Position numbers and translations under genes: made by a program. 36,716 nucleotides of DNA, taken from IMG/VR virus record IMGVR_UViG_3300042870_000833, positions 1 to 36,716 of that record; one strand, written 5' to 3'. Each line of letters begins with the position of its first letter. Position 1 is the stretch's first letter. The notes beneath the pieces were generated by a model. The model searched no databases. It was not told the origin of the DNA and saw only the letters and a program-made list of their open reading frames with translations. Below are positions 1 through 36,716 of this stretch, piece by piece. This DNA comes from a virus.

Positions 1-2
1 GT

Positions 3-3000
3 ATGGACTTCTCACCTGAAGCGGTATCTCGTATGAAGGAGATGGTGGTAGAGGCGTTGTCAAACAACCCCAACTTCTACGAAGCAGTACAAAGATTCGG
101 AATGCCTCCTGTCATGATAACAAAGCCAGGTGAAAGGCTAGATGCAGCGTACGCCATTGCGGGTGTAGAGGGCTTCCCTGCTATCACCATTGACTCAACC
201 ATCAGAGAGAAAGCATTGGTTGATGGGTTTCCTAATGGCATGTATCAAGAAGACATATTCATTGAGGGAACATCGGAATTCCTCGTAAACCCTACGAGTG
301 ATGGAATGTTCATTCATGAATGGGGTCACTTTCTAAACCGTCTGGCGTATGACGCACACCCAGATGAAGAGATGAAAGACTTGGCACGTTTCTGGTGGAA
401 CAACACTTGGGACTTGGATGAATACCTACCCAAGATTGGGAAACTTCTACGTAGGTTTGCTAAACCGGAAACACGAGTAGACGCCAGATACCTTGGCGCT
501 CAAAGATTCGGTAAAACAGCAAAAAAAAATAAGTCCGTTGACTTCACGGGTTACCCACACGTAAAGACACAATACGGACAGTTGGAGCCATCGGAGGCAT
601 TTGCCGAAGCAGTAGCAGCAGTGCTCTCTAGCGATGTTAATGATAAAGAGTTGGTTAGCCCTGAACTGCGCAAAGATGTTCTTGACATAATCGGTTTCTC
701 GCCATCAGCAAAAGAAGTAGATAGAGCGGGTAGTTCAGAAGGAAGAAGTGCTGGATTCGCCTCAAAGACAGTAACAAGAGGTCTTGGCGTAAGGCTTATT
801 ACCAAGTCCGACCCGTTCACTCCACTCAATGGTCCTGACTGGCTAAAAGATGCTACGGATGAAGAAATAGCAGAGGCTGTCGTACCTACAAACATGGATG
901 ACTCCATAGCGCTAACCGTGATGAACACGGCGTACGGTGCAGACCCAGCAAATTTTCCCACAGAAGCAACAGTAATTGCTGAACTAGCGGAAAGATTGCT
1001 ATTCAAAGCAGAATGCACAGACAGTACGGGTGCCCTAATTCGTGATGCAAACGGAAACGCTGCTTTTGTGTTTGATGTACCGATTGACTTCACTCCAGCA
1101 GGTAGACAAAAAGCCAAAGACATGCTCAGACGAATGATGGCAGAATCACCAGAGTTTGCATGGATGATTAGACGCTTCGGGTGTCCACCGGTATTGATTA
1201 TGGATGAACAAAAACTTACCGACCTAAGAAACCAGGTTCAGGCGCTGCGTGATTCAGGAATGGACATACAGTTGCCTCCCCATCTTGATAGTGACTCTAT
1301 TGGTGGTTTTTCAATAGCAACTCTTGGTATTACGCTTAGAACAAAACCAGGCAGAGATGACTTGCCGATGGGCTTCAATAGAGGGATAGCAGCGAGAAGA
1401 AGAACGGGAAGAAAAATAACTAACCCAGACGGCACCATAGAGGACGAAACAGAACACTGGATGAACAACTTCGGTATTTCTCTTCCTGATGTCGGTATTC
1501 ATGAATGGGGTCACTGGTTTTATTCAACCGTTCTAGGAAACAAATTACTATACAAGACGTATGGAATTAGAGGAAAAATGGGAGACAGACAATCTCGTCT
1601 TTCGTACCTATTTCCTGGTGTTCCTACTGCGGACGTTGAAAAAATGACAAAAGAATTCCTTGATGCTTTTGACGCAGAGGGTTTTATTCCTTTCAACACC
1701 ATGAGTGAAATGCATATTGACTCAATAGCCAAAGCGGCATACAGAAGCATAGGTAACAACTTAAGAAACAGACCACTACCAGAACAACTGGCTGCTGCTC
1801 AAAGGTTCACCGACTTAGTACAAGACTATTTAAATAACGTAGTTAACTCATCACGCGGGTGGTCTCCATCACGCGCACAAGAGTTTGCTGACCAAATAGC
1901 GCTTGAGTTTCCGTACCTAGTAAATGACATGCCTCCACTAATAGCGGGAACCTATGCAACAGCAACTCGTCAAGAACTGTGGGCAGAGGCAGTATTACTA
2001 TTCTCTTCACCTGACTCAAAGTTGAAAGCCAAGTACCTAACGCCAGAGATAGAAGCGTTTATTGCTTACGCTTTTGGGTTGAAGCCAGACAGAGACCCCA
2101 ATACTCCATATCAAAAACCTTGGGCATCTCGCAGTGGCTTCTCTTCTTCTTCACGGGTAAGAAGACTTCATGCAGCAGAGGACAGTATTCCCGACAGAGT
2201 CTCTGACAAAGATGACGGGTTAGCAAGCAGAACTACTGGAGCATCAACTGCAAAGATGAGTCGTGAAGCCTCTAGTACTTCACGTTTCACTGTTGGTGAC
2301 TACGACTTTGACATAACCGACGAAGACCTATCTACATACGATTGGGATACCGCCTACGACCAGTGGACAACATGGTCGGGTAACTGGCGTATGCGTCACT
2401 TATCCTCAGCAATGATGGGTATAGAACAGCAACCAACCAAGGGTGGCGAAGAGTCATTATCAACCGTCCACGAGATAATGCGTTCGGGTGAACTGTCAAA
2501 CGCACCAGACCACGTCAAAGAATCGGTTCGTGAATCTCTAATCAACACTCACAAGACTATGGAAAAGATATCCATGGGTGAGACTATTAGTGATAGACCC
2601 CTCTACAGAGGCTTGGGTTCTGTTCCTGACGATTCAGAGATACTCATGGCAGAACAAGGCGAGACGATAACATTCCCACTTAGTGCTTTCACTCCAGACA
2701 GAAGCCTTGCTACAACGTTTGCTGACATGAATGCCGAGAGTGACAAAAAAGTAATCCTCCAACTCAGAGATGGTGCCCATGTAGCATCTAGCGATTACAC
2801 GACACAAATAAGAGACCTAGAAAGCGACTGGATAGAAGTACCTATTGAATCTGTTACTCAGGGAGAATTTACTGTCGTCTCCAAGAGCGAGAAAGACGGG
2901 TACACAGTAGTAGAACTGTCTCATGTAAATACGTTTGACCCATTAGCAGGAAGAATGATTCCCACAAACGCTCGTGAAGGTTTTGCTTCTTCCAGTATGA

Positions 3001-5147
3001 GGCCAGAGCGACGAGTGTCAGATAGTGCCATCCGTACGCTGACGGACAATATGGACTTCCTTCGTGACAATCCACCAATCGGCAAGGGTGGCAAAGACCT
3101 AGATGACCAGTGGGCACAGAAGACAATAGAGAAACTACGCAGTGGGGAGATATCCCAAGAAGACGCATTTGACCTAATGAATGTCGTCATTGAGATACTC
3201 AACAACGGGTTCAACGAAGACCCAAGCCAGAAAGAAAACCCAGACGGCAAACTTCTTGCTTACCAAAAACTATCCAAGCGTCTACGCAGGCTCGCTGTCG
3301 GCGCTATGGACAAAGACGATATGGAAGACTTCCGCAGAGAACAAGGCATTGGTCCTACTGCGATTACGGAACCAAAGCCAGGTCCTTATCCTGGTGGTCG
3401 TTTTGGCTTCTCATCTACGACAGCACGGGAAAATTTGTCTACACGGACAGACCAGCGCATTAGTGACATTGACACACAGGTGGCAGAACTTGAATCCGTC
3501 AATGCTCGCCTGACTAGAGCAATAAGTGAACTTGAAGCCACGGGTAACTGGGAAGGAGTTAAGCATGACGTGTTCATCACCGAAGGCAATGACCCAAAGA
3601 CTTACAGCAAGGAGCAGTTAGAGAGCAACGGCTGGTCTGAAATAGTAGTGCAAGACTCAAGAAATGCTATATCGGCAAGGCAGAGAAAGATAGATGTTCT
3701 CAAGAAAGATAGAGACAGTCTTGAAGATGACAAGAAACGCCTAACCGGTGACTATCCAGAAACAACAGTACTCATTGAGGAGTTGCTTCTTGACGAAGCC
3801 AATGTTGAGAAGGTCAAAGCAAGAGCACTAGAAGTCAGTTCAATGAGTGAAAACCAGAGAATGGAAAGATTCACAGACCCGAACGACCCAAATGCAATAT
3901 ATGTAGTCCACTACGGAGCAGCAAAACTAGAAGGCGGAGAACTTGACCCTGCTCGCTCACGAGGACAAGTTGGACAAGCAATTATGGGCAATACTCGTCA
4001 AATCAATGACGAAACGGCCAGATATATGGTCGGAAAGCGTGATGATGCCAAGCGGGACATATCCATCCTTGAAGACATGAAGCGTCAGATTGATTCTGAT
4101 GGAGTTGTTGATTTTGACGCAATAAGAAAAGCCGACCTCAAGGACCCACAAAGAGTTGGAAGAGCAAGAATGCTGTTGGGTCTTAATCGCAGTGACCCAG
4201 AAAGTTCAACAATCACCCCTGAAGCACGACAGATTGCCAATATTGACGGCGCTATCGGAGACAAGAACATAGTGCTGTCCAGACTTGACAAAGTAGCGGA
4301 CAAATTGGTCGCAGACGACTATCAGTATTCCAGCACATACAGAGCATCATCGTTGCAAGACTTGTTCGGCTCGTATGGAGGAAGATACGCAGAGGGTGAC
4401 GACACAAAACGTTCATCAAACACGGGAATTCACATATTCAAAGTAAGAATTGGCGATGACGCAACCGAAGAAAACAACGTTGGTGAGACTCACCTTGTTG
4501 GTAAACACACTCCGATTGCTTCTCTTGTTGTAGACAGTAATGCAAGTAGTGACAATCCTGGTCGTGAAATATGGAAGGGTTGGCTTGATTTGGTCATCCA
4601 ACAGGACATCGGCAAGAATGATGCAATAACACTCTCGGAAGATGGAAGAATGCCAGACATGCCAGGACGTGAGATAAGAGGAAAATCGGTTCAATGGGTA
4701 GACCTAGCAACCAAGTCCTTTGTATCCAGTGCTCCGTCATTTGACACCAAGTCACTCAAGTACACAAAACCAGAGTTGCGTGAAAGAATCAAGAACCGTA
4801 TTATGGCTGGTAGCAAAGGTGGAAACCCGGGTCAGTGGTCTGCCCGCAAAGCGCAACTGGTTGCTTTGGAGTATCGTAAAGCAGGCGGTGGCTACAAGGG
4901 CGGCCTGCGTAAGACTCAGCGTTCGCTCAATAAATGGACACGAGAGAAATGGACAACTTCAGATGGAAAACCAGCGATTCGCAAAGGCGGCACTCGCCGT
5001 TACCTTCCTTCTACTGCTTGGAGTCGCCTTACGCCGGCACAGAGAGCGGCGACTAATCGTAAGAAAATCATCGGAAGTCGGCAAGGCAATCAGTTTGTTG
5101 CAAATACACGAAGTGCAGAGAATGCTTCGCGCAGAGCGAGAAACTGA
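3..5147 (+). CDS. Giant multidomain virion-type protein: two HEWGH domains, ART-like domain, DUF5872-like tail (5' end may be cut)
   Basis: A 1714-residue frame whose first ATG lies 2 bp from the window edge with no ribosome site visible, so the true start may be further left. Residues 1-250 carry HEWGH at 105-109 and residues 251-711 carry HEWGH at 500-504, the zincin HExxH signature. The two units look like a duplication: DFSPEAVSRMKEM with RFGMPPVMI matches DFTPAGRQKAKDM with RFGCPPVLI. Residues 712-992 resemble ADP-ribosyltransferase exoenzymes: LYRG at 867-870, FPLSAFTPD from 891, and DWIEVP with E945 as candidate catalytic Glu. The -2 residue is Trp instead of Gln/Glu, so activity is unsure. 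Residues 1135-1300 are coiled-coil rich. The end from about 1601 (GGNPGQWSARK, GGGYKGGLRKTQRSL, RYLPSTAW) matches DUF5872. Units are separated by linkers starting GFAS or GFSS at 251, 712, 993 and 1135. It is probably a head-associated or injected protein; that role is inferred. Confidence 0.8.
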   Translation: MDFSPEAVSRMKEMVVEALSNNPNFYEAVQRFGMPPVMITKPGERLDAAYAIAGVEGFPAITIDSTIREKALVDGFPNGMYQEDIFIEGTSEFLVNPTSDGMFIHEWGHFLNRLAYDAHPDEEMKDLARFWWNNTWDLDEYLPKIGKLLRRFAKPETRVDARYLGAQRFGKTAKKNKSVDFTGYPHVKTQYGQLEPSEAFAEAVAAVLSSDVNDKELVSPELRKDVLDIIGFSPSAKEVDRAGSSEGRSAGFASKTVTRGLGVRLITKSDPFTPLNGPDWLKDATDEEIAEAVVPTNMDDSIALTVMNTAYGADPANFPTEATVIAELAERLLFKAECTDSTGALIRDANGNAAFVFDVPIDFTPAGRQKAKDMLRRMMAESPEFAWMIRRFGCPPVLIMDEQKLTDLRNQVQALRDSGMDIQLPPHLDSDSIGGFSIATLGITLRTKPGRDDLPMGFNRGIAARRRTGRKITNPDGTIEDETEHWMNNFGISLPDVGIHEWGHWFYSTVLGNKLLYKTYGIRGKMGDRQSRLSYLFPGVPTADVEKMTKEFLDAFDAEGFIPFNTMSEMHIDSIAKAAYRSIGNNLRNRPLPEQLAAAQRFTDLVQDYLNNVVNSSRGWSPSRAQEFADQIALEFPYLVNDMPPLIAGTYATATRQELWAEAVLLFSSPDSKLKAKYLTPEIEAFIAYAFGLKPDRDPNTPYQKPWASRSGFSSSSRVRRLHAAEDSIPDRVSDKDDGLASRTTGASTAKMSREASSTSRFTVGDYDFDITDEDLSTYDWDTAYDQWTTWSGNWRMRHLSSAMMGIEQQPTKGGEESLSTVHEIMRSGELSNAPDHVKESVRESLINTHKTMEKISMGETISDRPLYRGLGSVPDDSEILMAEQGETITFPLSAFTPDRSLATTFADMNAESDKKVILQLRDGAHVASSDYTTQIRDLESDWIEVPIESVTQGEFTVVSKSEKDGYTVVELSHVNTFDPLAGRMIPTNAREGFASSSMRPERRVSDSAIRTLTDNMDFLRDNPPIGKGGKDLDDQWAQKTIEKLRSGEISQEDAFDLMNVVIEILNNGFNEDPSQKENPDGKLLAYQKLSKRLRRLAVGAMDKDDMEDFRREQGIGPTAITEPKPGPYPGGRFGFSSTTARENLSTRTDQRISDIDTQVAELESVNARLTRAISELEATGNWEGVKHDVFITEGNDPKTYSKEQLESNGWSEIVVQDSRNAISARQRKIDVLKKDRDSLEDDKKRLTGDYPETTVLIEELLLDEANVEKVKARALEVSSMSENQRMERFTDPNDPNAIYVVHYGAAKLEGGELDPARSRGQVGQAIMGNTRQINDETARYMVGKRDDAKRDISILEDMKRQIDSDGVVDFDAIRKADLKDPQRVGRARMLLGLNRSDPESSTITPEARQIANIDGAIGDKNIVLSRLDKVADKLVADDYQYSSTYRASSLQDLFGSYGGRYAEGDDTKRSSNTGIHIFKVRIGDDATEENNVGETHLVGKHTPIASLVVDSNASSDNPGREIWKGWLDLVIQQDIGKNDAITLSEDGRMPDMPGREIRGKSVQWVDLATKSFVSSAPSFDTKSLKYTKPELRERIKNRIMAGSKGGNPGQWSARKAQLVALEYRKAGGGYKGGLRKTQRSLNKWTREKWTTSDGKPAIRKGGTRRYLPSTAWSRLTPAQRAATNRKKIIGSRQGNQFVANTRSAENASRRARN

Positions 5148-5181
5148 CGTTATCCCCAGCAGGAACGAGTTCCGATAGTCT

Positions 5182-5340
5182 TCACCACTTACCTAGTGGG
5201 CAAGCCTCGCCTACAAAACGCACCTTCATAAGTAGTGGGCAACCACAAACCTTGCAGGTCTTCTTCCACTTCTTCATGTGTGGACATTCTTTACAGACTG
5301 CGTATCTACGAGCAGCGATTGACGCTGATACTTCTTCCAT
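5182..5340 (-). CDS. Small four-Cys-pair zinc protein with CPLGKW end
   Basis: A 52-residue protein on the minus strand, starting at ATG 5340, which overlaps the upstream stop as TAATG (translational coupling). It contains CKECPHM, then CKVCGCPLLMKVRF, then EACPLGKW. This pattern of paired cysteines with a terminal CPxGKW is seen in small zinc-ribbon proteins of many tailed phages. A Zn-binding structural or DNA-contact role is likely, but the precise function is unknown. It ends just beyond the converging giant protein gene, leaving a 34-bp gap in which I see no clear terminator. Confidence 0.8.
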   Translation of the reverse strand: MEEVSASIAARRYAVCKECPHMKKWKKTCKVCGCPLLMKVRFVGEACPLGKW

Positions 5341-5657
5341 TAGCGCATTCTACGCTGACATTTAAGGCAGAACTCCGACCATGGGTAGTACCTGCGCATG
5401 TTTATGGGGTGAGAACAGTCAATAATTTCAGTGACCTTATCGTTCACCGTGTCTCTAATCATCTGAGACATGGTAACCCCAATCTTCTCCGAGGCTTCCT
5501 TCCAACGTTCTCTGTCTTTGTTCGTCAAACGAACAAGAATATTCTTGTCGGCAGGACCATCTTCTGGCGAAACCTCGGTAGAAATGGATTTATCTCCATG
5601 AGCCTCACGGTCAATAGCCGAAACTAAATTACTAATCTCTTGGTCTTTTTCACTCAT
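5340..5657 (-). CDS. Ribbon-helix-helix DNA-binding protein with C-terminal Cys knuckle
   Basis: About 105 residues. The central part (NILVRLTNKDRERW, then ASEKIGVTMSQMIRDTV) has the beta strand plus two-helix layout of Arc/MetJ/CopG ribbon-helix-helix repressors. An acidic N-terminus precedes it, and a CSHP...CLKC knuckle ends it, an unusual addition. The start ATG at 5657 overlaps the stop of the HTH gene (ATGAGTGA). The gene lies at the 3' end of the WhiB-primase-HTH string, so it is probably co-transcribed. It could be an autorepressor or a candidate binder of the repeated promoters; neither is shown by the sequence. Confidence 0.75.
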   Translation of the reverse strand: MSEKDQEISNLVSAIDREAHGDKSISTEVSPEDGPADKNILVRLTNKDRERWKEASEKIGVTMSQMIRDTVNDKVTEIIDCSHPINMRRYYPWSEFCLKCQRRMR

Positions 5658-6252
5658 CAACTATCTCTGCGTCCTGTATTGGTGCTTGCCCGAGGATACC
5701 AGCAACCATGTCCGGTGGAAGCACACCCGACATGCCCATGATTTCCAACAGTTTACGAGCCTCTGTCTCTGGGTCAAAGGCGTCAATAGCCGCAGGACGT
5801 CCTGATTCACCAGCAAGAGTGGCCTTCACCGACTCCGAGCCCCGTACATCCATCTGAACGTTGATATTGGTGGCTTCCATACCTAGAAGTTTTGTTCTTC
5901 TGTCCATGATTGAGAGAACTTGTTGTATGGCTTTGAGGTCTGGCTCTACTGCCACCTCGGTACCGTCATCCATCTTCACCTTTCGGTGCTGAGTCAGTGG
6001 CCAGATTGCCGCTTGGAGGTTGTCCAGACGCTCTAGTTCCATCCGTAGCACCTCCGGGTATGCCATGAGTGCTTCTCTGTTCAGTTTCTCCAACTGGCGC
6101 TGTACAGCCCTGTGTACGGAAGCAGACGTCAGGTCAAATCTTCTGGCAATCTCAGATACTGCGACGCCAGCCTGTCTCATCTTGAAGATACGTAAGTCTC
6201 GCTCTGCGATGAACTCTTTAGTCATCACTTTATTATTGCGTTCTTGACTCAT
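5650..6252 (-). CDS. HTH protein, possibly terminase-small-subunit-like
   Basis: 200 residues. Residues 10-55 (IFKMRQAGVAVSEIARRF then LTSASVHRAVQRQLEKL) form a resolvase/Hin-type helix-turn-helix followed by a helical arm. The rest is acidic and helical, ending IQDAEIVDE. HTH plus oligomerization helices is also the plan of phage small terminases, but no large terminase lies in the window, so this is only one option; a replication accessory protein coupled to the primase is another. The start ATG at 6252 overlaps the primase-helicase stop (ATGA), giving tight coupling. Confidence 0.65.
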   Translation of the reverse strand: MSQERNNKVMTKEFIAERDLRIFKMRQAGVAVSEIARRFDLTSASVHRAVQRQLEKLNREALMAYPEVLRMELERLDNLQAAIWPLTQHRKVKMDDGTEVAVEPDLKAIQQVLSIMDRRTKLLGMEATNINVQMDVRGSESVKATLAGESGRPAAIDAFDPETEARKLLEIMGMSGVLPPDMVAGILGQAPIQDAEIVDE

Positions 6253-7979
6253 TTGTTTACCTTAGCGTACTCCACTACTTCAAACGGGAAAAGCCTACCC
6301 CTCTTAATCTTGGTAGGCCATGGCCTGTCGTCACGAGCACCTCGGAAATGCTTGACATCATAAGTGTACGCCATGCCAGACGAAATGTCAGGAGTTAAGG
6401 CAATACCAAACTCTGGCCAGCGAGACCATACCGCAGAACCAAATGGACGCAACTGACGATTAGTCATGCTTTCACCTAGAGGAGCATGGTGTTCCAACCA
6501 AAGAGCACACTGATAAGAGTCTCTGATGTAGTCAAGGTACTTAGCAACCTCTACCGCTACTGCTTCTGCCGTGCGACCACCTGGGTCTACGAAAGCCTTG
6601 TAAAGAGGACCCATAATAAGCAACTCGGGTTTGGTGTCCTCAATGGCACGTTCCAACACTTCTCTATCTTCAGGTTTCATCAAGTCAAAACCTGATGGCT
6701 TGACGAGTAGTTCTGCTGTCGGAGACTTTGTGTATCCACGAGCAAAAGCAGCATTGTAGATTTCACGAGAGGTACGTCTGATGATGCGCTCTGGGTTCTC
6801 CAAGTCAACAGTTAACGTGCGTACTTGTCGCATCCGCTGATAAGTGAACGGGTGTACGCCGCAACCTGAAAGTATCGCAACCTGTCTAGCAAGCATTGTC
6901 TTACCAACGCCTTCGGCAGCAACAACAATAACTCGTTCTGTGCGCTCAATCAAATCGTCAATGACCCAATCGTAAGTGTCATCACTGCTCTCGGAAACAA
7001 ACTCACTCCACGATACCAGTCTACCAAAATCTCTCGGCTTCTCTCTGCCTGCTGACATTGCGATGCCTTGCGCTTTTATTAGTAACTGATGCGGCGACAA
7101 GTCGTTACGAAGAAGTAGTTGTTCCAGTTTGCTCTTCGCCTCAACAAAGACGTCAGGGTCAGGCACTGCTTCAACAACTGTCGCAGTTGCAACAACCGGG
7201 GCACTTGGTGCCGGTGTGTCTTCGTCAACTATTAGAAGTTCATCTATGTCTCCACCAATAGACAAGAAGTCAGTTATGTCTTTTTGCTTTGGTGTGTGCC
7301 AAACACGTGCTTCACAACCAGCCTTCAATAACTCACTGCATACAGTCTTTGCATGCGCCATTCCTGGCTCGTCGTTGTCTGCGATAATCTCAACTTCTGC
7401 ACCAGCAAGAGCCGACGTATGTATTGGCAACCACTTACCAGCGCCACCTGGCATTGTTGTTGCAATAATTCCTAAGTCCATGAGAGTGTCGGCGTCTTTT
7501 TCGCCCTCAACAACCCAAATAGGGAACCCATCTTTTACAGCATTCATTACTGCTGGAAGATTGTAAAGAACCTTTGGTGTATCACCGAGGGAGTAGTCCC
7601 AGCCACCACGACCGTCTGGCTTGCGTTGTCGGAATGTTTTCTTTCCAGCACTATCTACATAACGAAGTTTCTGAAACAGAAGTTCTCCGTCTTTATCAGT
7701 GTAGTTGTAAGTCTTGATGAGTTCAAGTTTTTCTTTAGTTCGTTTTTGTGGAGGAAATAAAGATGCTTGTGTCAAACCGATTGATTCACAAATCTCCTTA
7801 CTGCTGCAGGGTGAGCCCCGATGACAAGAAACCAGAATGTTCCCAGTGTTTGCATCTTCAGAGATTGAAAGGGACGGGTTGTCGTCATCGTTACGACAAG
7901 GACACCGTGCTTCCCAACCATTGGAAGTTTCACTAACTCCCTTTAGGCGAGCAAGAAACTCGTCTGTATGTGAAGCCAT
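6249..7979 (-). CDS. Primase-helicase (zinc motif, TOPRIM, RepA/DnaB-like ATPase)
   Basis: 576 residues in the layout of phage primase-helicases. Cysteines at 26, 28, 52, 58 and 64 sit in an N-terminal zinc region of CHC2 type. A TOPRIM core follows with VVEGEKD around 156-162 and IIADNDEPG around 199-206, the acidic residues that bind metal during primer synthesis. The C-terminal half has a P-loop AAEGVGKT at 354-361 and LLIMGPLYK later, matching the AAA_25/RepA-like hexameric helicase fold. It should unwind the fork and lay primers for phage replication. The start ATG at 7979 overlaps the WhiB stop (TAATG), and the stop overlaps the HTH gene, so the three are translated from one message. 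Confidence 0.9.
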   Translation of the reverse strand: MASHTDEFLARLKGVSETSNGWEARCPCRNDDDNPSLSISEDANTGNILVSCHRGSPCSSKEICESIGLTQASLFPPQKRTKEKLELIKTYNYTDKDGELLFQKLRYVDSAGKKTFRQRKPDGRGGWDYSLGDTPKVLYNLPAVMNAVKDGFPIWVVEGEKDADTLMDLGIIATTMPGGAGKWLPIHTSALAGAEVEIIADNDEPGMAHAKTVCSELLKAGCEARVWHTPKQKDITDFLSIGGDIDELLIVDEDTPAPSAPVVATATVVEAVPDPDVFVEAKSKLEQLLLRNDLSPHQLLIKAQGIAMSAGREKPRDFGRLVSWSEFVSESSDDTYDWVIDDLIERTERVIVVAAEGVGKTMLARQVAILSGCGVHPFTYQRMRQVRTLTVDLENPERIIRRTSREIYNAAFARGYTKSPTAELLVKPSGFDLMKPEDREVLERAIEDTKPELLIMGPLYKAFVDPGGRTAEAVAVEVAKYLDYIRDSYQCALWLEHHAPLGESMTNRQLRPFGSAVWSRWPEFGIALTPDISSGMAYTYDVKHFRGARDDRPWPTKIKRGRLFPFEVVEYAKVNK

Positions 7980-8341
7980 TACTTCGCTGCTGCTCTTTCT
8001 AAGAACTCTCCGCCGTTAGCATCACGAAGTCCTACGCCTCGGAATACTATGCGACCTTCACGTCCGAGTGTTACGTTCTTTGACCAACGCATCTCTGCAC
8101 GCTGTTGCTCTTCGTATCCGCCCCAAATACCCCATGGTTCCCACTTAATTGAGTACTCCAAGCACTGTACTGAAATGGGGCAAGAAGAACATACTGCTTT
8201 TGCTTTTGCTGTGTTGACCCTAATTTCGTTTAGTTCTTCACGCTTGCCAGTTTTTTGTAGAGGGAACCACCACTCTGTTGGATAACCCTTGCAGTTACCA
8301 TTATCTGGTGAAAAACTACCCTGTTCCAAATCAACCTCCAT
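7979..8341 (-). CDS. WhiB-family Fe-S transcription regulator
   Basis: 120 residues with the WhiB signature: Cys17, then a C-x2-C-x5-C cluster (CSSCPISVQC), which with Cys17 gives the four ligands of a [4Fe-4S] cluster, then the GIWGG turn. A basic stretch after the turn would contact DNA. WhiB proteins are confined to Actinobacteria and their phages and work by binding region 4 of the primary sigma factor, so this supports an actinobacterial host. Here it overlaps the gene before it by 11 nt and the primase-helicase by TAATG. It is a good candidate for modulating the repeated SigA-like promoters, but that link is inference. Confidence 0.92.
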   Translation of the reverse strand: MEVDLEQGSFSPDNGNCKGYPTEWWFPLQKTGKREELNEIRVNTAKAKAVCSSCPISVQCLEYSIKWEPWGIWGGYEEQQRAEMRWSKNVTLGREGRIVFRGVGLRDANGGEFLERAAAK

Positions 8342-8756
8342 GCTGTTGCCCCGTTATTCTACGCACATCTCTTTCAGTAAGAAAAATTGTTGCGTAACGC
8401 ATCCGAAGGTTACCTGCGTCATCCGTCATTACAACATCAACAGCATCAATTGGTATTCCAAAATGTGCAGACAACGATGCTTTCATCATTTGTGTTTCTG
8501 TTTCTATTGATGCAAGTTCGTCATCATCAATAAACGTGTTGCGAGGTTGTGCGATTGCTAAAGAAGCCATAGTGCTCTCTACTTTTTCTGCACGTAAACA
8601 CCACACGCAAGCAAGTTTTGTTGCTGTCGTTGCTCTCGGCCGTTGTTCTATGTGACCACATGAAAGAACATGGTGATAAGTGACGGCACCCCAACCTCCA
8701 ACTCGTCTTATTTCAACGACGTCTCTACGGGGCGCACGGCGGTGTTCTGTCGTCAT
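8331..8756 (-). CDS. Hypothetical protein with two-Cys-pair N-terminus
   Basis: 141 residues. The N-terminal half has VLSCGHIEQRP and KLACVWCLRAEKV, a CxxH/CxxC layout that could bind zinc, within an Arg-rich surround. The C-terminal half (FIDDDELASIETETQMM then AHFGIPIDAVDVVMTD) is acidic and alpha/beta. I do not recognise the family. Its end overlaps the WhiB start by 11 nt, so it heads the WhiB-primase cluster. It begins shortly after the SSB terminator, so a promoter in or near that terminator tail would be needed. Confidence 0.7.
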   Translation of the reverse strand: MTTEHRRAPRRDVVEIRRVGGWGAVTYHHVLSCGHIEQRPRATTATKLACVWCLRAEKVESTMASLAIAQPRNTFIDDDELASIETETQMMKASLSAHFGIPIDAVDVVMTDDAGNLRMRYATIFLTERDVRRITGQQHGG

Positions 8757-8775
8757 GAGTCATACAATAACAAAA

Positions 8776-8799
8776 CCCCACCCGAATAAACGGATGGGG
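8776..8799 (-). terminator. Intrinsic terminator after ssb
   Basis: On the minus strand CCCCATCCG and CGGGTGGGG form a stem of nine pairs (one wobble) around a 6-nt loop, followed at once by TTTTG. It lies 42 bp past the ssb stop and separates ssb from the WhiB cluster. Confidence 0.8.
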
Positions 8800-8840
8800 C
8801 ATTGATAAATCGTTATGCGCTCACGGGCGCACTTAAATGA

Positions 8841-9272
8841 TTAGAAAGGTTCGTCTGATGGGACTGTTTCTTTAGTTCGCTTAGGTGTTGGCTTTGCCGA
8901 TGAATCGTTTGACGAAGCACGACGACGCTCAATTGACTCAAGAGAGCCTGTACGGATGCCGATTTCCATCGCTTTGATTTCAATCGTTGAACGCTTTTGT
9001 CCACTTTCCTTGTCGTCCCATGAACGCTGGTCCAGAGTGCCGACGATTACTACGCCTACGCCCTTTTCAAGTACGTTCACTGAGTTCTCTGCAAGGTATC
9101 CCCAAGCGACGATGTTAAAGAACGAAGTCTTTTCCACCTTCTCGCCGGAAGCGTCTACGTAGTTGTCATTCACAGCAACAGAAAACTTCAATTGAGCCTT
9201 CTGATTTGTAGTGAACTTCAGTTCTGGGTCTGATGTGAGGTTTCCCACAATTGTTGTTGGTGTAATTGCCAT
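8841..9272 (-). CDS. ssb: Single-stranded DNA-binding protein
   Basis: 143 residues with an N-terminal OB fold (TTIVGNLTSDPELKF, VNDNYVDASGEKVEKTSFF, VIVGTLDQRSW) followed by a flexible Ser/Lys-rich tail and an acidic tip ending SDEPF, the usual docking tip for partner enzymes. It coats single strands at the replication fork and would work with the primase-helicase nearby. The start chosen is ATG 9272 because GGAGAA lies 6 nt upstream; in-frame codons further up lack this. A promoter with -35 TTGCGA, 17-nt spacer and -10 TAGTCT lies at 9315-9343, and a terminator at 8776-8799. Confidence 0.95.
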   Translation of the reverse strand: MAITPTTIVGNLTSDPELKFTTNQKAQLKFSVAVNDNYVDASGEKVEKTSFFNIVAWGYLAENSVNVLEKGVGVVIVGTLDQRSWDDKESGQKRSTIEIKAMEIGIRTGSLESIERRRASSNDSSAKPTPKRTKETVPSDEPF

Positions 9273-9309
9273 GTTGATTTCTCCAATGTTCGGGGGGTTG
9301 TCCAACTGG

Positions 9310-9343
9310 TTGTAAGACTATCTTCTTATGTGTACACTCGCAA
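9310..9343. promoter_or_regulatory. Two superimposed promoters on opposite strands
   Basis: Plus strand: -35 TTGTAA (9310-9315), 17-nt spacer, -10 TACACT (9333-9338), 7 nt to ATG 9346. Minus strand: -35 TTGCGA (9338-9343), 17-nt spacer, -10 TAGTCT (9315-9320), driving ssb. The two use the same bases, so both could hardly be occupied at once. GGTTG and CAACC flank the element as an inverted repeat. Confidence 0.7.
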
Positions 9344-9345
9344 CC

Positions 9346-9621
9346 ATGAGTAAGAAAAATGAATTTGAAGTTCGCCTTGACGTTGTAAAGCACATGTCAA
9401 AAATGCTTCTAGAGATGTCAGAAGTTGACTTTGAAGCAATGAGCCCCGAAGACGAGTTAATAATGTTGGAAGACTTTGAAGAAGTTGCTGGTCACTTACT
9501 TGATTCCATCGGATTTAAGCCCTCAAATAGTGAAAATGGGGTTAATTTCACTGCAGAATTCAGCATTATTGACCCTGAAAAATATATTACGGATTTTTTA
9601 GATAAAAGCAGTGACTCCTGA
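9346..9621 (+). CDS. Acidic hypothetical protein, probably leaderless
   Basis: 91 residues, Glu/Asp rich (EVDFEAMSPEDELIMLEDFEEV), mostly helical, no recognisable family. ATG 9346 lies 7 nt after a -10 box with no ribosome site, so the message is probably leaderless. It is the first gene of a short plus-strand run that includes the secreted lysin. The charge suggests a DNA mimic or protein-binding role, which is a guess. Confidence 0.7.
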   Translation: MSKKNEFEVRLDVVKHMSKMLLEMSEVDFEAMSPEDELIMLEDFEEVAGHLLDSIGFKPSNSENGVNFTAEFSIIDPEKYITDFLDKSSDS

Positions 9622-9639
9622 CCCTTGCTCCGTAAGGGT
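9621..9639 (+). terminator. Weak hairpin after the acidic gene
   Basis: ACCCTT and AAGGGT pair around a 7-nt loop directly at the stop codon, followed by TTCCC rather than a T run. It may be a weak terminator. Confidence 0.35.
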
Positions 9640-9689
9640 TTCCCAAGGTCAAAATATGAATCCTTTGCGTACCAAGGGTTTCCTAATGG

Positions 9690-9717
9690 TTGACTGTGTG
9701 ACAAAAATTGGTAAAAT
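9690..9717 (+). promoter_or_regulatory. SigA-type promoter of the Rpf-like lysin
   Basis: -35 TTGACT (9690-9695), 16-nt spacer, -10 TAAAAT (9712-9717). It is the most consensus-like promoter in the window that lacks the repeated spacer, and leaves a leader of about 80 nt before the start at 9805. Confidence 0.75.
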
Positions 9718-9747
9718 AGTTATGTTCAGTTAAACACTGACGACGAC

Positions 9748-9782
9748 ATAGGCAAGCGCTTGTTATCTGCTTGTTGACCTAT
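9748..9782 (+). promoter_or_regulatory. 5' leader hairpin of the lysin mRNA
   Basis: ATAGG CAAGC (9748-9757) pairs with GCTTG (9769-9773) and CCTAT (9778-9782), giving a 5+5 bp stem with a small bulge inside the leader. It ends about 20 nt before the start codon and could tune translation. Confidence 0.45.
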
Positions 9783-9804
9783 CCGCCGAACACTGGAGCA
9801 CCCA

Positions 9805-10560
9805 TTGACCAAGAAACACTTCCTATTGGCTTTTGCCATCCTCTTTGTTGTATTGATACCCACTGTGGTATTTGCTCAAAGTTCACTACAAGAATTTCCA
9901 AACGGAAACGTTCCAGTAGTGATTGAGGAGGTGACGTCAAAAAACAGTGTATTAATCAGGTCAACTCTCACAAAAACAAAAAAACCAAAAGCAACTACAA
10001 AGTTCTGGGAAGAAGTTGCAGTGTGTGAGACAAATAGCAACTGGCAAGATGGTGGCAAGTGGTCTGGTGGTCTTGGCATCTATCAAGGAACTTGGGAAAA
10101 CTGGGGCGGGGACGAGTTTGCCCCTACTCCACCAAAAGCAACCAAAGAAGAACAAATCATTGTTGCCAATAGAGTCTCTACTCAGGGTTACAAAACAATC
10201 CGTCATCGTGACCCTAAATGGGCAAAGATACACGGCGTTCCCGTCTCTTACGTATGGGAAAAGGAAGCAGTTGGCTTCGGTGGCTGGGGTTGCTACAAAT
10301 CAAAGTCAACAGGCAAGTACAGAATGGCTAAGCCTCGCCTTTACTACCACGACAAACCACACTTAGTTCCTCTTGCGCAGTTCTATTTCAACGAGCGAGG
10401 CATGATTGTTAAAGACTTGCAAACGTTTCTTCGTGTCACGGTGGACGGCCACTACGGGGCTAAGACCAGAGAGGCCCACGTTAGATGGCTAAAACTTAAA
10501 GGTCACTCCACCGAAGGGGTACCAACAACTCCTTCAAACAGAGTGGTAATTACTCAATAA
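9805..10560 (+). CDS. Secreted Rpf-like transglycosylase with peptidoglycan-binding domain
   Basis: 251 residues. A signal peptide (Lys-Lys, hydrophobic 6-23, VVFA-Q cut near 24) is followed by a resuscitation-promoting-factor/transglycosylase-like domain: FWEEVAVCETNSNW with catalytic Glu75, GGLGIYQGTWENWGG, and ATKEEQIIVANRV. The paired Cys74 and Cys163 may form a disulfide. Residues about 198-232 (GMIVKDLQTFLRVTVDGHYGAKT) fit a PG_binding_1 domain. It should cut glycan strands of the actinobacterial wall from outside the membrane, either as endolysin exported by the host Sec system or as a wall-opening factor. The start is TTG at 9805, with GGAG 7 nt upstream. It has its own promoter at 9690-9717. 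Confidence 0.88.
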   Translation: MTKKHFLLAFAILFVVLIPTVVFAQSSLQEFPNGNVPVVIEEVTSKNSVLIRSTLTKTKKPKATTKFWEEVAVCETNSNWQDGGKWSGGLGIYQGTWENWGGDEFAPTPPKATKEEQIIVANRVSTQGYKTIRHRDPKWAKIHGVPVSYVWEKEAVGFGGWGCYKSKSTGKYRMAKPRLYYHDKPHLVPLAQFYFNERGMIVKDLQTFLRVTVDGHYGAKTREAHVRWLKLKGHSTEGVPTTPSNRVVITQ

Positions 10561-10578
10561 AACTGATACATTCGGTTT

Positions 10579-10920
10579 ATGTACTCATCACCATTTGAAG
10601 ACCCAACGTTCAGAGTCCCGGACCTAACAGTTGGAGAAGTTGAACTCCTTCTTAGGGACAACGCGGAAACAATCAAACTGCTTCTCGGCGTAGTGCGTGA
10701 ATGGTTTATTCCGATGATGCAGAACTACTCGGAAGAGATATGGTGTGCTGGCTGGCTTCAAGACCTTGAAGTGCGACTTCCTCAAATGGTTCCTTCAGTG
10801 GCCATCGCCGCGGGACTACTGGGAGAAATTCCTTTCTGGGACGATTCGGTAAAGTTGGAAGACTTTGATGACGACCCAATCCGTTGGAAAAAATACGATG
10901 TCACGCAAATCGCTGATTGA
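10579..10920 (+). CDS. Hypothetical helical acidic protein
   Basis: 113 residues, mostly helical with a Trp-rich middle (REWFIPMM, IWCAGWLQDLE) and an acidic end (LEDFDDDPIRWKKYD). No family recognised. It follows the lysin by 18 bp and overlaps the next gene by 23 nt, so it is likely in the same transcript; a lysis accessory role is possible but unsupported. No strong ribosome site is visible before ATG 10579. Confidence 0.65.
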   Translation: MYSSPFEDPTFRVPDLTVGEVELLLRDNAETIKLLLGVVREWFIPMMQNYSEEIWCAGWLQDLEVRLPQMVPSVAIAAGLLGEIPFWDDSVKLEDFDDDPIRWKKYDVTQIAD

Positions 10921-11074
10921 CCAATACGGTGCCGAAGTAATACTTCGTTGCAAATGCGGAAATACTCCCTCGCACATGATGGACCTCAAAGCCCCGAGAT
11001 GCCCGGTTTGTCGTGAGACTACGGAGATTCTTTTTGGTGAGAACTGGGAATCAATAAAAGACAAATACAGATAA
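10898..11074 (+). CDS. Zinc-ribbon microprotein
   Basis: 58 residues with CKCGN and CPVCRE, a two-pair zinc ribbon, and a Lys/Glu-rich tail. ATG 10898 lies inside the end of the preceding gene in another frame, typical of coupled phage genes. Function unknown. Confidence 0.7.
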   Translation: MSRKSLIDQYGAEVILRCKCGNTPSHMMDLKAPRCPVCRETTEILFGENWESIKDKYR

Positions 11075-11077
11075 AAG

Positions 11078-11106
11078 TTGTAACTACAACCTCTTATAGG
11101 TATAAT
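11078..11106 (+). promoter_or_regulatory. Promoter-like element pointing antisense into the 11106-11426 gene
   Basis: -35 TTGTAA (11078-11083), 17-nt spacer CTACAACCTCTTATAGG, -10 TATAAT (11101-11106). The gene over which it points runs the other way. It could yield an antisense RNA or a 16-codon frame from ATG 11121. Confidence 0.5.
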
Positions 11107-11426
11107 TAAGGTAACAGGTTATGAGTAACACGATTCTGATAAATCCAACCTTTGGGTCGTTTATCAAGCATTAAATACTCCGAAGGTCCGAGTCTGGCAA
11201 CTTTGCCACACGGATACTTGATTGCTTCACTAGGCGTGTACATCAAACATACAGAGCATCGCTCAACCATTTGATACTCAGGCTTTGGACTCACTCCTAT
11301 GGACATCGGGTCTTCCACTATCTCAAACTTGTGCGTTAAAAGGTTTGCTTGCACTTCTTCTTCCGAACCAGAAAACGGGACCGCATCTCCGGGCGCAAGT
11401 TGATATCTTCCCCCAAACAGGCTCAT
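11106..11426 (-). CDS. Hypothetical protein with Cys triad
   Basis: 106 residues. The middle has CSVCLMYTPSEAIKYPCGKVA, a three-Cys knuckle, and the end is basic and aromatic. No family recognised. ATG 11426 overlaps the previous stop as ATGA. Its last codons overlap the -10 of the plus-strand promoter at 11078-11106. Confidence 0.7.
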   Translation of the reverse strand: MSLFGGRYQLAPGDAVPFSGSEEEVQANLLTHKFEIVEDPMSIGVSPKPEYQMVERCSVCLMYTPSEAIKYPCGKVARLGPSEYLMLDKRPKGWIYQNRVTHNLLP

Positions 11427-11821
11427 GCTCCCACCTCGGGCTCCATGATTTCATCAACAATCAGTTTGGCGTACTTACGGCGTAAGCGCCACAACTTCTC
11501 ATTTAGTTCCTTGAACGACCTCGTGTGTCGTGCCTTTGAAGACATGTGCGGGTCAAAAGTCCCGTACTTCTTGAAAGCGATATTGTCAAGGTCGGGCGAC
11601 TCAAGAATGATGTCTGAAATCCAGTCGGCTTTCTTGTCCATTGAAAGCATCAGTTCACACATTCCGTCGTAACCGAATTCGTTGTAAACCTTATGTGCAA
11701 CAATGTCGCAATAGTGCTTGCGGTAAATCTGCTCTGATGTTCCTGCGCTCATGAATTGACTAAGAAACTCAGCCATCATCTCGGTTGGTTCACCTTCGGA
11801 TTCAAATGATTCTTCGTCCAT
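11423..11821 (-). CDS. Hypothetical helical protein
   Basis: 132 residues, acidic N-terminus (MDEESFESEGEPTEMM), then helical with a basic patch SSKARHTRSFKELNEKLWRLRRKYAKL near the C-terminus that could bind nucleic acid. No family recognised. It is the first gene after the promoter at 11839-11867 and is coupled to the next gene by ATGA. Confidence 0.7.
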   Translation of the reverse strand: MDEESFESEGEPTEMMAEFLSQFMSAGTSEQIYRKHYCDIVAHKVYNEFGYDGMCELMLSMDKKADWISDIILESPDLDNIAFKKYGTFDPHMSSKARHTRSFKELNEKLWRLRRKYAKLIVDEIMEPEVGA

Positions 11822-11838
11822 AAGCCCCCATTGTAGTC

Positions 11839-11867
11839 ATACTAATTATGACACTCGGGTGTGTCAA
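11839..11867 (-). promoter_or_regulatory. Promoter of the 11821 gene
   Basis: -35 TTGACA (11862-11867), 17-nt spacer, -10 TAGTAT (11839-11844). The -35 overlaps the stop codon of the DUF932 gene. A 17-nt leader with a G run follows. Confidence 0.7.
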
Positions 11868-12889
11868 GCAAGCGCAAGGATAATTGACTGTGTTTCTGCC
11901 TTTTTGCGTGAAACCCATGAGTTGCTATCCATTGATGCGATTGCTCGTTCTTCTGGTCTGGCGTCCCGATAATGGTCAAGGTACTCACCAACAGCGTTGT
12001 ATGCTGACCAACCATTAAAACCGTAGCCACCAGCATTCTTGTCATTGATGTACAAACCACGAACAAGCAGATGAATGTCGTCAACGTTTTTCTTTTGACG
12101 GTCGGTTTCGTCTTTCTTGTGAGGAAACACACCGTTTACGATTTTATCAAGGGCCGAAGAACCGGCCGGGACTGGTACTTCAAGAAGTTGCTTGGCAGTT
12201 CTCTCAAAACCTGTTGCCCAAATAGTTGAGAGTTTGATTACTTCGGTTGCATCCTCAATTGCGGCTTCTGCATTACGGGTGTGTCGTGCTGTGAAAACTG
12301 CGCTTGCCGCACCAAGTCCTGCGATGACCGTATTCTTGCAGACGGCTCGGATTGATGTGTTTGCGTATGTGATTGCTGTCTTGCCATCGTGTCCATTACG
12401 AACAAGCAGGTAACGCTGAATCTTGTCGTTGATTCCATTTGGGTCAATAATGAGTGCACCCAAGTCAAGACATGCGAAAAACTCACGACCATCGTTTAGT
12501 ACGCCACAGGTATCCACGATTGCGTCGCCCGCTGAGGCCCCGACAATCGCTAGCGCACGGTCAAGACAGTCCTTGTTTTGTTGAACTACAAAACGGGTTC
12601 CAACCGTTGAAAGCCCATCAATAGTTCCGTCTGGATTTACCCGAACTGTCGCACGGCTGTCTGAGATGAATACGGGACTACCGTCGGGATTGCGCAGCGG
12701 GTTGAGGTCATCATCAACTGCGATTACCTTAGTCAAGGCGACATCAAAGTCTGCCTGTGCTGCCGTGAGCATTGCTTCAGCGGTCTGGAGACCAGCCATT
12801 GGCTGTCCGAGTCTGTGCCAAGGGATTTCCCTGTCAGCATAAGCCATCTTGGCTCTACCCATTACGTCTCGTTCTAGTTCATGTGCCAT
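11864..12889 (-). CDS. DUF932 phage/plasmid protein
   Basis: 341 residues beginning MAHELERDVMGRAKMAYADREIPWHRLGQPM, the hallmark opening of the DUF932 (phage/plasmid-like TIGR03299) family, common in actinophages and mobile plasmids. The molecular role of the family is not settled; a link to DNA metabolism is often assumed. The start ATG 12889 has AAAGG 9 nt upstream; a longer reading from 13015 would be Cys-rich and lack a ribosome site. The promoter lies at 12919-12947. Confidence 0.9.
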   Translation of the reverse strand: MAHELERDVMGRAKMAYADREIPWHRLGQPMAGLQTAEAMLTAAQADFDVALTKVIAVDDDLNPLRNPDGSPVFISDSRATVRVNPDGTIDGLSTVGTRFVVQQNKDCLDRALAIVGASAGDAIVDTCGVLNDGREFFACLDLGALIIDPNGINDKIQRYLLVRNGHDGKTAITYANTSIRAVCKNTVIAGLGAASAVFTARHTRNAEAAIEDATEVIKLSTIWATGFERTAKQLLEVPVPAGSSALDKIVNGVFPHKKDETDRQKKNVDDIHLLVRGLYINDKNAGGYGFNGWSAYNAVGEYLDHYRDARPEERAIASMDSNSWVSRKKAETQSIILALA

Positions 12890-12918
12890 CTCTAAACCTT
12901 TCGTTAGATTTATGAGAA

Positions 12919-12947
12919 AGCATACTACGTAATGATGAAACAAACAA
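12919..12947 (-). promoter_or_regulatory. Promoter of the DUF932 gene
   Basis: -35 TTGTTT (12942-12947), 17-nt spacer GTTTCATCATTACGTAG, -10 TATGCT (12919-12924). It lacks the repeated spacer. The leader is about 22 nt, with AAAGG. Confidence 0.6.
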
Positions 12948-13006
12948 CTCCGCCGGGAAGTTTGTGAGCCCAGCGTTTTGTCTTGCGAGTCAGGGGTGGG
13001 ACAGCA

Positions 13007-13041
13007 AAAACCCACCTGTCGGAGGGCAACAGGTGGGTTTT
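13007..13041. terminator. Perfect bidirectional terminator hairpin
   Basis: AAAACCCACCTGT (13007-13019) and ACAGGTGGGTTTT (13029-13041) pair over 13 bp with a 9-nt loop. T runs lie on both strands. It ends the two micro-genes to its right. Confidence 0.9.
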
Positions 13042-13065
13042 AAACTTGGAGGCTTTACAGCCTTA

Positions 13066-13191
13066 TCAGAATGGGGATTTTGTTTTCTTTTTCATTACAC
13101 TTTTTAGTTCCACTCGTGTAATTCGTAGGGCAACGAAGCCCGTGATGATTGCTACTGCTAGCAGGGGGTGAATGTTGATTGCTAAGTCCAT
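13066..13191 (-). CDS. Single-pass membrane microprotein
   Basis: 41 residues: a short N-terminus, hydrophobic span IHPLLAVAIITGFVALRI, then a basic tail ending KKKTKSPF. A type of micro-membrane protein common in phages. ATG 13191 lies inside the end of the preceding micro-gene. The terminator follows 25 bp after the stop. Function unknown. Confidence 0.6.
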   Translation of the reverse strand: MDLAINIHPLLAVAIITGFVALRITRVELKSVMKKKTKSPF

Positions 13192-13328
13192 TTCTTGACC
13201 TTCTTTCGCACCTTGATTTTGTATCCGTTGAAACGAAGTAGTTCCATGATGTGTTCGGGTATTCCGTCAGTAACCACTATTCCCTTTTGGTTAAGTGCTA
13301 GACGGATGATGTCCTTCTTCTTGTTCAT
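13182..13328 (-). CDS. Basic microprotein, leaderless
   Basis: 48 residues, Lys-rich ends (MNKKKDIIRL, KIKVRKKVKKWT) around ALNQKGIVVTDGIPEHIMELLRFNGY; likely a nucleic-acid binder. ATG 13328 is 6 nt after the -10 of a repeated-type promoter with no ribosome site. It overlaps the next gene by 10 nt. Confidence 0.65.
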   Translation of the reverse strand: MNKKKDIIRLALNQKGIVVTDGIPEHIMELLRFNGYKIKVRKKVKKWT

Positions 13329-13334
13329 GCCTTC

Positions 13335-13363
13335 ATACTATCGGTAGTAAGAGGTAGATACAA
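13335..13363 (-). promoter_or_regulatory. Repeated-type promoter, leaderless gene 13182
   Basis: -35 TTGTAT, spacer CTACCTCTTACTACCGA, -10 TAGTAT, 6 nt to ATG 13328. It starts 5 bp past the helicase stop. Confidence 0.85.
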
Positions 13364-13367
13364 CCTC

Positions 13368-15281
13368 TCAAACACCTTTTTTAAATAAACCCATCAGCAG
13401 TTCCCCTAGAGAATCACCTTCAGCAGCGGGACCTCCGTCCACAGCCTGATTCACCACACCACGCTTGCGCTCAATGAGAGAGTAGATATCTTCATCTATC
13501 GTTCCATCACACAGCAGGTAGGTCGCCGTGACTGACGACTTCTGTCCGAGCCTATGACAGCGACTATAAGTTTGGTCTACATCGGCGGGTGTCCACGGTA
13601 ATTCCACAAACAAAACATCTTGTGCGACTTGCAGGTTGTGCCCCGTCTTTGCCGCTTGGATTGAGAGGACAATGACTGGTGCTTCTTCACATGGCAATGT
13701 CATAAACTTGTGCTTCTGCGCTTCTATCTCGTTGATGTCCATGCCCCCTTGAATGCGTAGGTTGCCGAACGCAAGTGCGAGTTCATCTACTACATCTCTG
13801 TGGTGAGCAGCGATTACGACTTTGCGTCCTTCGGCAACACGGGACTCCACCCACTCCTTGATGACGGGCATCTTTGCTTTGGCTGACAGACGGCGCAATA
13901 CAGACAGGCGAACTAAGTGCTGATTTGACTCTGCCTTGATTTTTGCAACAACCGCTGCGGAGTTAGGGTTCAGCCCAAGTTCAAGTGCTATCTCTTTTGC
14001 TCGTTGCATGAGGTACTCAACGATGTCAGTTTCGGCTTTTTTGTATTCCTTCATGCCGGCTGCAGTCCCGTCAACAAGCACGGGGTCATGAACAACTGGG
14101 GGTAGGTCTGATAAAACCTGTTCTTTTGTGCGCCTTATGTAACAAGTTGAGCGAAGCAAGTCATTTAGTTCATCAAGATTGCTATGTCCATCAAGATGCC
14201 ATTGGCCCCACTTGTCTTTGAAGGCCCCGCAATAGCGTCGGTAAAAACCCCACTCTCCTCCGAACTTATCTAACTTTCCAAGAATGTTTAGTTGGCTTGC
14301 GTACTCGGCAGGTCGGTTGGTAACTGGAGTTCCCGTCAAACACAGAACAATTCCGTTCTTCGGGGCTGAACGTGCAATCTTCACCGCACTCTTTGTTCGC
14401 TGTGCTGTTGGCGTCTTGCAGTAATGACTCTCATCAAAAACGTAAGACTTGTGGTTTGAGAGTTGCTTTTCCCACTTATTAAGGTTAGAATAACTAATAA
14501 CAACCACATCATAATCAGATGGAAACTCTTTACGGTCTTTTACGACTGCAACCCTGATGTGTGGAAGCCACCTGTTATATTCCGCTTTCCAGTTCAGCAC
14601 GAGTGTTGCGGGGCAAACGACGACCGCTGGGTACGAATTACCTACATGTTCCAATGTCGCAATTGCTTGCAATGTTTTCCCCAAGCCCATCTCGTCTGCG
14701 ATGAAAGTGCGCCGTGCGTTACTTGCGTAAGCAACCCCTGCCCTTTGATACGGCAATAACGTTCCCGTCAGTCCCGACACTTCAATCTCGGCGTCAGTCA
14801 GCCGTGATGCTTCTCTAAGTTCCGACAGCGATGTGTCTACTTCTTTGAGCATTTCACGAACTTCGTCAGGAACCTGTTGCTTGAAGGTGTCTCCCCACTT
14901 CACAACGTCGGCAATACTGGTAACCGGGGCTCGCCATGCCATCGTCTTCTTGTCCCAAGTAACTCCTGCCACTTGTTTGACTGACTGAATCATTACTCTG
15001 TCATAACCAAAAGACATGGTAAGCCATTTGCCGTCGTAGTTAATGCCCTTCGCCTCGTTCTTGTGAGTAGGCAACGTGAATAACAGGACTTCGGGGTCAA
15101 TGTCAAAGTCGTTGTCCTGTGCGAACTGCCTTGCTTCGCTGAGACTCACCATCGGGGCTCGCCACACACGTGCGACCTTGTCCCACTTGGCTCCCTTTAT
15201 CTGTTTAACCTTTACAACCTGCTCGGGGTCGTAAGGAAAGTCAAGGACTAGGTGGTCATCATCAAGGCTGAGTTTTTTCAC
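13368..15281 (-). CDS. SNF2/SMARCAL1-like helicase with two HARP-like repeats
   Basis: 637 residues. Two N-terminal HARP-like repeats (GAKWDKVARVWRAP near 30-43, GVTWDKKTMAWRAP near 106-119) precede an SNF2 ATPase: DEMGLGKT at 196-203 (motif I), DESH at 283-286 (motif II), LTGTPVTNR (motif III), and SRCHRLGQKSSVTATYLL (motif VI). HARP-SNF2 proteins anneal ssDNA coated with SSB and remodel stalled forks, so it probably serves phage replication or recombination. Start is GTG 15281; TATGAT lies 6 nt before it, so it too may be leaderless, though the -35 is poor. It follows the LysM gene by 33 bp. Confidence 0.92.
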   Translation of the reverse strand: MKKLSLDDDHLVLDFPYDPEQVVKVKQIKGAKWDKVARVWRAPMVSLSEARQFAQDNDFDIDPEVLLFTLPTHKNEAKGINYDGKWLTMSFGYDRVMIQSVKQVAGVTWDKKTMAWRAPVTSIADVVKWGDTFKQQVPDEVREMLKEVDTSLSELREASRLTDAEIEVSGLTGTLLPYQRAGVAYASNARRTFIADEMGLGKTLQAIATLEHVGNSYPAVVVCPATLVLNWKAEYNRWLPHIRVAVVKDRKEFPSDYDVVVISYSNLNKWEKQLSNHKSYVFDESHYCKTPTAQRTKSAVKIARSAPKNGIVLCLTGTPVTNRPAEYASQLNILGKLDKFGGEWGFYRRYCGAFKDKWGQWHLDGHSNLDELNDLLRSTCYIRRTKEQVLSDLPPVVHDPVLVDGTAAGMKEYKKAETDIVEYLMQRAKEIALELGLNPNSAAVVAKIKAESNQHLVRLSVLRRLSAKAKMPVIKEWVESRVAEGRKVVIAAHHRDVVDELALAFGNLRIQGGMDINEIEAQKHKFMTLPCEEAPVIVLSIQAAKTGHNLQVAQDVLFVELPWTPADVDQTYSRCHRLGQKSSVTATYLLCDGTIDEDIYSLIERKRGVVNQAVDGGPAAEGDSLGELLMGLFKKGV

Positions 15282-15314
15282 ACCCGCATCATAGCCCAGC
15301 GTTTGCGCTTCACC

Positions 15315-15578
15315 TTACTTATCGCTCAATTGAATGATGTCGCCTGTATCAAGCGTGCTAGTACCACGCTCATTGGCTATGTCCCAACTTGCTTGAAGTG
15401 TGTGCCCCTTACAGTGTCTTTCGGTAATGCCTGAGAGTGTGTCGCCTCGCTCTACTGTCACGCTTGCAGTGGGACACGAGTAGTTGTACTTGCTGTCAAT
15501 AACGTTGCTGAATAGCAGGGCTACTGGCACCAATACGATAATGCCAACGGCTATGCGTCTTTTGATGTATTTACTCAT
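15315..15578 (-). CDS. Membrane-anchored LysM protein
   Basis: 87 residues: basic N-terminus, hydrophobic anchor IAVGIIVLVPVALLFSNVI, then a single LysM domain (VTVERGDTLSGITERHCKGHTLQASWDIAN...DTGDIIQLSD). LysM binds N-acetylglucosamine glycans, so the protein would sit in the membrane with its domain on the wall. A role in lysis, superinfection control or host-surface change is possible. It has a repeated-type promoter and is leaderless (ATG 6 nt after the -10). Confidence 0.88.
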   Translation of the reverse strand: MSKYIKRRIAVGIIVLVPVALLFSNVIDSKYNYSCPTASVTVERGDTLSGITERHCKGHTLQASWDIANERGTSTLDTGDIIQLSDK

Positions 15579-15584
15579 ATCTTC

Positions 15585-15613
15585 ACTCTATCTGTAATAA
15601 AAGGTAAAAGCAA
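15585..15613 (-). promoter_or_regulatory. Repeated-type promoter, LysM gene
   Basis: -35 TTGCTT, spacer TTACCTTTTATTACAGA, -10 TAGAGT, 6 nt to ATG 15578. A DnaA box begins 17 bp beyond the -35. Confidence 0.8.
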
Positions 15614-15630
15614 CCCCAAACAAAAGAAAG

Positions 15631-15639
15631 TTATCCACA
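15631..15639 (+). promoter_or_regulatory. DnaA box upstream of the LysM promoter
   Basis: Perfect TTATCCACA. The 15614-15793 stretch holds no gene; it carries this box and the first copy of the CTAATC/GGTGGCGG repeat. Confidence 0.7.
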
Positions 15640-15700
15640 GCCTTTTTGTAGATTCTTATCAGCCGAAGTCCCGGATTACGGCAGCCAGAAAATATCATCC

Positions 15701-15725
15701 CTAATCTACTAACGGTGGCGGAAAG
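15701..15725 (+). repeat. CTAATC-N5-ACGGTGGCGGAAAG repeat, copy 1
   Basis: Both halves present with the standard 5-bp gap, in a gene-free region. Confidence 0.8.
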
Positions 15726-15793
15726 GAATTCGGAGTAACCGTCTAGACGCAAGAGGACAACGACGGGGCTGCAGCGGGAACGTGCGATAAAAC

Positions 15794-15825
15794 AAGAAAA
15801 AACCCCAACCCGAAGGCTGAGGTTT
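15794..15825 (-). terminator. Terminator of the candidate small RNA
   Basis: On the minus strand AAACCTCAGCC pairs with the GGTTGGGGTTT side over 11 bp (two G-U) around a TTCG tetraloop, followed by TTTTTTC. Confidence 0.8.
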
Positions 15826-15900
15826 ATTTCCCATTTCCCGTTAGCGAAACTAATTGTGTGGTCTTACCGAATCCGATTAACCACCGCCAGTTGGCTGGCT
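15794..15900 (-). ncRNA. Candidate small RNA between a repeated-type promoter and a terminator
   Basis: A repeated-type promoter (15907-15935) points here, but no ATG follows its -10 and no ribosome site with a sensible frame is present. The transcript would be about 107 nt, begin near 15900 with an early GCCAACTGGC hairpin, and finish at a good terminator. The only ATG frame runs through the terminator. Function unknown; antisense targets cannot be searched here. Confidence 0.6.
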
Positions 15901-15906
15901 ACTTCC

Positions 15907-15935
15907 ATTATACGGATAGTAGAAGGCGACTGCAA
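15907..15935 (-). promoter_or_regulatory. Repeated-type promoter, small RNA
   Basis: -35 TTGCAG, spacer TCGCCTTCTACTATCCG, -10 TATAAT, then GGAAGT but no ATG. Confidence 0.75.
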
Positions 15936-15938
15936 CCT

Positions 15939-16190
15939 TCAGTCCTTGTTGTTCTCTTCGTACCACAACGTCTTCACCACTTCAGCCACCTTGATGTGGA
16001 TGTAGTCTTGGTGGAATGGGTCAAACATGGTGCCTTGAATGTGAGCCGCTATTGCGGGGCGCTCCTTGTGGAGTTTGTTGAAGAACACCTGACCTAGACG
16101 CTTCTGATTCGCTGGATGCTCCCAAGAGGCGTACACTCTATCCACGAACTCTTCGTAGGTACCGTCTTCGTAGTGGTCGTCAAACGTCAT
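15939..16190 (-). CDS. Small acidic phage protein
   Basis: 83 residues: TYEEFVDRVYASWEHPANQKRLGQVFFNKLHKERPAIAAHI, then GTMFDPFHQD. The RxGQxxxNxL...P..A..IxGTxxDPF pattern recurs in small proteins of many phages, but I know of no assigned function. ATG 16190 overlaps the preceding stop (ATGA). The small-RNA promoter starts right after its stop. Confidence 0.7.
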   Translation of the reverse strand: MTFDDHYEDGTYEEFVDRVYASWEHPANQKRLGQVFFNKLHKERPAIAAHIQGTMFDPFHQDYIHIKVAEVVKTLWYEENNKD

Positions 16191-16573
16191 TCGCTAACCC
16201 CATCTTCGTCGTATAGTTTCTTTACTGCGAAGTAAGTGCCGACTCCATATATCACAAGGAACGTTACCAATGGCCCGAGAGGCGTTTCCTCGTCCCAGTA
16301 AACATATTCATCACTGCCGATGTATGTATGGTATGGAATATACTGCTCGTAGTCGGTGTTGTTGAGCAACACGGAATCGCACTGTTCTCCTTCTGCGTAA
16401 GAGTATCCACACTCATCACCATACACCGGTTCAGCATTAGGGTTGTATGCGTCATTGTAAGCCCAATGCGTAGGTAGAAAAAACTCAGTGGAAAGATGCG
16501 ACAGTTTCACAACTCCCGTCAATGCGACTAAAGAAATGAATCCAATACTTAATGAACGCATACTTATGCGCAT
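16187..16573 (-). CDS. Two-pass membrane protein
   Basis: 128 residues from ATG 16573. N-terminal hydrophobic span LSIGFISLVALTGVVKL, a Tyr/Asp-rich middle with two Cys, and a second span PLGPLVTFLVIYGVGTYFAV before an acidic tail. The middle would lie outside the membrane. ATG 16573 overlaps the stop of the gene before (ATGCGCATAA); ATG 16561 is an alternative. No family recognised. Confidence 0.65.
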   Translation of the reverse strand: MRISMRSLSIGFISLVALTGVVKLSHLSTEFFLPTHWAYNDAYNPNAEPVYGDECGYSYAEGEQCDSVLLNNTDYEQYIPYHTYIGSDEYVYWDEETPLGPLVTFLVIYGVGTYFAVKKLYDEDGVSE

Positions 16574-16677
16574 TCGGCGGCCCCGTCTTCGTTCGCTGTT
16601 TCGCACAGGTAAGCGTTAGCCCATGACTCCATGAAGTCGTCATACGCCTGCATATCTTCCCATGTCCAGTCCTTCAC
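16564..16677 (-). CDS. Acidic microprotein, GTG start
   Basis: 37 residues (VKDWTWEDMQAYDDFMESW...AAECA). GTG 16677 overlaps the preceding TGA (GTGA), which fixes the start. Function unknown. Confidence 0.55.
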   Translation of the reverse strand: MKDWTWEDMQAYDDFMESWANAYLCETANEDGAAECA

Positions 16678-16841
16678 TTGAGTCTCCCCTTGCACCAATC
16701 GCACTTACGTCCACCGTCTATCGCAGGGTCGTCTCCATAGAGGAGTTCAATGTCGTAGCACTGTGTCTGACTATGAGTCATGCAGTAAATGTATCTGCCG
16801 TTACGCCATGCTTTTGGTTTACGTGTTTCTTGTACTTCCAT
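16674..16841 (-). CDS. Zinc-knuckle microprotein, leaderless
   Basis: 55 residues with YIYCMTHSQTQC and KCDWCKGRLK, a CxxH/CxxC layout. ATG is 6 nt after a repeated-type -10. It heads a coupled run of four genes ending at 15939. Confidence 0.7.
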   Translation of the reverse strand: MEVQETRKPKAWRNGRYIYCMTHSQTQCYDIELLYGDDPAIDGGRKCDWCKGRLK

Positions 16842-16847
16842 AGTTAC

Positions 16848-16876
16848 ACTTTACAGGTAGTAAACACTAATACCAA
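16848..16876 (-). promoter_or_regulatory. Repeated-type promoter, gene 16674
   Basis: -35 TTGGTA, spacer TTAGTGTTTACTACCTG, -10 TAAAGT, 6 nt (GTAACT) to ATG 16841. Confidence 0.8.
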
Positions 16877-16908
16877 CATGGTGAGAAAGATTTATCTAGT
16901 CGGCGGAA

Positions 16909-17082
16909 CTAGCAGAAGTGACTGTCTATTATTGACTGAACCAAGTCGGGGCTCTGTGTCTTCGTTATCGGGATTCGCTCAGCATGGTTGTGAAACAAAC
17001 AACTCTCTGACTCCTCAAACCATTTGAGGACATTGGCGATGGTGACATTGACATTGCCTTCGGGAGACACTTCTTTGCTCAT
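16909..17082 (-). CDS. Hypothetical protein
   Basis: 57 residues from ATG 17082, which overlaps the preceding stop (TGATG): MSKEVSPEGNVNVTIANVL then KWFEESESCLFHNHAERI. No family recognised. Confidence 0.65.
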   Translation of the reverse strand: MSKEVSPEGNVNVTIANVLKWFEESESCLFHNHAERIPITKTQSPDLVQSIIDSHFC

Positions 17083-17411
17083 CAGTACAACACGGGCATA
17101 ACAATAATTGGAGTTTGCTCGCCCACCCAAGCCCCGGTGCAGTTGTAACTGATGTACTCTTCTGCTTCTTCTTCGTCCATACCGTCACGAACCATACAGA
17201 CTTCCATCATCTTCTCCCATGAGTACACAGCAAGGAACGGTTCGTTTATGCGTTGTGAGAAACCAATGAGTGCGTCCCCAAAGCCGTCCATCAGAAGGGT
17301 CGTCTCGCCCATCGCTTCAAGATGCTCTTGCACCTGAGCGGGTGTCGGGGGTCTCTTGGTTCTCATCATGACATCAGTCGGGTCAAAGTTTTTTGCGTCT
17401 TTTCCTACCAT
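17082..17411 (-). CDS. Small conserved-type phage protein
   Basis: 109 residues from ATG 17411: TTLLMDGFGDALIGFSQRI, then a charged helix DGMDEEEAEEYISYNCTGAW and VGEQTPIIV. This LDGFxxAxIG...GMxxEEAxEY...N..GAWVGExTP pattern is widespread among phage and actinobacterial small proteins of unknown function. The start is chosen because a diverged promoter lies just upstream; an in-frame ATG 12 codons earlier falls inside it. Confidence 0.8.
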   Translation of the reverse strand: MVGKDAKNFDPTDVMMRTKRPPTPAQVQEHLEAMGETTLLMDGFGDALIGFSQRINEPFLAVYSWEKMMEVCMVRDGMDEEEAEEYISYNCTGAWVGEQTPIIVMPVLY

Positions 17412-17418
17412 GCCTTGC

Positions 17419-17447
17419 AGGTTACAGGTTAGAAGCAGGTACGACAA
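17419..17447 (-). promoter_or_regulatory. Diverged repeated-type promoter, gene 17082
   Basis: -35 TTGTCG, spacer TACCTGCTTCTAACCTG, -10 TAACCT, 7 nt to ATG 17411. It lies in the end of gene 17429, which may explain the divergence. Confidence 0.55.
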
Positions 17448-17548
17448 CCCGTGCGTCGTTTTCTCTGAAGAAAGCGAGGGCGTGGTTGCGGTTCTTCCTT
17501 CGGCTCTTCCGGCTCTTTCGGAGCCCCGTCGTCTGGTTCATTTGTCAT
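17429..17548 (-). CDS. Pro/Glu-rich microprotein
   Basis: 39 residues: MTNEPDDGAPKEPEEPKEEPQPRPRFLQRKRRTGCRTCF. An acidic, Pro-rich half and a basic CRTC end. Its last codons form the promoter of the next gene. TATTAT 6 nt before ATG suggests leaderless reading, but I see no good -35. Confidence 0.6.
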   Translation of the reverse strand: MTNEPDDGAPKEPEEPKEEPQPRPRFLQRKRRTGCRTCF

Positions 17549-17567
17549 GTACCCATAATACGTCAAA

Positions 17568-17608
17568 TGCCCCCACCTAAAAGTTTGAACAAAAACAGGG
17601 TGGGGGCA
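17568..17608 (-). terminator. Hairpin after gene 17653
   Basis: TGCCCCCACCT and AGGGTGGGGGCA pair over about 11 bp with an A-rich loop. There is no long T run, so it may act as a weak terminator. Confidence 0.5.
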
Positions 17609-17652
17609 CTTGCGCCTCAATGAATGGGGGTGTGTGAGGTCTTTTGTAAAAC

Positions 17653-17787
17653 TTAGTCTTCTCGGGGCTTCTCGTCGGGAACTTTTGGAGTAAAGAATGG
17701 AGAATTCATCTTCGCCTTTTCCCAAGCATCTAGCAACTTCTTTTTAGAGATTGCTATTTCTTCTTCGGTTTCGGCTGGTCGTCTCAT
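17653..17787 (-). CDS. Charged helical microprotein
   Basis: 44 residues: MRRPAETEEEIAISKKKLLDAW then EKAKMNSPFFTPKVPDEKPRED. One long helix predicted by eye. It follows the zinc protein gene by 17 bp. Function unknown. Confidence 0.6.
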   Translation of the reverse strand: MRRPAETEEEIAISKKKLLDAWEKAKMNSPFFTPKVPDEKPRED

Positions 17788-17804
17788 CGTGTCACAATAA
17801 CACA

Positions 17805-18098
17805 TCATCCCGTCTTCCACCAAATTCGGTCGTCTTCGTACTCGTCTTCGTACCCGTATTCCTCTTCTAGTTCTTTATCAAAGCACGGACGACACTTGTT
17901 CTTGACGCTTACTTCTCGTCGTGCGTAATCAACCATCTCTTTTGCGGTCTTCGTGGCCCCGCATGCGTTACAGTGGGCTGGTCTGTCGGCTACGAATTTG
18001 AGGTAGTACGCCCGTCTGCGCTTACTGTTTCGTGAGAGACGCTTGTACTCGGCTTGTCGTTGCGCTCTACGCTGAGCGGGACTAATTCTCTCCATCAT
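17805..18098 (-). CDS. Zinc-finger protein (HNH-like or zinc ribbon)
   Basis: 97 residues: a basic N-terminus (MERISPAQRRAQRQAEYKRL, SRNSKRRRAYYLKFV), then CNACGATKTAKEM and KNKCRPCFDKE, and an acidic tail. The CxxC...CxxC pattern fits zinc-ribbon proteins such as phage endonuclease VII-like entries, but the catalytic His/Asn of an HNH are absent. ATG 18098 overlaps the previous stop (ATGATGG). Confidence 0.7.
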   Translation of the reverse strand: MMERISPAQRRAQRQAEYKRLSRNSKRRRAYYLKFVADRPAHCNACGATKTAKEMVDYARREVSVKNKCRPCFDKELEEEYGYEDEYEDDRIWWKTG

Positions 18099-18187
18099 TC
18101 CTCTATCAGTTTGAGACAGTAATTGCACTCGCCGTTGCTACTGCAATGGCAATGGTCGGGCATCTCGGGGACTGTGTATTCATTCAT
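18095..18187 (-). CDS. 30-residue Cys/His peptide, leaderless
   Basis: MNEYTVPEMPDHCHC then SSNGECNYCLKLIEE: a possible single zinc site (HCHC, CNYC). ATG 18187 is 6 nt after a repeated-type -10. It is coupled to the zinc-finger gene by TGATG. Confidence 0.65.
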   Translation of the reverse strand: MNEYTVPEMPDHCHCSSNGECNYCLKLIEE

Positions 18188-18193
18188 ACCTTC

Positions 18194-18222
18194 ACTCTAT
18201 CGGTAGTAAGGGGTAGTTCCAA
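18194..18222 (-). promoter_or_regulatory. Repeated-type promoter, gene 18095
   Basis: -35 TTGGAA, spacer CTACCCCTTACTACCGA, -10 TAGAGT, 6 nt to ATG 18187. A DnaA box pair begins 16 bp beyond. Confidence 0.85.
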
Positions 18223-18238
18223 CCTGCAACCAAAAAAG

Positions 18239-18259
18239 TTATCCACAGGTTTATCCACA
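18239..18259 (+). promoter_or_regulatory. Pair of DnaA boxes
   Basis: Two perfect TTATCCACA at 18239-18247 and 18251-18259, 12 bp apart start to start, same direction. Confidence 0.75.
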
Positions 18260-18323
18260 TACCGTTCTGAACCGACGAAAAAATCAAAAAAAATCCCGCA
18301 CCCCAGGGGGTGTGTCAGGGTTT

Positions 18324-18348
18324 CTAATCCTTTAACGGTGGCGGAAAG
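18324..18348 (+). repeat. CTAATC-N5-ACGGTGGCGGAAAG repeat, copy 2
   Basis: Both halves, 5-bp gap. It lies about 65 bp past the DnaA pair. Confidence 0.85.
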
Positions 18349-18373
18349 CAATTCTCGGGGCCCCACCAGAAGA

Positions 18374-18393
18374 CTGAGAGTCAGAAAACTCTC
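18374..18393 (-). other. Stop-codon hairpin of gene 18381
   Basis: TGAGAGT and ACTCTCA pair over 7 bp across the final codons and TGA. It may slow 3' decay or affect termination. Confidence 0.4.
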
Positions 18394-18677
18394 ATGTCCT
18401 CAGGCTTGTGCGTGTCGTTCGGGTTACGAACCACGAATGTATTTCCTGGCGCACGACCCTTGTACTCGTAGTCAAGTGCGTCGGCGTGGTACAGGGCAAG
18501 CCCCGTCTTGGCTAGGTATTCCTCGGCGAAACTCTCCATCTGGCTCAGGCGACCGAACGAGATTGAGACCGTGAAGGGTTTCGTCGGCGAACCGACTTCC
18601 ATCTCCTTCAACAGTTCGTCTGTCGTGATGCCCAGAGCCTCGGCAAGTTTCTTGATGTCTTTGGCTATTTTCTTCAT
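18381..18677 (-). CDS. Hypothetical protein, leaderless
   Basis: 98 residues: a helical start (MKKIAKDIKKLAEALGITTDELL) resembling a small HTH or phage regulator arm, then PFTVSISFGRLSQMESFAEEYL and GNTFVVRNPNDTHKPEDMRVF. No family recognised. ATG 18677 is 6 nt after a repeated-type -10. A hairpin covers the stop codon. Confidence 0.7.
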   Translation of the reverse strand: MKKIAKDIKKLAEALGITTDELLKEMEVGSPTKPFTVSISFGRLSQMESFAEEYLAKTGLALYHADALDYEYKGRAPGNTFVVRNPNDTHKPEDMRVF

Positions 18678-18683
18678 AACTCC

Positions 18684-18712
18684 AACCTATCGGTAGTAAG
18701 AGGTAATAACAA
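18684..18712 (-). promoter_or_regulatory. Repeated-type promoter, gene 18381
   Basis: -35 TTGTTA, spacer TTACCTCTTACTACCGA, -10 TAGGTT, 6 nt (GGAGTT) to ATG 18677. Confidence 0.9.
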
Positions 18713-18714
18713 CC

Positions 18715-18927
18715 TCAGTCCCCGTATTCTTCGTCTAGGGTCAGCGACCCGAGAGCGTTACTTGCTGCTGCGATTTGCTCGTCGGTCCACGGCAGACCCT
18801 CGGGCCAGTCCTCTGGTTTTCCGAACCACCATGATGTCATCTTTCCACTCGGACCAGTCAGGGCCTTGAGGGCTCCTCTTAGTTCTTCTGCCAGTCTTGC
18901 GATTTCCGCTACTTGTTGCTTATCCAT
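18715..18927 (-). CDS. Hypothetical protein, leaderless
   Basis: 70 residues: helix QQVAEIARLAEELRGALKAL, then SWWFGKPEDWPEGLPWTDEQI and an acidic end. No family recognised. Its stop is followed directly by GGTTGTT, the -35 of its neighbour. Confidence 0.65.
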   Translation of the reverse strand: MDKQQVAEIARLAEELRGALKALTGPSGKMTSWWFGKPEDWPEGLPWTDEQIAAASNALGSLTLDEEYGD

Positions 18928-18933
18928 AACTCC

Positions 18934-18962
18934 AATATATAGATAGTAAAGGGTAGAAACAA
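18934..18962 (-). promoter_or_regulatory. Repeated-type promoter, gene 18715
   Basis: -35 TTGTTT, spacer CTACCCTTTACTATCTA, -10 TATATT, 6 nt to ATG 18927. Confidence 0.85.
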
Positions 18963-18985
18963 CCTCACCCCAAACTTTTTTTCAG

Positions 18986-19005
18986 AATGTTTCACGTGAA
19001 ACATT
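18986..19005. promoter_or_regulatory. parS-like centromere palindrome
   Basis: TGTTTCACGTGAAACA (18988-19003) is identical to the consensus parS bound by chromosomal ParB proteins, with AA and TT extending it to a perfect 20-bp palindrome. It sits 23 bp upstream of a promoter in the gene-free 18963-19281 stretch. No parA or parB is in the window. Confidence 0.85.
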
Positions 19006-19017
19006 AGGCATGCCTAA
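19004..19017. repeat. 14-bp palindrome beside parS
   Basis: TTAGGCATGCCTAA, perfect, abutting the parS palindrome. It may be a second operator. Confidence 0.6.
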
Positions 19018-19045
19018 CAAGCATTACGCAACCTACTAGCGTTAC

Positions 19046-19082
19046 GAAACTGACTGGGTTAGATAATGAAACTGACTAGGTT
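19046..19082 (+). repeat. Iteron-like direct repeats
   Basis: GAAACTGACTGGGTT (19046-19060) and GAAACTGACTAGGTT (19068-19082), 22 bp apart, near two helical turns. With parS they make a candidate replication/partition locus. Confidence 0.5.
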
Positions 19083-19234
19083 TCGTGAAGCAACTAGAAA
19101 ATTGCGTGACGCTACTTTCTAAATTACGGCCCGGCGGCCGGCGAGCCCCGACTCTCGCATCTGGTTACAGAACGTTCTGGTGCTGGCTCCGGGGCTGCGG
19201 GCAGAACAACGAAGGCGCATAAAAGGGGACAGCG

Positions 19235-19275
19235 AAAAGCCCCCTAGCCTGTCCTGTCGGAGGGCTTCGGGGGCT
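19235..19275 (-). terminator. Terminator after gene 19282
   Basis: AGCCCCC (19238-19244) and GGGGGCT (19269-19275) pair, with inner AGCC/GGCT pairs; on the minus strand TTTTC follows. Confidence 0.7.
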
Positions 19276-19281
19276 GTGTGG

Positions 19282-19404
19282 TTATTGTTCTGCTTCGCAG
19301 TCAGGGCAAGTCCCTGCAGGCTCGGTACCGCCGTTGGGCAGTTCCACAAAGCCTTGGATTGGGCATAGCACACCGCAAAACCAGCAAGTCGTGGTTGTAA
19401 TCAT
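19282..19404 (-). CDS. Zinc-ribbon microprotein
   Basis: 40 residues: TTTTCWFCGVLCPIQGFVELP then CPDCEAEQ, a CxxC...CxxC ribbon. The start ATG 19404 has GGGGGGAGG 9 nt upstream. That ribosome site lies inside a 5-codon upstream frame. Function unknown. Confidence 0.65.
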   Translation of the reverse strand: MITTTTCWFCGVLCPIQGFVELPNGGTEPAGTCPDCEAEQ

Positions 19405-19406
19405 TT

Positions 19407-19424
19407 TCACCTCCCCCCATTCAT
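19407..19424 (-). CDS. Leaderless 5-codon upstream frame (MNGGR)
   Basis: ATG 19424 lies 6 nt after the -10, as for leaderless genes, but the frame stops after five codons (MNGGR), within the ribosome site of the next gene. It may couple or tune that gene, or be fortuitous. Confidence 0.35.
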   Translation of the reverse strand: MNGGR

Positions 19425-19430
19425 AACTTC

Positions 19431-19459
19431 ATCATAGCGGTAATAAAAGGTAAAAACAA
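19431..19459 (-). promoter_or_regulatory. Repeated-type promoter, gene 19282
   Basis: -35 TTGTTT, spacer TTACCTTTTATTACCGC, -10 TATGAT, 6 nt to ATG 19424. Confidence 0.85.
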
Positions 19460-19461
19460 CC

Positions 19462-19491
19462 TTGCAGCAAAAATAAAGTTTGTGGTATTCT
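19462..19491 (+). promoter_or_regulatory. Plus-strand promoter of gene 19498
   Basis: -35 TTGCAG, 18-nt spacer, -10 TATTCT, 6 nt to ATG 19498; divergent from the promoter at 19431-19459, 2 bp apart. Confidence 0.6.
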
Positions 19492-19497
19492 GCGTTT

Positions 19498-19764
19498 ATG
19501 CCAAGCACGTGGGGGAGTAGCCCCGAAGAAGACAACTCATACGCAGGGAACGATATTCCTCAATACACGAAGTTCTTTGACTTGCATGACATGGACTTTG
19601 AGATGCGACGCGTCTCGGGGCTCTGGGACGTTCTGGCGTGGACTCGCGGTGAAGACGATGTGTGGGCTGTATCAAAGAAGTTTGAGTCACTCGGAGATGC
19701 GTTCAACTCCTGTTACACAGAAGTGAAAAAACAGATGCGTCTTCTCAGCCCCGAGGAAAACTAA
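19498..19764 (+). CDS. Hypothetical protein, lone plus-strand gene
   Basis: 88 residues: an acidic N-terminus, then YTKFFDLHDMDFEMRRVSGLW and EDDVWAVSKKFESLGDAF. No family recognised. It is a single plus-strand gene in a minus-strand block with its own promoter and terminator, so it is probably regulated on its own. ATG lies 6 nt after the -10 and no ribosome site is seen. Confidence 0.7.
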   Translation: MPSTWGSSPEEDNSYAGNDIPQYTKFFDLHDMDFEMRRVSGLWDVLAWTRGEDDVWAVSKKFESLGDAFNSCYTEVKKQMRLLSPEEN

Positions 19765-19765
19765 A

Positions 19766-19800
19766 AAAGCCACCCACCCGAAGGCAGATGGCTTTCGTTT
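19766..19800 (+). terminator. Terminator of gene 19498
   Basis: AAAGCCA (19766-19772) and TGGCTTT (19789-19795) pair, followed by CGTTT. Confidence 0.65.
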
Positions 19801-19810
19801 GAGAAAACTC

Positions 19811-20014
19811 TCAGTTGTGGAAACTCCAGTCGTCGTTACTGATGTAGTCGTTGTCAGCCCACAGTTCGCCTTTGTACTGACTTATTTCATCCGTCTCCTC
19901 AATGAAGCGAGGAGCGAAGATGAGAGGGCACACACGGAAGGCGTAGCGCACAAGGACGGAAGCCAACGCAAAGCGCAGGCAAGACAGACGGGATGGAAGT
20001 GGAGGATTACTCAT
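19811..20014 (-). CDS. Hypothetical protein, leaderless
   Basis: 67 residues: an Arg/Leu-rich half (PPLPSRLSCLRFALASVL, VRYAFRVCPLIFAPRF) and an acidic half (EETDEISQYKGELWADNDYI). The hydrophobic middle could be membrane-active. ATG 20014 is 6 nt after a variant repeated-type -10. Confidence 0.55.
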   Translation of the reverse strand: MSNPPLPSRLSCLRFALASVLVRYAFRVCPLIFAPRFIEETDEISQYKGELWADNDYISNDDWSFHN

Positions 20015-20020
20015 AACACC

Positions 20021-20049
20021 AATCTATCCATAAGAGGTCAAAAAAACAA
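20021..20049 (-). promoter_or_regulatory. Repeated-type promoter (variant spacer), gene 19811
   Basis: -35 TTGTTT, spacer TTTTGACCTCTTATGGA, -10 TAGATT, 6 nt to ATG. It shares the TTTTGACNTCTTAT variant with the promoter at 21058. Confidence 0.7.
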
Positions 20050-20050
20050 C

Positions 20051-20401
20051 CTAATCTTCGTCATCTTCGTAAGCCCCACAAGAACGAAGGAACGGCTCAC
20101 ATTCTTCAAGTTCAAGGTCTGGGTTACTTTCGCTGTTATCACGAGGCTTTCCGTCTGACCCTGCAATGACACACAACTCAACTAGGTCAAGTCCGTCCAG
20201 TCGGGACTTATCCTCTACGCAATCTATAACAAAATGTAATGCCTGATGAAAATCAAAACGCTGACCCTCCAACTCAACCAAGCGATGAAAACACTCGTCC
20301 ATGAGCCCAGCATCCACCTTCTCGTCTGGTAGTTCAAGCACAAAAGTAATAAACTCGCTGTTGCTCATGTTTTTCATTGGTCTGTCGTGTCTGTACTTCA
20401 T
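20051..20401 (-). CDS. Acidic hypothetical protein
   Basis: 116 residues: SNSEFITFVLELPDEKVDAGLMDECF, HQALHFVIDCVED, and an acidic tail ending YEDDED. Mostly helical. No family recognised. Its TAG runs straight into the GGTTGT of the next promoter. Confidence 0.7.
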   Translation of the reverse strand: MKYRHDRPMKNMSNSEFITFVLELPDEKVDAGLMDECFHRLVELEGQRFDFHQALHFVIDCVEDKSRLDGLDLVELCVIAGSDGKPRDNSESNPDLELEECEPFLRSCGAYEDDED

Positions 20402-20408
20402 AGTCTAA

Positions 20409-20437
20409 ACATTATCCCTACATTGTCGCAAACACAA
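20409..20437 (-). promoter_or_regulatory. Promoter of gene 20051 (without the repeated spacer)
   Basis: -35 TTGTGT, 17-nt spacer, -10 TAATGT, 7 nt to ATG 20401; leaderless layout but a different spacer. Confidence 0.6.
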
Positions 20438-20445
20438 ATGCTGGG

Positions 20446-20613
20446 CTACCGAGCACGGGCGTTGATGTCAATGAAGCGGAAGCAGGCTTGGTCACGCTCA
20501 GACTCGTCTTCGCACAGCAGTACGCCTGCGGCTTGAGCCCCGGTGAGGTCGTAGAGGCGGACATATCTGGCGTGTTCGCAGACATAGGGGTTTCCTGTTA
20601 GTTCATCTTTCAT
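20446..20613 (-). CDS. Hypothetical protein, leaderless
   Basis: 55 residues: MKDELTGNPYVCEHARYVRLYDLTGAQAAGVLLCEDESERDQACFRF then IDINARAR. Three Cys. No family recognised. ATG 20613 is 6 nt after the -10. Confidence 0.65.
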   Translation of the reverse strand: MKDELTGNPYVCEHARYVRLYDLTGAQAAGVLLCEDESERDQACFRFIDINARAR

Positions 20614-20619
20614 AATTCC

Positions 20620-20648
20620 AGTCTATCGGTAGTAAAGGGTAAAAGCAA
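20620..20648 (-). promoter_or_regulatory. Repeated-type promoter, gene 20446
   Basis: -35 TTGCTT, spacer TTACCCTTTACTACCGA, -10 TAGACT, 6 nt (GGAATT) to ATG. Confidence 0.85.
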
Positions 20649-20711
20649 CATCGGATTATTCCGACGGTTTTAGTGGTTTTTGTTTCCTTGCGTCACAAGA
20701 ATTAAGTGTTT

Positions 20712-20736
20712 CTAATCCTTTAACGGTGGCGGAAAG
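20712..20736 (+). repeat. CTAATC-N5-ACGGTGGCGGAAAG repeat, copy 3
   Basis: Both halves, 5-bp gap, 3 bp past the stop of the winged-helix gene; no DnaA box here. Confidence 0.85.
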
Positions 20737-20739
20737 CAT

Positions 20740-21051
20740 TTAGTCGGCGATTGCCCAGACTCGTGAAGGACGCCCCGGCTTACCGAGTGTGTTGCAGTCG
20801 TCAATGACTTCCACTCTGCCTTCTTCTTCCAAAGACAGCAGACGCTTGGTTGCGTTAGCCTTGTCCATGTCAAGCAGTTCTGCTACGGCAACTGTGCGAG
20901 CCTCACCCATTAGGGCTACTGCTAGATACACGGCTTCGGTACGAGTCAATTTGTCAAACAAAGCATCACGGAGAGATGGGAAGTTGCTGATAGATGCAAC
21001 AACCTTTCCATCAACCATGAGGTTTGTTCCTGTCATAGTAATGTTGTTCAT
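20740..21051 (-). CDS. Winged-helix regulator (MarR-like), leaderless
   Basis: 103 residues. An N-terminal strand pair is followed by KLTRTEAVYLAVALMGEARTV, then AVAELLDMDKANATKRLLSL with EEEGRVEVID, the helix-turn-helix plus wing order of MarR/ArsR-type winged-helix proteins, ending GKPGRPSRVWAIAD. It probably binds DNA as a dimer and is a candidate regulator of the repeated promoters. ATG 21051 is chosen because it lies 6 nt after the -10; a longer reading to 21186 would cross the promoter. Confidence 0.8.
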   Translation of the reverse strand: MNNITMTGTNLMVDGKVVASISNFPSLRDALFDKLTRTEAVYLAVALMGEARTVAVAELLDMDKANATKRLLSLEEEGRVEVIDDCNTLGKPGRPSRVWAIAD

Positions 21052-21057
21052 AAGTCC

Positions 21058-21086
21058 ATAATACCGATAAGAAGTCAAAACAACAA
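21058..21086 (-). promoter_or_regulatory. Repeated-type promoter (variant spacer), winged-helix gene
   Basis: -35 TTGTTG, spacer TTTTGACTTCTTATCGG, -10 TATTAT, 6 nt to ATG 21051. Confidence 0.75.
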
Positions 21087-21103
21087 CCTCTCGTTGAGAT
21101 TTA

Positions 21104-21295
21104 TCAGAACAAAGATGGTTGGTCGTCACCGGCATTGCGGGGCATGCAGAACTCATGTGCGTACTTGTGGTGGTTTGTGTCCACATACTTCACATTCTGT
21201 GTTGCGCCTTTAGCCCACCCTGTAATTAAGTGATAAACGCTTGCTGACCTAGGGTCTACTTCGTGGTCGCAAAAGTCGCATTTGTACTGAGCCAT
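21104..21295 (-). CDS. Zinc protein with C-terminal clamp-like motif
   Basis: 63 residues: YKCDFCDHEVDPRSASVYHL, a middle helix, HHKYAHEFCMP, ending GDDQPSLF. CxxC plus HxxxxHxxC gives a likely zinc site. The last five residues QPSLF resemble the beta-clamp binding pentapeptide QLxLF at an exposed end. TTGCTT-N17-TAGACT lies upstream within the preceding micro-gene, 9 nt from the ATG. Confidence 0.7.
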   Translation of the reverse strand: MAQYKCDFCDHEVDPRSASVYHLITGWAKGATQNVKYVDTNHHKYAHEFCMPRNAGDDQPSLF

Positions 21296-21307
21296 GTAGC
21301 CCCGAGT

Positions 21308-21382
21308 CTAATAGTGCTTGATTGTGTAAGCAACCAGTACGAATAAAAAACATACTGTTGCAAGAAAGCCTAAATATTCCAT
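21308..21382 (-). CDS. 24-residue membrane peptide
   Basis: MEYLGFLATVCFFFVLVAYTIKHY: one hydrophobic span with a basic end. AGAGAG lies 6-12 nt before ATG. Such peptides occur as phage lysis or host-modifying factors; the role here is unknown. Confidence 0.5.
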   Translation of the reverse strand: MEYLGFLATVCFLFVLVAYTIKHY

Positions 21383-21434
21383 TGTTTACTCTCTTGTTGT
21401 AGGTAGAGGTTGTGTCTTCGCGTGTCCGCCAGTT

Positions 21435-21446
21435 TCACAACTTCAT
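21435..21446 (-). CDS. Leaderless 3-codon upstream frame (MKL)
   Basis: ATG AAG TTG TGA begins 6 nt after the -10. It is the second case, with 19407, of a start-stop at the leaderless position. Confidence 0.3.
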   Translation of the reverse strand: MKL

Positions 21447-21452
21447 ACTTCT

Positions 21453-21481
21453 ATCTTACGGGTAGTAACGGGTAATAACAA
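21453..21481 (-). promoter_or_regulatory. Repeated-type promoter, micro-gene 21308
   Basis: -35 TTGTTA, spacer TTACCCGTTACTACCCG, -10 TAAGAT, 6 nt to ATG 21446, then a 63-nt stretch to the membrane peptide. Confidence 0.8.
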
Positions 21482-21483
21482 CC

Positions 21484-21945
21484 TCATTCTGGAATTTGTT
21501 TCACCTTGCATCTAAGGCACTCTCGTTTGCGCCATCCGCCATTCGGGGCTCCGAAGTAAGTGATTGGGTCATTGCAACCCTCGCACTCTCCACTCCAAGT
21601 CCATGCGTACTCACAGCACGAGGGAATGTCTATGCCAGTGCCGTCAACACTTGTGTTCCTACCGCTGTTTGGAAAGCCATTTACGTTCGGGTGACCACCG
21701 CCGTTGGGAAACAGGTACTTAGCCAGCCCCGGAAGTGCTTCAAGCATCTTCACGCAGCAGTCATGGCATAAGTGTGCGTACTGTTTGTCAGTAGACAGAT
21801 TTCTCTCATCACATGGGAAGTTGTCAGAGAAGCCACCGTAGTGACCTAGAGAGCAGTTGTTTAGCGACCAGCCGTAGTCAATAAAGTTGCCTTGTTGCTG
21901 AGTAGCCGGGGCCCCCACACCGCAGTTAGTGCAGATGAGCGTCAC
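21484..21945 (-). CDS. Cys-rich protein with several zinc knuckles
   Basis: 153 residues with ICTNCG, HLCHDCCVKML, SCCEY, CEGCNDP and CLRCKVKQ, enough for two or three zinc sites, and a Gly/Asn-rich middle. No family recognised. It starts at GTG 21945 within GTGA, coupled to the preceding gene. Confidence 0.75.
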   Translation of the reverse strand: MTLICTNCGVGAPATQQQGNFIDYGWSLNNCSLGHYGGFSDNFPCDERNLSTDKQYAHLCHDCCVKMLEALPGLAKYLFPNGGGHPNVNGFPNSGRNTSVDGTGIDIPSCCEYAWTWSGECEGCNDPITYFGAPNGGWRKRECLRCKVKQIPE

Positions 21946-22175
21946 CCTTTCACCATCACGTTCAGTACGTTCTCGCTAGCCCACTTCACAGCGAGACGGT
22001 TCACGGTCATCAGGAACTCGGCTTCAGCGACTTCCTGCTCGGCAAGAAACTCGGTGAGGCTACCATCGTTGAAGTCGCCAAGCATATTGCATAGCGCCTC
22101 AGCGCCAGTTACGCCGATGGAGTAGTACTCCATGTCAAGTAAGCCCTGAAAAGTGTCTGTGTATTTTTCTTTCAT
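21942..22175 (-). CDS. Hypothetical helical protein, leaderless
   Basis: 77 residues: DTFQGLLDMEYYSIGVTGAEAL, TEFLAEQEVAEAEFLM, VNRLAVKWASENVL. All helical by eye. No family recognised. ATG 22175 is 6 nt after the -10; an upstream in-frame ATG lies beyond the promoter. Confidence 0.7.
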   Translation of the reverse strand: MKEKYTDTFQGLLDMEYYSIGVTGAEALCNMLGDFNDGSLTEFLAEQEVAEAEFLMTVNRLAVKWASENVLNVMVKG

Positions 22176-22181
22176 AACTCC

Positions 22182-22210
22182 ATGATATGGGTAGTAAGGG
22201 GTAATCACAA
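22182..22210 (-). promoter_or_regulatory. Repeated-type promoter, gene 21942
   Basis: -35 TTGTGA, spacer TTACCCCTTACTACCCA, -10 TATCAT, 6 nt (GGAGTT) to ATG. Confidence 0.9.
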
Positions 22211-22246
22211 CTTTTATTGCGGATTATTTCAGAAGTTCTCGCATTA

Positions 22247-22269
22247 GGGGCGTCGCACGTGGGTGCCCC
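22247..22269. terminator. Short hairpin after gene 22274
   Basis: GGGGC and GCCCC pair around 13 nt. There is no T run, so termination is uncertain. Confidence 0.3.
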
Positions 22270-22273
22270 GGGT

Positions 22274-22450
22274 TCATTGCTCGTACTCACATTCCATGTC
22301 ATCGCAACTTCCGTAGTTCTTGCAGAACGACTCGTAGTTCAAACACTCAGGGTCGCCCTGAACGGCGTAATGCTGGGCTCCCGAAGGGCGACTGCGTGTC
22401 GCAACTCGCTTGCCAACTCTGTACGCAATGTAGTTCGTAATCAGTCCCAT
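22274..22450 (-). CDS. Cys-containing microprotein
   Basis: 58 residues: MGLITNYIAYRVGKRVATR, then PECLNYESFCKNYGSCDDMECEYEQ with four Cys. The amphipathic opening is seen in many small phage proteins. ATG 22450 overlaps the preceding stop (TGATG). Confidence 0.65.
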   Translation of the reverse strand: MGLITNYIAYRVGKRVATRSRPSGAQHYAVQGDPECLNYESFCKNYGSCDDMECEYEQ

Positions 22451-22680
22451 CAGTTCACCATGTTGTGCTTCACAACTGCCTTCTCAATGTCAATGAGTGC
22501 TTTCTCCGTGATTTTGAGCCCCGAGTTCACGAGTCCCATGAAGCCAAGTGGCGTCTGCTCGGCGAGTTCGTAGAACGAGTCTAACGACTCGGCAAGTGCG
22601 CCCCAAGCGATGAGGAACTTGTCCACCCATTCAGGGTCTCCTTTCGGAAGTGCCACCGTTATTTCAGTTTCCGTAATCAT
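22450..22680 (-). CDS. Hypothetical helical protein
   Basis: 76 residues: MITETEITVALPKGDPEWVD, then two helices FLIAWGALAESLDSFYELAE and LKITEKALIDIEKAVVKHN. The start overlaps the preceding stop (TAATG). No family recognised. Confidence 0.7.
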   Translation of the reverse strand: MITETEITVALPKGDPEWVDKFLIAWGALAESLDSFYELAEQTPLGFMGLVNSGLKITEKALIDIEKAVVKHNMVN

Positions 22681-22865
22681 TACCACTCCCCGTAGCAATT
22701 TGGGCACTCAACTTCGTAGGCGTACCATATGAGCCAGCCACCGTCAGGCGTAAAACTAAATGTCTCGCCGCAATCGCCGCAATCCGTATCTACGGTCTCG
22801 TTTTTTGAGAACTCGTATTCGGGTGGTTCTTCGCAATTAGGTTGTGTCTGTGTGCAGTCACTCAT
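22680..22865 (-). CDS. Zinc-ribbon protein (leadered)
   Basis: 61 residues: MSDCTQTQPNCEEPPEYEF, CGDCGETFSFTPDGGW, VECPNCYGEW: a CxxC...CxxC ribbon with a strand between. The repeated-type promoter here is followed not by ATG but by a 24-nt leader with AGAGGAAAG and ATG 22865. Confidence 0.75.
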   Translation of the reverse strand: MSDCTQTQPNCEEPPEYEFSKNETVDTDCGDCGETFSFTPDGGWLIWYAYEVECPNCYGEW

Positions 22866-22896
22866 ACTTTCCTCTTTCTGTGTTGTTTGATACTTC

Positions 22897-22925
22897 ACTT
22901 TATGGGTAGTAAAGGGTAAAGACAA
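22897..22925 (-). promoter_or_regulatory. Repeated-type promoter, leadered gene 22680
   Basis: -35 TTGTCT, spacer TTACCCTTTACTACCCA, -10 TAAAGT, GAAGTA, no ATG at the leaderless position. A DnaA box begins 18 bp beyond. Confidence 0.9.
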
Positions 22926-22943
22926 CCTCATGCACAAATAAAC

Positions 22944-22965
22944 TTATCCACAGGGTTGTGGAAAA
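22944..22965 (+). promoter_or_regulatory. DnaA box with opposed variant
   Basis: TTATCCACA (22944-22952) and, reversed, TTTTCCACA (22957-22965). Confidence 0.65.
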
Positions 22966-23034
22966 GTGCGACAGTTTTCGTCGTGGGCGCAGCCCCGACC
23001 CTGCTCGCAGCGGGGTGAGGGGTTTTTGTGTTTT

Positions 23035-23059
23035 CTAATCGTCAGACGGTGGCGGAAGA
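23035..23059 (+). repeat. CTAATC-N5-ACGGTGGCGGAAG repeat, copy 4
   Basis: Both halves, 5-bp gap. Here it forms the last codons (LPPPSDD) of the DUF4314 gene. Confidence 0.8.
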
Positions 23060-23283
23060 GGCTCAACCAAAGAGAAGTTATCTTCTCGGTACACAAGTCC
23101 GAGACTAGAGCCGTTGTCCCAGTTCACATGAACAGTTCCGAACGAATCTACGGAAGTAACAATGCCCTCATCGCCACGAACAAGTTTCGTGTACGGGTCA
23201 GAGCAACTGATTAGTTGTACTCGCTTACCTACATAGGTTTTGTAGTACGCCAGTAGTTCGGGTCTTATTTCTTTTATATCCAT
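23035..23283 (-). CDS. DUF4314-like protein, leaderless
   Basis: 82 residues: GKRVQLISCSDPYTKLVRGDEGIV, TSVDSFGTVHVNWDNGSSLGLVYREDNFSLV. This fits DUF4314, a small SH3-like beta barrel found in phage and actinobacterial mobile elements, function unknown. ATG 23283 is 6 nt after the -10. The last residues PPPSDD come from the GGTGGCGG repeat. Confidence 0.85.
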   Translation of the reverse strand: MDIKEIRPELLAYYKTYVGKRVQLISCSDPYTKLVRGDEGIVTSVDSFGTVHVNWDNGSSLGLVYREDNFSLVEPLPPPSDD

Positions 23284-23287
23284 GACT

Positions 23288-23455
23288 TCATTCTACGGGT
23301 AGTAAGGGGTAATCACAACTTTTTGTTGGGTCGTTTTCACAGTTAGCGCACACTGGCGGAGTCCCGGACACCTTCGCAACAGTTCCACAGTTCCAGCATT
23401 TGGAGTAACCAGTCACTTCACGAATGAGGTCAGACAGAAGTCGGGGCTCGCTCAT
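23288..23455 (-). CDS. Zinc-ribbon protein whose tail is encoded by a promoter
   Basis: 55 residues: MSEPRLLSDLIREVTGYSKC, CWNCGTVAKVSGTPPVCANC, then ENDPTKSCDYPLLPVE. The CxxC pair arrangement is a zinc ribbon. Its last ten codons are the next gene's promoter. ATG 23455 overlaps the preceding stop (TGATG). Confidence 0.65.
   Translation of the reverse strand: MSEPRLLSDLIREVTGYSKCWNCGTVAKVSGTPPVCANCENDPTKSCDYPLLPVE
23290..23318 (-). promoter_or_regulatory. Repeated-type promoter, DUF4314 gene
   Basis: -35 TTGTGA, spacer TTACCCCTTACTACCCG, -10 TAGAAT, 6 nt to ATG. The whole promoter is coding sequence of gene 23288. Confidence 0.9.
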
Positions 23456-23625
23456 CACTCGTCCCCTAGCGAGAACGCTGGCGTTCGGTAAACGACACCA
23501 TTGATTTGGTACCCACGCTTGGAAGCGTTGTACCCGTAGTGTGCTCCGAGCCTGTCAGCCCATTGGATTATTTTATCCAGTTCCTTTTGAGTCACTTCTT
23601 GTATTACTGCTGTTCTTTTAGGCAT
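23455..23625 (-). CDS. Basic hypothetical protein, leaderless
   Basis: 56 residues: MPKRTAVIQEVTQKELDKII, QWADRLGAHYGYNASKRGYQI, NGVVYRTPAFSLGDE. No family recognised; the basic helix could bind nucleic acid. ATG 23625 is 6 nt after the -10. Confidence 0.65.
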   Translation of the reverse strand: MPKRTAVIQEVTQKELDKIIQWADRLGAHYGYNASKRGYQINGVVYRTPAFSLGDE

Positions 23626-23631
23626 ACATTC

Positions 23632-23660
23632 ATCTTACGGGTAGTAAAGGGCAATAACAA
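23632..23660 (-). promoter_or_regulatory. Repeated-type promoter, gene 23455
   Basis: -35 TTGTTA, spacer TTGCCCTTTACTACCCG, -10 TAAGAT, 6 nt to ATG. Confidence 0.85.
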
Positions 23661-23667
23661 CCCTCAA

Positions 23668-23717
23668 TAAAAAATGGGGTCGGACGGGAATGAATGAGGG
23701 AAGGGGTCCCGCCCGAC
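23668..23717 (-). terminator. Terminator after the structured segment
   Basis: GTCGG-CGGGA and TCCCG-CCGAC pair (23679-23717, one mismatch), followed on the minus strand by CCCCATTTTTTATT. Confidence 0.8.
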
Positions 23718-23905
23718 GCTCCCGTAGGTATTCACGGCACTCTGAGTTCCAACGCAAGGCAGGCTGGTAGCGGGGCCCCCGTGTGGGGGACACCAACCCT
23801 GCGCCTCAGAGCCATGCTCCGTGAACGCCCACGGCAACGCCTGTGGGGGTGGTAGGGGGATTCTGTTGCCACGCTCCCCCGTGCGCCGAGTCTCACTCGG
23901 TGTGC
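23718..23905 (-). ncRNA. Highly structured gene-free segment, possible RNA
   Basis: A long imperfect hairpin: TTCACGG/CCGTGAA (23731-23737 with 23819-23825), CTCTGAG/CTCAGAG (23740-23746 with 23805-23811), GCAGG/CCTGC and TGGT/ACCA, closed by CCCCC-GTGT-GGGGG (23776-23789). Next, CCCAC/GTGGG or GGCAAC/GTTGCC can pair (23828-23870), then CCGAG-TCTCA-CTCGG (23886-23900). It lies between gene 23916 and a terminator, so the minus strand is the likely sense, as a 3' UTR or processed RNA. No known RNA family is recognised and there is no tRNA-like T loop. Confidence 0.55.
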
Positions 23906-23915
23906 TGTTGCGCTA

Positions 23916-24080
23916 CTAGGCGAGCAACTCGGCGACCATCGCTCGCACCATGCGGTGGAGACGCTTTACGCCTTTGTTGCCAGCACCGTAACGGGCAGTA
24001 GCCTCAGACAACTCTGCCAAGAGAGCCTGCGCCATTGCCACACGATGTGACTTGTTCAATTTTTCCTCCTTCCCCTTCAT
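23916..24080 (-). CDS. Helical basic protein, leaderless
   Basis: 54 residues: MKGKEEKLNKSHRVAMAQALLAEL, then SEATARYGAGNKGVKRLHRMV and RAMVAELLA. Two helices; the basic turn could bind nucleic acid. ATG 24080 is 6 nt after a repeated-type -10; a longer frame reaching 24350 would cross the promoter and is rejected. Confidence 0.65.
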   Translation of the reverse strand: MKGKEEKLNKSHRVAMAQALLAELSEATARYGAGNKGVKRLHRMVRAMVAELLA

Positions 24081-24086
24081 GTCTCC

Positions 24087-24115
24087 ATTATGGGGGTAGT
24101 AGGGGGTAAAAACAA
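24087..24115 (-). promoter_or_regulatory. Repeated-type promoter, gene 23916
   Basis: -35 TTGTTT, spacer TTACCCCCTACTACCCC, -10 CATAAT, 6 nt (GGAGAC) to ATG. A DnaA pair begins 17 bp beyond. Confidence 0.85.
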
Positions 24116-24132
24116 CTTTTTCGTTCAGAAAC

Positions 24133-24153
24133 TTATCCACAGATTTATCCACA
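24133..24153 (+). promoter_or_regulatory. Pair of DnaA boxes
   Basis: Perfect TTATCCACA at 24133-24141 and 24145-24153, 12 bp apart as at 18239. Confidence 0.75.
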
Positions 24154-24267
24154 AACATTCCTGCGTTCGGCAAGCCTGCGCTCACACGCACAGCCCCGAG
24201 ACCCGAGCCCGAGTATGAGCCCTTGTTCGTGAACGATGTACTGCCGTTCGGGGGGGTTATTGTTTTT

Positions 24268-24292
24268 CTAATCGTCTTGCGGTGGCGGAAGA
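24268..24292 (+). repeat. CTAATC-N5-GCGGTGGCGGAAG repeat, copy 5
   Basis: Both halves, 5-bp gap, one change in the core. It begins 3 bp past the stop of micro-gene 24296. Confidence 0.8.
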
Positions 24293-24295
24293 CTT

Positions 24296-24436
24296 TCATC
24301 GGTCGTCTCCACATACATAACAATGGTTGTTCTGCCATGCGTGAGTGCAATCCATCGGGGCATCTGAGAACATTCCCGACCAGTCTGCCTTAGCAATAGC
24401 AAAACCCAAAATGAAACAGTAAATGTACCAACCCAT
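24296..24436 (-). CDS. Membrane-start microprotein with Cys knuckle
   Basis: 46 residues: MGWYIYCFILGFAIAKADWSG, then DCTHAWQNNHCYVCGDDR. The hydrophobic opening may be an anchor; HCYVC could bind metal. The ATG overlaps the DUF3846 stop (TAATG). Confidence 0.6.
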   Translation of the reverse strand: MGWYIYCFILGFAIAKADWSGMFSDAPMDCTHAWQNNHCYVCGDDR

Positions 24437-24801
24437 TAGACAGTTCTCATTTCTCGTTCGTCAGCGTTGTGCTTCCACAAGAACCACTGGCGCTTCACAG
24501 CCTCAATGATGTCTTCACCGATATGGTGTTCATCGCCATCGTACTCGTTCTCCAAGTTGAAAGAACCGAACGCAATGGCGTTGCCACAAATGACTTGACC
24601 AAAGACAATGCTTGCAATCGGGTTGAACGGAAGTCCGTCAATCAGACCCGTGTCATTGACATAGCCATGGAAACGCTCACTACGAACGCAGTCAAACCAA
24701 CCGCCGACTGTGGCGTTGATGAAGTCACCTGCGGGTGATGCGACCATGGTTGTAGTCGGCATACCTTCGGCGGGGATAATAAGTGCTCTAGTAAGTTTCA
24801 T
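24436..24801 (-). CDS. DUF3846-like protein, leaderless
   Basis: 121 residues: MKLTRALIIPAEGMPTTTMV, INATVGGWFDCVRSERF, NDTGLIDGLPFNPIASIVFG, ICGNAIAFGSFN. The order (N-terminal strand, VGGxxxxV, GLPxN, IxGxxxxxG) fits DUF3846, a family of phage and actinobacterial accessory proteins without known function. ATG 24801 is 6 nt after the -10 and overlaps the preceding stop (ATGA). Confidence 0.8.
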   Translation of the reverse strand: MKLTRALIIPAEGMPTTTMVASPAGDFINATVGGWFDCVRSERFHGYVNDTGLIDGLPFNPIASIVFGQVICGNAIAFGSFNLENEYDGDEHHIGEDIIEAVKRQWFLWKHNADEREMRTV

Positions 24802-25109
24802 AGTTTCACTTTATCGGTAGTAAGGACTAACGACAACCTTTCTATCGTTTCTTTTGCCTTGTCATATTCTCTCTGCAACTTTTCTACTCTTTGTCGCAAC
24901 CTAAGTTCTTCAGCCGTCAGAATATAGCCCCGGTCACGGCACGCCATGATTTGTTTTTGCGCAGTTGATTTCGGCAAGTCAAAGTGTTTTGCTACCGTAC
25001 TCTGCACGTGACCATACGCTTGAGTCGCCGAACGGGACTCAAGTGCCTCGTTGTATACACGGGCTACTTCACGCAAGTGTTCGTCGGTGAGTCTTTTGCC
25101 TTGACTCAT
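24798..25109 (-). CDS. HTH protein with coiled-coil tail encoded by a promoter
   Basis: 103 residues. KRLTDEHLREVARVYNEAL precedes STVAKHFDLPKSTAQKQIMAC with RDRGYI, a helix-turn-helix of the type found in actinobacterial phage regulators; a coil (ELRLRQRVEKLQREYDKA) follows. The last residues LSLVLTTDKVKL are encoded by the DUF3846 promoter. The start ATG 25109 overlaps the preceding stop (AATGA). Likely DNA-binding; target unknown. Confidence 0.75.
   Translation of the reverse strand: MSQGKRLTDEHLREVARVYNEALESRSATQAYGHVQSTVAKHFDLPKSTAQKQIMACRDRGYILTAEELRLRQRVEKLQREYDKAKETIERLSLVLTTDKVKL
24808..24836 (-). promoter_or_regulatory. Repeated-type promoter, DUF3846 gene
   Basis: -35 TTGTCG, spacer TTAGTCCTTACTACCGA, -10 TAAAGT, 6 nt to ATG 24801. 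It is entirely coding sequence of gene 24798. Confidence 0.85.
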
Positions 25110-25336
25110 TTCAGTTCTACTTTTTCTATGACTGCATCTGCAATCCACTCCGAGACCTGGTGCCCCGCGTCTTCCCATTCGTCAAACTCTTTGCATACTT
25201 CTGCCCACGCTTCCGTGGTGAGGACTTCGTGTTCGTCGTCACGGTAGTCAAACTGTTCTTTGTCCCAATACAGAACGCAGAGTTCTTCTTCGGGGCTGTG
25301 GCGACTGAGCATCTCTAAGAGTGTCTTTACTTTCAT
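25106..25336 (-). CDS. Acidic hypothetical protein
   Basis: 76 residues: MKVKTLLEMLSRHSPEEELC, VLYWDKEQFDYRDDEHEVL, then EVCKEFDEWEDAGHQV. The start resembles small proteins opening with MKVxxLLxxLxxxxPEEE, function unknown. ATG 25336 overlaps the preceding stop (ATGA). Confidence 0.7.
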   Translation of the reverse strand: MKVKTLLEMLSRHSPEEELCVLYWDKEQFDYRDDEHEVLTTEAWAEVCKEFDEWEDAGHQVSEWIADAVIEKVELK

Positions 25337-25473
25337 GAGTGTGGGTCTCTTCCTTCTTTTCGTTCTTGGTCTTCCCAGTCAAGCAATGCCCAAGCCCAAG
25401 TTTCACACTCGTTGCAGGGACACTTGCCGTAATGGAGTTGTCCGTCTTCCTCACGGGGTTGTTGGGGCTTCAT
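25333..25473 (-). CDS. Cys-knuckle microprotein
   Basis: 46 residues: MKPQQPREEDGQLHYGKCPCNEC, then ETWAWALLDWEDQERKEGRD. KCPCNEC is a metal-site candidate. ATG overlaps the preceding stop (TAATG). Confidence 0.6.
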   Translation of the reverse strand: MKPQQPREEDGQLHYGKCPCNECETWAWALLDWEDQERKEGRDPHS

Positions 25474-25898
25474 TAGTACAAGCCCAATTCTTCACGCTGT
25501 TCTTCCGATACGGCTGTCAAGGTGCTTGTGCTACCCATTGGGGCGTCATGGTGCGAGAGAGAATACTCAATTCTGTCGGCGTGTATTTCGTAAGTCATGC
25601 GCCAGTCGCTACGGACTGTCATGCCCTCAATCAGGTCTGCAACCGTCTTAGCATGGAAGTATCCTGATACTTCGCCACTCCATAGGCGCAAGTTAGACAC
25701 TTTCCACCAGTCAGTTTCGTTAGAGTTACGGAGTTCTTCCGTAATCATTGCAAAGTCCTCAACCGCAAATTGCCAACAATCGCCGTAGCAAGTTGAGCCG
25801 TAATCGGTATCTACCGACTTTGTTTCACCATCTTCCTCAAAGGTAAGACAGTTGCAGGAATTGGTTATTTCGCCAGTAGCGATAATTGTTTCATTCAT
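25473..25898 (-). CDS. Hypothetical protein, leaderless
   Basis: 141 residues: ATGEITNSCNCLTFEEDGE, YGSTCYGDCWQFAVEDF, DWWKVSNLRLWSGEVSGYF, then RMTYEIHADRIEYSLSHHDAP. Beta-rich with paired Cys; no family recognised. ATG 25898 is 6 nt after the -10; it heads four genes coupled down to 24798. Confidence 0.7.
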   Translation of the reverse strand: MNETIIATGEITNSCNCLTFEEDGETKSVDTDYGSTCYGDCWQFAVEDFAMITEELRNSNETDWWKVSNLRLWSGEVSGYFHAKTVADLIEGMTVRSDWRMTYEIHADRIEYSLSHHDAPMGSTSTLTAVSEEQREELGLY

Positions 25899-25904
25899 AA
25901 CTTC

Positions 25905-25933
25905 ATCTTATCGGTAGTAAGGGACAGACACAA
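25905..25933 (-). promoter_or_regulatory. Repeated-type promoter, gene 25473
   Basis: -35 TTGTGT, spacer CTGTCCCTTACTACCGA, -10 TAAGAT, 6 nt to ATG. Confidence 0.85.
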
Positions 25934-25934
25934 C

Positions 25935-26135
25935 TTAATCTTCGTCGTTGTAGTTCTGCTCTGCCAAGTCACACGCTGGCTGGTAATCCCAATGGTCACC
26001 ATCGTCACCTGTCACTAATCCGTACGGCACTTCTCCACCACTATTTACTAGGGCATTGAACGCATCTAGGACATAAGCGTCCTGCACTTCGTGGTCTAGT
26101 TCTGAAAAGGGGGTCTTTGTTATGTCTGTATTCAT
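25935..26135 (-). CDS. Acidic hypothetical protein, leaderless
   Basis: 66 residues: TPFSELDHEVQDAYVLDAF, GGEVPYGLVTGDDGDHW, DLAEQNYNDED. No family recognised. Its stop directly adjoins the next -35. Confidence 0.65.
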   Translation of the reverse strand: MNTDITKTPFSELDHEVQDAYVLDAFNALVNSGGEVPYGLVTGDDGDHWDYQPACDLAEQNYNDED

Positions 26136-26141
26136 AACTTC

Positions 26142-26170
26142 ATTCTACGGATAGTAAAGGGTAGAAACAA
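26142..26170 (-). promoter_or_regulatory. Repeated-type promoter, gene 25935
   Basis: -35 TTGTTT, spacer CTACCCTTTACTATCCG, -10 TAGAAT, 6 nt to ATG 26135. Confidence 0.9.
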
Positions 26171-26171
26171 C

Positions 26172-26483
26172 CTAGGTGTTAATAATTCCTTGAGTGTCTA
26201 TTAGTTGCATTGGGATAGTTAGTGAGGGCGATGCGACATGAGCCCCGACTTCTACGGGCAACCATGCAACCATGCGCCAACCATCAGCGTGACCATTATA
26301 AAATTGCATCACTTCGTCAAAGTTGGAATAGCAAAAGATTTTGTCTTCCGCAACTCCGAAACTATCCGTGCCGGGGCCTTCAAGGCGTTCACCGAAAGAT
26401 ATGTAGCGAGGCGTGGTGCCGTCGTCGTCTTTGACGATAGCCCAACCACCTTGCCAGTTGTTCACGACAGTCTCAATAGACAC
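26172..26483 (-). CDS. Hypothetical protein, GTG start
   Basis: 103 residues: VSIETVVNNWQGGWAIVKD, DGTTPRYISFGERLEGPGT, FDEVMQFYNGHADGWRMV. The start at GTG 26483 lies within the preceding gene (22-nt overlap). Probably one alpha/beta domain; no family recognised. Confidence 0.65.
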   Translation of the reverse strand: MSIETVVNNWQGGWAIVKDDDGTTPRYISFGERLEGPGTDSFGVAEDKIFCYSNFDEVMQFYNGHADGWRMVAWLPVEVGAHVASPSLTIPMQLIDTQGIINT

Positions 26484-26869
26484 TCTTTGAGTGCGTCGGA
26501 GAGTTGCCCTGTTCCGCTTGAGTCTGTGATGATATCGTCAGGCTCGTCAGCGAACGAAAGGGCGGAACCCATGCCTTCGGCTGTCATGACGGTCACAATG
26601 GCGACTCGTCTGCGTTCAGGGTGTTTGCTTGGTTGCCCATCTACTTCGCCGTTTTCGTTGAGTGGCGCAGCCCAGCCAGTTGTGTGTACGGCTAATCCGA
26701 CAATTCCCTTGCTTGGGTACTCGCTGTCAAGCAGGTCGTAGATATCGGGCGCACGACCCAACTCAAAGTTGGAACCATCTTCGGTAACTCCGTACAGTAC
26801 GGCGTTATTCATTTGGTGTTCTGTGTCCTTGATTATTTTCTCGGCAACCGAGATTGGTGTTACATTCAT
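26462..26869 (-). CDS. Hypothetical alpha/beta protein, leaderless
   Basis: 135 residues: GRAPDIYDLLDSEYPSKGIV, GLAVHTTGWAAPLNENGEV, KHPERRRVAIVTVMTAEGMG, SGTGQLSDALKECLLRL. The order HTTGWAAP...HPxRRRVxxVxVM...GxGxLxDAL recurs in small actinobacterial and phage proteins I cannot name. ATG 26869 is 6 nt after the -10. Confidence 0.75.
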   Translation of the reverse strand: MNVTPISVAEKIIKDTEHQMNNAVLYGVTEDGSNFELGRAPDIYDLLDSEYPSKGIVGLAVHTTGWAAPLNENGEVDGQPSKHPERRRVAIVTVMTAEGMGSALSFADEPDDIITDSSGTGQLSDALKECLLRLS

Positions 26870-26875
26870 ACTCTT

Positions 26876-26904
26876 ATCCTATCGGTAGTAAGCAGTAATG
26901 CCAA
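26876..26904 (-). promoter_or_regulatory. Repeated-type promoter, gene 26462
   Basis: -35 TTGGCA, spacer TTACTGCTTACTACCGA, -10 TAGGAT, 6 nt to ATG. Confidence 0.85.
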
Positions 26905-26906
26905 CT

Positions 26907-27203
26907 TCACGCAATGGAGAAGTTGGGCTTGATTTCTTTTGCAATAAAGGCACCGAGACTGTCAGCAGACATAAGTGCAAACATGGTTGAGAAAGGAACG
27001 CCGTAGTAGGTGTAGCCAGTTGGTGACGACTTGTACTTCACCAGTAGTTCGTTACGCACGGTGTCGTACGACCAGTACTCAATGGCGGTGCTGTTCTTGA
27101 CAGTACACGCTATTGCGTCTCCGATAACCCATGCCCACTCGTCGTTGGCGTAGGTCAGGCATTGTCCGATTGATGTGTTTTCGTAAGTAATTGTATTGCT
27201 CAT
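26907..27203 (-). CDS. KTSC-domain protein, leaderless
   Basis: 98 residues. The C-terminal half (YDTVRNELLVKYKSSPTGYT, YYGVPFSTMFALMSADSLGAF) matches the KTSC domain, a short fold linked to RNA metabolism and tRNA-synthetase-like proteins and common as a stand-alone phage gene. The N-terminal half is unassigned. ATG 27203 is 6 nt after the -10. Confidence 0.85.
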   Translation of the reverse strand: MSNTITYENTSIGQCLTYANDEWAWVIGDAIACTVKNSTAIEYWSYDTVRNELLVKYKSSPTGYTYYGVPFSTMFALMSADSLGAFIAKEIKPNFSIA

Positions 27204-27209
27204 AACTTC

Positions 27210-27238
27210 ATTCTATGGATAGTAGGGGGTAAAGACAA
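27210..27238 (-). promoter_or_regulatory. Repeated-type promoter, KTSC gene
   Basis: -35 TTGTCT, spacer TTACCCCCTACTATCCA, -10 TAGAAT, 6 nt to ATG. Confidence 0.9.
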
Positions 27239-27242
27239 CCTC

Positions 27243-27416
27243 TTACGAGGGAATCTTTGCCATTTCGTTCTGAACCAAGTTCAGGGCTTCCACGAGGGCT
27301 TGCCAGATGTCCTTCTTGACTTGGTTGGGAATTGTGTCAGGCAACGCCTTGTAGGCAATGATTGCCGTGCGAATGTCTAGGTGGGTTTGTGTTATGTAGG
27401 TTTCGTAATCACTCAT
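27243..27416 (-). CDS. Hypothetical helical protein, leaderless
   Basis: 57 residues: MSDYETYITQTHLDIRTAII, AYKALPDTIPNQVKKDIWQA, LVEALNLVQNEMAKIPS. All helix by eye. No family recognised. Confidence 0.65.
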   Translation of the reverse strand: MSDYETYITQTHLDIRTAIIAYKALPDTIPNQVKKDIWQALVEALNLVQNEMAKIPS

Positions 27417-27422
27417 GCCTTC

Positions 27423-27451
27423 ACTCTACGGGTAGTAAGGGGTAACAACAA
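27423..27451 (-). promoter_or_regulatory. Repeated-type promoter, gene 27243
   Basis: -35 TTGTTG, spacer TTACCCCTTACTACCCG, -10 TAGAGT, 6 nt to ATG 27416. Confidence 0.9.
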
Positions 27452-27459
27452 CCTGTGGT

Positions 27460-27612
27460 TTACATTTCTTTATGAAACTCATCTTTTGCAACCGACCAAG
27501 CCCAAATGCTCACGCCAGCGCAGATGAGCGCAAGCCCCGGGTGCACGAACAGCACGGGGTAAGCGAACACGAGCATCATAAACAAGTATTTCAACATTCG
27601 GGACTGCGGCAT
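27460..27612 (-). CDS. Membrane microprotein
   Basis: 50 residues: MPQSRMLKYLFMMLVFAYPV, then LFVHPGLALICAGVSIWAWS and a charged tail. Two short or one long hydrophobic span. Function unknown. Confidence 0.6.
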   Translation of the reverse strand: MPQSRMLKYLFMMLVFAYPVLFVHPGLALICAGVSIWAWSVAKDEFHKEM

Positions 27613-27633
27613 GGGTTCGTCTTTTCTGTGTTA

Positions 27634-27658
27634 CTAATCGTCTAACGGTGGCGGAAAG
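27634..27658 (+). repeat. CTAATC-N5-ACGGTGGCGGAAAG repeat, copy 6
   Basis: Both halves, 5-bp gap, 2 bp past the stop of gene 27661; no DnaA box here. Confidence 0.85.
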
Positions 27659-27660
27659 CC

Positions 27661-28086
27661 CTAGCCGAACAACTTTCGGAGTTCTGTTTGGATACTTCCA
27701 TCTCCAGCCTCACCGTTCTCATCACACATAACTTCGTCTGTGTCCAAGAAACGCATGAGCGAAGTTTGTAGTCCGTCACAGGTTAAGCCGAAGATAACAC
27801 GAGCGACATGGGCTTCTTCTGAATCAACATTCATAGCACCACCGTAGGCGACTACAAAAACATGACCAAAGCCATTAGCAAAAATAGATATTTCCTGATT
27901 ACCAAACATCTCTGTTGGTTCGTCAAATGTGCTAATGACCAGCGGAGTTCCGCTATCGCACATGACAACAACGCCAGTAGTTCCAAAATCCACAGGCGTT
28001 GAGTAGTCCTCTGGGTTGTCTGGAACGGGTAAGAGGTTGTCCAGTTCTTTGACCATGCTTATTAGTTCTAACTGTGAGATATTCAT
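27661..28086 (-). CDS. Hypothetical alpha/beta protein, leaderless
   Basis: 141 residues: LELISMVKELDNLLPVPDNP, FGTTGVVVMCDSGTPLVIST, EISIFANGFGHVFVVAYG, then a helical, acidic end. No family recognised. It is the first gene of the long leftward block; ATG 28086 is 6 nt after the -10. Confidence 0.7.
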   Translation of the reverse strand: MNISQLELISMVKELDNLLPVPDNPEDYSTPVDFGTTGVVVMCDSGTPLVISTFDEPTEMFGNQEISIFANGFGHVFVVAYGGAMNVDSEEAHVARVIFGLTCDGLQTSLMRFLDTDEVMCDENGEAGDGSIQTELRKLFG

Positions 28087-28092
28087 AACTCC

Positions 28093-28121
28093 ATATTACG
28101 GTTAGTAACCCCCAATACCAA
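28093..28121 (-). promoter_or_regulatory. Repeated-type promoter heading the leftward block
   Basis: -35 TTGGTA, spacer TTGGGGGTTACTAACCG, -10 TAATAT, 6 nt to ATG 28086. Confidence 0.8.
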
Positions 28122-28145
28122 CCTCTAAACAAATCTATCTAAAGG

Positions 28146-28174
28146 TTGGAAGTGTCCCTTACTACCCCTAGAGT
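28146..28174 (+). promoter_or_regulatory. Repeated-type promoter heading the rightward block
   Basis: -35 TTGGAA, spacer GTGTCCCTTACTACCCC, -10 TAGAGT, GGAGTT, then a 24-nt leader with AAAGGAG. Divergent from the previous promoter, 24 bp between -35 boxes. Confidence 0.9.
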
Positions 28175-28204
28175 GGAGTTACACCACAACAAAGGAGAAA
28201 CGAA

Positions 28205-28624
28205 GTGGCACAAAAACCAATTAGCGTAAAGGTCAGCACCAAGAAGGTGATTGACGCATTAGAAAAGGCTCTCGCAGAGCGTAACAAAACTGTCGCCGAC
28301 AACGAAAAGGCGAAAAAAGAATACGAAAAGGCTGTCAAGGACTTCCAAGACAGTCTTGCCGAGATGTTCCGAGCAGGCAAGGGAAAGGTCACTAGCGTCA
28401 GCAAGTCTCACAACTTCCGCTACAACGAGGAACAGAACAAGTACGAACTCACCATTGAGTTCCCTGCTTCCGTAAAAGCACCGAAAGAGCCTGAAAACCT
28501 AAACGATTGGGTAATGAAGTCCGAAATTGAAGAATTGGAAAACGCTGTTGCCGTTCTAAGAATGACTGACGAAGAAACAATCAACACCAGCACCTACAAG
28601 GGTGTGGCTCGCTTCATCAAATAA
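28205..28624 (+). CDS. Coiled-coil protein, GTG start
   Basis: 139 residues: KKVIDALEKALAERNKTVAD then NEKAKKEYEKAVKDFQDSL form a heptad coil; a beta segment and helix EIEELENAVAVLRM follow. Start GTG 28205 has AAAGGAG 7 nt before. A structural or scaffolding role is possible; no family recognised. Confidence 0.75.
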   Translation: MAQKPISVKVSTKKVIDALEKALAERNKTVADNEKAKKEYEKAVKDFQDSLAEMFRAGKGKVTSVSKSHNFRYNEEQNKYELTIEFPASVKAPKEPENLNDWVMKSEIEELENAVAVLRMTDEETINTSTYKGVARFIK

Positions 28625-28627
28625 TCG

Positions 28628-28690
28628 CCTCCCCGCGAATTGGGGGGTGGGACACGCACCGACAGGTAGCGACCCCGCCCCCTTTTGGGG
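28628..28690. terminator. G/C-rich hairpins after gene 28205
   Basis: CCTCCCC/GGGGGG (28628-28647), then CCCC-TTTT-GGGG (about 28678-28690), with possible long-range pairing CGCACC/GGTGTG. They lie between the gene and the next promoter and probably end transcription. Confidence 0.5.
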
Positions 28691-28727
28691 TGTGCGCCGG
28701 GACTCGCAGGATAAGTTTTGCGTCAGG

Positions 28728-28756
28728 TTGTGTTTGTGCCTTACTACCCATAGTAT
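28728..28756 (+). promoter_or_regulatory. Repeated-type promoter, gene 28763
   Basis: -35 TTGTGT, spacer TTGTGCCTTACTACCCA, -10 TAGTAT, 6 nt (GTAATC) to ATG 28763. Confidence 0.9.
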
Positions 28757-28762
28757 GTAATC

Positions 28763-28909
28763 ATGAACGAATACATGGAACAAGCAATCATGGAACTTGA
28801 CCACTTGGAATACCTAAGAGGCACTAACGCCATTGACGAAGATGATTATCAGCAACAGCGTGTTGCCGTTCTGTCATTACTAATCACACAACACACAGAA
28901 AGAAACTGA
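28763..28909 (+). CDS. Helical microprotein, leaderless
   Basis: 48 residues: MNEYMEQAIMELDHLEYLRG, TNAIDEDDYQQQRVAVLSLL. No family recognised. It ends 1 bp before the next start. Confidence 0.65.
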   Translation: MNEYMEQAIMELDHLEYLRGTNAIDEDDYQQQRVAVLSLLITQHTERN

Positions 28910-28910
28910 A

Positions 28911-29393
28911 ATGGGACTAGACCAATACCTATCAGCAAAGAAATATCTATCACCAGCCGAATGGCGTGGCGAAAAAAGCAAAGAGCAGTTTGACGGAGTT
29001 CTGAAAACTATCGGAGCAGAGACCTTTGTACGCAAAGAGTTCCCTAGTGCCGAAGTTTCTATCAGCGTTGGATACTGGCGCAAGGCTAACGCTATCCACC
29101 AATGGTTTGTGGACAACTGTCAAGGTGGCGTAGACGACTGTCGTGAGGTGTCAGTAGACCGTGAAAAGTTAGAGGAACTGAAAAAGGTCTGTGAGATTGT
29201 TCTCATGGACAAAGGCTTGCTAGATACAGACGAGTCAGCACAGACAATGCTCCCAACGCAGTCAGGTTTCTTTTTCGGTGGCACCGAGTATGACGAGTAT
29301 TACTACTCGGACTTGCGTGACACGATTGACATCGCCACGGCTTGCCTCGCCATGCCCCCTGAATGGGACTTCTCTTACCAGAGTTCTTGGTAG
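28911..29393 (+). CDS. Conserved phage protein of the MGLDQYL family
   Basis: 160 residues opening MGLDQYLSAKKYL and containing VSISVGYWRKANAIHQWFVDN, then PTQSGFFFGGTEYDEYYYSDL. This combination is a well-known phage family, sometimes mislabelled phosphoglycerate kinase. Function unknown; the conserved Tyr/Trp/His suggest ligand binding. It follows the previous gene by 1 bp and ends at a terminator. Confidence 0.85.
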   Translation: MGLDQYLSAKKYLSPAEWRGEKSKEQFDGVLKTIGAETFVRKEFPSAEVSISVGYWRKANAIHQWFVDNCQGGVDDCREVSVDREKLEELKKVCEIVLMDKGLLDTDESAQTMLPTQSGFFFGGTEYDEYYYSDLRDTIDIATACLAMPPEWDFSYQSSW

Positions 29394-29415
29394 AGACTCA
29401 GGGCGAAGCCCCGGG

Positions 29416-29458
29416 AGCCCTCGTGACATCTGGCAACAGGTTGTTACGGGGGCTTTCT
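29416..29458 (+). terminator. Terminator of gene 28911
   Basis: AGCCCTCGT (29416-29424) and ACGGGGGCT (29446-29454) pair over 9 bp (one G-U), followed by TTCT. Confidence 0.7.
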
Positions 29459-29497
29459 ACCAGTACCCTACAAACCACAATCAACTAAAAGGAAAAA

Positions 29498-29755
29498 ATG
29501 AACATTGTAGACACACCCTCAACTAACGACACAGCGGTAGCCCGCACCACAGATGGCAAGTTAGACCTAAACGCATATCTCAACTGTCACGGAACGATTG
29601 AGCAAGAGGGTCTCACTGTCAATGTGATGGTTCTCGGGGCTCGCCGACGATACGGTCACCTTGACTTGGAAGTAACTCCAGTGCTCGGAACTGGGCGTCG
29701 CTGGGTTGAGCGCAAAAACATCGTCCTCAATAACGACCCTGCAGGTTGTGTTTAA
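29498..29755 (+). CDS. Hypothetical beta-rich protein
   Basis: 85 residues: ARTTDGKLDLNAYLNCHGTI, TVNVMVLGARRRYGHLDLEV, RRWVERKNIVLNNDPAGCV. Strand-rich, OB- or SH3-like by eye; no family recognised. AAAGGAAAA precedes ATG. Its last codons GGT TGT GTT form the start of the next promoter. Confidence 0.7.
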   Translation: MNIVDTPSTNDTAVARTTDGKLDLNAYLNCHGTIEQEGLTVNVMVLGARRRYGHLDLEVTPVLGTGRRWVERKNIVLNNDPAGCV

Positions 29756-29774
29756 CCCTTACTACCTATAGAGT
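29746..29774 (+). promoter_or_regulatory. Repeated-type promoter, gene 29781
   Basis: -35 TTGTGT (inside the preceding gene), spacer TTAACCCTTACTACCTA, -10 TAGAGT, 6 nt to ATG 29781. Confidence 0.9.
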
Positions 29775-29780
29775 GAAGCC

Positions 29781-29960
29781 ATGAAGAAATACATTATTCA
29801 GGTAACCGAAAGCATCAATCACCAATACGAGGTTGAAGCGGAGGACGAAGATGGTGCACTAGAAGCCTATGACCGTCTCACTGATACACAACTCAAGACA
29901 CGAGACCTAGACGGTGACAGTGGCTGGGACCGACCATGGGACGTCACGGAAGTCATCTAA
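29781..29960 (+). CDS. DpnD/PcfM-like small protein, leaderless
   Basis: 59 residues: MKKYIIQVTESINHQYEVEA, EDEDGALEAYDRL, then an acidic end. The KxYxxxVxEsxxxxxEVEAxxxxxAxxxY opening resembles the DpnD/PcfM fold of small mobile-element proteins; a tentative match. It overlaps the next gene by 1 nt (TAATG). Confidence 0.65.
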   Translation: MKKYIIQVTESINHQYEVEAEDEDGALEAYDRLTDTQLKTRDLDGDSGWDRPWDVTEVI

Positions 29961-30235
29961 TGCATCAGATTCGCATCAGAACTGAAGTGGTCTACCCAAA
30001 TGGTGGACCAGCATACGACAAGTATGACTACTTCCTTATAAAAGACGAAGACCTTCCAGATACCTGGAAAGAATTCAAACCAGAAGATTTTTACGACTTT
30101 TTAAACGAAGGCGGACACTGGAATAAAGGCTGGCAAGAGATTACTCGGGACCACGAGACTTGGATTGAAGACAATCAAGCAGAGGGTTCCCAAACAGAAA
30201 CAGCAATAGTAGTGGATTTCATCAACCCCTTTTAG
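29960..30235 (+). CDS. Hypothetical acidic protein
   Basis: 91 residues: MHQIRIRTEVVYPNGGPAYDKYDYF, DTWKEFKPEDFYDFLNEGGH, then ETAIVVDFINPF. An alpha/beta fold is likely; no family recognised. The start overlaps the preceding stop. Confidence 0.7.
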   Translation: MHQIRIRTEVVYPNGGPAYDKYDYFLIKDEDLPDTWKEFKPEDFYDFLNEGGHWNKGWQEITRDHETWIEDNQAEGSQTETAIVVDFINPF

Positions 30236-30237
30236 TA

Positions 30238-30257
30238 GCACTGACGGTGGCGGAAGA
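30238..30257 (+). repeat. GGTGGCGG repeat, copy 7 (CACTG variant)
   Basis: GCACTGACGGTGGCGGAAGA just after the stop; the CTAATC half is replaced by GCACTG. Confidence 0.75.
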
Positions 30258-30319
30258 ACCACGCTGCGCGTTTATTCAGAAATCAAACTTTTGGGTAAAT
30301 GACTTACCCCTAGCCTTTT

Positions 30320-30556
30320 TTAATTTTCTTCTTTTTTCTTACTTTTTACAGCGGCCTCTGGGGCCAGAACAACTTCGGCGACTTCAACTACCTCAGCAAC
30401 TTCAACTACTTTAGCGGCTGGCATTACGAAGGAGTCTGAACCAATACCCTTCGGCTCAACATCTGCTGCCCTTACTGGCGCTGCAACGGTAGCCCCGGAT
30501 GCTTTCTCAAATGCTTCTACTTTTGCCAATGCTTCTTCTGGAGTAAGTTTTCTCAT
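30320..30556 (-). CDS. Ala/Val-rich protein with VEVAEV repeats, lone minus gene
   Basis: 78 residues: MRKLTPEEALAKVEAFEKAS, PVRAADVEPKGIGSDSFV, KVVEVAEVVEVAEVVLAPEA, KSKKKEEN. The VEVAEVV unit is a tandem repeat also in DNA. It resembles flexible scaffold-like or linker proteins. AAGGA precedes ATG 30556. It sits in a plus-strand block, so it is expressed separately. Confidence 0.65.
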   Translation of the reverse strand: MRKLTPEEALAKVEAFEKASGATVAAPVRAADVEPKGIGSDSFVMPAAKVVEVAEVVEVAEVVLAPEAAVKSKKKEEN

Positions 30557-30650
30557 GATATTTTCCTTCTGAATAAATCTCGTGAAACAATAATACAACA
30601 CCGGGGCACCCAGTCACGACGCAAATTTCTTATAAATTTTTCTAAGAATG

Positions 30651-30679
30651 TTGGAAGTACCCCTTACTATCCATAAGAT
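30651..30679 (+). promoter_or_regulatory. Repeated-type promoter, gene 30686
   Basis: -35 TTGGAA, spacer GTACCCCTTACTATCCA, -10 TAAGAT, 6 nt (GGAGGC) to ATG. Confidence 0.9.
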
Positions 30680-30685
30680 GGAGGC

Positions 30686-30856
30686 ATGAAGGAATACAAA
30701 GACCTAGAAACAATTACTGAATCTGACTTAGAACTTGAGTGCGACGAATGTGGCGTACCTCATGATGATGGTCAGGAGTTCACATTCATCAAGCCCTACG
30801 ACTTTGAGCCAGGGCATTGGGTGTGCATAGGATGCAAAGAGGAGTTATTTAGATGA
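30686..30856 (+). CDS. Zinc-ribbon protein, leaderless
   Basis: 56 residues: MKEYKDLETITESDLELECDEC, GVPHDDGQEFTFIKPYDF, HWVCIGCKEELF: CxxC...CxxC. It overlaps the next gene by 4 nt (ATGA). Confidence 0.7.
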   Translation: MKEYKDLETITESDLELECDECGVPHDDGQEFTFIKPYDFEPGHWVCIGCKEELFR

Positions 30857-31338
30857 TTACCATAGAACAGATAAACGACGTCCATCGTTCCCTATGGGAC
30901 GACGCCATAGAAAGACATGGCGACAAGTTCAAGGTGCCCTTTGAGGAGATACACAAGATATCCACTCATACTCGTGCGCTCTATGCGCTGATGGGTTGGA
31001 ACGGGTCGGGCAATCCTGCTCGCTACCTATCTACTTACTCCGTACCGACAGAGGTAATCGCTGATGTGGTCGCTGAATACTGTGACGAAGTCGTTGACCC
31101 CGAGGAACTACTTACCCCGAGGCCCCGCCGAGCCGACAAGTACGATGCCCTACTGACTTGGTCAAAAGACCACCTATTTGAACAGTTCACTACCGAGCAG
31201 TTGGTTGAAGTATCAGGCTTCTCTTATCCCACCACCTTGAAGTTCTTGCAGGAGTCTCCGACTTTCCGCAAAGTCAAGAAGGGTCTATGGGAAGTGCGTG
31301 ACGCTGAGGCTGATAAGAAAGCCGAAAAGAATCTGTAA
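30853..31338 (+). CDS. Hypothetical protein with winged-helix-like C-terminus
   Basis: 161 residues. The N-terminal half is helical (ITIEQINDVHRSLWDDAIER, EIHKISTHTRALYALMGWN). The C-terminal half (LFEQFTTEQLVEVSGFSYPT, TLKFLQESPTFRKVKKGLW) reads as a winged helix with wing KGLWEVRD. Probably DNA-binding. It lies just before the MoxR promoter and is a candidate regulator of it. Confidence 0.7.
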   Translation: MITIEQINDVHRSLWDDAIERHGDKFKVPFEEIHKISTHTRALYALMGWNGSGNPARYLSTYSVPTEVIADVVAEYCDEVVDPEELLTPRPRRADKYDALLTWSKDHLFEQFTTEQLVEVSGFSYPTTLKFLQESPTFRKVKKGLWEVRDAEADKKAEKNL

Positions 31339-31345
31339 AGAGATG

Positions 31346-31374
31346 TTGTGATTAGGGCTTACTACCCGTAACAT
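31346..31374 (+). promoter_or_regulatory. Repeated-type promoter, MoxR-VWA operon
   Basis: -35 TTGTGA, spacer TTAGGGCTTACTACCCG, -10 TAACAT, GGAGTC, then a 26-nt leader with AAAGGAG. Confidence 0.9.
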
Positions 31375-31406
31375 GGAGTCATAACCAATTGCAAAGGAGC
31401 AATAAA

Positions 31407-32126
31407 ATGGAAAAAGAAATAACACTACCCGAGTGCTGGCAAACACTCAAAGACTGCATGGACTCAGGGATTGACCGAGTCATCCTGTTTGGACCTGCTG
31501 GAACTGGCAAGACCTTTGCTGGTCTCACATTTGGAAATGTCGGCGCTGGCGCACACCGTTTGGTCTGCACAGAAGACATGACTTCAATGGATGTGACTGG
31601 AGCATTCATGCCTGACGGTAACGGCAGATTCTCATGGGTCGCTGGTGCTGGTCTCAAGGCTTGGGAAGGCAACGGACTCAATGGTGGTCGTCTCATCGTG
31701 GATGAGATTGACAAGGCGTCGGGAGATGTGTTCGCACTTCTGCTTGCGATGCTTGACTCACCTGAATCAGCAACTTGGGAGCATCCCGAGACTGGTCGTA
31801 TCCATCGTCCGAAAGACGGGTTCTCTGCAGTCATGACCACGAACATTGAGAATATGGAAGAGTTGCCAATGGCGCTCGCTGACCGATTCCCTGTTCGTAT
31901 CCGAATCAACGCCCCTCACCCGAGTGCGCTTGAGAAGTTGTCGTACGAGTTGCGTGAGTACGCAGTCCGTATGGCTGATGCTGGCAAGCGCCGAATCTCA
32001 TTGCGTACTTTCTACGCATTTGACAAACTGCGTAAGCAACTAGGTGACGAGAAGTCTGCAAAGATTATCTTTGGTGACCGAGCAACTTCTGTACTGGACG
32101 CCATTGCGATTGACAAGGTTCACTAA
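31407..32126 (+). CDS. MoxR/CobS-like AAA+ ATPase
   Basis: 239 residues. Walker A GPAGTGKT at 29-36, Walker B LIVDEID with D99-E100, sensor-like TTNIENMEELPMALADRFP and an arginine-finger region follow. MoxR/CobS ATPases work as hexamers with a von Willebrand A partner to remodel proteins or insert metals; the partner lies next door. The start ATG 31407 has AAAGGAG 8 nt before it. Stop and next start overlap as TAATG, so both are made together. Confidence 0.9.
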   Translation: MEKEITLPECWQTLKDCMDSGIDRVILFGPAGTGKTFAGLTFGNVGAGAHRLVCTEDMTSMDVTGAFMPDGNGRFSWVAGAGLKAWEGNGLNGGRLIVDEIDKASGDVFALLLAMLDSPESATWEHPETGRIHRPKDGFSAVMTTNIENMEELPMALADRFPVRIRINAPHPSALEKLSYELREYAVRMADAGKRRISLRTFYAFDKLRKQLGDEKSAKIIFGDRATSVLDAIAIDKVH

Positions 32127-33580
32127 TGAGACACATTGCCGAACCCGAATGGCTTGGGCGTAACGACGCCGAGCATGGCGCTTGGCAAGTTGAAGATTGC
32201 GAACCTCGCCGTGGCATCCCTGCTACTTCTATCGTGGAACGCAAGATGCTTGCACCTGCACACGACACTGAACAAGCAAGAGTAATCCGAGCGCACGAAA
32301 TGATGCATGCAAAAGTTTCTCCTGCTAATGATTGGGAGAAGTGGCAGAACAGAAAGATTGCCACTCTTCCAGCAATGATGGCGTGTGAAGAATTGCGTGT
32401 GAACTTACTGTGCGATAGGGCTGGCTTTGATGTGAAGAACCAACTGTCTGACGGTGGAGAGACCGCAGACGGAGAACGCCTTGCTTGCACCGAAGACTGG
32501 AAGGGTGCAGTACACATGGCTGTCGCCACTGCTGGTACCGCAAGTAACAAGTTGTTCCTGAACGGCATACGCCGACATAACCGCTTATGGGGTACTGCGC
32601 TTGCTGATATCTCTAAGCGAGCAGTGAAAGAAATGAACAAGGCTGGTCACCGCTTATCAAGCACCGAAGTGCATGCCTCTACTGGTCTCGCTCCATTTGG
32701 ATTCATCTACACAGAGAAACTTGCTGAATGGGTTGACCGTCTCGCTGGTATGGAACCACCGTCGGAAGATGAATCAGAATCAAGTGACGACTCTTCAATG
32801 AGTACCGAAGGTGATGACAAAGAAAGCAAGCGTGAACACTCAAACATCGGAAGTGTAAAAGTAAAAGAAACTGAGTTTCGTGAAAAACTAAAAACAATTA
32901 CTCCCGACAGAATGGACAACAGTGTTCCTTATTGGGGAGAACTAATGATTGAGAAGTTGCCACTTCCTATTATTGCTAAAGGTAATTTGGGAAAGAAGAA
33001 AACAGCATCCAATGTTGGTCGCTCACCACGCCGTATCCACCGATACATGACTGACCCACAGAAGCGAATCTTTGACAACAAGAGACGAGGAATGGGTGGA
33101 GTCGTGTGCGTTGATGCATCGGGTTCAATGTCTCTATCTCAAGATGATGTTCGCAGAATTCTTGAAGCAAGTCCGGGGGCTACCGTCATTGCGTACTCCG
33201 ATATTCGTGATGGTCATCCGAACGCTTGGATTCTTGCTGACAAGGGTCGTATGGTTGACGAAATGCCCGAGATGGGTCAAGGCAACGGCGTTGACTTCCC
33301 TGCGCTTGAATGGGCAGTGAAGCGTCGCCAGCACTCAACTGCTCCAGTCATTTGGATGACTGACGGTGGAGTCTGTGGTCCTCACCAAGGATTCTCTGAA
33401 CTACTTGCGAACCAATGCACTGCGTTCTGTTTGGAGAAGAAGATTCACCTGACCGAAAACGCCGAAGCCACCATCGCTCTTCTCGGAGCGCTCTCAAAAG
33501 GAATGACGGTACCGAAGGCACCTTTCCCATACATGTTGAAGCATGCGTGGGAAGCACGAGGTGGGAAACTTCCTTACTGA
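32126..33580 (+). CDS. Metallopeptidase-like/VWA partner protein (DUF2201-like plan)
   Basis: 484 residues. The N-terminal region has RAHEMMHAK (57-61 HEMMH, a zincin HExxH) followed by CEELRVN, the plan of the putative metallopeptidase half of DUF2201 proteins. An acidic Ser-rich linker spans 213-236. The C-terminal VWA domain has MIDAS residues DASGS at 330-334 and MTDGG later. It is paired with the MoxR ATPase as in CobS/CobT and MoxR-VWA chaperone systems. The substrate is unknown; protein remodelling or proteolysis during infection is possible. Confidence 0.85.
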   Translation: MRHIAEPEWLGRNDAEHGAWQVEDCEPRRGIPATSIVERKMLAPAHDTEQARVIRAHEMMHAKVSPANDWEKWQNRKIATLPAMMACEELRVNLLCDRAGFDVKNQLSDGGETADGERLACTEDWKGAVHMAVATAGTASNKLFLNGIRRHNRLWGTALADISKRAVKEMNKAGHRLSSTEVHASTGLAPFGFIYTEKLAEWVDRLAGMEPPSEDESESSDDSSMSTEGDDKESKREHSNIGSVKVKETEFREKLKTITPDRMDNSVPYWGELMIEKLPLPIIAKGNLGKKKTASNVGRSPRRIHRYMTDPQKRIFDNKRRGMGGVVCVDASGSMSLSQDDVRRILEASPGATVIAYSDIRDGHPNAWILADKGRMVDEMPEMGQGNGVDFPALEWAVKRRQHSTAPVIWMTDGGVCGPHQGFSELLANQCTAFCLEKKIHLTENAEATIALLGALSKGMTVPKAPFPYMLKHAWEARGGKLPY

Positions 33581-33588
33581 CCGCTACG

Positions 33589-33623
33589 CCCCACAACCAC
33601 TTGCTCCTTTGTTGGTTGTGGGG
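33589..33623 (+). terminator. Hairpin after the VWA gene
   Basis: CCCCACAACCA and TGGTTGTGGGG pair over 11 bp; there is no T run and the next promoter begins at once (33624). Confidence 0.55.
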
Positions 33624-33652
33624 TTGTGGCTAGCCCTTACTACCCGTAAAAT
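33624..33652 (+). promoter_or_regulatory. Repeated-type promoter, Api92-like gene
   Basis: -35 TTGTGG, spacer CTAGCCCTTACTACCCG, -10 TAAAAT, GAAGTT, then a 16-nt leader with AAGGAG. Confidence 0.9.
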
Positions 33653-33674
33653 GAAGTTCTACTAAGGAGTTATT

Positions 33675-34292
33675 ATGCCTAACTGGGTATCAACCACACT
33701 GACCGTCAAAGGCTCAGAAGAAGAAATAAAAAGATTCGCAGACGGAATCAAGGACAACAGTATCCTTGAGTCATACATTCCCTGCCCTGCAGAACTGCGA
33801 GACACTGTCTCGGGTTCCTTTCAGGACGAAGAGAAAATGGCAGAACTGCGCAAGCAACAAGAATTGAACATTGCTAAGTACGGTCACCAAGACTGGTACA
33901 ACTGGCAGTACGACATTTGGGGAACCAAGTGGGGCGACTGCGATACCGACATCGGTAACCCCATGGAGTTCAGTGACGGCTCATGGGAAGTTCTAGTTCA
34001 CTATCAGACTGCATGGGGACCAGCAGATGCTGGGTTCCTCAAGGTCTCTGCAATGTTCCCTACACTGTTCTTCATATTTGATTATGACGAAGAGGCTGGT
34101 TTCTTTGCAGGCACTCAGGTGATGCAAGACGGAGCAACCGTATTTGAGTCCATGTACGAGCCTTGCTCATACGAAGGCGAAGTTGATTGGGACGATGAAG
34201 TTTCAATGCAGAAGTACGAAGCATGGAAAGAAGAAAAAACTGACGCTATCTTTTCTGAGTACGCCCAGTTCCGAAAGGGGATATCAGTATGA
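33675..34292 (+). CDS. Api92/DUF1281-like protein
   Basis: 205 residues opening MPNWVSTTLTVKGSEEEIKRF, with IWGTKWGDCD, LVHYQTAWGPADAGFLKVSA, EAGFFAGTQVM. This is the ferredoxin-like DUF1281/Api92 plan found in many phages and plasmids; the function is not established. AAGGAG lies 7 nt before ATG. It heads a coupled set of four genes. Confidence 0.85.
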   Translation: MPNWVSTTLTVKGSEEEIKRFADGIKDNSILESYIPCPAELRDTVSGSFQDEEKMAELRKQQELNIAKYGHQDWYNWQYDIWGTKWGDCDTDIGNPMEFSDGSWEVLVHYQTAWGPADAGFLKVSAMFPTLFFIFDYDEEAGFFAGTQVMQDGATVFESMYEPCSYEGEVDWDDEVSMQKYEAWKEEKTDAIFSEYAQFRKGISV

Positions 34293-34495
34293 CTTACCGA
34301 GTAACCGTGATGGTCACCACTGATGTGGAGACGAACGACGAAAAAGAGGCTTTTTCTATGGCTCTCCACAAGGTGCGTAGCGCTGTCGGAGACGACCAAG
34401 ATGGTGCAGACGACCTGTGGGTTACTGGCATCGCCCAAGACGACAACGGATACATGGTCTACCTACAAGGAGAAAACAATGCAACACAAGATTGA
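34289..34495 (+). CDS. Small acidic protein
   Basis: 68 residues: MTYRVTVMVTTDVETNDEKE, AFSMALHKVRSAVGDDQDGA, DDLWVTGIAQDDNGYMVYLQ. A small ferredoxin-like alpha/beta fold, unnamed. The start overlaps the previous stop (ATGA). Confidence 0.7.
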   Translation: MTYRVTVMVTTDVETNDEKEAFSMALHKVRSAVGDDQDGADDLWVTGIAQDDNGYMVYLQGENNATQD

Positions 34496-34748
34496 AACTG
34501 ACGAATGTGTGCACTGTGGACGCTCAACAGCGTTCAACTCAGGCTTTGGTCTCTTTGTGAACCGTCTACCAACCGATGACGGGTGGGCTTGCGCTGAGTG
34601 TGCAGGCTTTGAATGTGACGAGTGCGAACAAACTATCTACCTTGACACTGAAGTCCGAGTTGATTACGAGAAAGACGGAGTGTCTTACTACGGCAACTAC
34701 CACGAAGACTGCTACTCATTCCTCAAACACGGGGAAAGACAATGGTAG
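34479..34748 (+). CDS. LIM-like zinc protein
   Basis: 89 residues: CVHCGRSTAFNSGFGLFV, GWACAECAGFECDECEQTI, YYGNYHEDCYSFL. CxxC, CxxC, CxxC and HxxC give a double zinc site like a LIM domain. AAGGAG precedes ATG 34479; it overlaps the previous gene by 17 nt. Confidence 0.75.
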   Translation: MQHKIETDECVHCGRSTAFNSGFGLFVNRLPTDDGWACAECAGFECDECEQTIYLDTEVRVDYEKDGVSYYGNYHEDCYSFLKHGERQW

Positions 34749-34888
34749 AGTTCTGGGGCTCGCGTCGGGGCTACTGCCATTACTGCGACGAGTTCGTTGA
34801 TGACGAGCCAGTCTGGGAAATCAAACACGGTTGCCGAGTTGCATGCTGCATAGAGTGCGCCATTGACCGGAATATTATTAGTCTTTAG
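34742..34888 (+). CDS. Zinc-knuckle microprotein
   Basis: 48 residues: MVEFWGSRRGYCHYCDEFV, KHGCRVACCIECAIDRN. CxxC plus CxxCCxxC. It overlaps the previous gene by 7 nt. The copy-8 repeat begins at its last base. Confidence 0.7.
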   Translation: MVEFWGSRRGYCHYCDEFVDDEPVWEIKHGCRVACCIECAIDRNIISL

Positions 34889-34907
34889 CACTGACGGTGG
34901 TGGAAAG
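34888..34907 (+). repeat. GGTGGCGG repeat, copy 8 (GGTGGTGG)
   Basis: GCACTGACGGTGGTGGAAAG, same CACTG variant as copy 7, directly after the stop. Confidence 0.7.
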
Positions 34908-34967
34908 CCTCCGTTAAATCTGTACAATACTACTTGCCGGCTGCGGCCGTAAGAAAAAGAGAAAAAA

Positions 34968-35174
34968 ATGAAAGTTCCCAGAATCTGCCCACGTTGCAAC
35001 GACAGTTTTATCCCTACTAACCTGCAACCAGGCGAATACCCTGGAGCAATCTCCAGAGCCGACGATAAAACAGAAATCTGTTCTGGTTGTGGGACTGAAG
35101 AAGCAATAACCCAATACGCAACTGGGGCCTGTGAACCAATCAGTGATTGGCCCGTACGTAACCGCGTTATTTAA
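34968..35174 (+). CDS. Zinc-ribbon protein
   Basis: 68 residues: MKVPRICPRCNDSFIPTNL, GAISRADDKTEICSGCGTEE. CxxC...CxxC ribbon of the type seen in many phage small proteins. TACAAT at 34923-34928 could be its -10. It overlaps the converging gene by 8 bp. Confidence 0.7.
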   Translation: MKVPRICPRCNDSFIPTNLQPGEYPGAISRADDKTEICSGCGTEEAITQYATGACEPISDWPVRNRVI

Positions 35175-35418
35175 AAAAAGTTGAATTCCAAACGCGGAGT
35201 ATTACGTAAAACAAAGAAAGTATTCCGCAATTCACCCAAGAGATGCTTGAACTAATAACGTTAGCGTTAGCAAGTATGTTTGTTACAACCCACAGGAAGA
35301 CAGTCGTCGCTAGGACACTAAAAATTATGAAACGAATTCCTTGCTTCACAATATCTAAAGCATACTGGCGCTCTTCTTCGGGGCTAACGAAGTCGGGCTC
35401 CGGCCACTGGTCAGGCAT
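35167..35418 (-). CDS. Two-pass membrane protein
   Basis: 83 residues: MPDQWPEPDFVSPEEERQYA, then spans IRFIIFSVLATTVFLWVVTN and WVNCGILSLFYVILRVW. It overlaps the HA/HTH gene by 8 nt. Function unknown. Confidence 0.65.
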   Translation of the reverse strand: MPDQWPEPDFVSPEEERQYALDIVKQGIRFIIFSVLATTVFLWVVTNILANANVISSSISWVNCGILSLFYVILRVWNSTFFK

Positions 35419-35782
35419 CAATCTTCTTCACAATCTGATGAACGCGTTGACGGCTCAGGTCGTAAGAGTCTGCAATTTGGCGGAGGGTCATTCCCTGGCT
35501 GCGCATCTGCAGAATTTCCGAATTTCTATTATGATTCGTCGCCGGCCCTGGCTTCAGGGGGCCCCACGACCAACCGGCAAGATTTTCAAGAATTTCAATC
35601 TTGTCTGCCGCCATCTGGTTCTTTTTGCGGCGCTGCCGGATGTAGCCCACCCAAGCCCCGATGTTTACTTCTGCCCCATCAACAATCTCAATGTAAACAG
35701 CCGGGACCCGAGAGTGTCCGGCACGTTCAATGAATTGGCGAAGGGCTCTGACATAAAGATTAAATCTAGTGTTGTTGTCCAT
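35411..35782 (-). CDS. Helicase-associated domain fused to HTH
   Basis: 123 residues. The N-terminal part (RALRQFIERAGHSRVPAVYI, NIGAWVGYIRQRRKKNQMAA, ILENLAGWSW) matches the helicase-associated (HA) DNA-binding domain. The C-terminal part (SEILQMRSQGMTLRQIADSY, DLSRQRVHQIVKKI) is a sigma-region-4-like HTH. Two DNA-binding modules on one chain suggest a regulator or origin binder. TATATT lies 7 nt before ATG 35782, again a leaderless layout, with a poor -35. Confidence 0.8.
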   Translation of the reverse strand: MDNNTRFNLYVRALRQFIERAGHSRVPAVYIEIVDGAEVNIGAWVGYIRQRRKKNQMAADKIEILENLAGWSWGPLKPGPATNHNRNSEILQMRSQGMTLRQIADSYDLSRQRVHQIVKKIDA

Positions 35783-35863
35783 GTATAGAAATATAGAACA
35801 TTTAGAATTGCAATGCGCGAATGGTTCTGATAAATTAATGAAGACAACTCTTTACAAGTTGTT

Positions 35864-35877
35864 ACGGTGGCGGAAAG
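35864..35877 (+). repeat. GGTGGCGG repeat, copy 9
   Basis: ACGGTGGCGGAAAG just before the start of gene 35888; the CTAATC half is absent. Confidence 0.7.
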
Positions 35878-35887
35878 GCCGGTCTAC

Positions 35888-36280
35888 GTGAGTAAGAAAA
35901 ACGAAAAATGGAAAAAGTTCATCAAGGATGTACGTTCAGTGACATCAAAATTTCCGGAACTTGAAAAGTATATTGAAGAGTCGGAAAAAGAAAATCACGA
36001 AAACTTTCTATTTGTCGCGGCCGGTGAAGGGATGATTGTCCGCGGGATGCATTATCCAGATGGCGCGTTTGAAAATGACGATTACCCGATAGTATTCCAA
36101 ACGTTTGATGATGGAGTTGTTATCGCTGCCTGGCCGCGCTCAATTGTAAAAATATTAATGGAAACACTTGTTAATAACTTTGATAAATCAAAACACGAAA
36201 AAGGCTGGGAACTTATTCTCAACGGTCTTCTAGAAGAAGCGCTCGTCAAAATCAAAAATGGAGAAATCAATGGAATCTAA
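35888..36280 (+). CDS. Hypothetical protein, GTG start
   Basis: 130 residues from GTG 35888: KNEKWKKFIKDVRSVTSKFP, ESEKENHENFLFVAAGEGMI, DDGVVIAAWPRSIVKILMET. Alpha/beta, no family recognised. GGAAAGG precedes the GTG by 8 nt; a GTG at 35867 inside the repeat would add seven residues. It overlaps the next gene by 11 nt. Confidence 0.7.
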   Translation: MSKKNEKWKKFIKDVRSVTSKFPELEKYIEESEKENHENFLFVAAGEGMIVRGMHYPDGAFENDDYPIVFQTFDDGVVIAAWPRSIVKILMETLVNNFDKSKHEKGWELILNGLLEEALVKIKNGEINGI

Positions 36281-36716
36281 TACCTGGGACGCTGCGGCCG
36301 CGCGCGTTGTAAAAATCATTTTTCAAATCCTAAATGCGGAGTACGTAGACATCAGCATCAACCTCCAGGACATCCGCCGCATGTACGACGAGGTCTGGGC
36401 CATGCTGAGCACTAGTCCAGAATTCAGTGGCGAAGCAGCATTCTTTAATGTCGGGGCCGCTGCAGTACGTGCGGCCGGCGCGGCGGGAGTTCAAATAAAC
36501 GAAGAAAATTTAGTTGAGACCCTGATACGTAAACAAAACGACTACGGTCCAGAGAACATCGCACGCTTCGGACGTGATGGCATCCTGGTCAGGCTGCACG
36601 ACAAAATCGCACGGTTAGAAAACCTCACCGCGAAAGGTGAGCCCCCAATGAACGAATCAGTATCCGACAATTACCTAGACGTAATCGGATACTGCACCGT
36701 TGGTGTCATGTGGGAG
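36270..36716 (+). CDS. Nucleotide-modification-associated (Nmad1/DUF1599-like) protein, cut by window end
   Basis: 149 residues visible, no stop before the edge. The last 70 (LVETLIRKQNDYGPENIARF, GILVRLHDKIARLENLTAKG, SVSDNYLDVIGYCTVGVM) match Nmad1/DUF1599: KxxDYGxxNIxxFG, RxxDKxxRLxNL, and D..LDxIGY. The family is tied to modified-base or nucleotide metabolism in phages. The DNA looks richer in G+C (GCGGCCGCGCGC, GCGGCCGGCGCGG) than the rest. Confidence 0.85.
   Translation, partial: MESNTWDAAAARVVKIIFQILNAEYVDISINLQDIRRMYDEVWAMLSTSPEFSGEAAFFNVGAAAVRAAGAAGVQINEENLVETLIRKQNDYGPENIARFGRDGILVRLHDKIARLENLTAKGEPPMNESVSDNYLDVIGYCTVGVMWE

Follow-up and report, generated by a model that had tools for sequence, protein, structure and literature searches.

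Clade-specific spacer words in a shared promoter skeleton of related uncultured phages, and candidate proteins that may read them

The Streptomyces actinophage phiC31 carries many conserved, phage-specific early promoters and linked repressor sites, the CIR operators. Spacer-binding activators of the MerR type act at promoters whose 19–20-nt spacer holds a palindrome. Cluster A mycobacteriophages carry 20–30 short, asymmetric stoperators per genome, oriented with transcription, whose consensus varies by subcluster and is matched by the repressor; as described in PMC6550527, these sites are mostly not promoter-associated and block elongation, in phages that have a repressor and lysogeny. In the lytic Microbacterium phages of Cluster EC, 12 like-oriented copies of an 18-bp asymmetric motif occupy small intergenic gaps, 21–30 bp upstream of start codons, with a function that the published account leaves open (PMC7302621). 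The SAS/ESAS repeats of Cluster K are found where genes begin, in the genome's non-structural half, are conserved across subclusters and often sit on genes of different families (PMC3203893). Cluster O phages have more than 30 copies of 17-bp palindromes, together with predicted leaderless SigA-like promoters (PMC4351075). Phage T4 likewise has many similar promoters; in its middle promoters the MotA box, at -30 to -27 and 11–13 nt from the -10, replaces the -35, with a consensus that varies among relatives (PMC1524935). The element analysed here did not turn up in searches of open-licence PMC papers.

The window is the whole 36,716-base stretch of viral DNA analysed. A 42-column matrix, seeded with sites of the octamer TTACTACC and iterated across the window until stable, confirmed the near-identical, promoter-like family on both strands that a preliminary description had reported, and defined 31 sites, 24 on the minus and 7 on the plus strand (Table 1). 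The lowest matrix score among these sites was 25.5; in 100 first-order Markov sequences, no position exceeded 9 bits (maximum 8.0). Positions 13335–33652, where 25 minus-strand and 6 plus-strand sites had been counted, hold 30 of the 31 (24 minus, 6 plus), and the remaining site, at 11091 (+), lies outside. Exact copies of TTACTACC number 20 in the window, with ~1.2 expected from base composition; 19 of them stand in the described promoter context, and the stray copy at 10341 (+) falls within an open frame. Sites 21073, 20036 and 11091 keep the skeleton and carry another, CTCTTATnGG-like word.

The 31 sites are almost certainly promoters, a reading already made in the preliminary description and supported by their fixed spacing, skeleton and start-codon position. 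TTG lies at the fixed 17-nt distance from the -10 in 31/31 sites, and the -10 has T in 30/31, A in 31/31 and T in 31/31. The full -35 TTGACA is absent: its fourth base is T in 22/31 and never A, and positions 4–6 carry low information. The spacer core had been called far more conserved than the -35 and -10, which is wrong, as the three are only of similar strength (mean information per position: GTTG 1.93, -10 T/A/T 1.86, TTACTACC 1.52 bits). The start codon lies exactly 6 nt past the -10 T (+22) at 25/31 sites, whose transcripts are predicted to be leaderless, and it is found at +22 in relatives at 26/34 (G001), 23/34 (G005) and 21/23 (G003) sites. Four of the other six window sites read as a purine-rich ribosome site with a start codon further downstream. 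Most sites thus lie upstream of a gene, as claimed for all of them; 15922 and 11091 have no clear start. In a hand-made gene list, 27/30 sites overlap a gene by at most 6 nt. A consensus sigma-70 scan of 13200–33100 returned 11 sites, fewer than the 18.6 in shuffles, and recovered just 4 of the 29 skeleton sites there. All 34 sites of G005 (132 kb) fall within its first 22.2 kb and last 1.1 kb, and all 34 of G001 (118 kb) within 82.8–106.5 kb. The genes driven by the ~30 promoters are small. The AGCCCCGA words were considered as terminators and dropped, as they formed no hairpins.

Table 1. Promoter sites and proteins of interest in the window. Promoter coordinates run from the -35 GTTG to the -10 T.
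Feature	Coordinates	Strand	Detected by
Weakest site, outside 13335–33652, divergent word CTCTTATA	11077..11106	+	matrix
Promoter, word TTACTACC	13335..13364	-	octamer + matrix
Promoter, word TTATTACA	15585..15614	-	matrix
Promoter-like site, word CTACTATC, without start codon at +22	15907..15936	-	matrix
Promoter, word TTACTACC	16848..16877	-	octamer + matrix
Promoter, word TTACTACC	18194..18223	-	octamer + matrix
Promoter, word TTACTACC	18684..18713	-	octamer + matrix
Promoter, word TTACTATC	18934..18963	-	matrix
Promoter, word TTATTACC	19431..19460	-	matrix
Promoter, divergent word CTCTTATG	20021..20050	-	matrix
Promoter, word TTACTACC	20620..20649	-	octamer + matrix
Promoter of winged-helix gene, divergent word TTCTTATC	21058..21087	-	matrix
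Promoter, word TTACTACC	21453..21482	-	octamer + matrix
Promoter, word TTACTACC	22182..22211	-	octamer + matrix
Promoter, word TTACTACC, leadered gene	22897..22926	-	octamer + matrix
Promoter, word TTACTACC	23290..23319	-	octamer + matrix
Promoter, word TTACTACC	23632..23661	-	octamer + matrix
Promoter, word CTACTACC, -10 CATAAT	24087..24116	-	matrix
Promoter, word TTACTACC	24808..24837	-	octamer + matrix
Promoter, word TTACTACC	25905..25934	-	octamer + matrix
Promoter, word TTACTATC	26142..26171	-	matrix
Promoter, word TTACTACC	26876..26905	-	octamer + matrix
Promoter, word CTACTATC	27210..27239	-	matrix
Promoter, word TTACTACC	27423..27452	-	octamer + matrix
Promoter, word TTACTAAC, divergent from 28145..28174 promoter	28093..28122	-	matrix
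Promoter, word TTACTACC, leadered gene	28145..28174	+	octamer + matrix
Promoter, word TTACTACC	28727..28756	+	octamer + matrix
Promoter, word TTACTACC	29745..29774	+	octamer + matrix
Promoter, word TTACTATC	30650..30679	+	matrix
Promoter, word TTACTACC, leadered gene	31345..31374	+	octamer + matrix
Promoter, word TTACTACC, leadered gene	33623..33652	+	octamer + matrix
RHH-like and zinc-ribbon-like protein, weak Pfam matches	5340..5660	-	
WhiB-like protein (PF02467), also in wordless relatives	7979..8341	-	
Candidate reader 2, 103-aa winged helix, MarR/TrmB-like (below Pfam cut-offs)	20740..21051	-	
Protein whose C-terminus looks HTH-like (no Pfam match) and hardly varies between word classes	30853..31338	+	
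Candidate reader 1, 123 aa, HA domain (PF03457) and sigma-70 region 4 (PF04545)	35411..35782	-	

The principal new finding comes from comparison: the skeleton AGGTTG, 17 nt, [T/C]AnnnT is shared by related uncultured phages, which carry clade-specific spacer words on it (TACTACC, CTTACAnGG, TAATAAGCC, TAATAAcGG, ATAGCC, TATAACCG and others). Related phages differ in the word jointly across almost all sites of a genome, and the -35 and -10 remain constant. Among 245 sites picked without using the word, the 10 nt before the -10 named the class of 212, and other columns that of 79, 137 and 146; same-class genomes share orthologous promoters in this test, for word and control columns alike. Matrix-selected sites were classified in 318/327 cases (control 206; 9/336 dropped for lacking the skeleton), and because this selection is partly circular, reliance is placed on the former test. 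At 22 promoters orthologous between the window and G001, changes affected 0/88 GTTG and 0/66 -10 T/A/T positions, 11/176 core positions and 168/616 positions of the upstream flank; between G003 and G005, GTTG itself had changed in 3/44. Orthologous sites in two genomes differed more than non-orthologous sites within either in 3/6 genome pairs, a weak result, as this pattern of concerted evolution in the spacer was absent in the other three; for the window and G005, the values were 8.08 between orthologues against 7.45 and 6.21 of 20 within genomes.

The near-identity of many sites might suggest that one promoter cassette was recently duplicated and that its copies are conserved by descent, not function. 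The flanks are barely alike, however (mean information 0.09 and 0.10 bits vs 1.13 inside the element), variable columns are interspersed among invariant ones, and selection is seen across orthologues. These results already refute the simple form of duplication, and the explanation as a whole has almost no likelihood left.

Recovery of the words depended on the seed: EM seeded with GTTG-N19 to N21-TA found nothing in 14/23 loci, class B included, until other seeds were used, and the L164 signal was weak. A helicase tree (40/60 helicase loci, two further records and the window) had suggested paraphyly of class A, which was dropped, as 11/13 comparable genes place the window nearer G003/G005 than class B. 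L114 resembles the window in its helicase alone (92%), with the rest of its genes at 58–80%. A palindrome, GGTTGT...ACWACC, was likewise rejected, as the words of classes C, D and E break the symmetry and class F alone gives a hint of it. Symmetry peaks with a centre at -4 in 3/4 genomes, and G005 alone exceeds shuffled columns (p 0.03).

The word is missing from sister phages whose -35 is TTGACA. Information in 12 word-bearing records is 0.25–0.74 at -35 positions 4–6 and 0.88–1.22 in the 10 nt before the -10; the corresponding values in four TTGACA records, two of which have identical helicases, are 1.32–1.49 and 0.29–0.43. As the word promoters have a -35 without the ACA that wordless sister-phage promoters keep, an activator is favoured over a repressor with moderate confidence, on the basis of a single contrast between groups whose G+C also differs (0.44–0.53 and 0.57–0.58).

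A less likely reading, still to be taken seriously, is that the word is an operator through which a phage repressor shuts the block off, as delayed shut-off or superinfection exclusion. Cluster A stoperators, the best-known analogue with clade-specific words, act by repression, and the present sites resemble them in being asymmetric, oriented with transcription, ~20–30 per genome and different between relatives. Furthermore, a skeleton promoter of its own precedes the winged-helix gene in 9/10 genomes examined (none was found in G028), with a word score below the genome median in 9/9 and among the lowest four in the four class-A genomes (ranks 4/31, 2/34, 1/23, 2/34). Against repression stand the promoter skeleton at 31/31 matrix sites, the weak -35 of word promoters and the lack of a detected integrase: tyrosine (PF00589) and serine (PF00239) integrases were found in 0/8 records, most of them fragments. 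Classic prophage immunity was rejected on the same integrase result, 8/8 records being negative.

Because the word changes genome-wide between relatives while the -35 and -10 stay, a trans-acting reader is the likelier source of the pattern, and one that is clade-specific is probable. Host SigA acting alone would find TTG, 17 nt and TAnnnT suitable, with the word reflecting a preference intrinsic to RNA polymerase (DNA shape, extended -10) and adjusted for promoter strength; T4 early promoters likewise have extra conserved positions, according to PMC1524935. An intrinsic optimum should not switch by class over a constant -35 and -10, and TTGACA sisters lack the word; this explanation appears improbable. 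The preliminary description had proposed that a phage or host regulator binds the spacer. Hosts may differ between clades, and each clade could have adapted to a regulator of its own host; a genome-collection scan for such a regulon, covering the exact class-A pattern only, gave 11 single matches, none in a named actinobacterium. The host part of that proposal gained no support and is very improbable.

Three proteins had been named as possible binders. WhiB and the RHH protein (5340) are weakened as candidates by their occurrence in relatives without the word, and the winged helix (20740) by its detection in just 4/6 word classes A–F. In all, the RHH protein was found in 15/18 relatives tested (not in L130, L150 or L157). 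A protein not named there, combining an HA domain with sigma-70 region 4 (HA-sigma4), is tentatively placed first. Its region 4 scores 27.2 bits in the window, above the cut-off of 24.1, and the class F protein scores under the Pfam cut-off. It is present in records of classes A, B, D, E and F and of two further word types. In four HA-sigma4 loci that lack the GTTG family, promoters of another type combine TTGT with a word at 18-nt spacing. Against this candidate, it also occurs in relatives without this promoter type (G023; G034/G035 with TTGACA), and 56/68 HA-sigma4 loci gave no GTTG-N20 family, one of the 56 (L192) being part of class-A G005. Four word-bearing fragments, G003, G024 (class C), G043 and G044, yielded no copy of it, its sigma-4 helix is unchanged in the TTGACA user L246, and its gene has no AGGTTG site in the 60 nt upstream. 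A structural model (pLDDT 83, pTM 0.57) gave no Foldseek match at E <= 0.001. A phage sigma factor with region 2 was rejected, as region 2 was detected in 0/7 records, and HA-sigma4 does not qualify as a complete sigma-70 factor.

The winged helix is a doubtful second candidate. Its structural model most resembles folds of the MarR/ArsR type (best E 0.0017), and its predicted recognition helix (residues 64–76) differs among classes A, B, D and E. The protein was undetected in class F, where the whole promoter block is covered, and in a 25-kb class C fragment; as its covariation with the word is also no more than phylogeny gives, it was rejected as the sole reader.

The explanation judged best overall, and held with reasonable though not strong confidence, is a phage-encoded reader of the spacer word at host-SigA promoters. 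The promoters would form the early or non-structural set of an actinophage that appears lytic from its WhiB gene and the lack of a detected integrase. Host RNA polymerase with its main sigma factor would read the -35 TTG and -10 TAnnnT, 17 nt apart, and transcription would usually begin at the A of the start codon, to judge from the promoter anatomy. The comparison between phages suggests that a phage-encoded protein binds the word in the 3′ part of the spacer and sets the whole block as one regulon, in line with the earlier proposal of a single regulon and of a spacer element that SigA does not require. This reader would more probably activate than repress, and the word may drift and switch between related phages together with it. 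The different words of related viruses suggest a switch protein that changes fast and is encoded by each virus for itself. It is conceivable, if rather unlikely, that HA-sigma4 is a partial sigma factor working with host SigA, in which region 4 takes AGGTTG and HA reads the clade-specific word; the order of its domains would permit this placement, with region 4 on the -35 and HA within the spacer. If so, the word would be a password, quickly switched between relatives, that limits early transcription to phages of the same kind, and a promoter would be specified in a new way, from inside its spacer. The unusual protein offers a tangible starting point in the search for a minimal sigma-like adaptor.

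Among the described systems, Cluster A stoperators share with this element an asymmetric, repeated site oriented with transcription; here, in contrast, the sites are promoter spacers (31/31), only 1/20 exact octamers lies elsewhere, and no integrase was found. The Cluster EC motif is placed by PMC7302621 upstream of a ribosome site, in genes that are not leaderless, and is not assigned there to a promoter; those phages also encode a sigma factor. Cluster K SAS lies at the ribosome site, where its authors suggest a role in translation initiation (PMC3203893), whereas the present element is upstream of the predicted transcript. About a third of Cluster O palindromes lie inside genes and, as described in PMC4351075, they are not tied to promoters, unlike here. 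The T4 MotA box replaces the -35, whereas here TTG persists at 17 nt and the word stops 2 nt short of the -10. MerR-type promoters differ in spacer length from the 17 nt found here, where symmetry is no better than in shuffled columns in 3/4 genomes. The repeated motifs of Clusters K, O and EC have a role left open in the published accounts; here the motif sits at a fixed address inside the promoter, trades off measurably against the -35 and shows a natural series of specificities, so that exchanges of words and of candidate genes offer a way to look for its reader. The system would provide an example of an entire regulon whose recognition word is replaced over an unaltered promoter skeleton, well suited to studying how one regulator coevolves with dozens of sites.

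The preliminary description had proposed a set of near-identical promoters in the window, and a position matrix bears this out: iteration of the matrix recovered 31 sites scoring 25.5 to 60.5, far above 100 simulated sequences, none of which exceeded 8.0. Read by eye from the matrix, the site consensus is RGGTTGTnnTTACCCCTTACTACCCRTARRaTGRAGTTATGA. The TTG of the -35 and the -10 box are separated by a constant 17-nt spacer at 31 of 31 sites, the start codon lies 6 nt past the -10 at 25 of the 31, and the flanks are nearly signal-free (0.09 and 0.10 bits). The same description had ranked the spacer core above the -35 and -10 in conservation. That ranking is wrong: averaged over positions, GTTG carries 1.93 bits and the -10 letters 1.86, vs 1.52 for the octamer. 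A spacer element this strong is nevertheless unusual. The octamer TTACTACC occurs 20 times in the window, 19 of them within this promoter context. A consensus sigma-70 scan of positions 13200–33100 listed 11 promoters, fewer than the 18.6 in shuffles, and missed all but 4 of the 29 skeleton sites located there. At three window sites, one of which is the winged-helix gene's own promoter, the intact skeleton carries a second, CTCTTATnGG-like word.

The window, an IMG/VR virus record, is a linear fragment of 36,716 bases with genes for WhiB-like, transglycosylase, primase/helicase-like and SNF2-type helicase proteins. WhiB serves as an actinophage marker in freshwater studies (PMC9878933; PMC10202952). 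Megablast of positions 13000–33800 found no match among INPHARED phages. Terminator-like sites show no general excess in the window (25 vs 19.8 in shuffles), and two strong hairpins resemble intrinsic terminators. A separate octamer, AGCCCCGA, occurs 23 times on both strands (12 plus, 11 minus) vs 1.7 expected under a third-order model, and is also enriched in the relatives G001, G005, G026 and G027.

The 17-letter form of the promoter was found in 32 stretches on 15 viral contigs, of which 12 are relatives by protein and three show a single match apiece. Allowing two mismatches, 18 of 23 records contain it, whereas none of the 23 contains the reversed control. The GTDB genome collection gave 11 single hits to the 17-letter form, none in a named actinobacterium and one in an unnamed bacterium; as far as this class-A pattern scan shows, the promoter does not appear to be a host motif. 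All 34 sites in G005 (132,392 bases) were found within its first 22.2 kb and last 1.1 kb, and its last 25 bases are repeated near its start. In G001 (118 kb), all 34 sites lie within 82.8–106.5 kb; translations read as structural, by inspection rather than family search, fall outside this block.

Comparison of orthologous promoters indicates that they are under selection. Between the window and G001 (22 pairs), changes numbered 0/88 in GTTG, 11/176 in the core and 168/616 in the upstream flank; the corresponding counts were 0/52, 23/104 and 218/364 for the window and G005 (13 pairs), and 3/44, 19/88 and 150/308 for G003 and G005 (11 pairs).

Among 60 loci gathered through the SNF2 helicase, the same skeleton carries other words just before the -10 (see table), by which the phages were grouped into classes A–F; classes C, D and E are one contig each, classes A, B and F each include close relatives among their records, and many records are fragments, so that absences are correspondingly weak. 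To guard against circularity, promoters were picked blind to the word, from a -10, a downstream ORF start and a TTG at 17 nt only, and the words appeared unprompted. The 10 nt before the -10 gave the correct class for 212 of 245 such sites (14 records); control columns at the same sites did so for 79 (the 10 nt preceding the -35), 137 (5′ spacer part) and 146 (inner -10 plus discriminator). A small gene beside the helicase has a promoter with TTACTACCGATAGTATG in the window vs CTTACACGGCATACTG in class-B L116. The L114 helicase is 92% identical to that of the window and the other L114 genes 58–80%, suggesting that this helicase was probably swapped by recombination; the promoters flanking it bear a class-B-like word.

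Four sister records (L149, L150, L151 and L157), whose helicases are 60% identical to the window's and the same in L151 and L157, have leaderless CTTGACA promoters without a word. Compared with 12 word-bearing records, these sisters have more information at -35 positions 4–6 (1.32–1.49 vs 0.25–0.74) and less in the 10 nt before the -10 (0.29–0.43 vs 0.88–1.22). Because the weakened -35 may be compensated by a bound factor, the word reader reads as an activator, although the two groups also differ in G+C and the comparison is not proof. The more distant L130, G020 and G023 have neither promoter type, with 1, 3 and 3 TTG-bearing candidates, respectively. L130 has its own GGGGGGTAAGAGTTTCC-like repeat (16 sites), and 11 of 13 CTTCCNCCACCG copies in G023 are closely followed by AGCCCCG (counted from a listing).

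The window protein HA-sigma4 passes the Pfam cut-offs for both the HA domain (PF03457; E 9e-12) and sigma-70 region 4 (PF04545; 27.2 bits). The class-F version does not reach the cut-off for region 4, and sigma region 2 was found in 0 of 7 records. Orthologues 65–89% identical occur in G001, G005, G026, G027 and G028, and the protein is also present in two class-B records; searches of four word-bearing fragments (G003, G024, G043 and G044) did not reveal it. No AGGTTG site lies within 60 nt upstream of the gene. HA-sigma4 occurs in 68 viral loci, of which 12 yielded a GTTG-N20 family and 56 did not (one a piece of G005). Repeated word pairs were sought in 25 of the 68, and matrices built for ten: L205, L225, L229 and L255 have their own TTGT-plus-word promoters with 18-nt spacing, L246 and L250 use mostly TTGACA, L238 and L241 carry another repeat (CTAATAGATAACT-like; 23 and 26 sites), and L194 and L235 are word loci already found. 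HA-sigma4 is also present in G036 and in G023, the latter without such promoters, and the versions in G034 and G035, both TTGACA records, contain an insertion. Its sigma-4 helix is constant, like AGGTTG, yet the same helix occurs in the TTGACA user L246. Among 50,697 phage records there was no HA-sigma4 match, and no cultured relative was found.

WhiB, winged-helix and RHH proteins had been put forward earlier as readers. WhiB, RHH and a further HTH protein are present in relatives both with and without words, which counts against the first two. The winged-helix protein has a recognition helix that varies among classes A, B, D and E; the protein was not detected in class F or C records. A skeleton promoter precedes its gene in classes A, B and D but not in the class-E record. 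The word of that promoter scored below the median in all 9 genomes scored, and its ranks counted from the lowest score in class A were 4/31, 2/34, 1/23 and 2/34. A shorter relative in class B also lies behind a skeleton promoter. On the evidence for these proteins, HA-sigma4 is named first as candidate reader, but tentatively, at appreciably less than an even chance.

Coordinates and spacer words of the features discussed
Feature	Record	Position	Strand	Detail
HA-sigma4	window	35411-35782	-	123 aa
Upstream of HA-sigma4	window, G001, G005	35782-35842 (window)	-	CCATTCGCGC, then TATATT-/TATAGT-like box near start codon
Winged helix	window	20740-21051	-
WhiB	window	7979-8341	-
RHH protein	window	5340-5660	-
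HTH protein	window	5650-6252
Small gene beside helicase	window	13182-13328
Second-word sites	window	21058-21087, 20021-20050, 11077-11106
56-aa ORF	window	23916-24086	-	82-91% identity to G001, G003, G005; high for promoter block
Hairpins	window	19765-19796, 15800-15825	-
AGCCCCGA copies	window	e.g. 19144, 22991, 26241	both
Helicase	L114	581-2470
Shorter winged-helix relative	L118; L120; L121	9729-9995; 1558-1824; 699-956
CTTCCNCCACCG copies	G023 (L086/L087)	16730-31654	-	13 copies; distant relative without promoter
Class A word	window, G001, G003, G005			TACTACC
Class B words	L115-L117; L118, L120			CTTACAnGGCATAAT; TACAaGCCATAAT; variant on 4 sites in L114
Class C word	L124			TAATAAGCC
Class D word	L125			TAATAAcGG
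Class E word	L126			ATAGCC
Class F word	L134, L135			TATAACCG
Words from HA-sigma4 search	L194; L235, L237			TAGTAA; TTAGTACC

These sites form a phage promoter set with, presumably, one phage regulator, whose recognition word lies inside the spacer and varies by clade. The evidence is computational throughout, and from it we infer the host, when the promoters act, which protein reads the word and whether it activates or represses. Cluster A stoperators are alike in being many oriented, asymmetric, subcluster-specific sites with one matching protein, but differ in that the majority are not in promoters and act by halting elongation. Cluster EC Microbacterium phages have a similarly placed asymmetric motif whose role is left open there. 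In T4 middle promoters, an activator box replaces the -35, at a different position from the spacer word.
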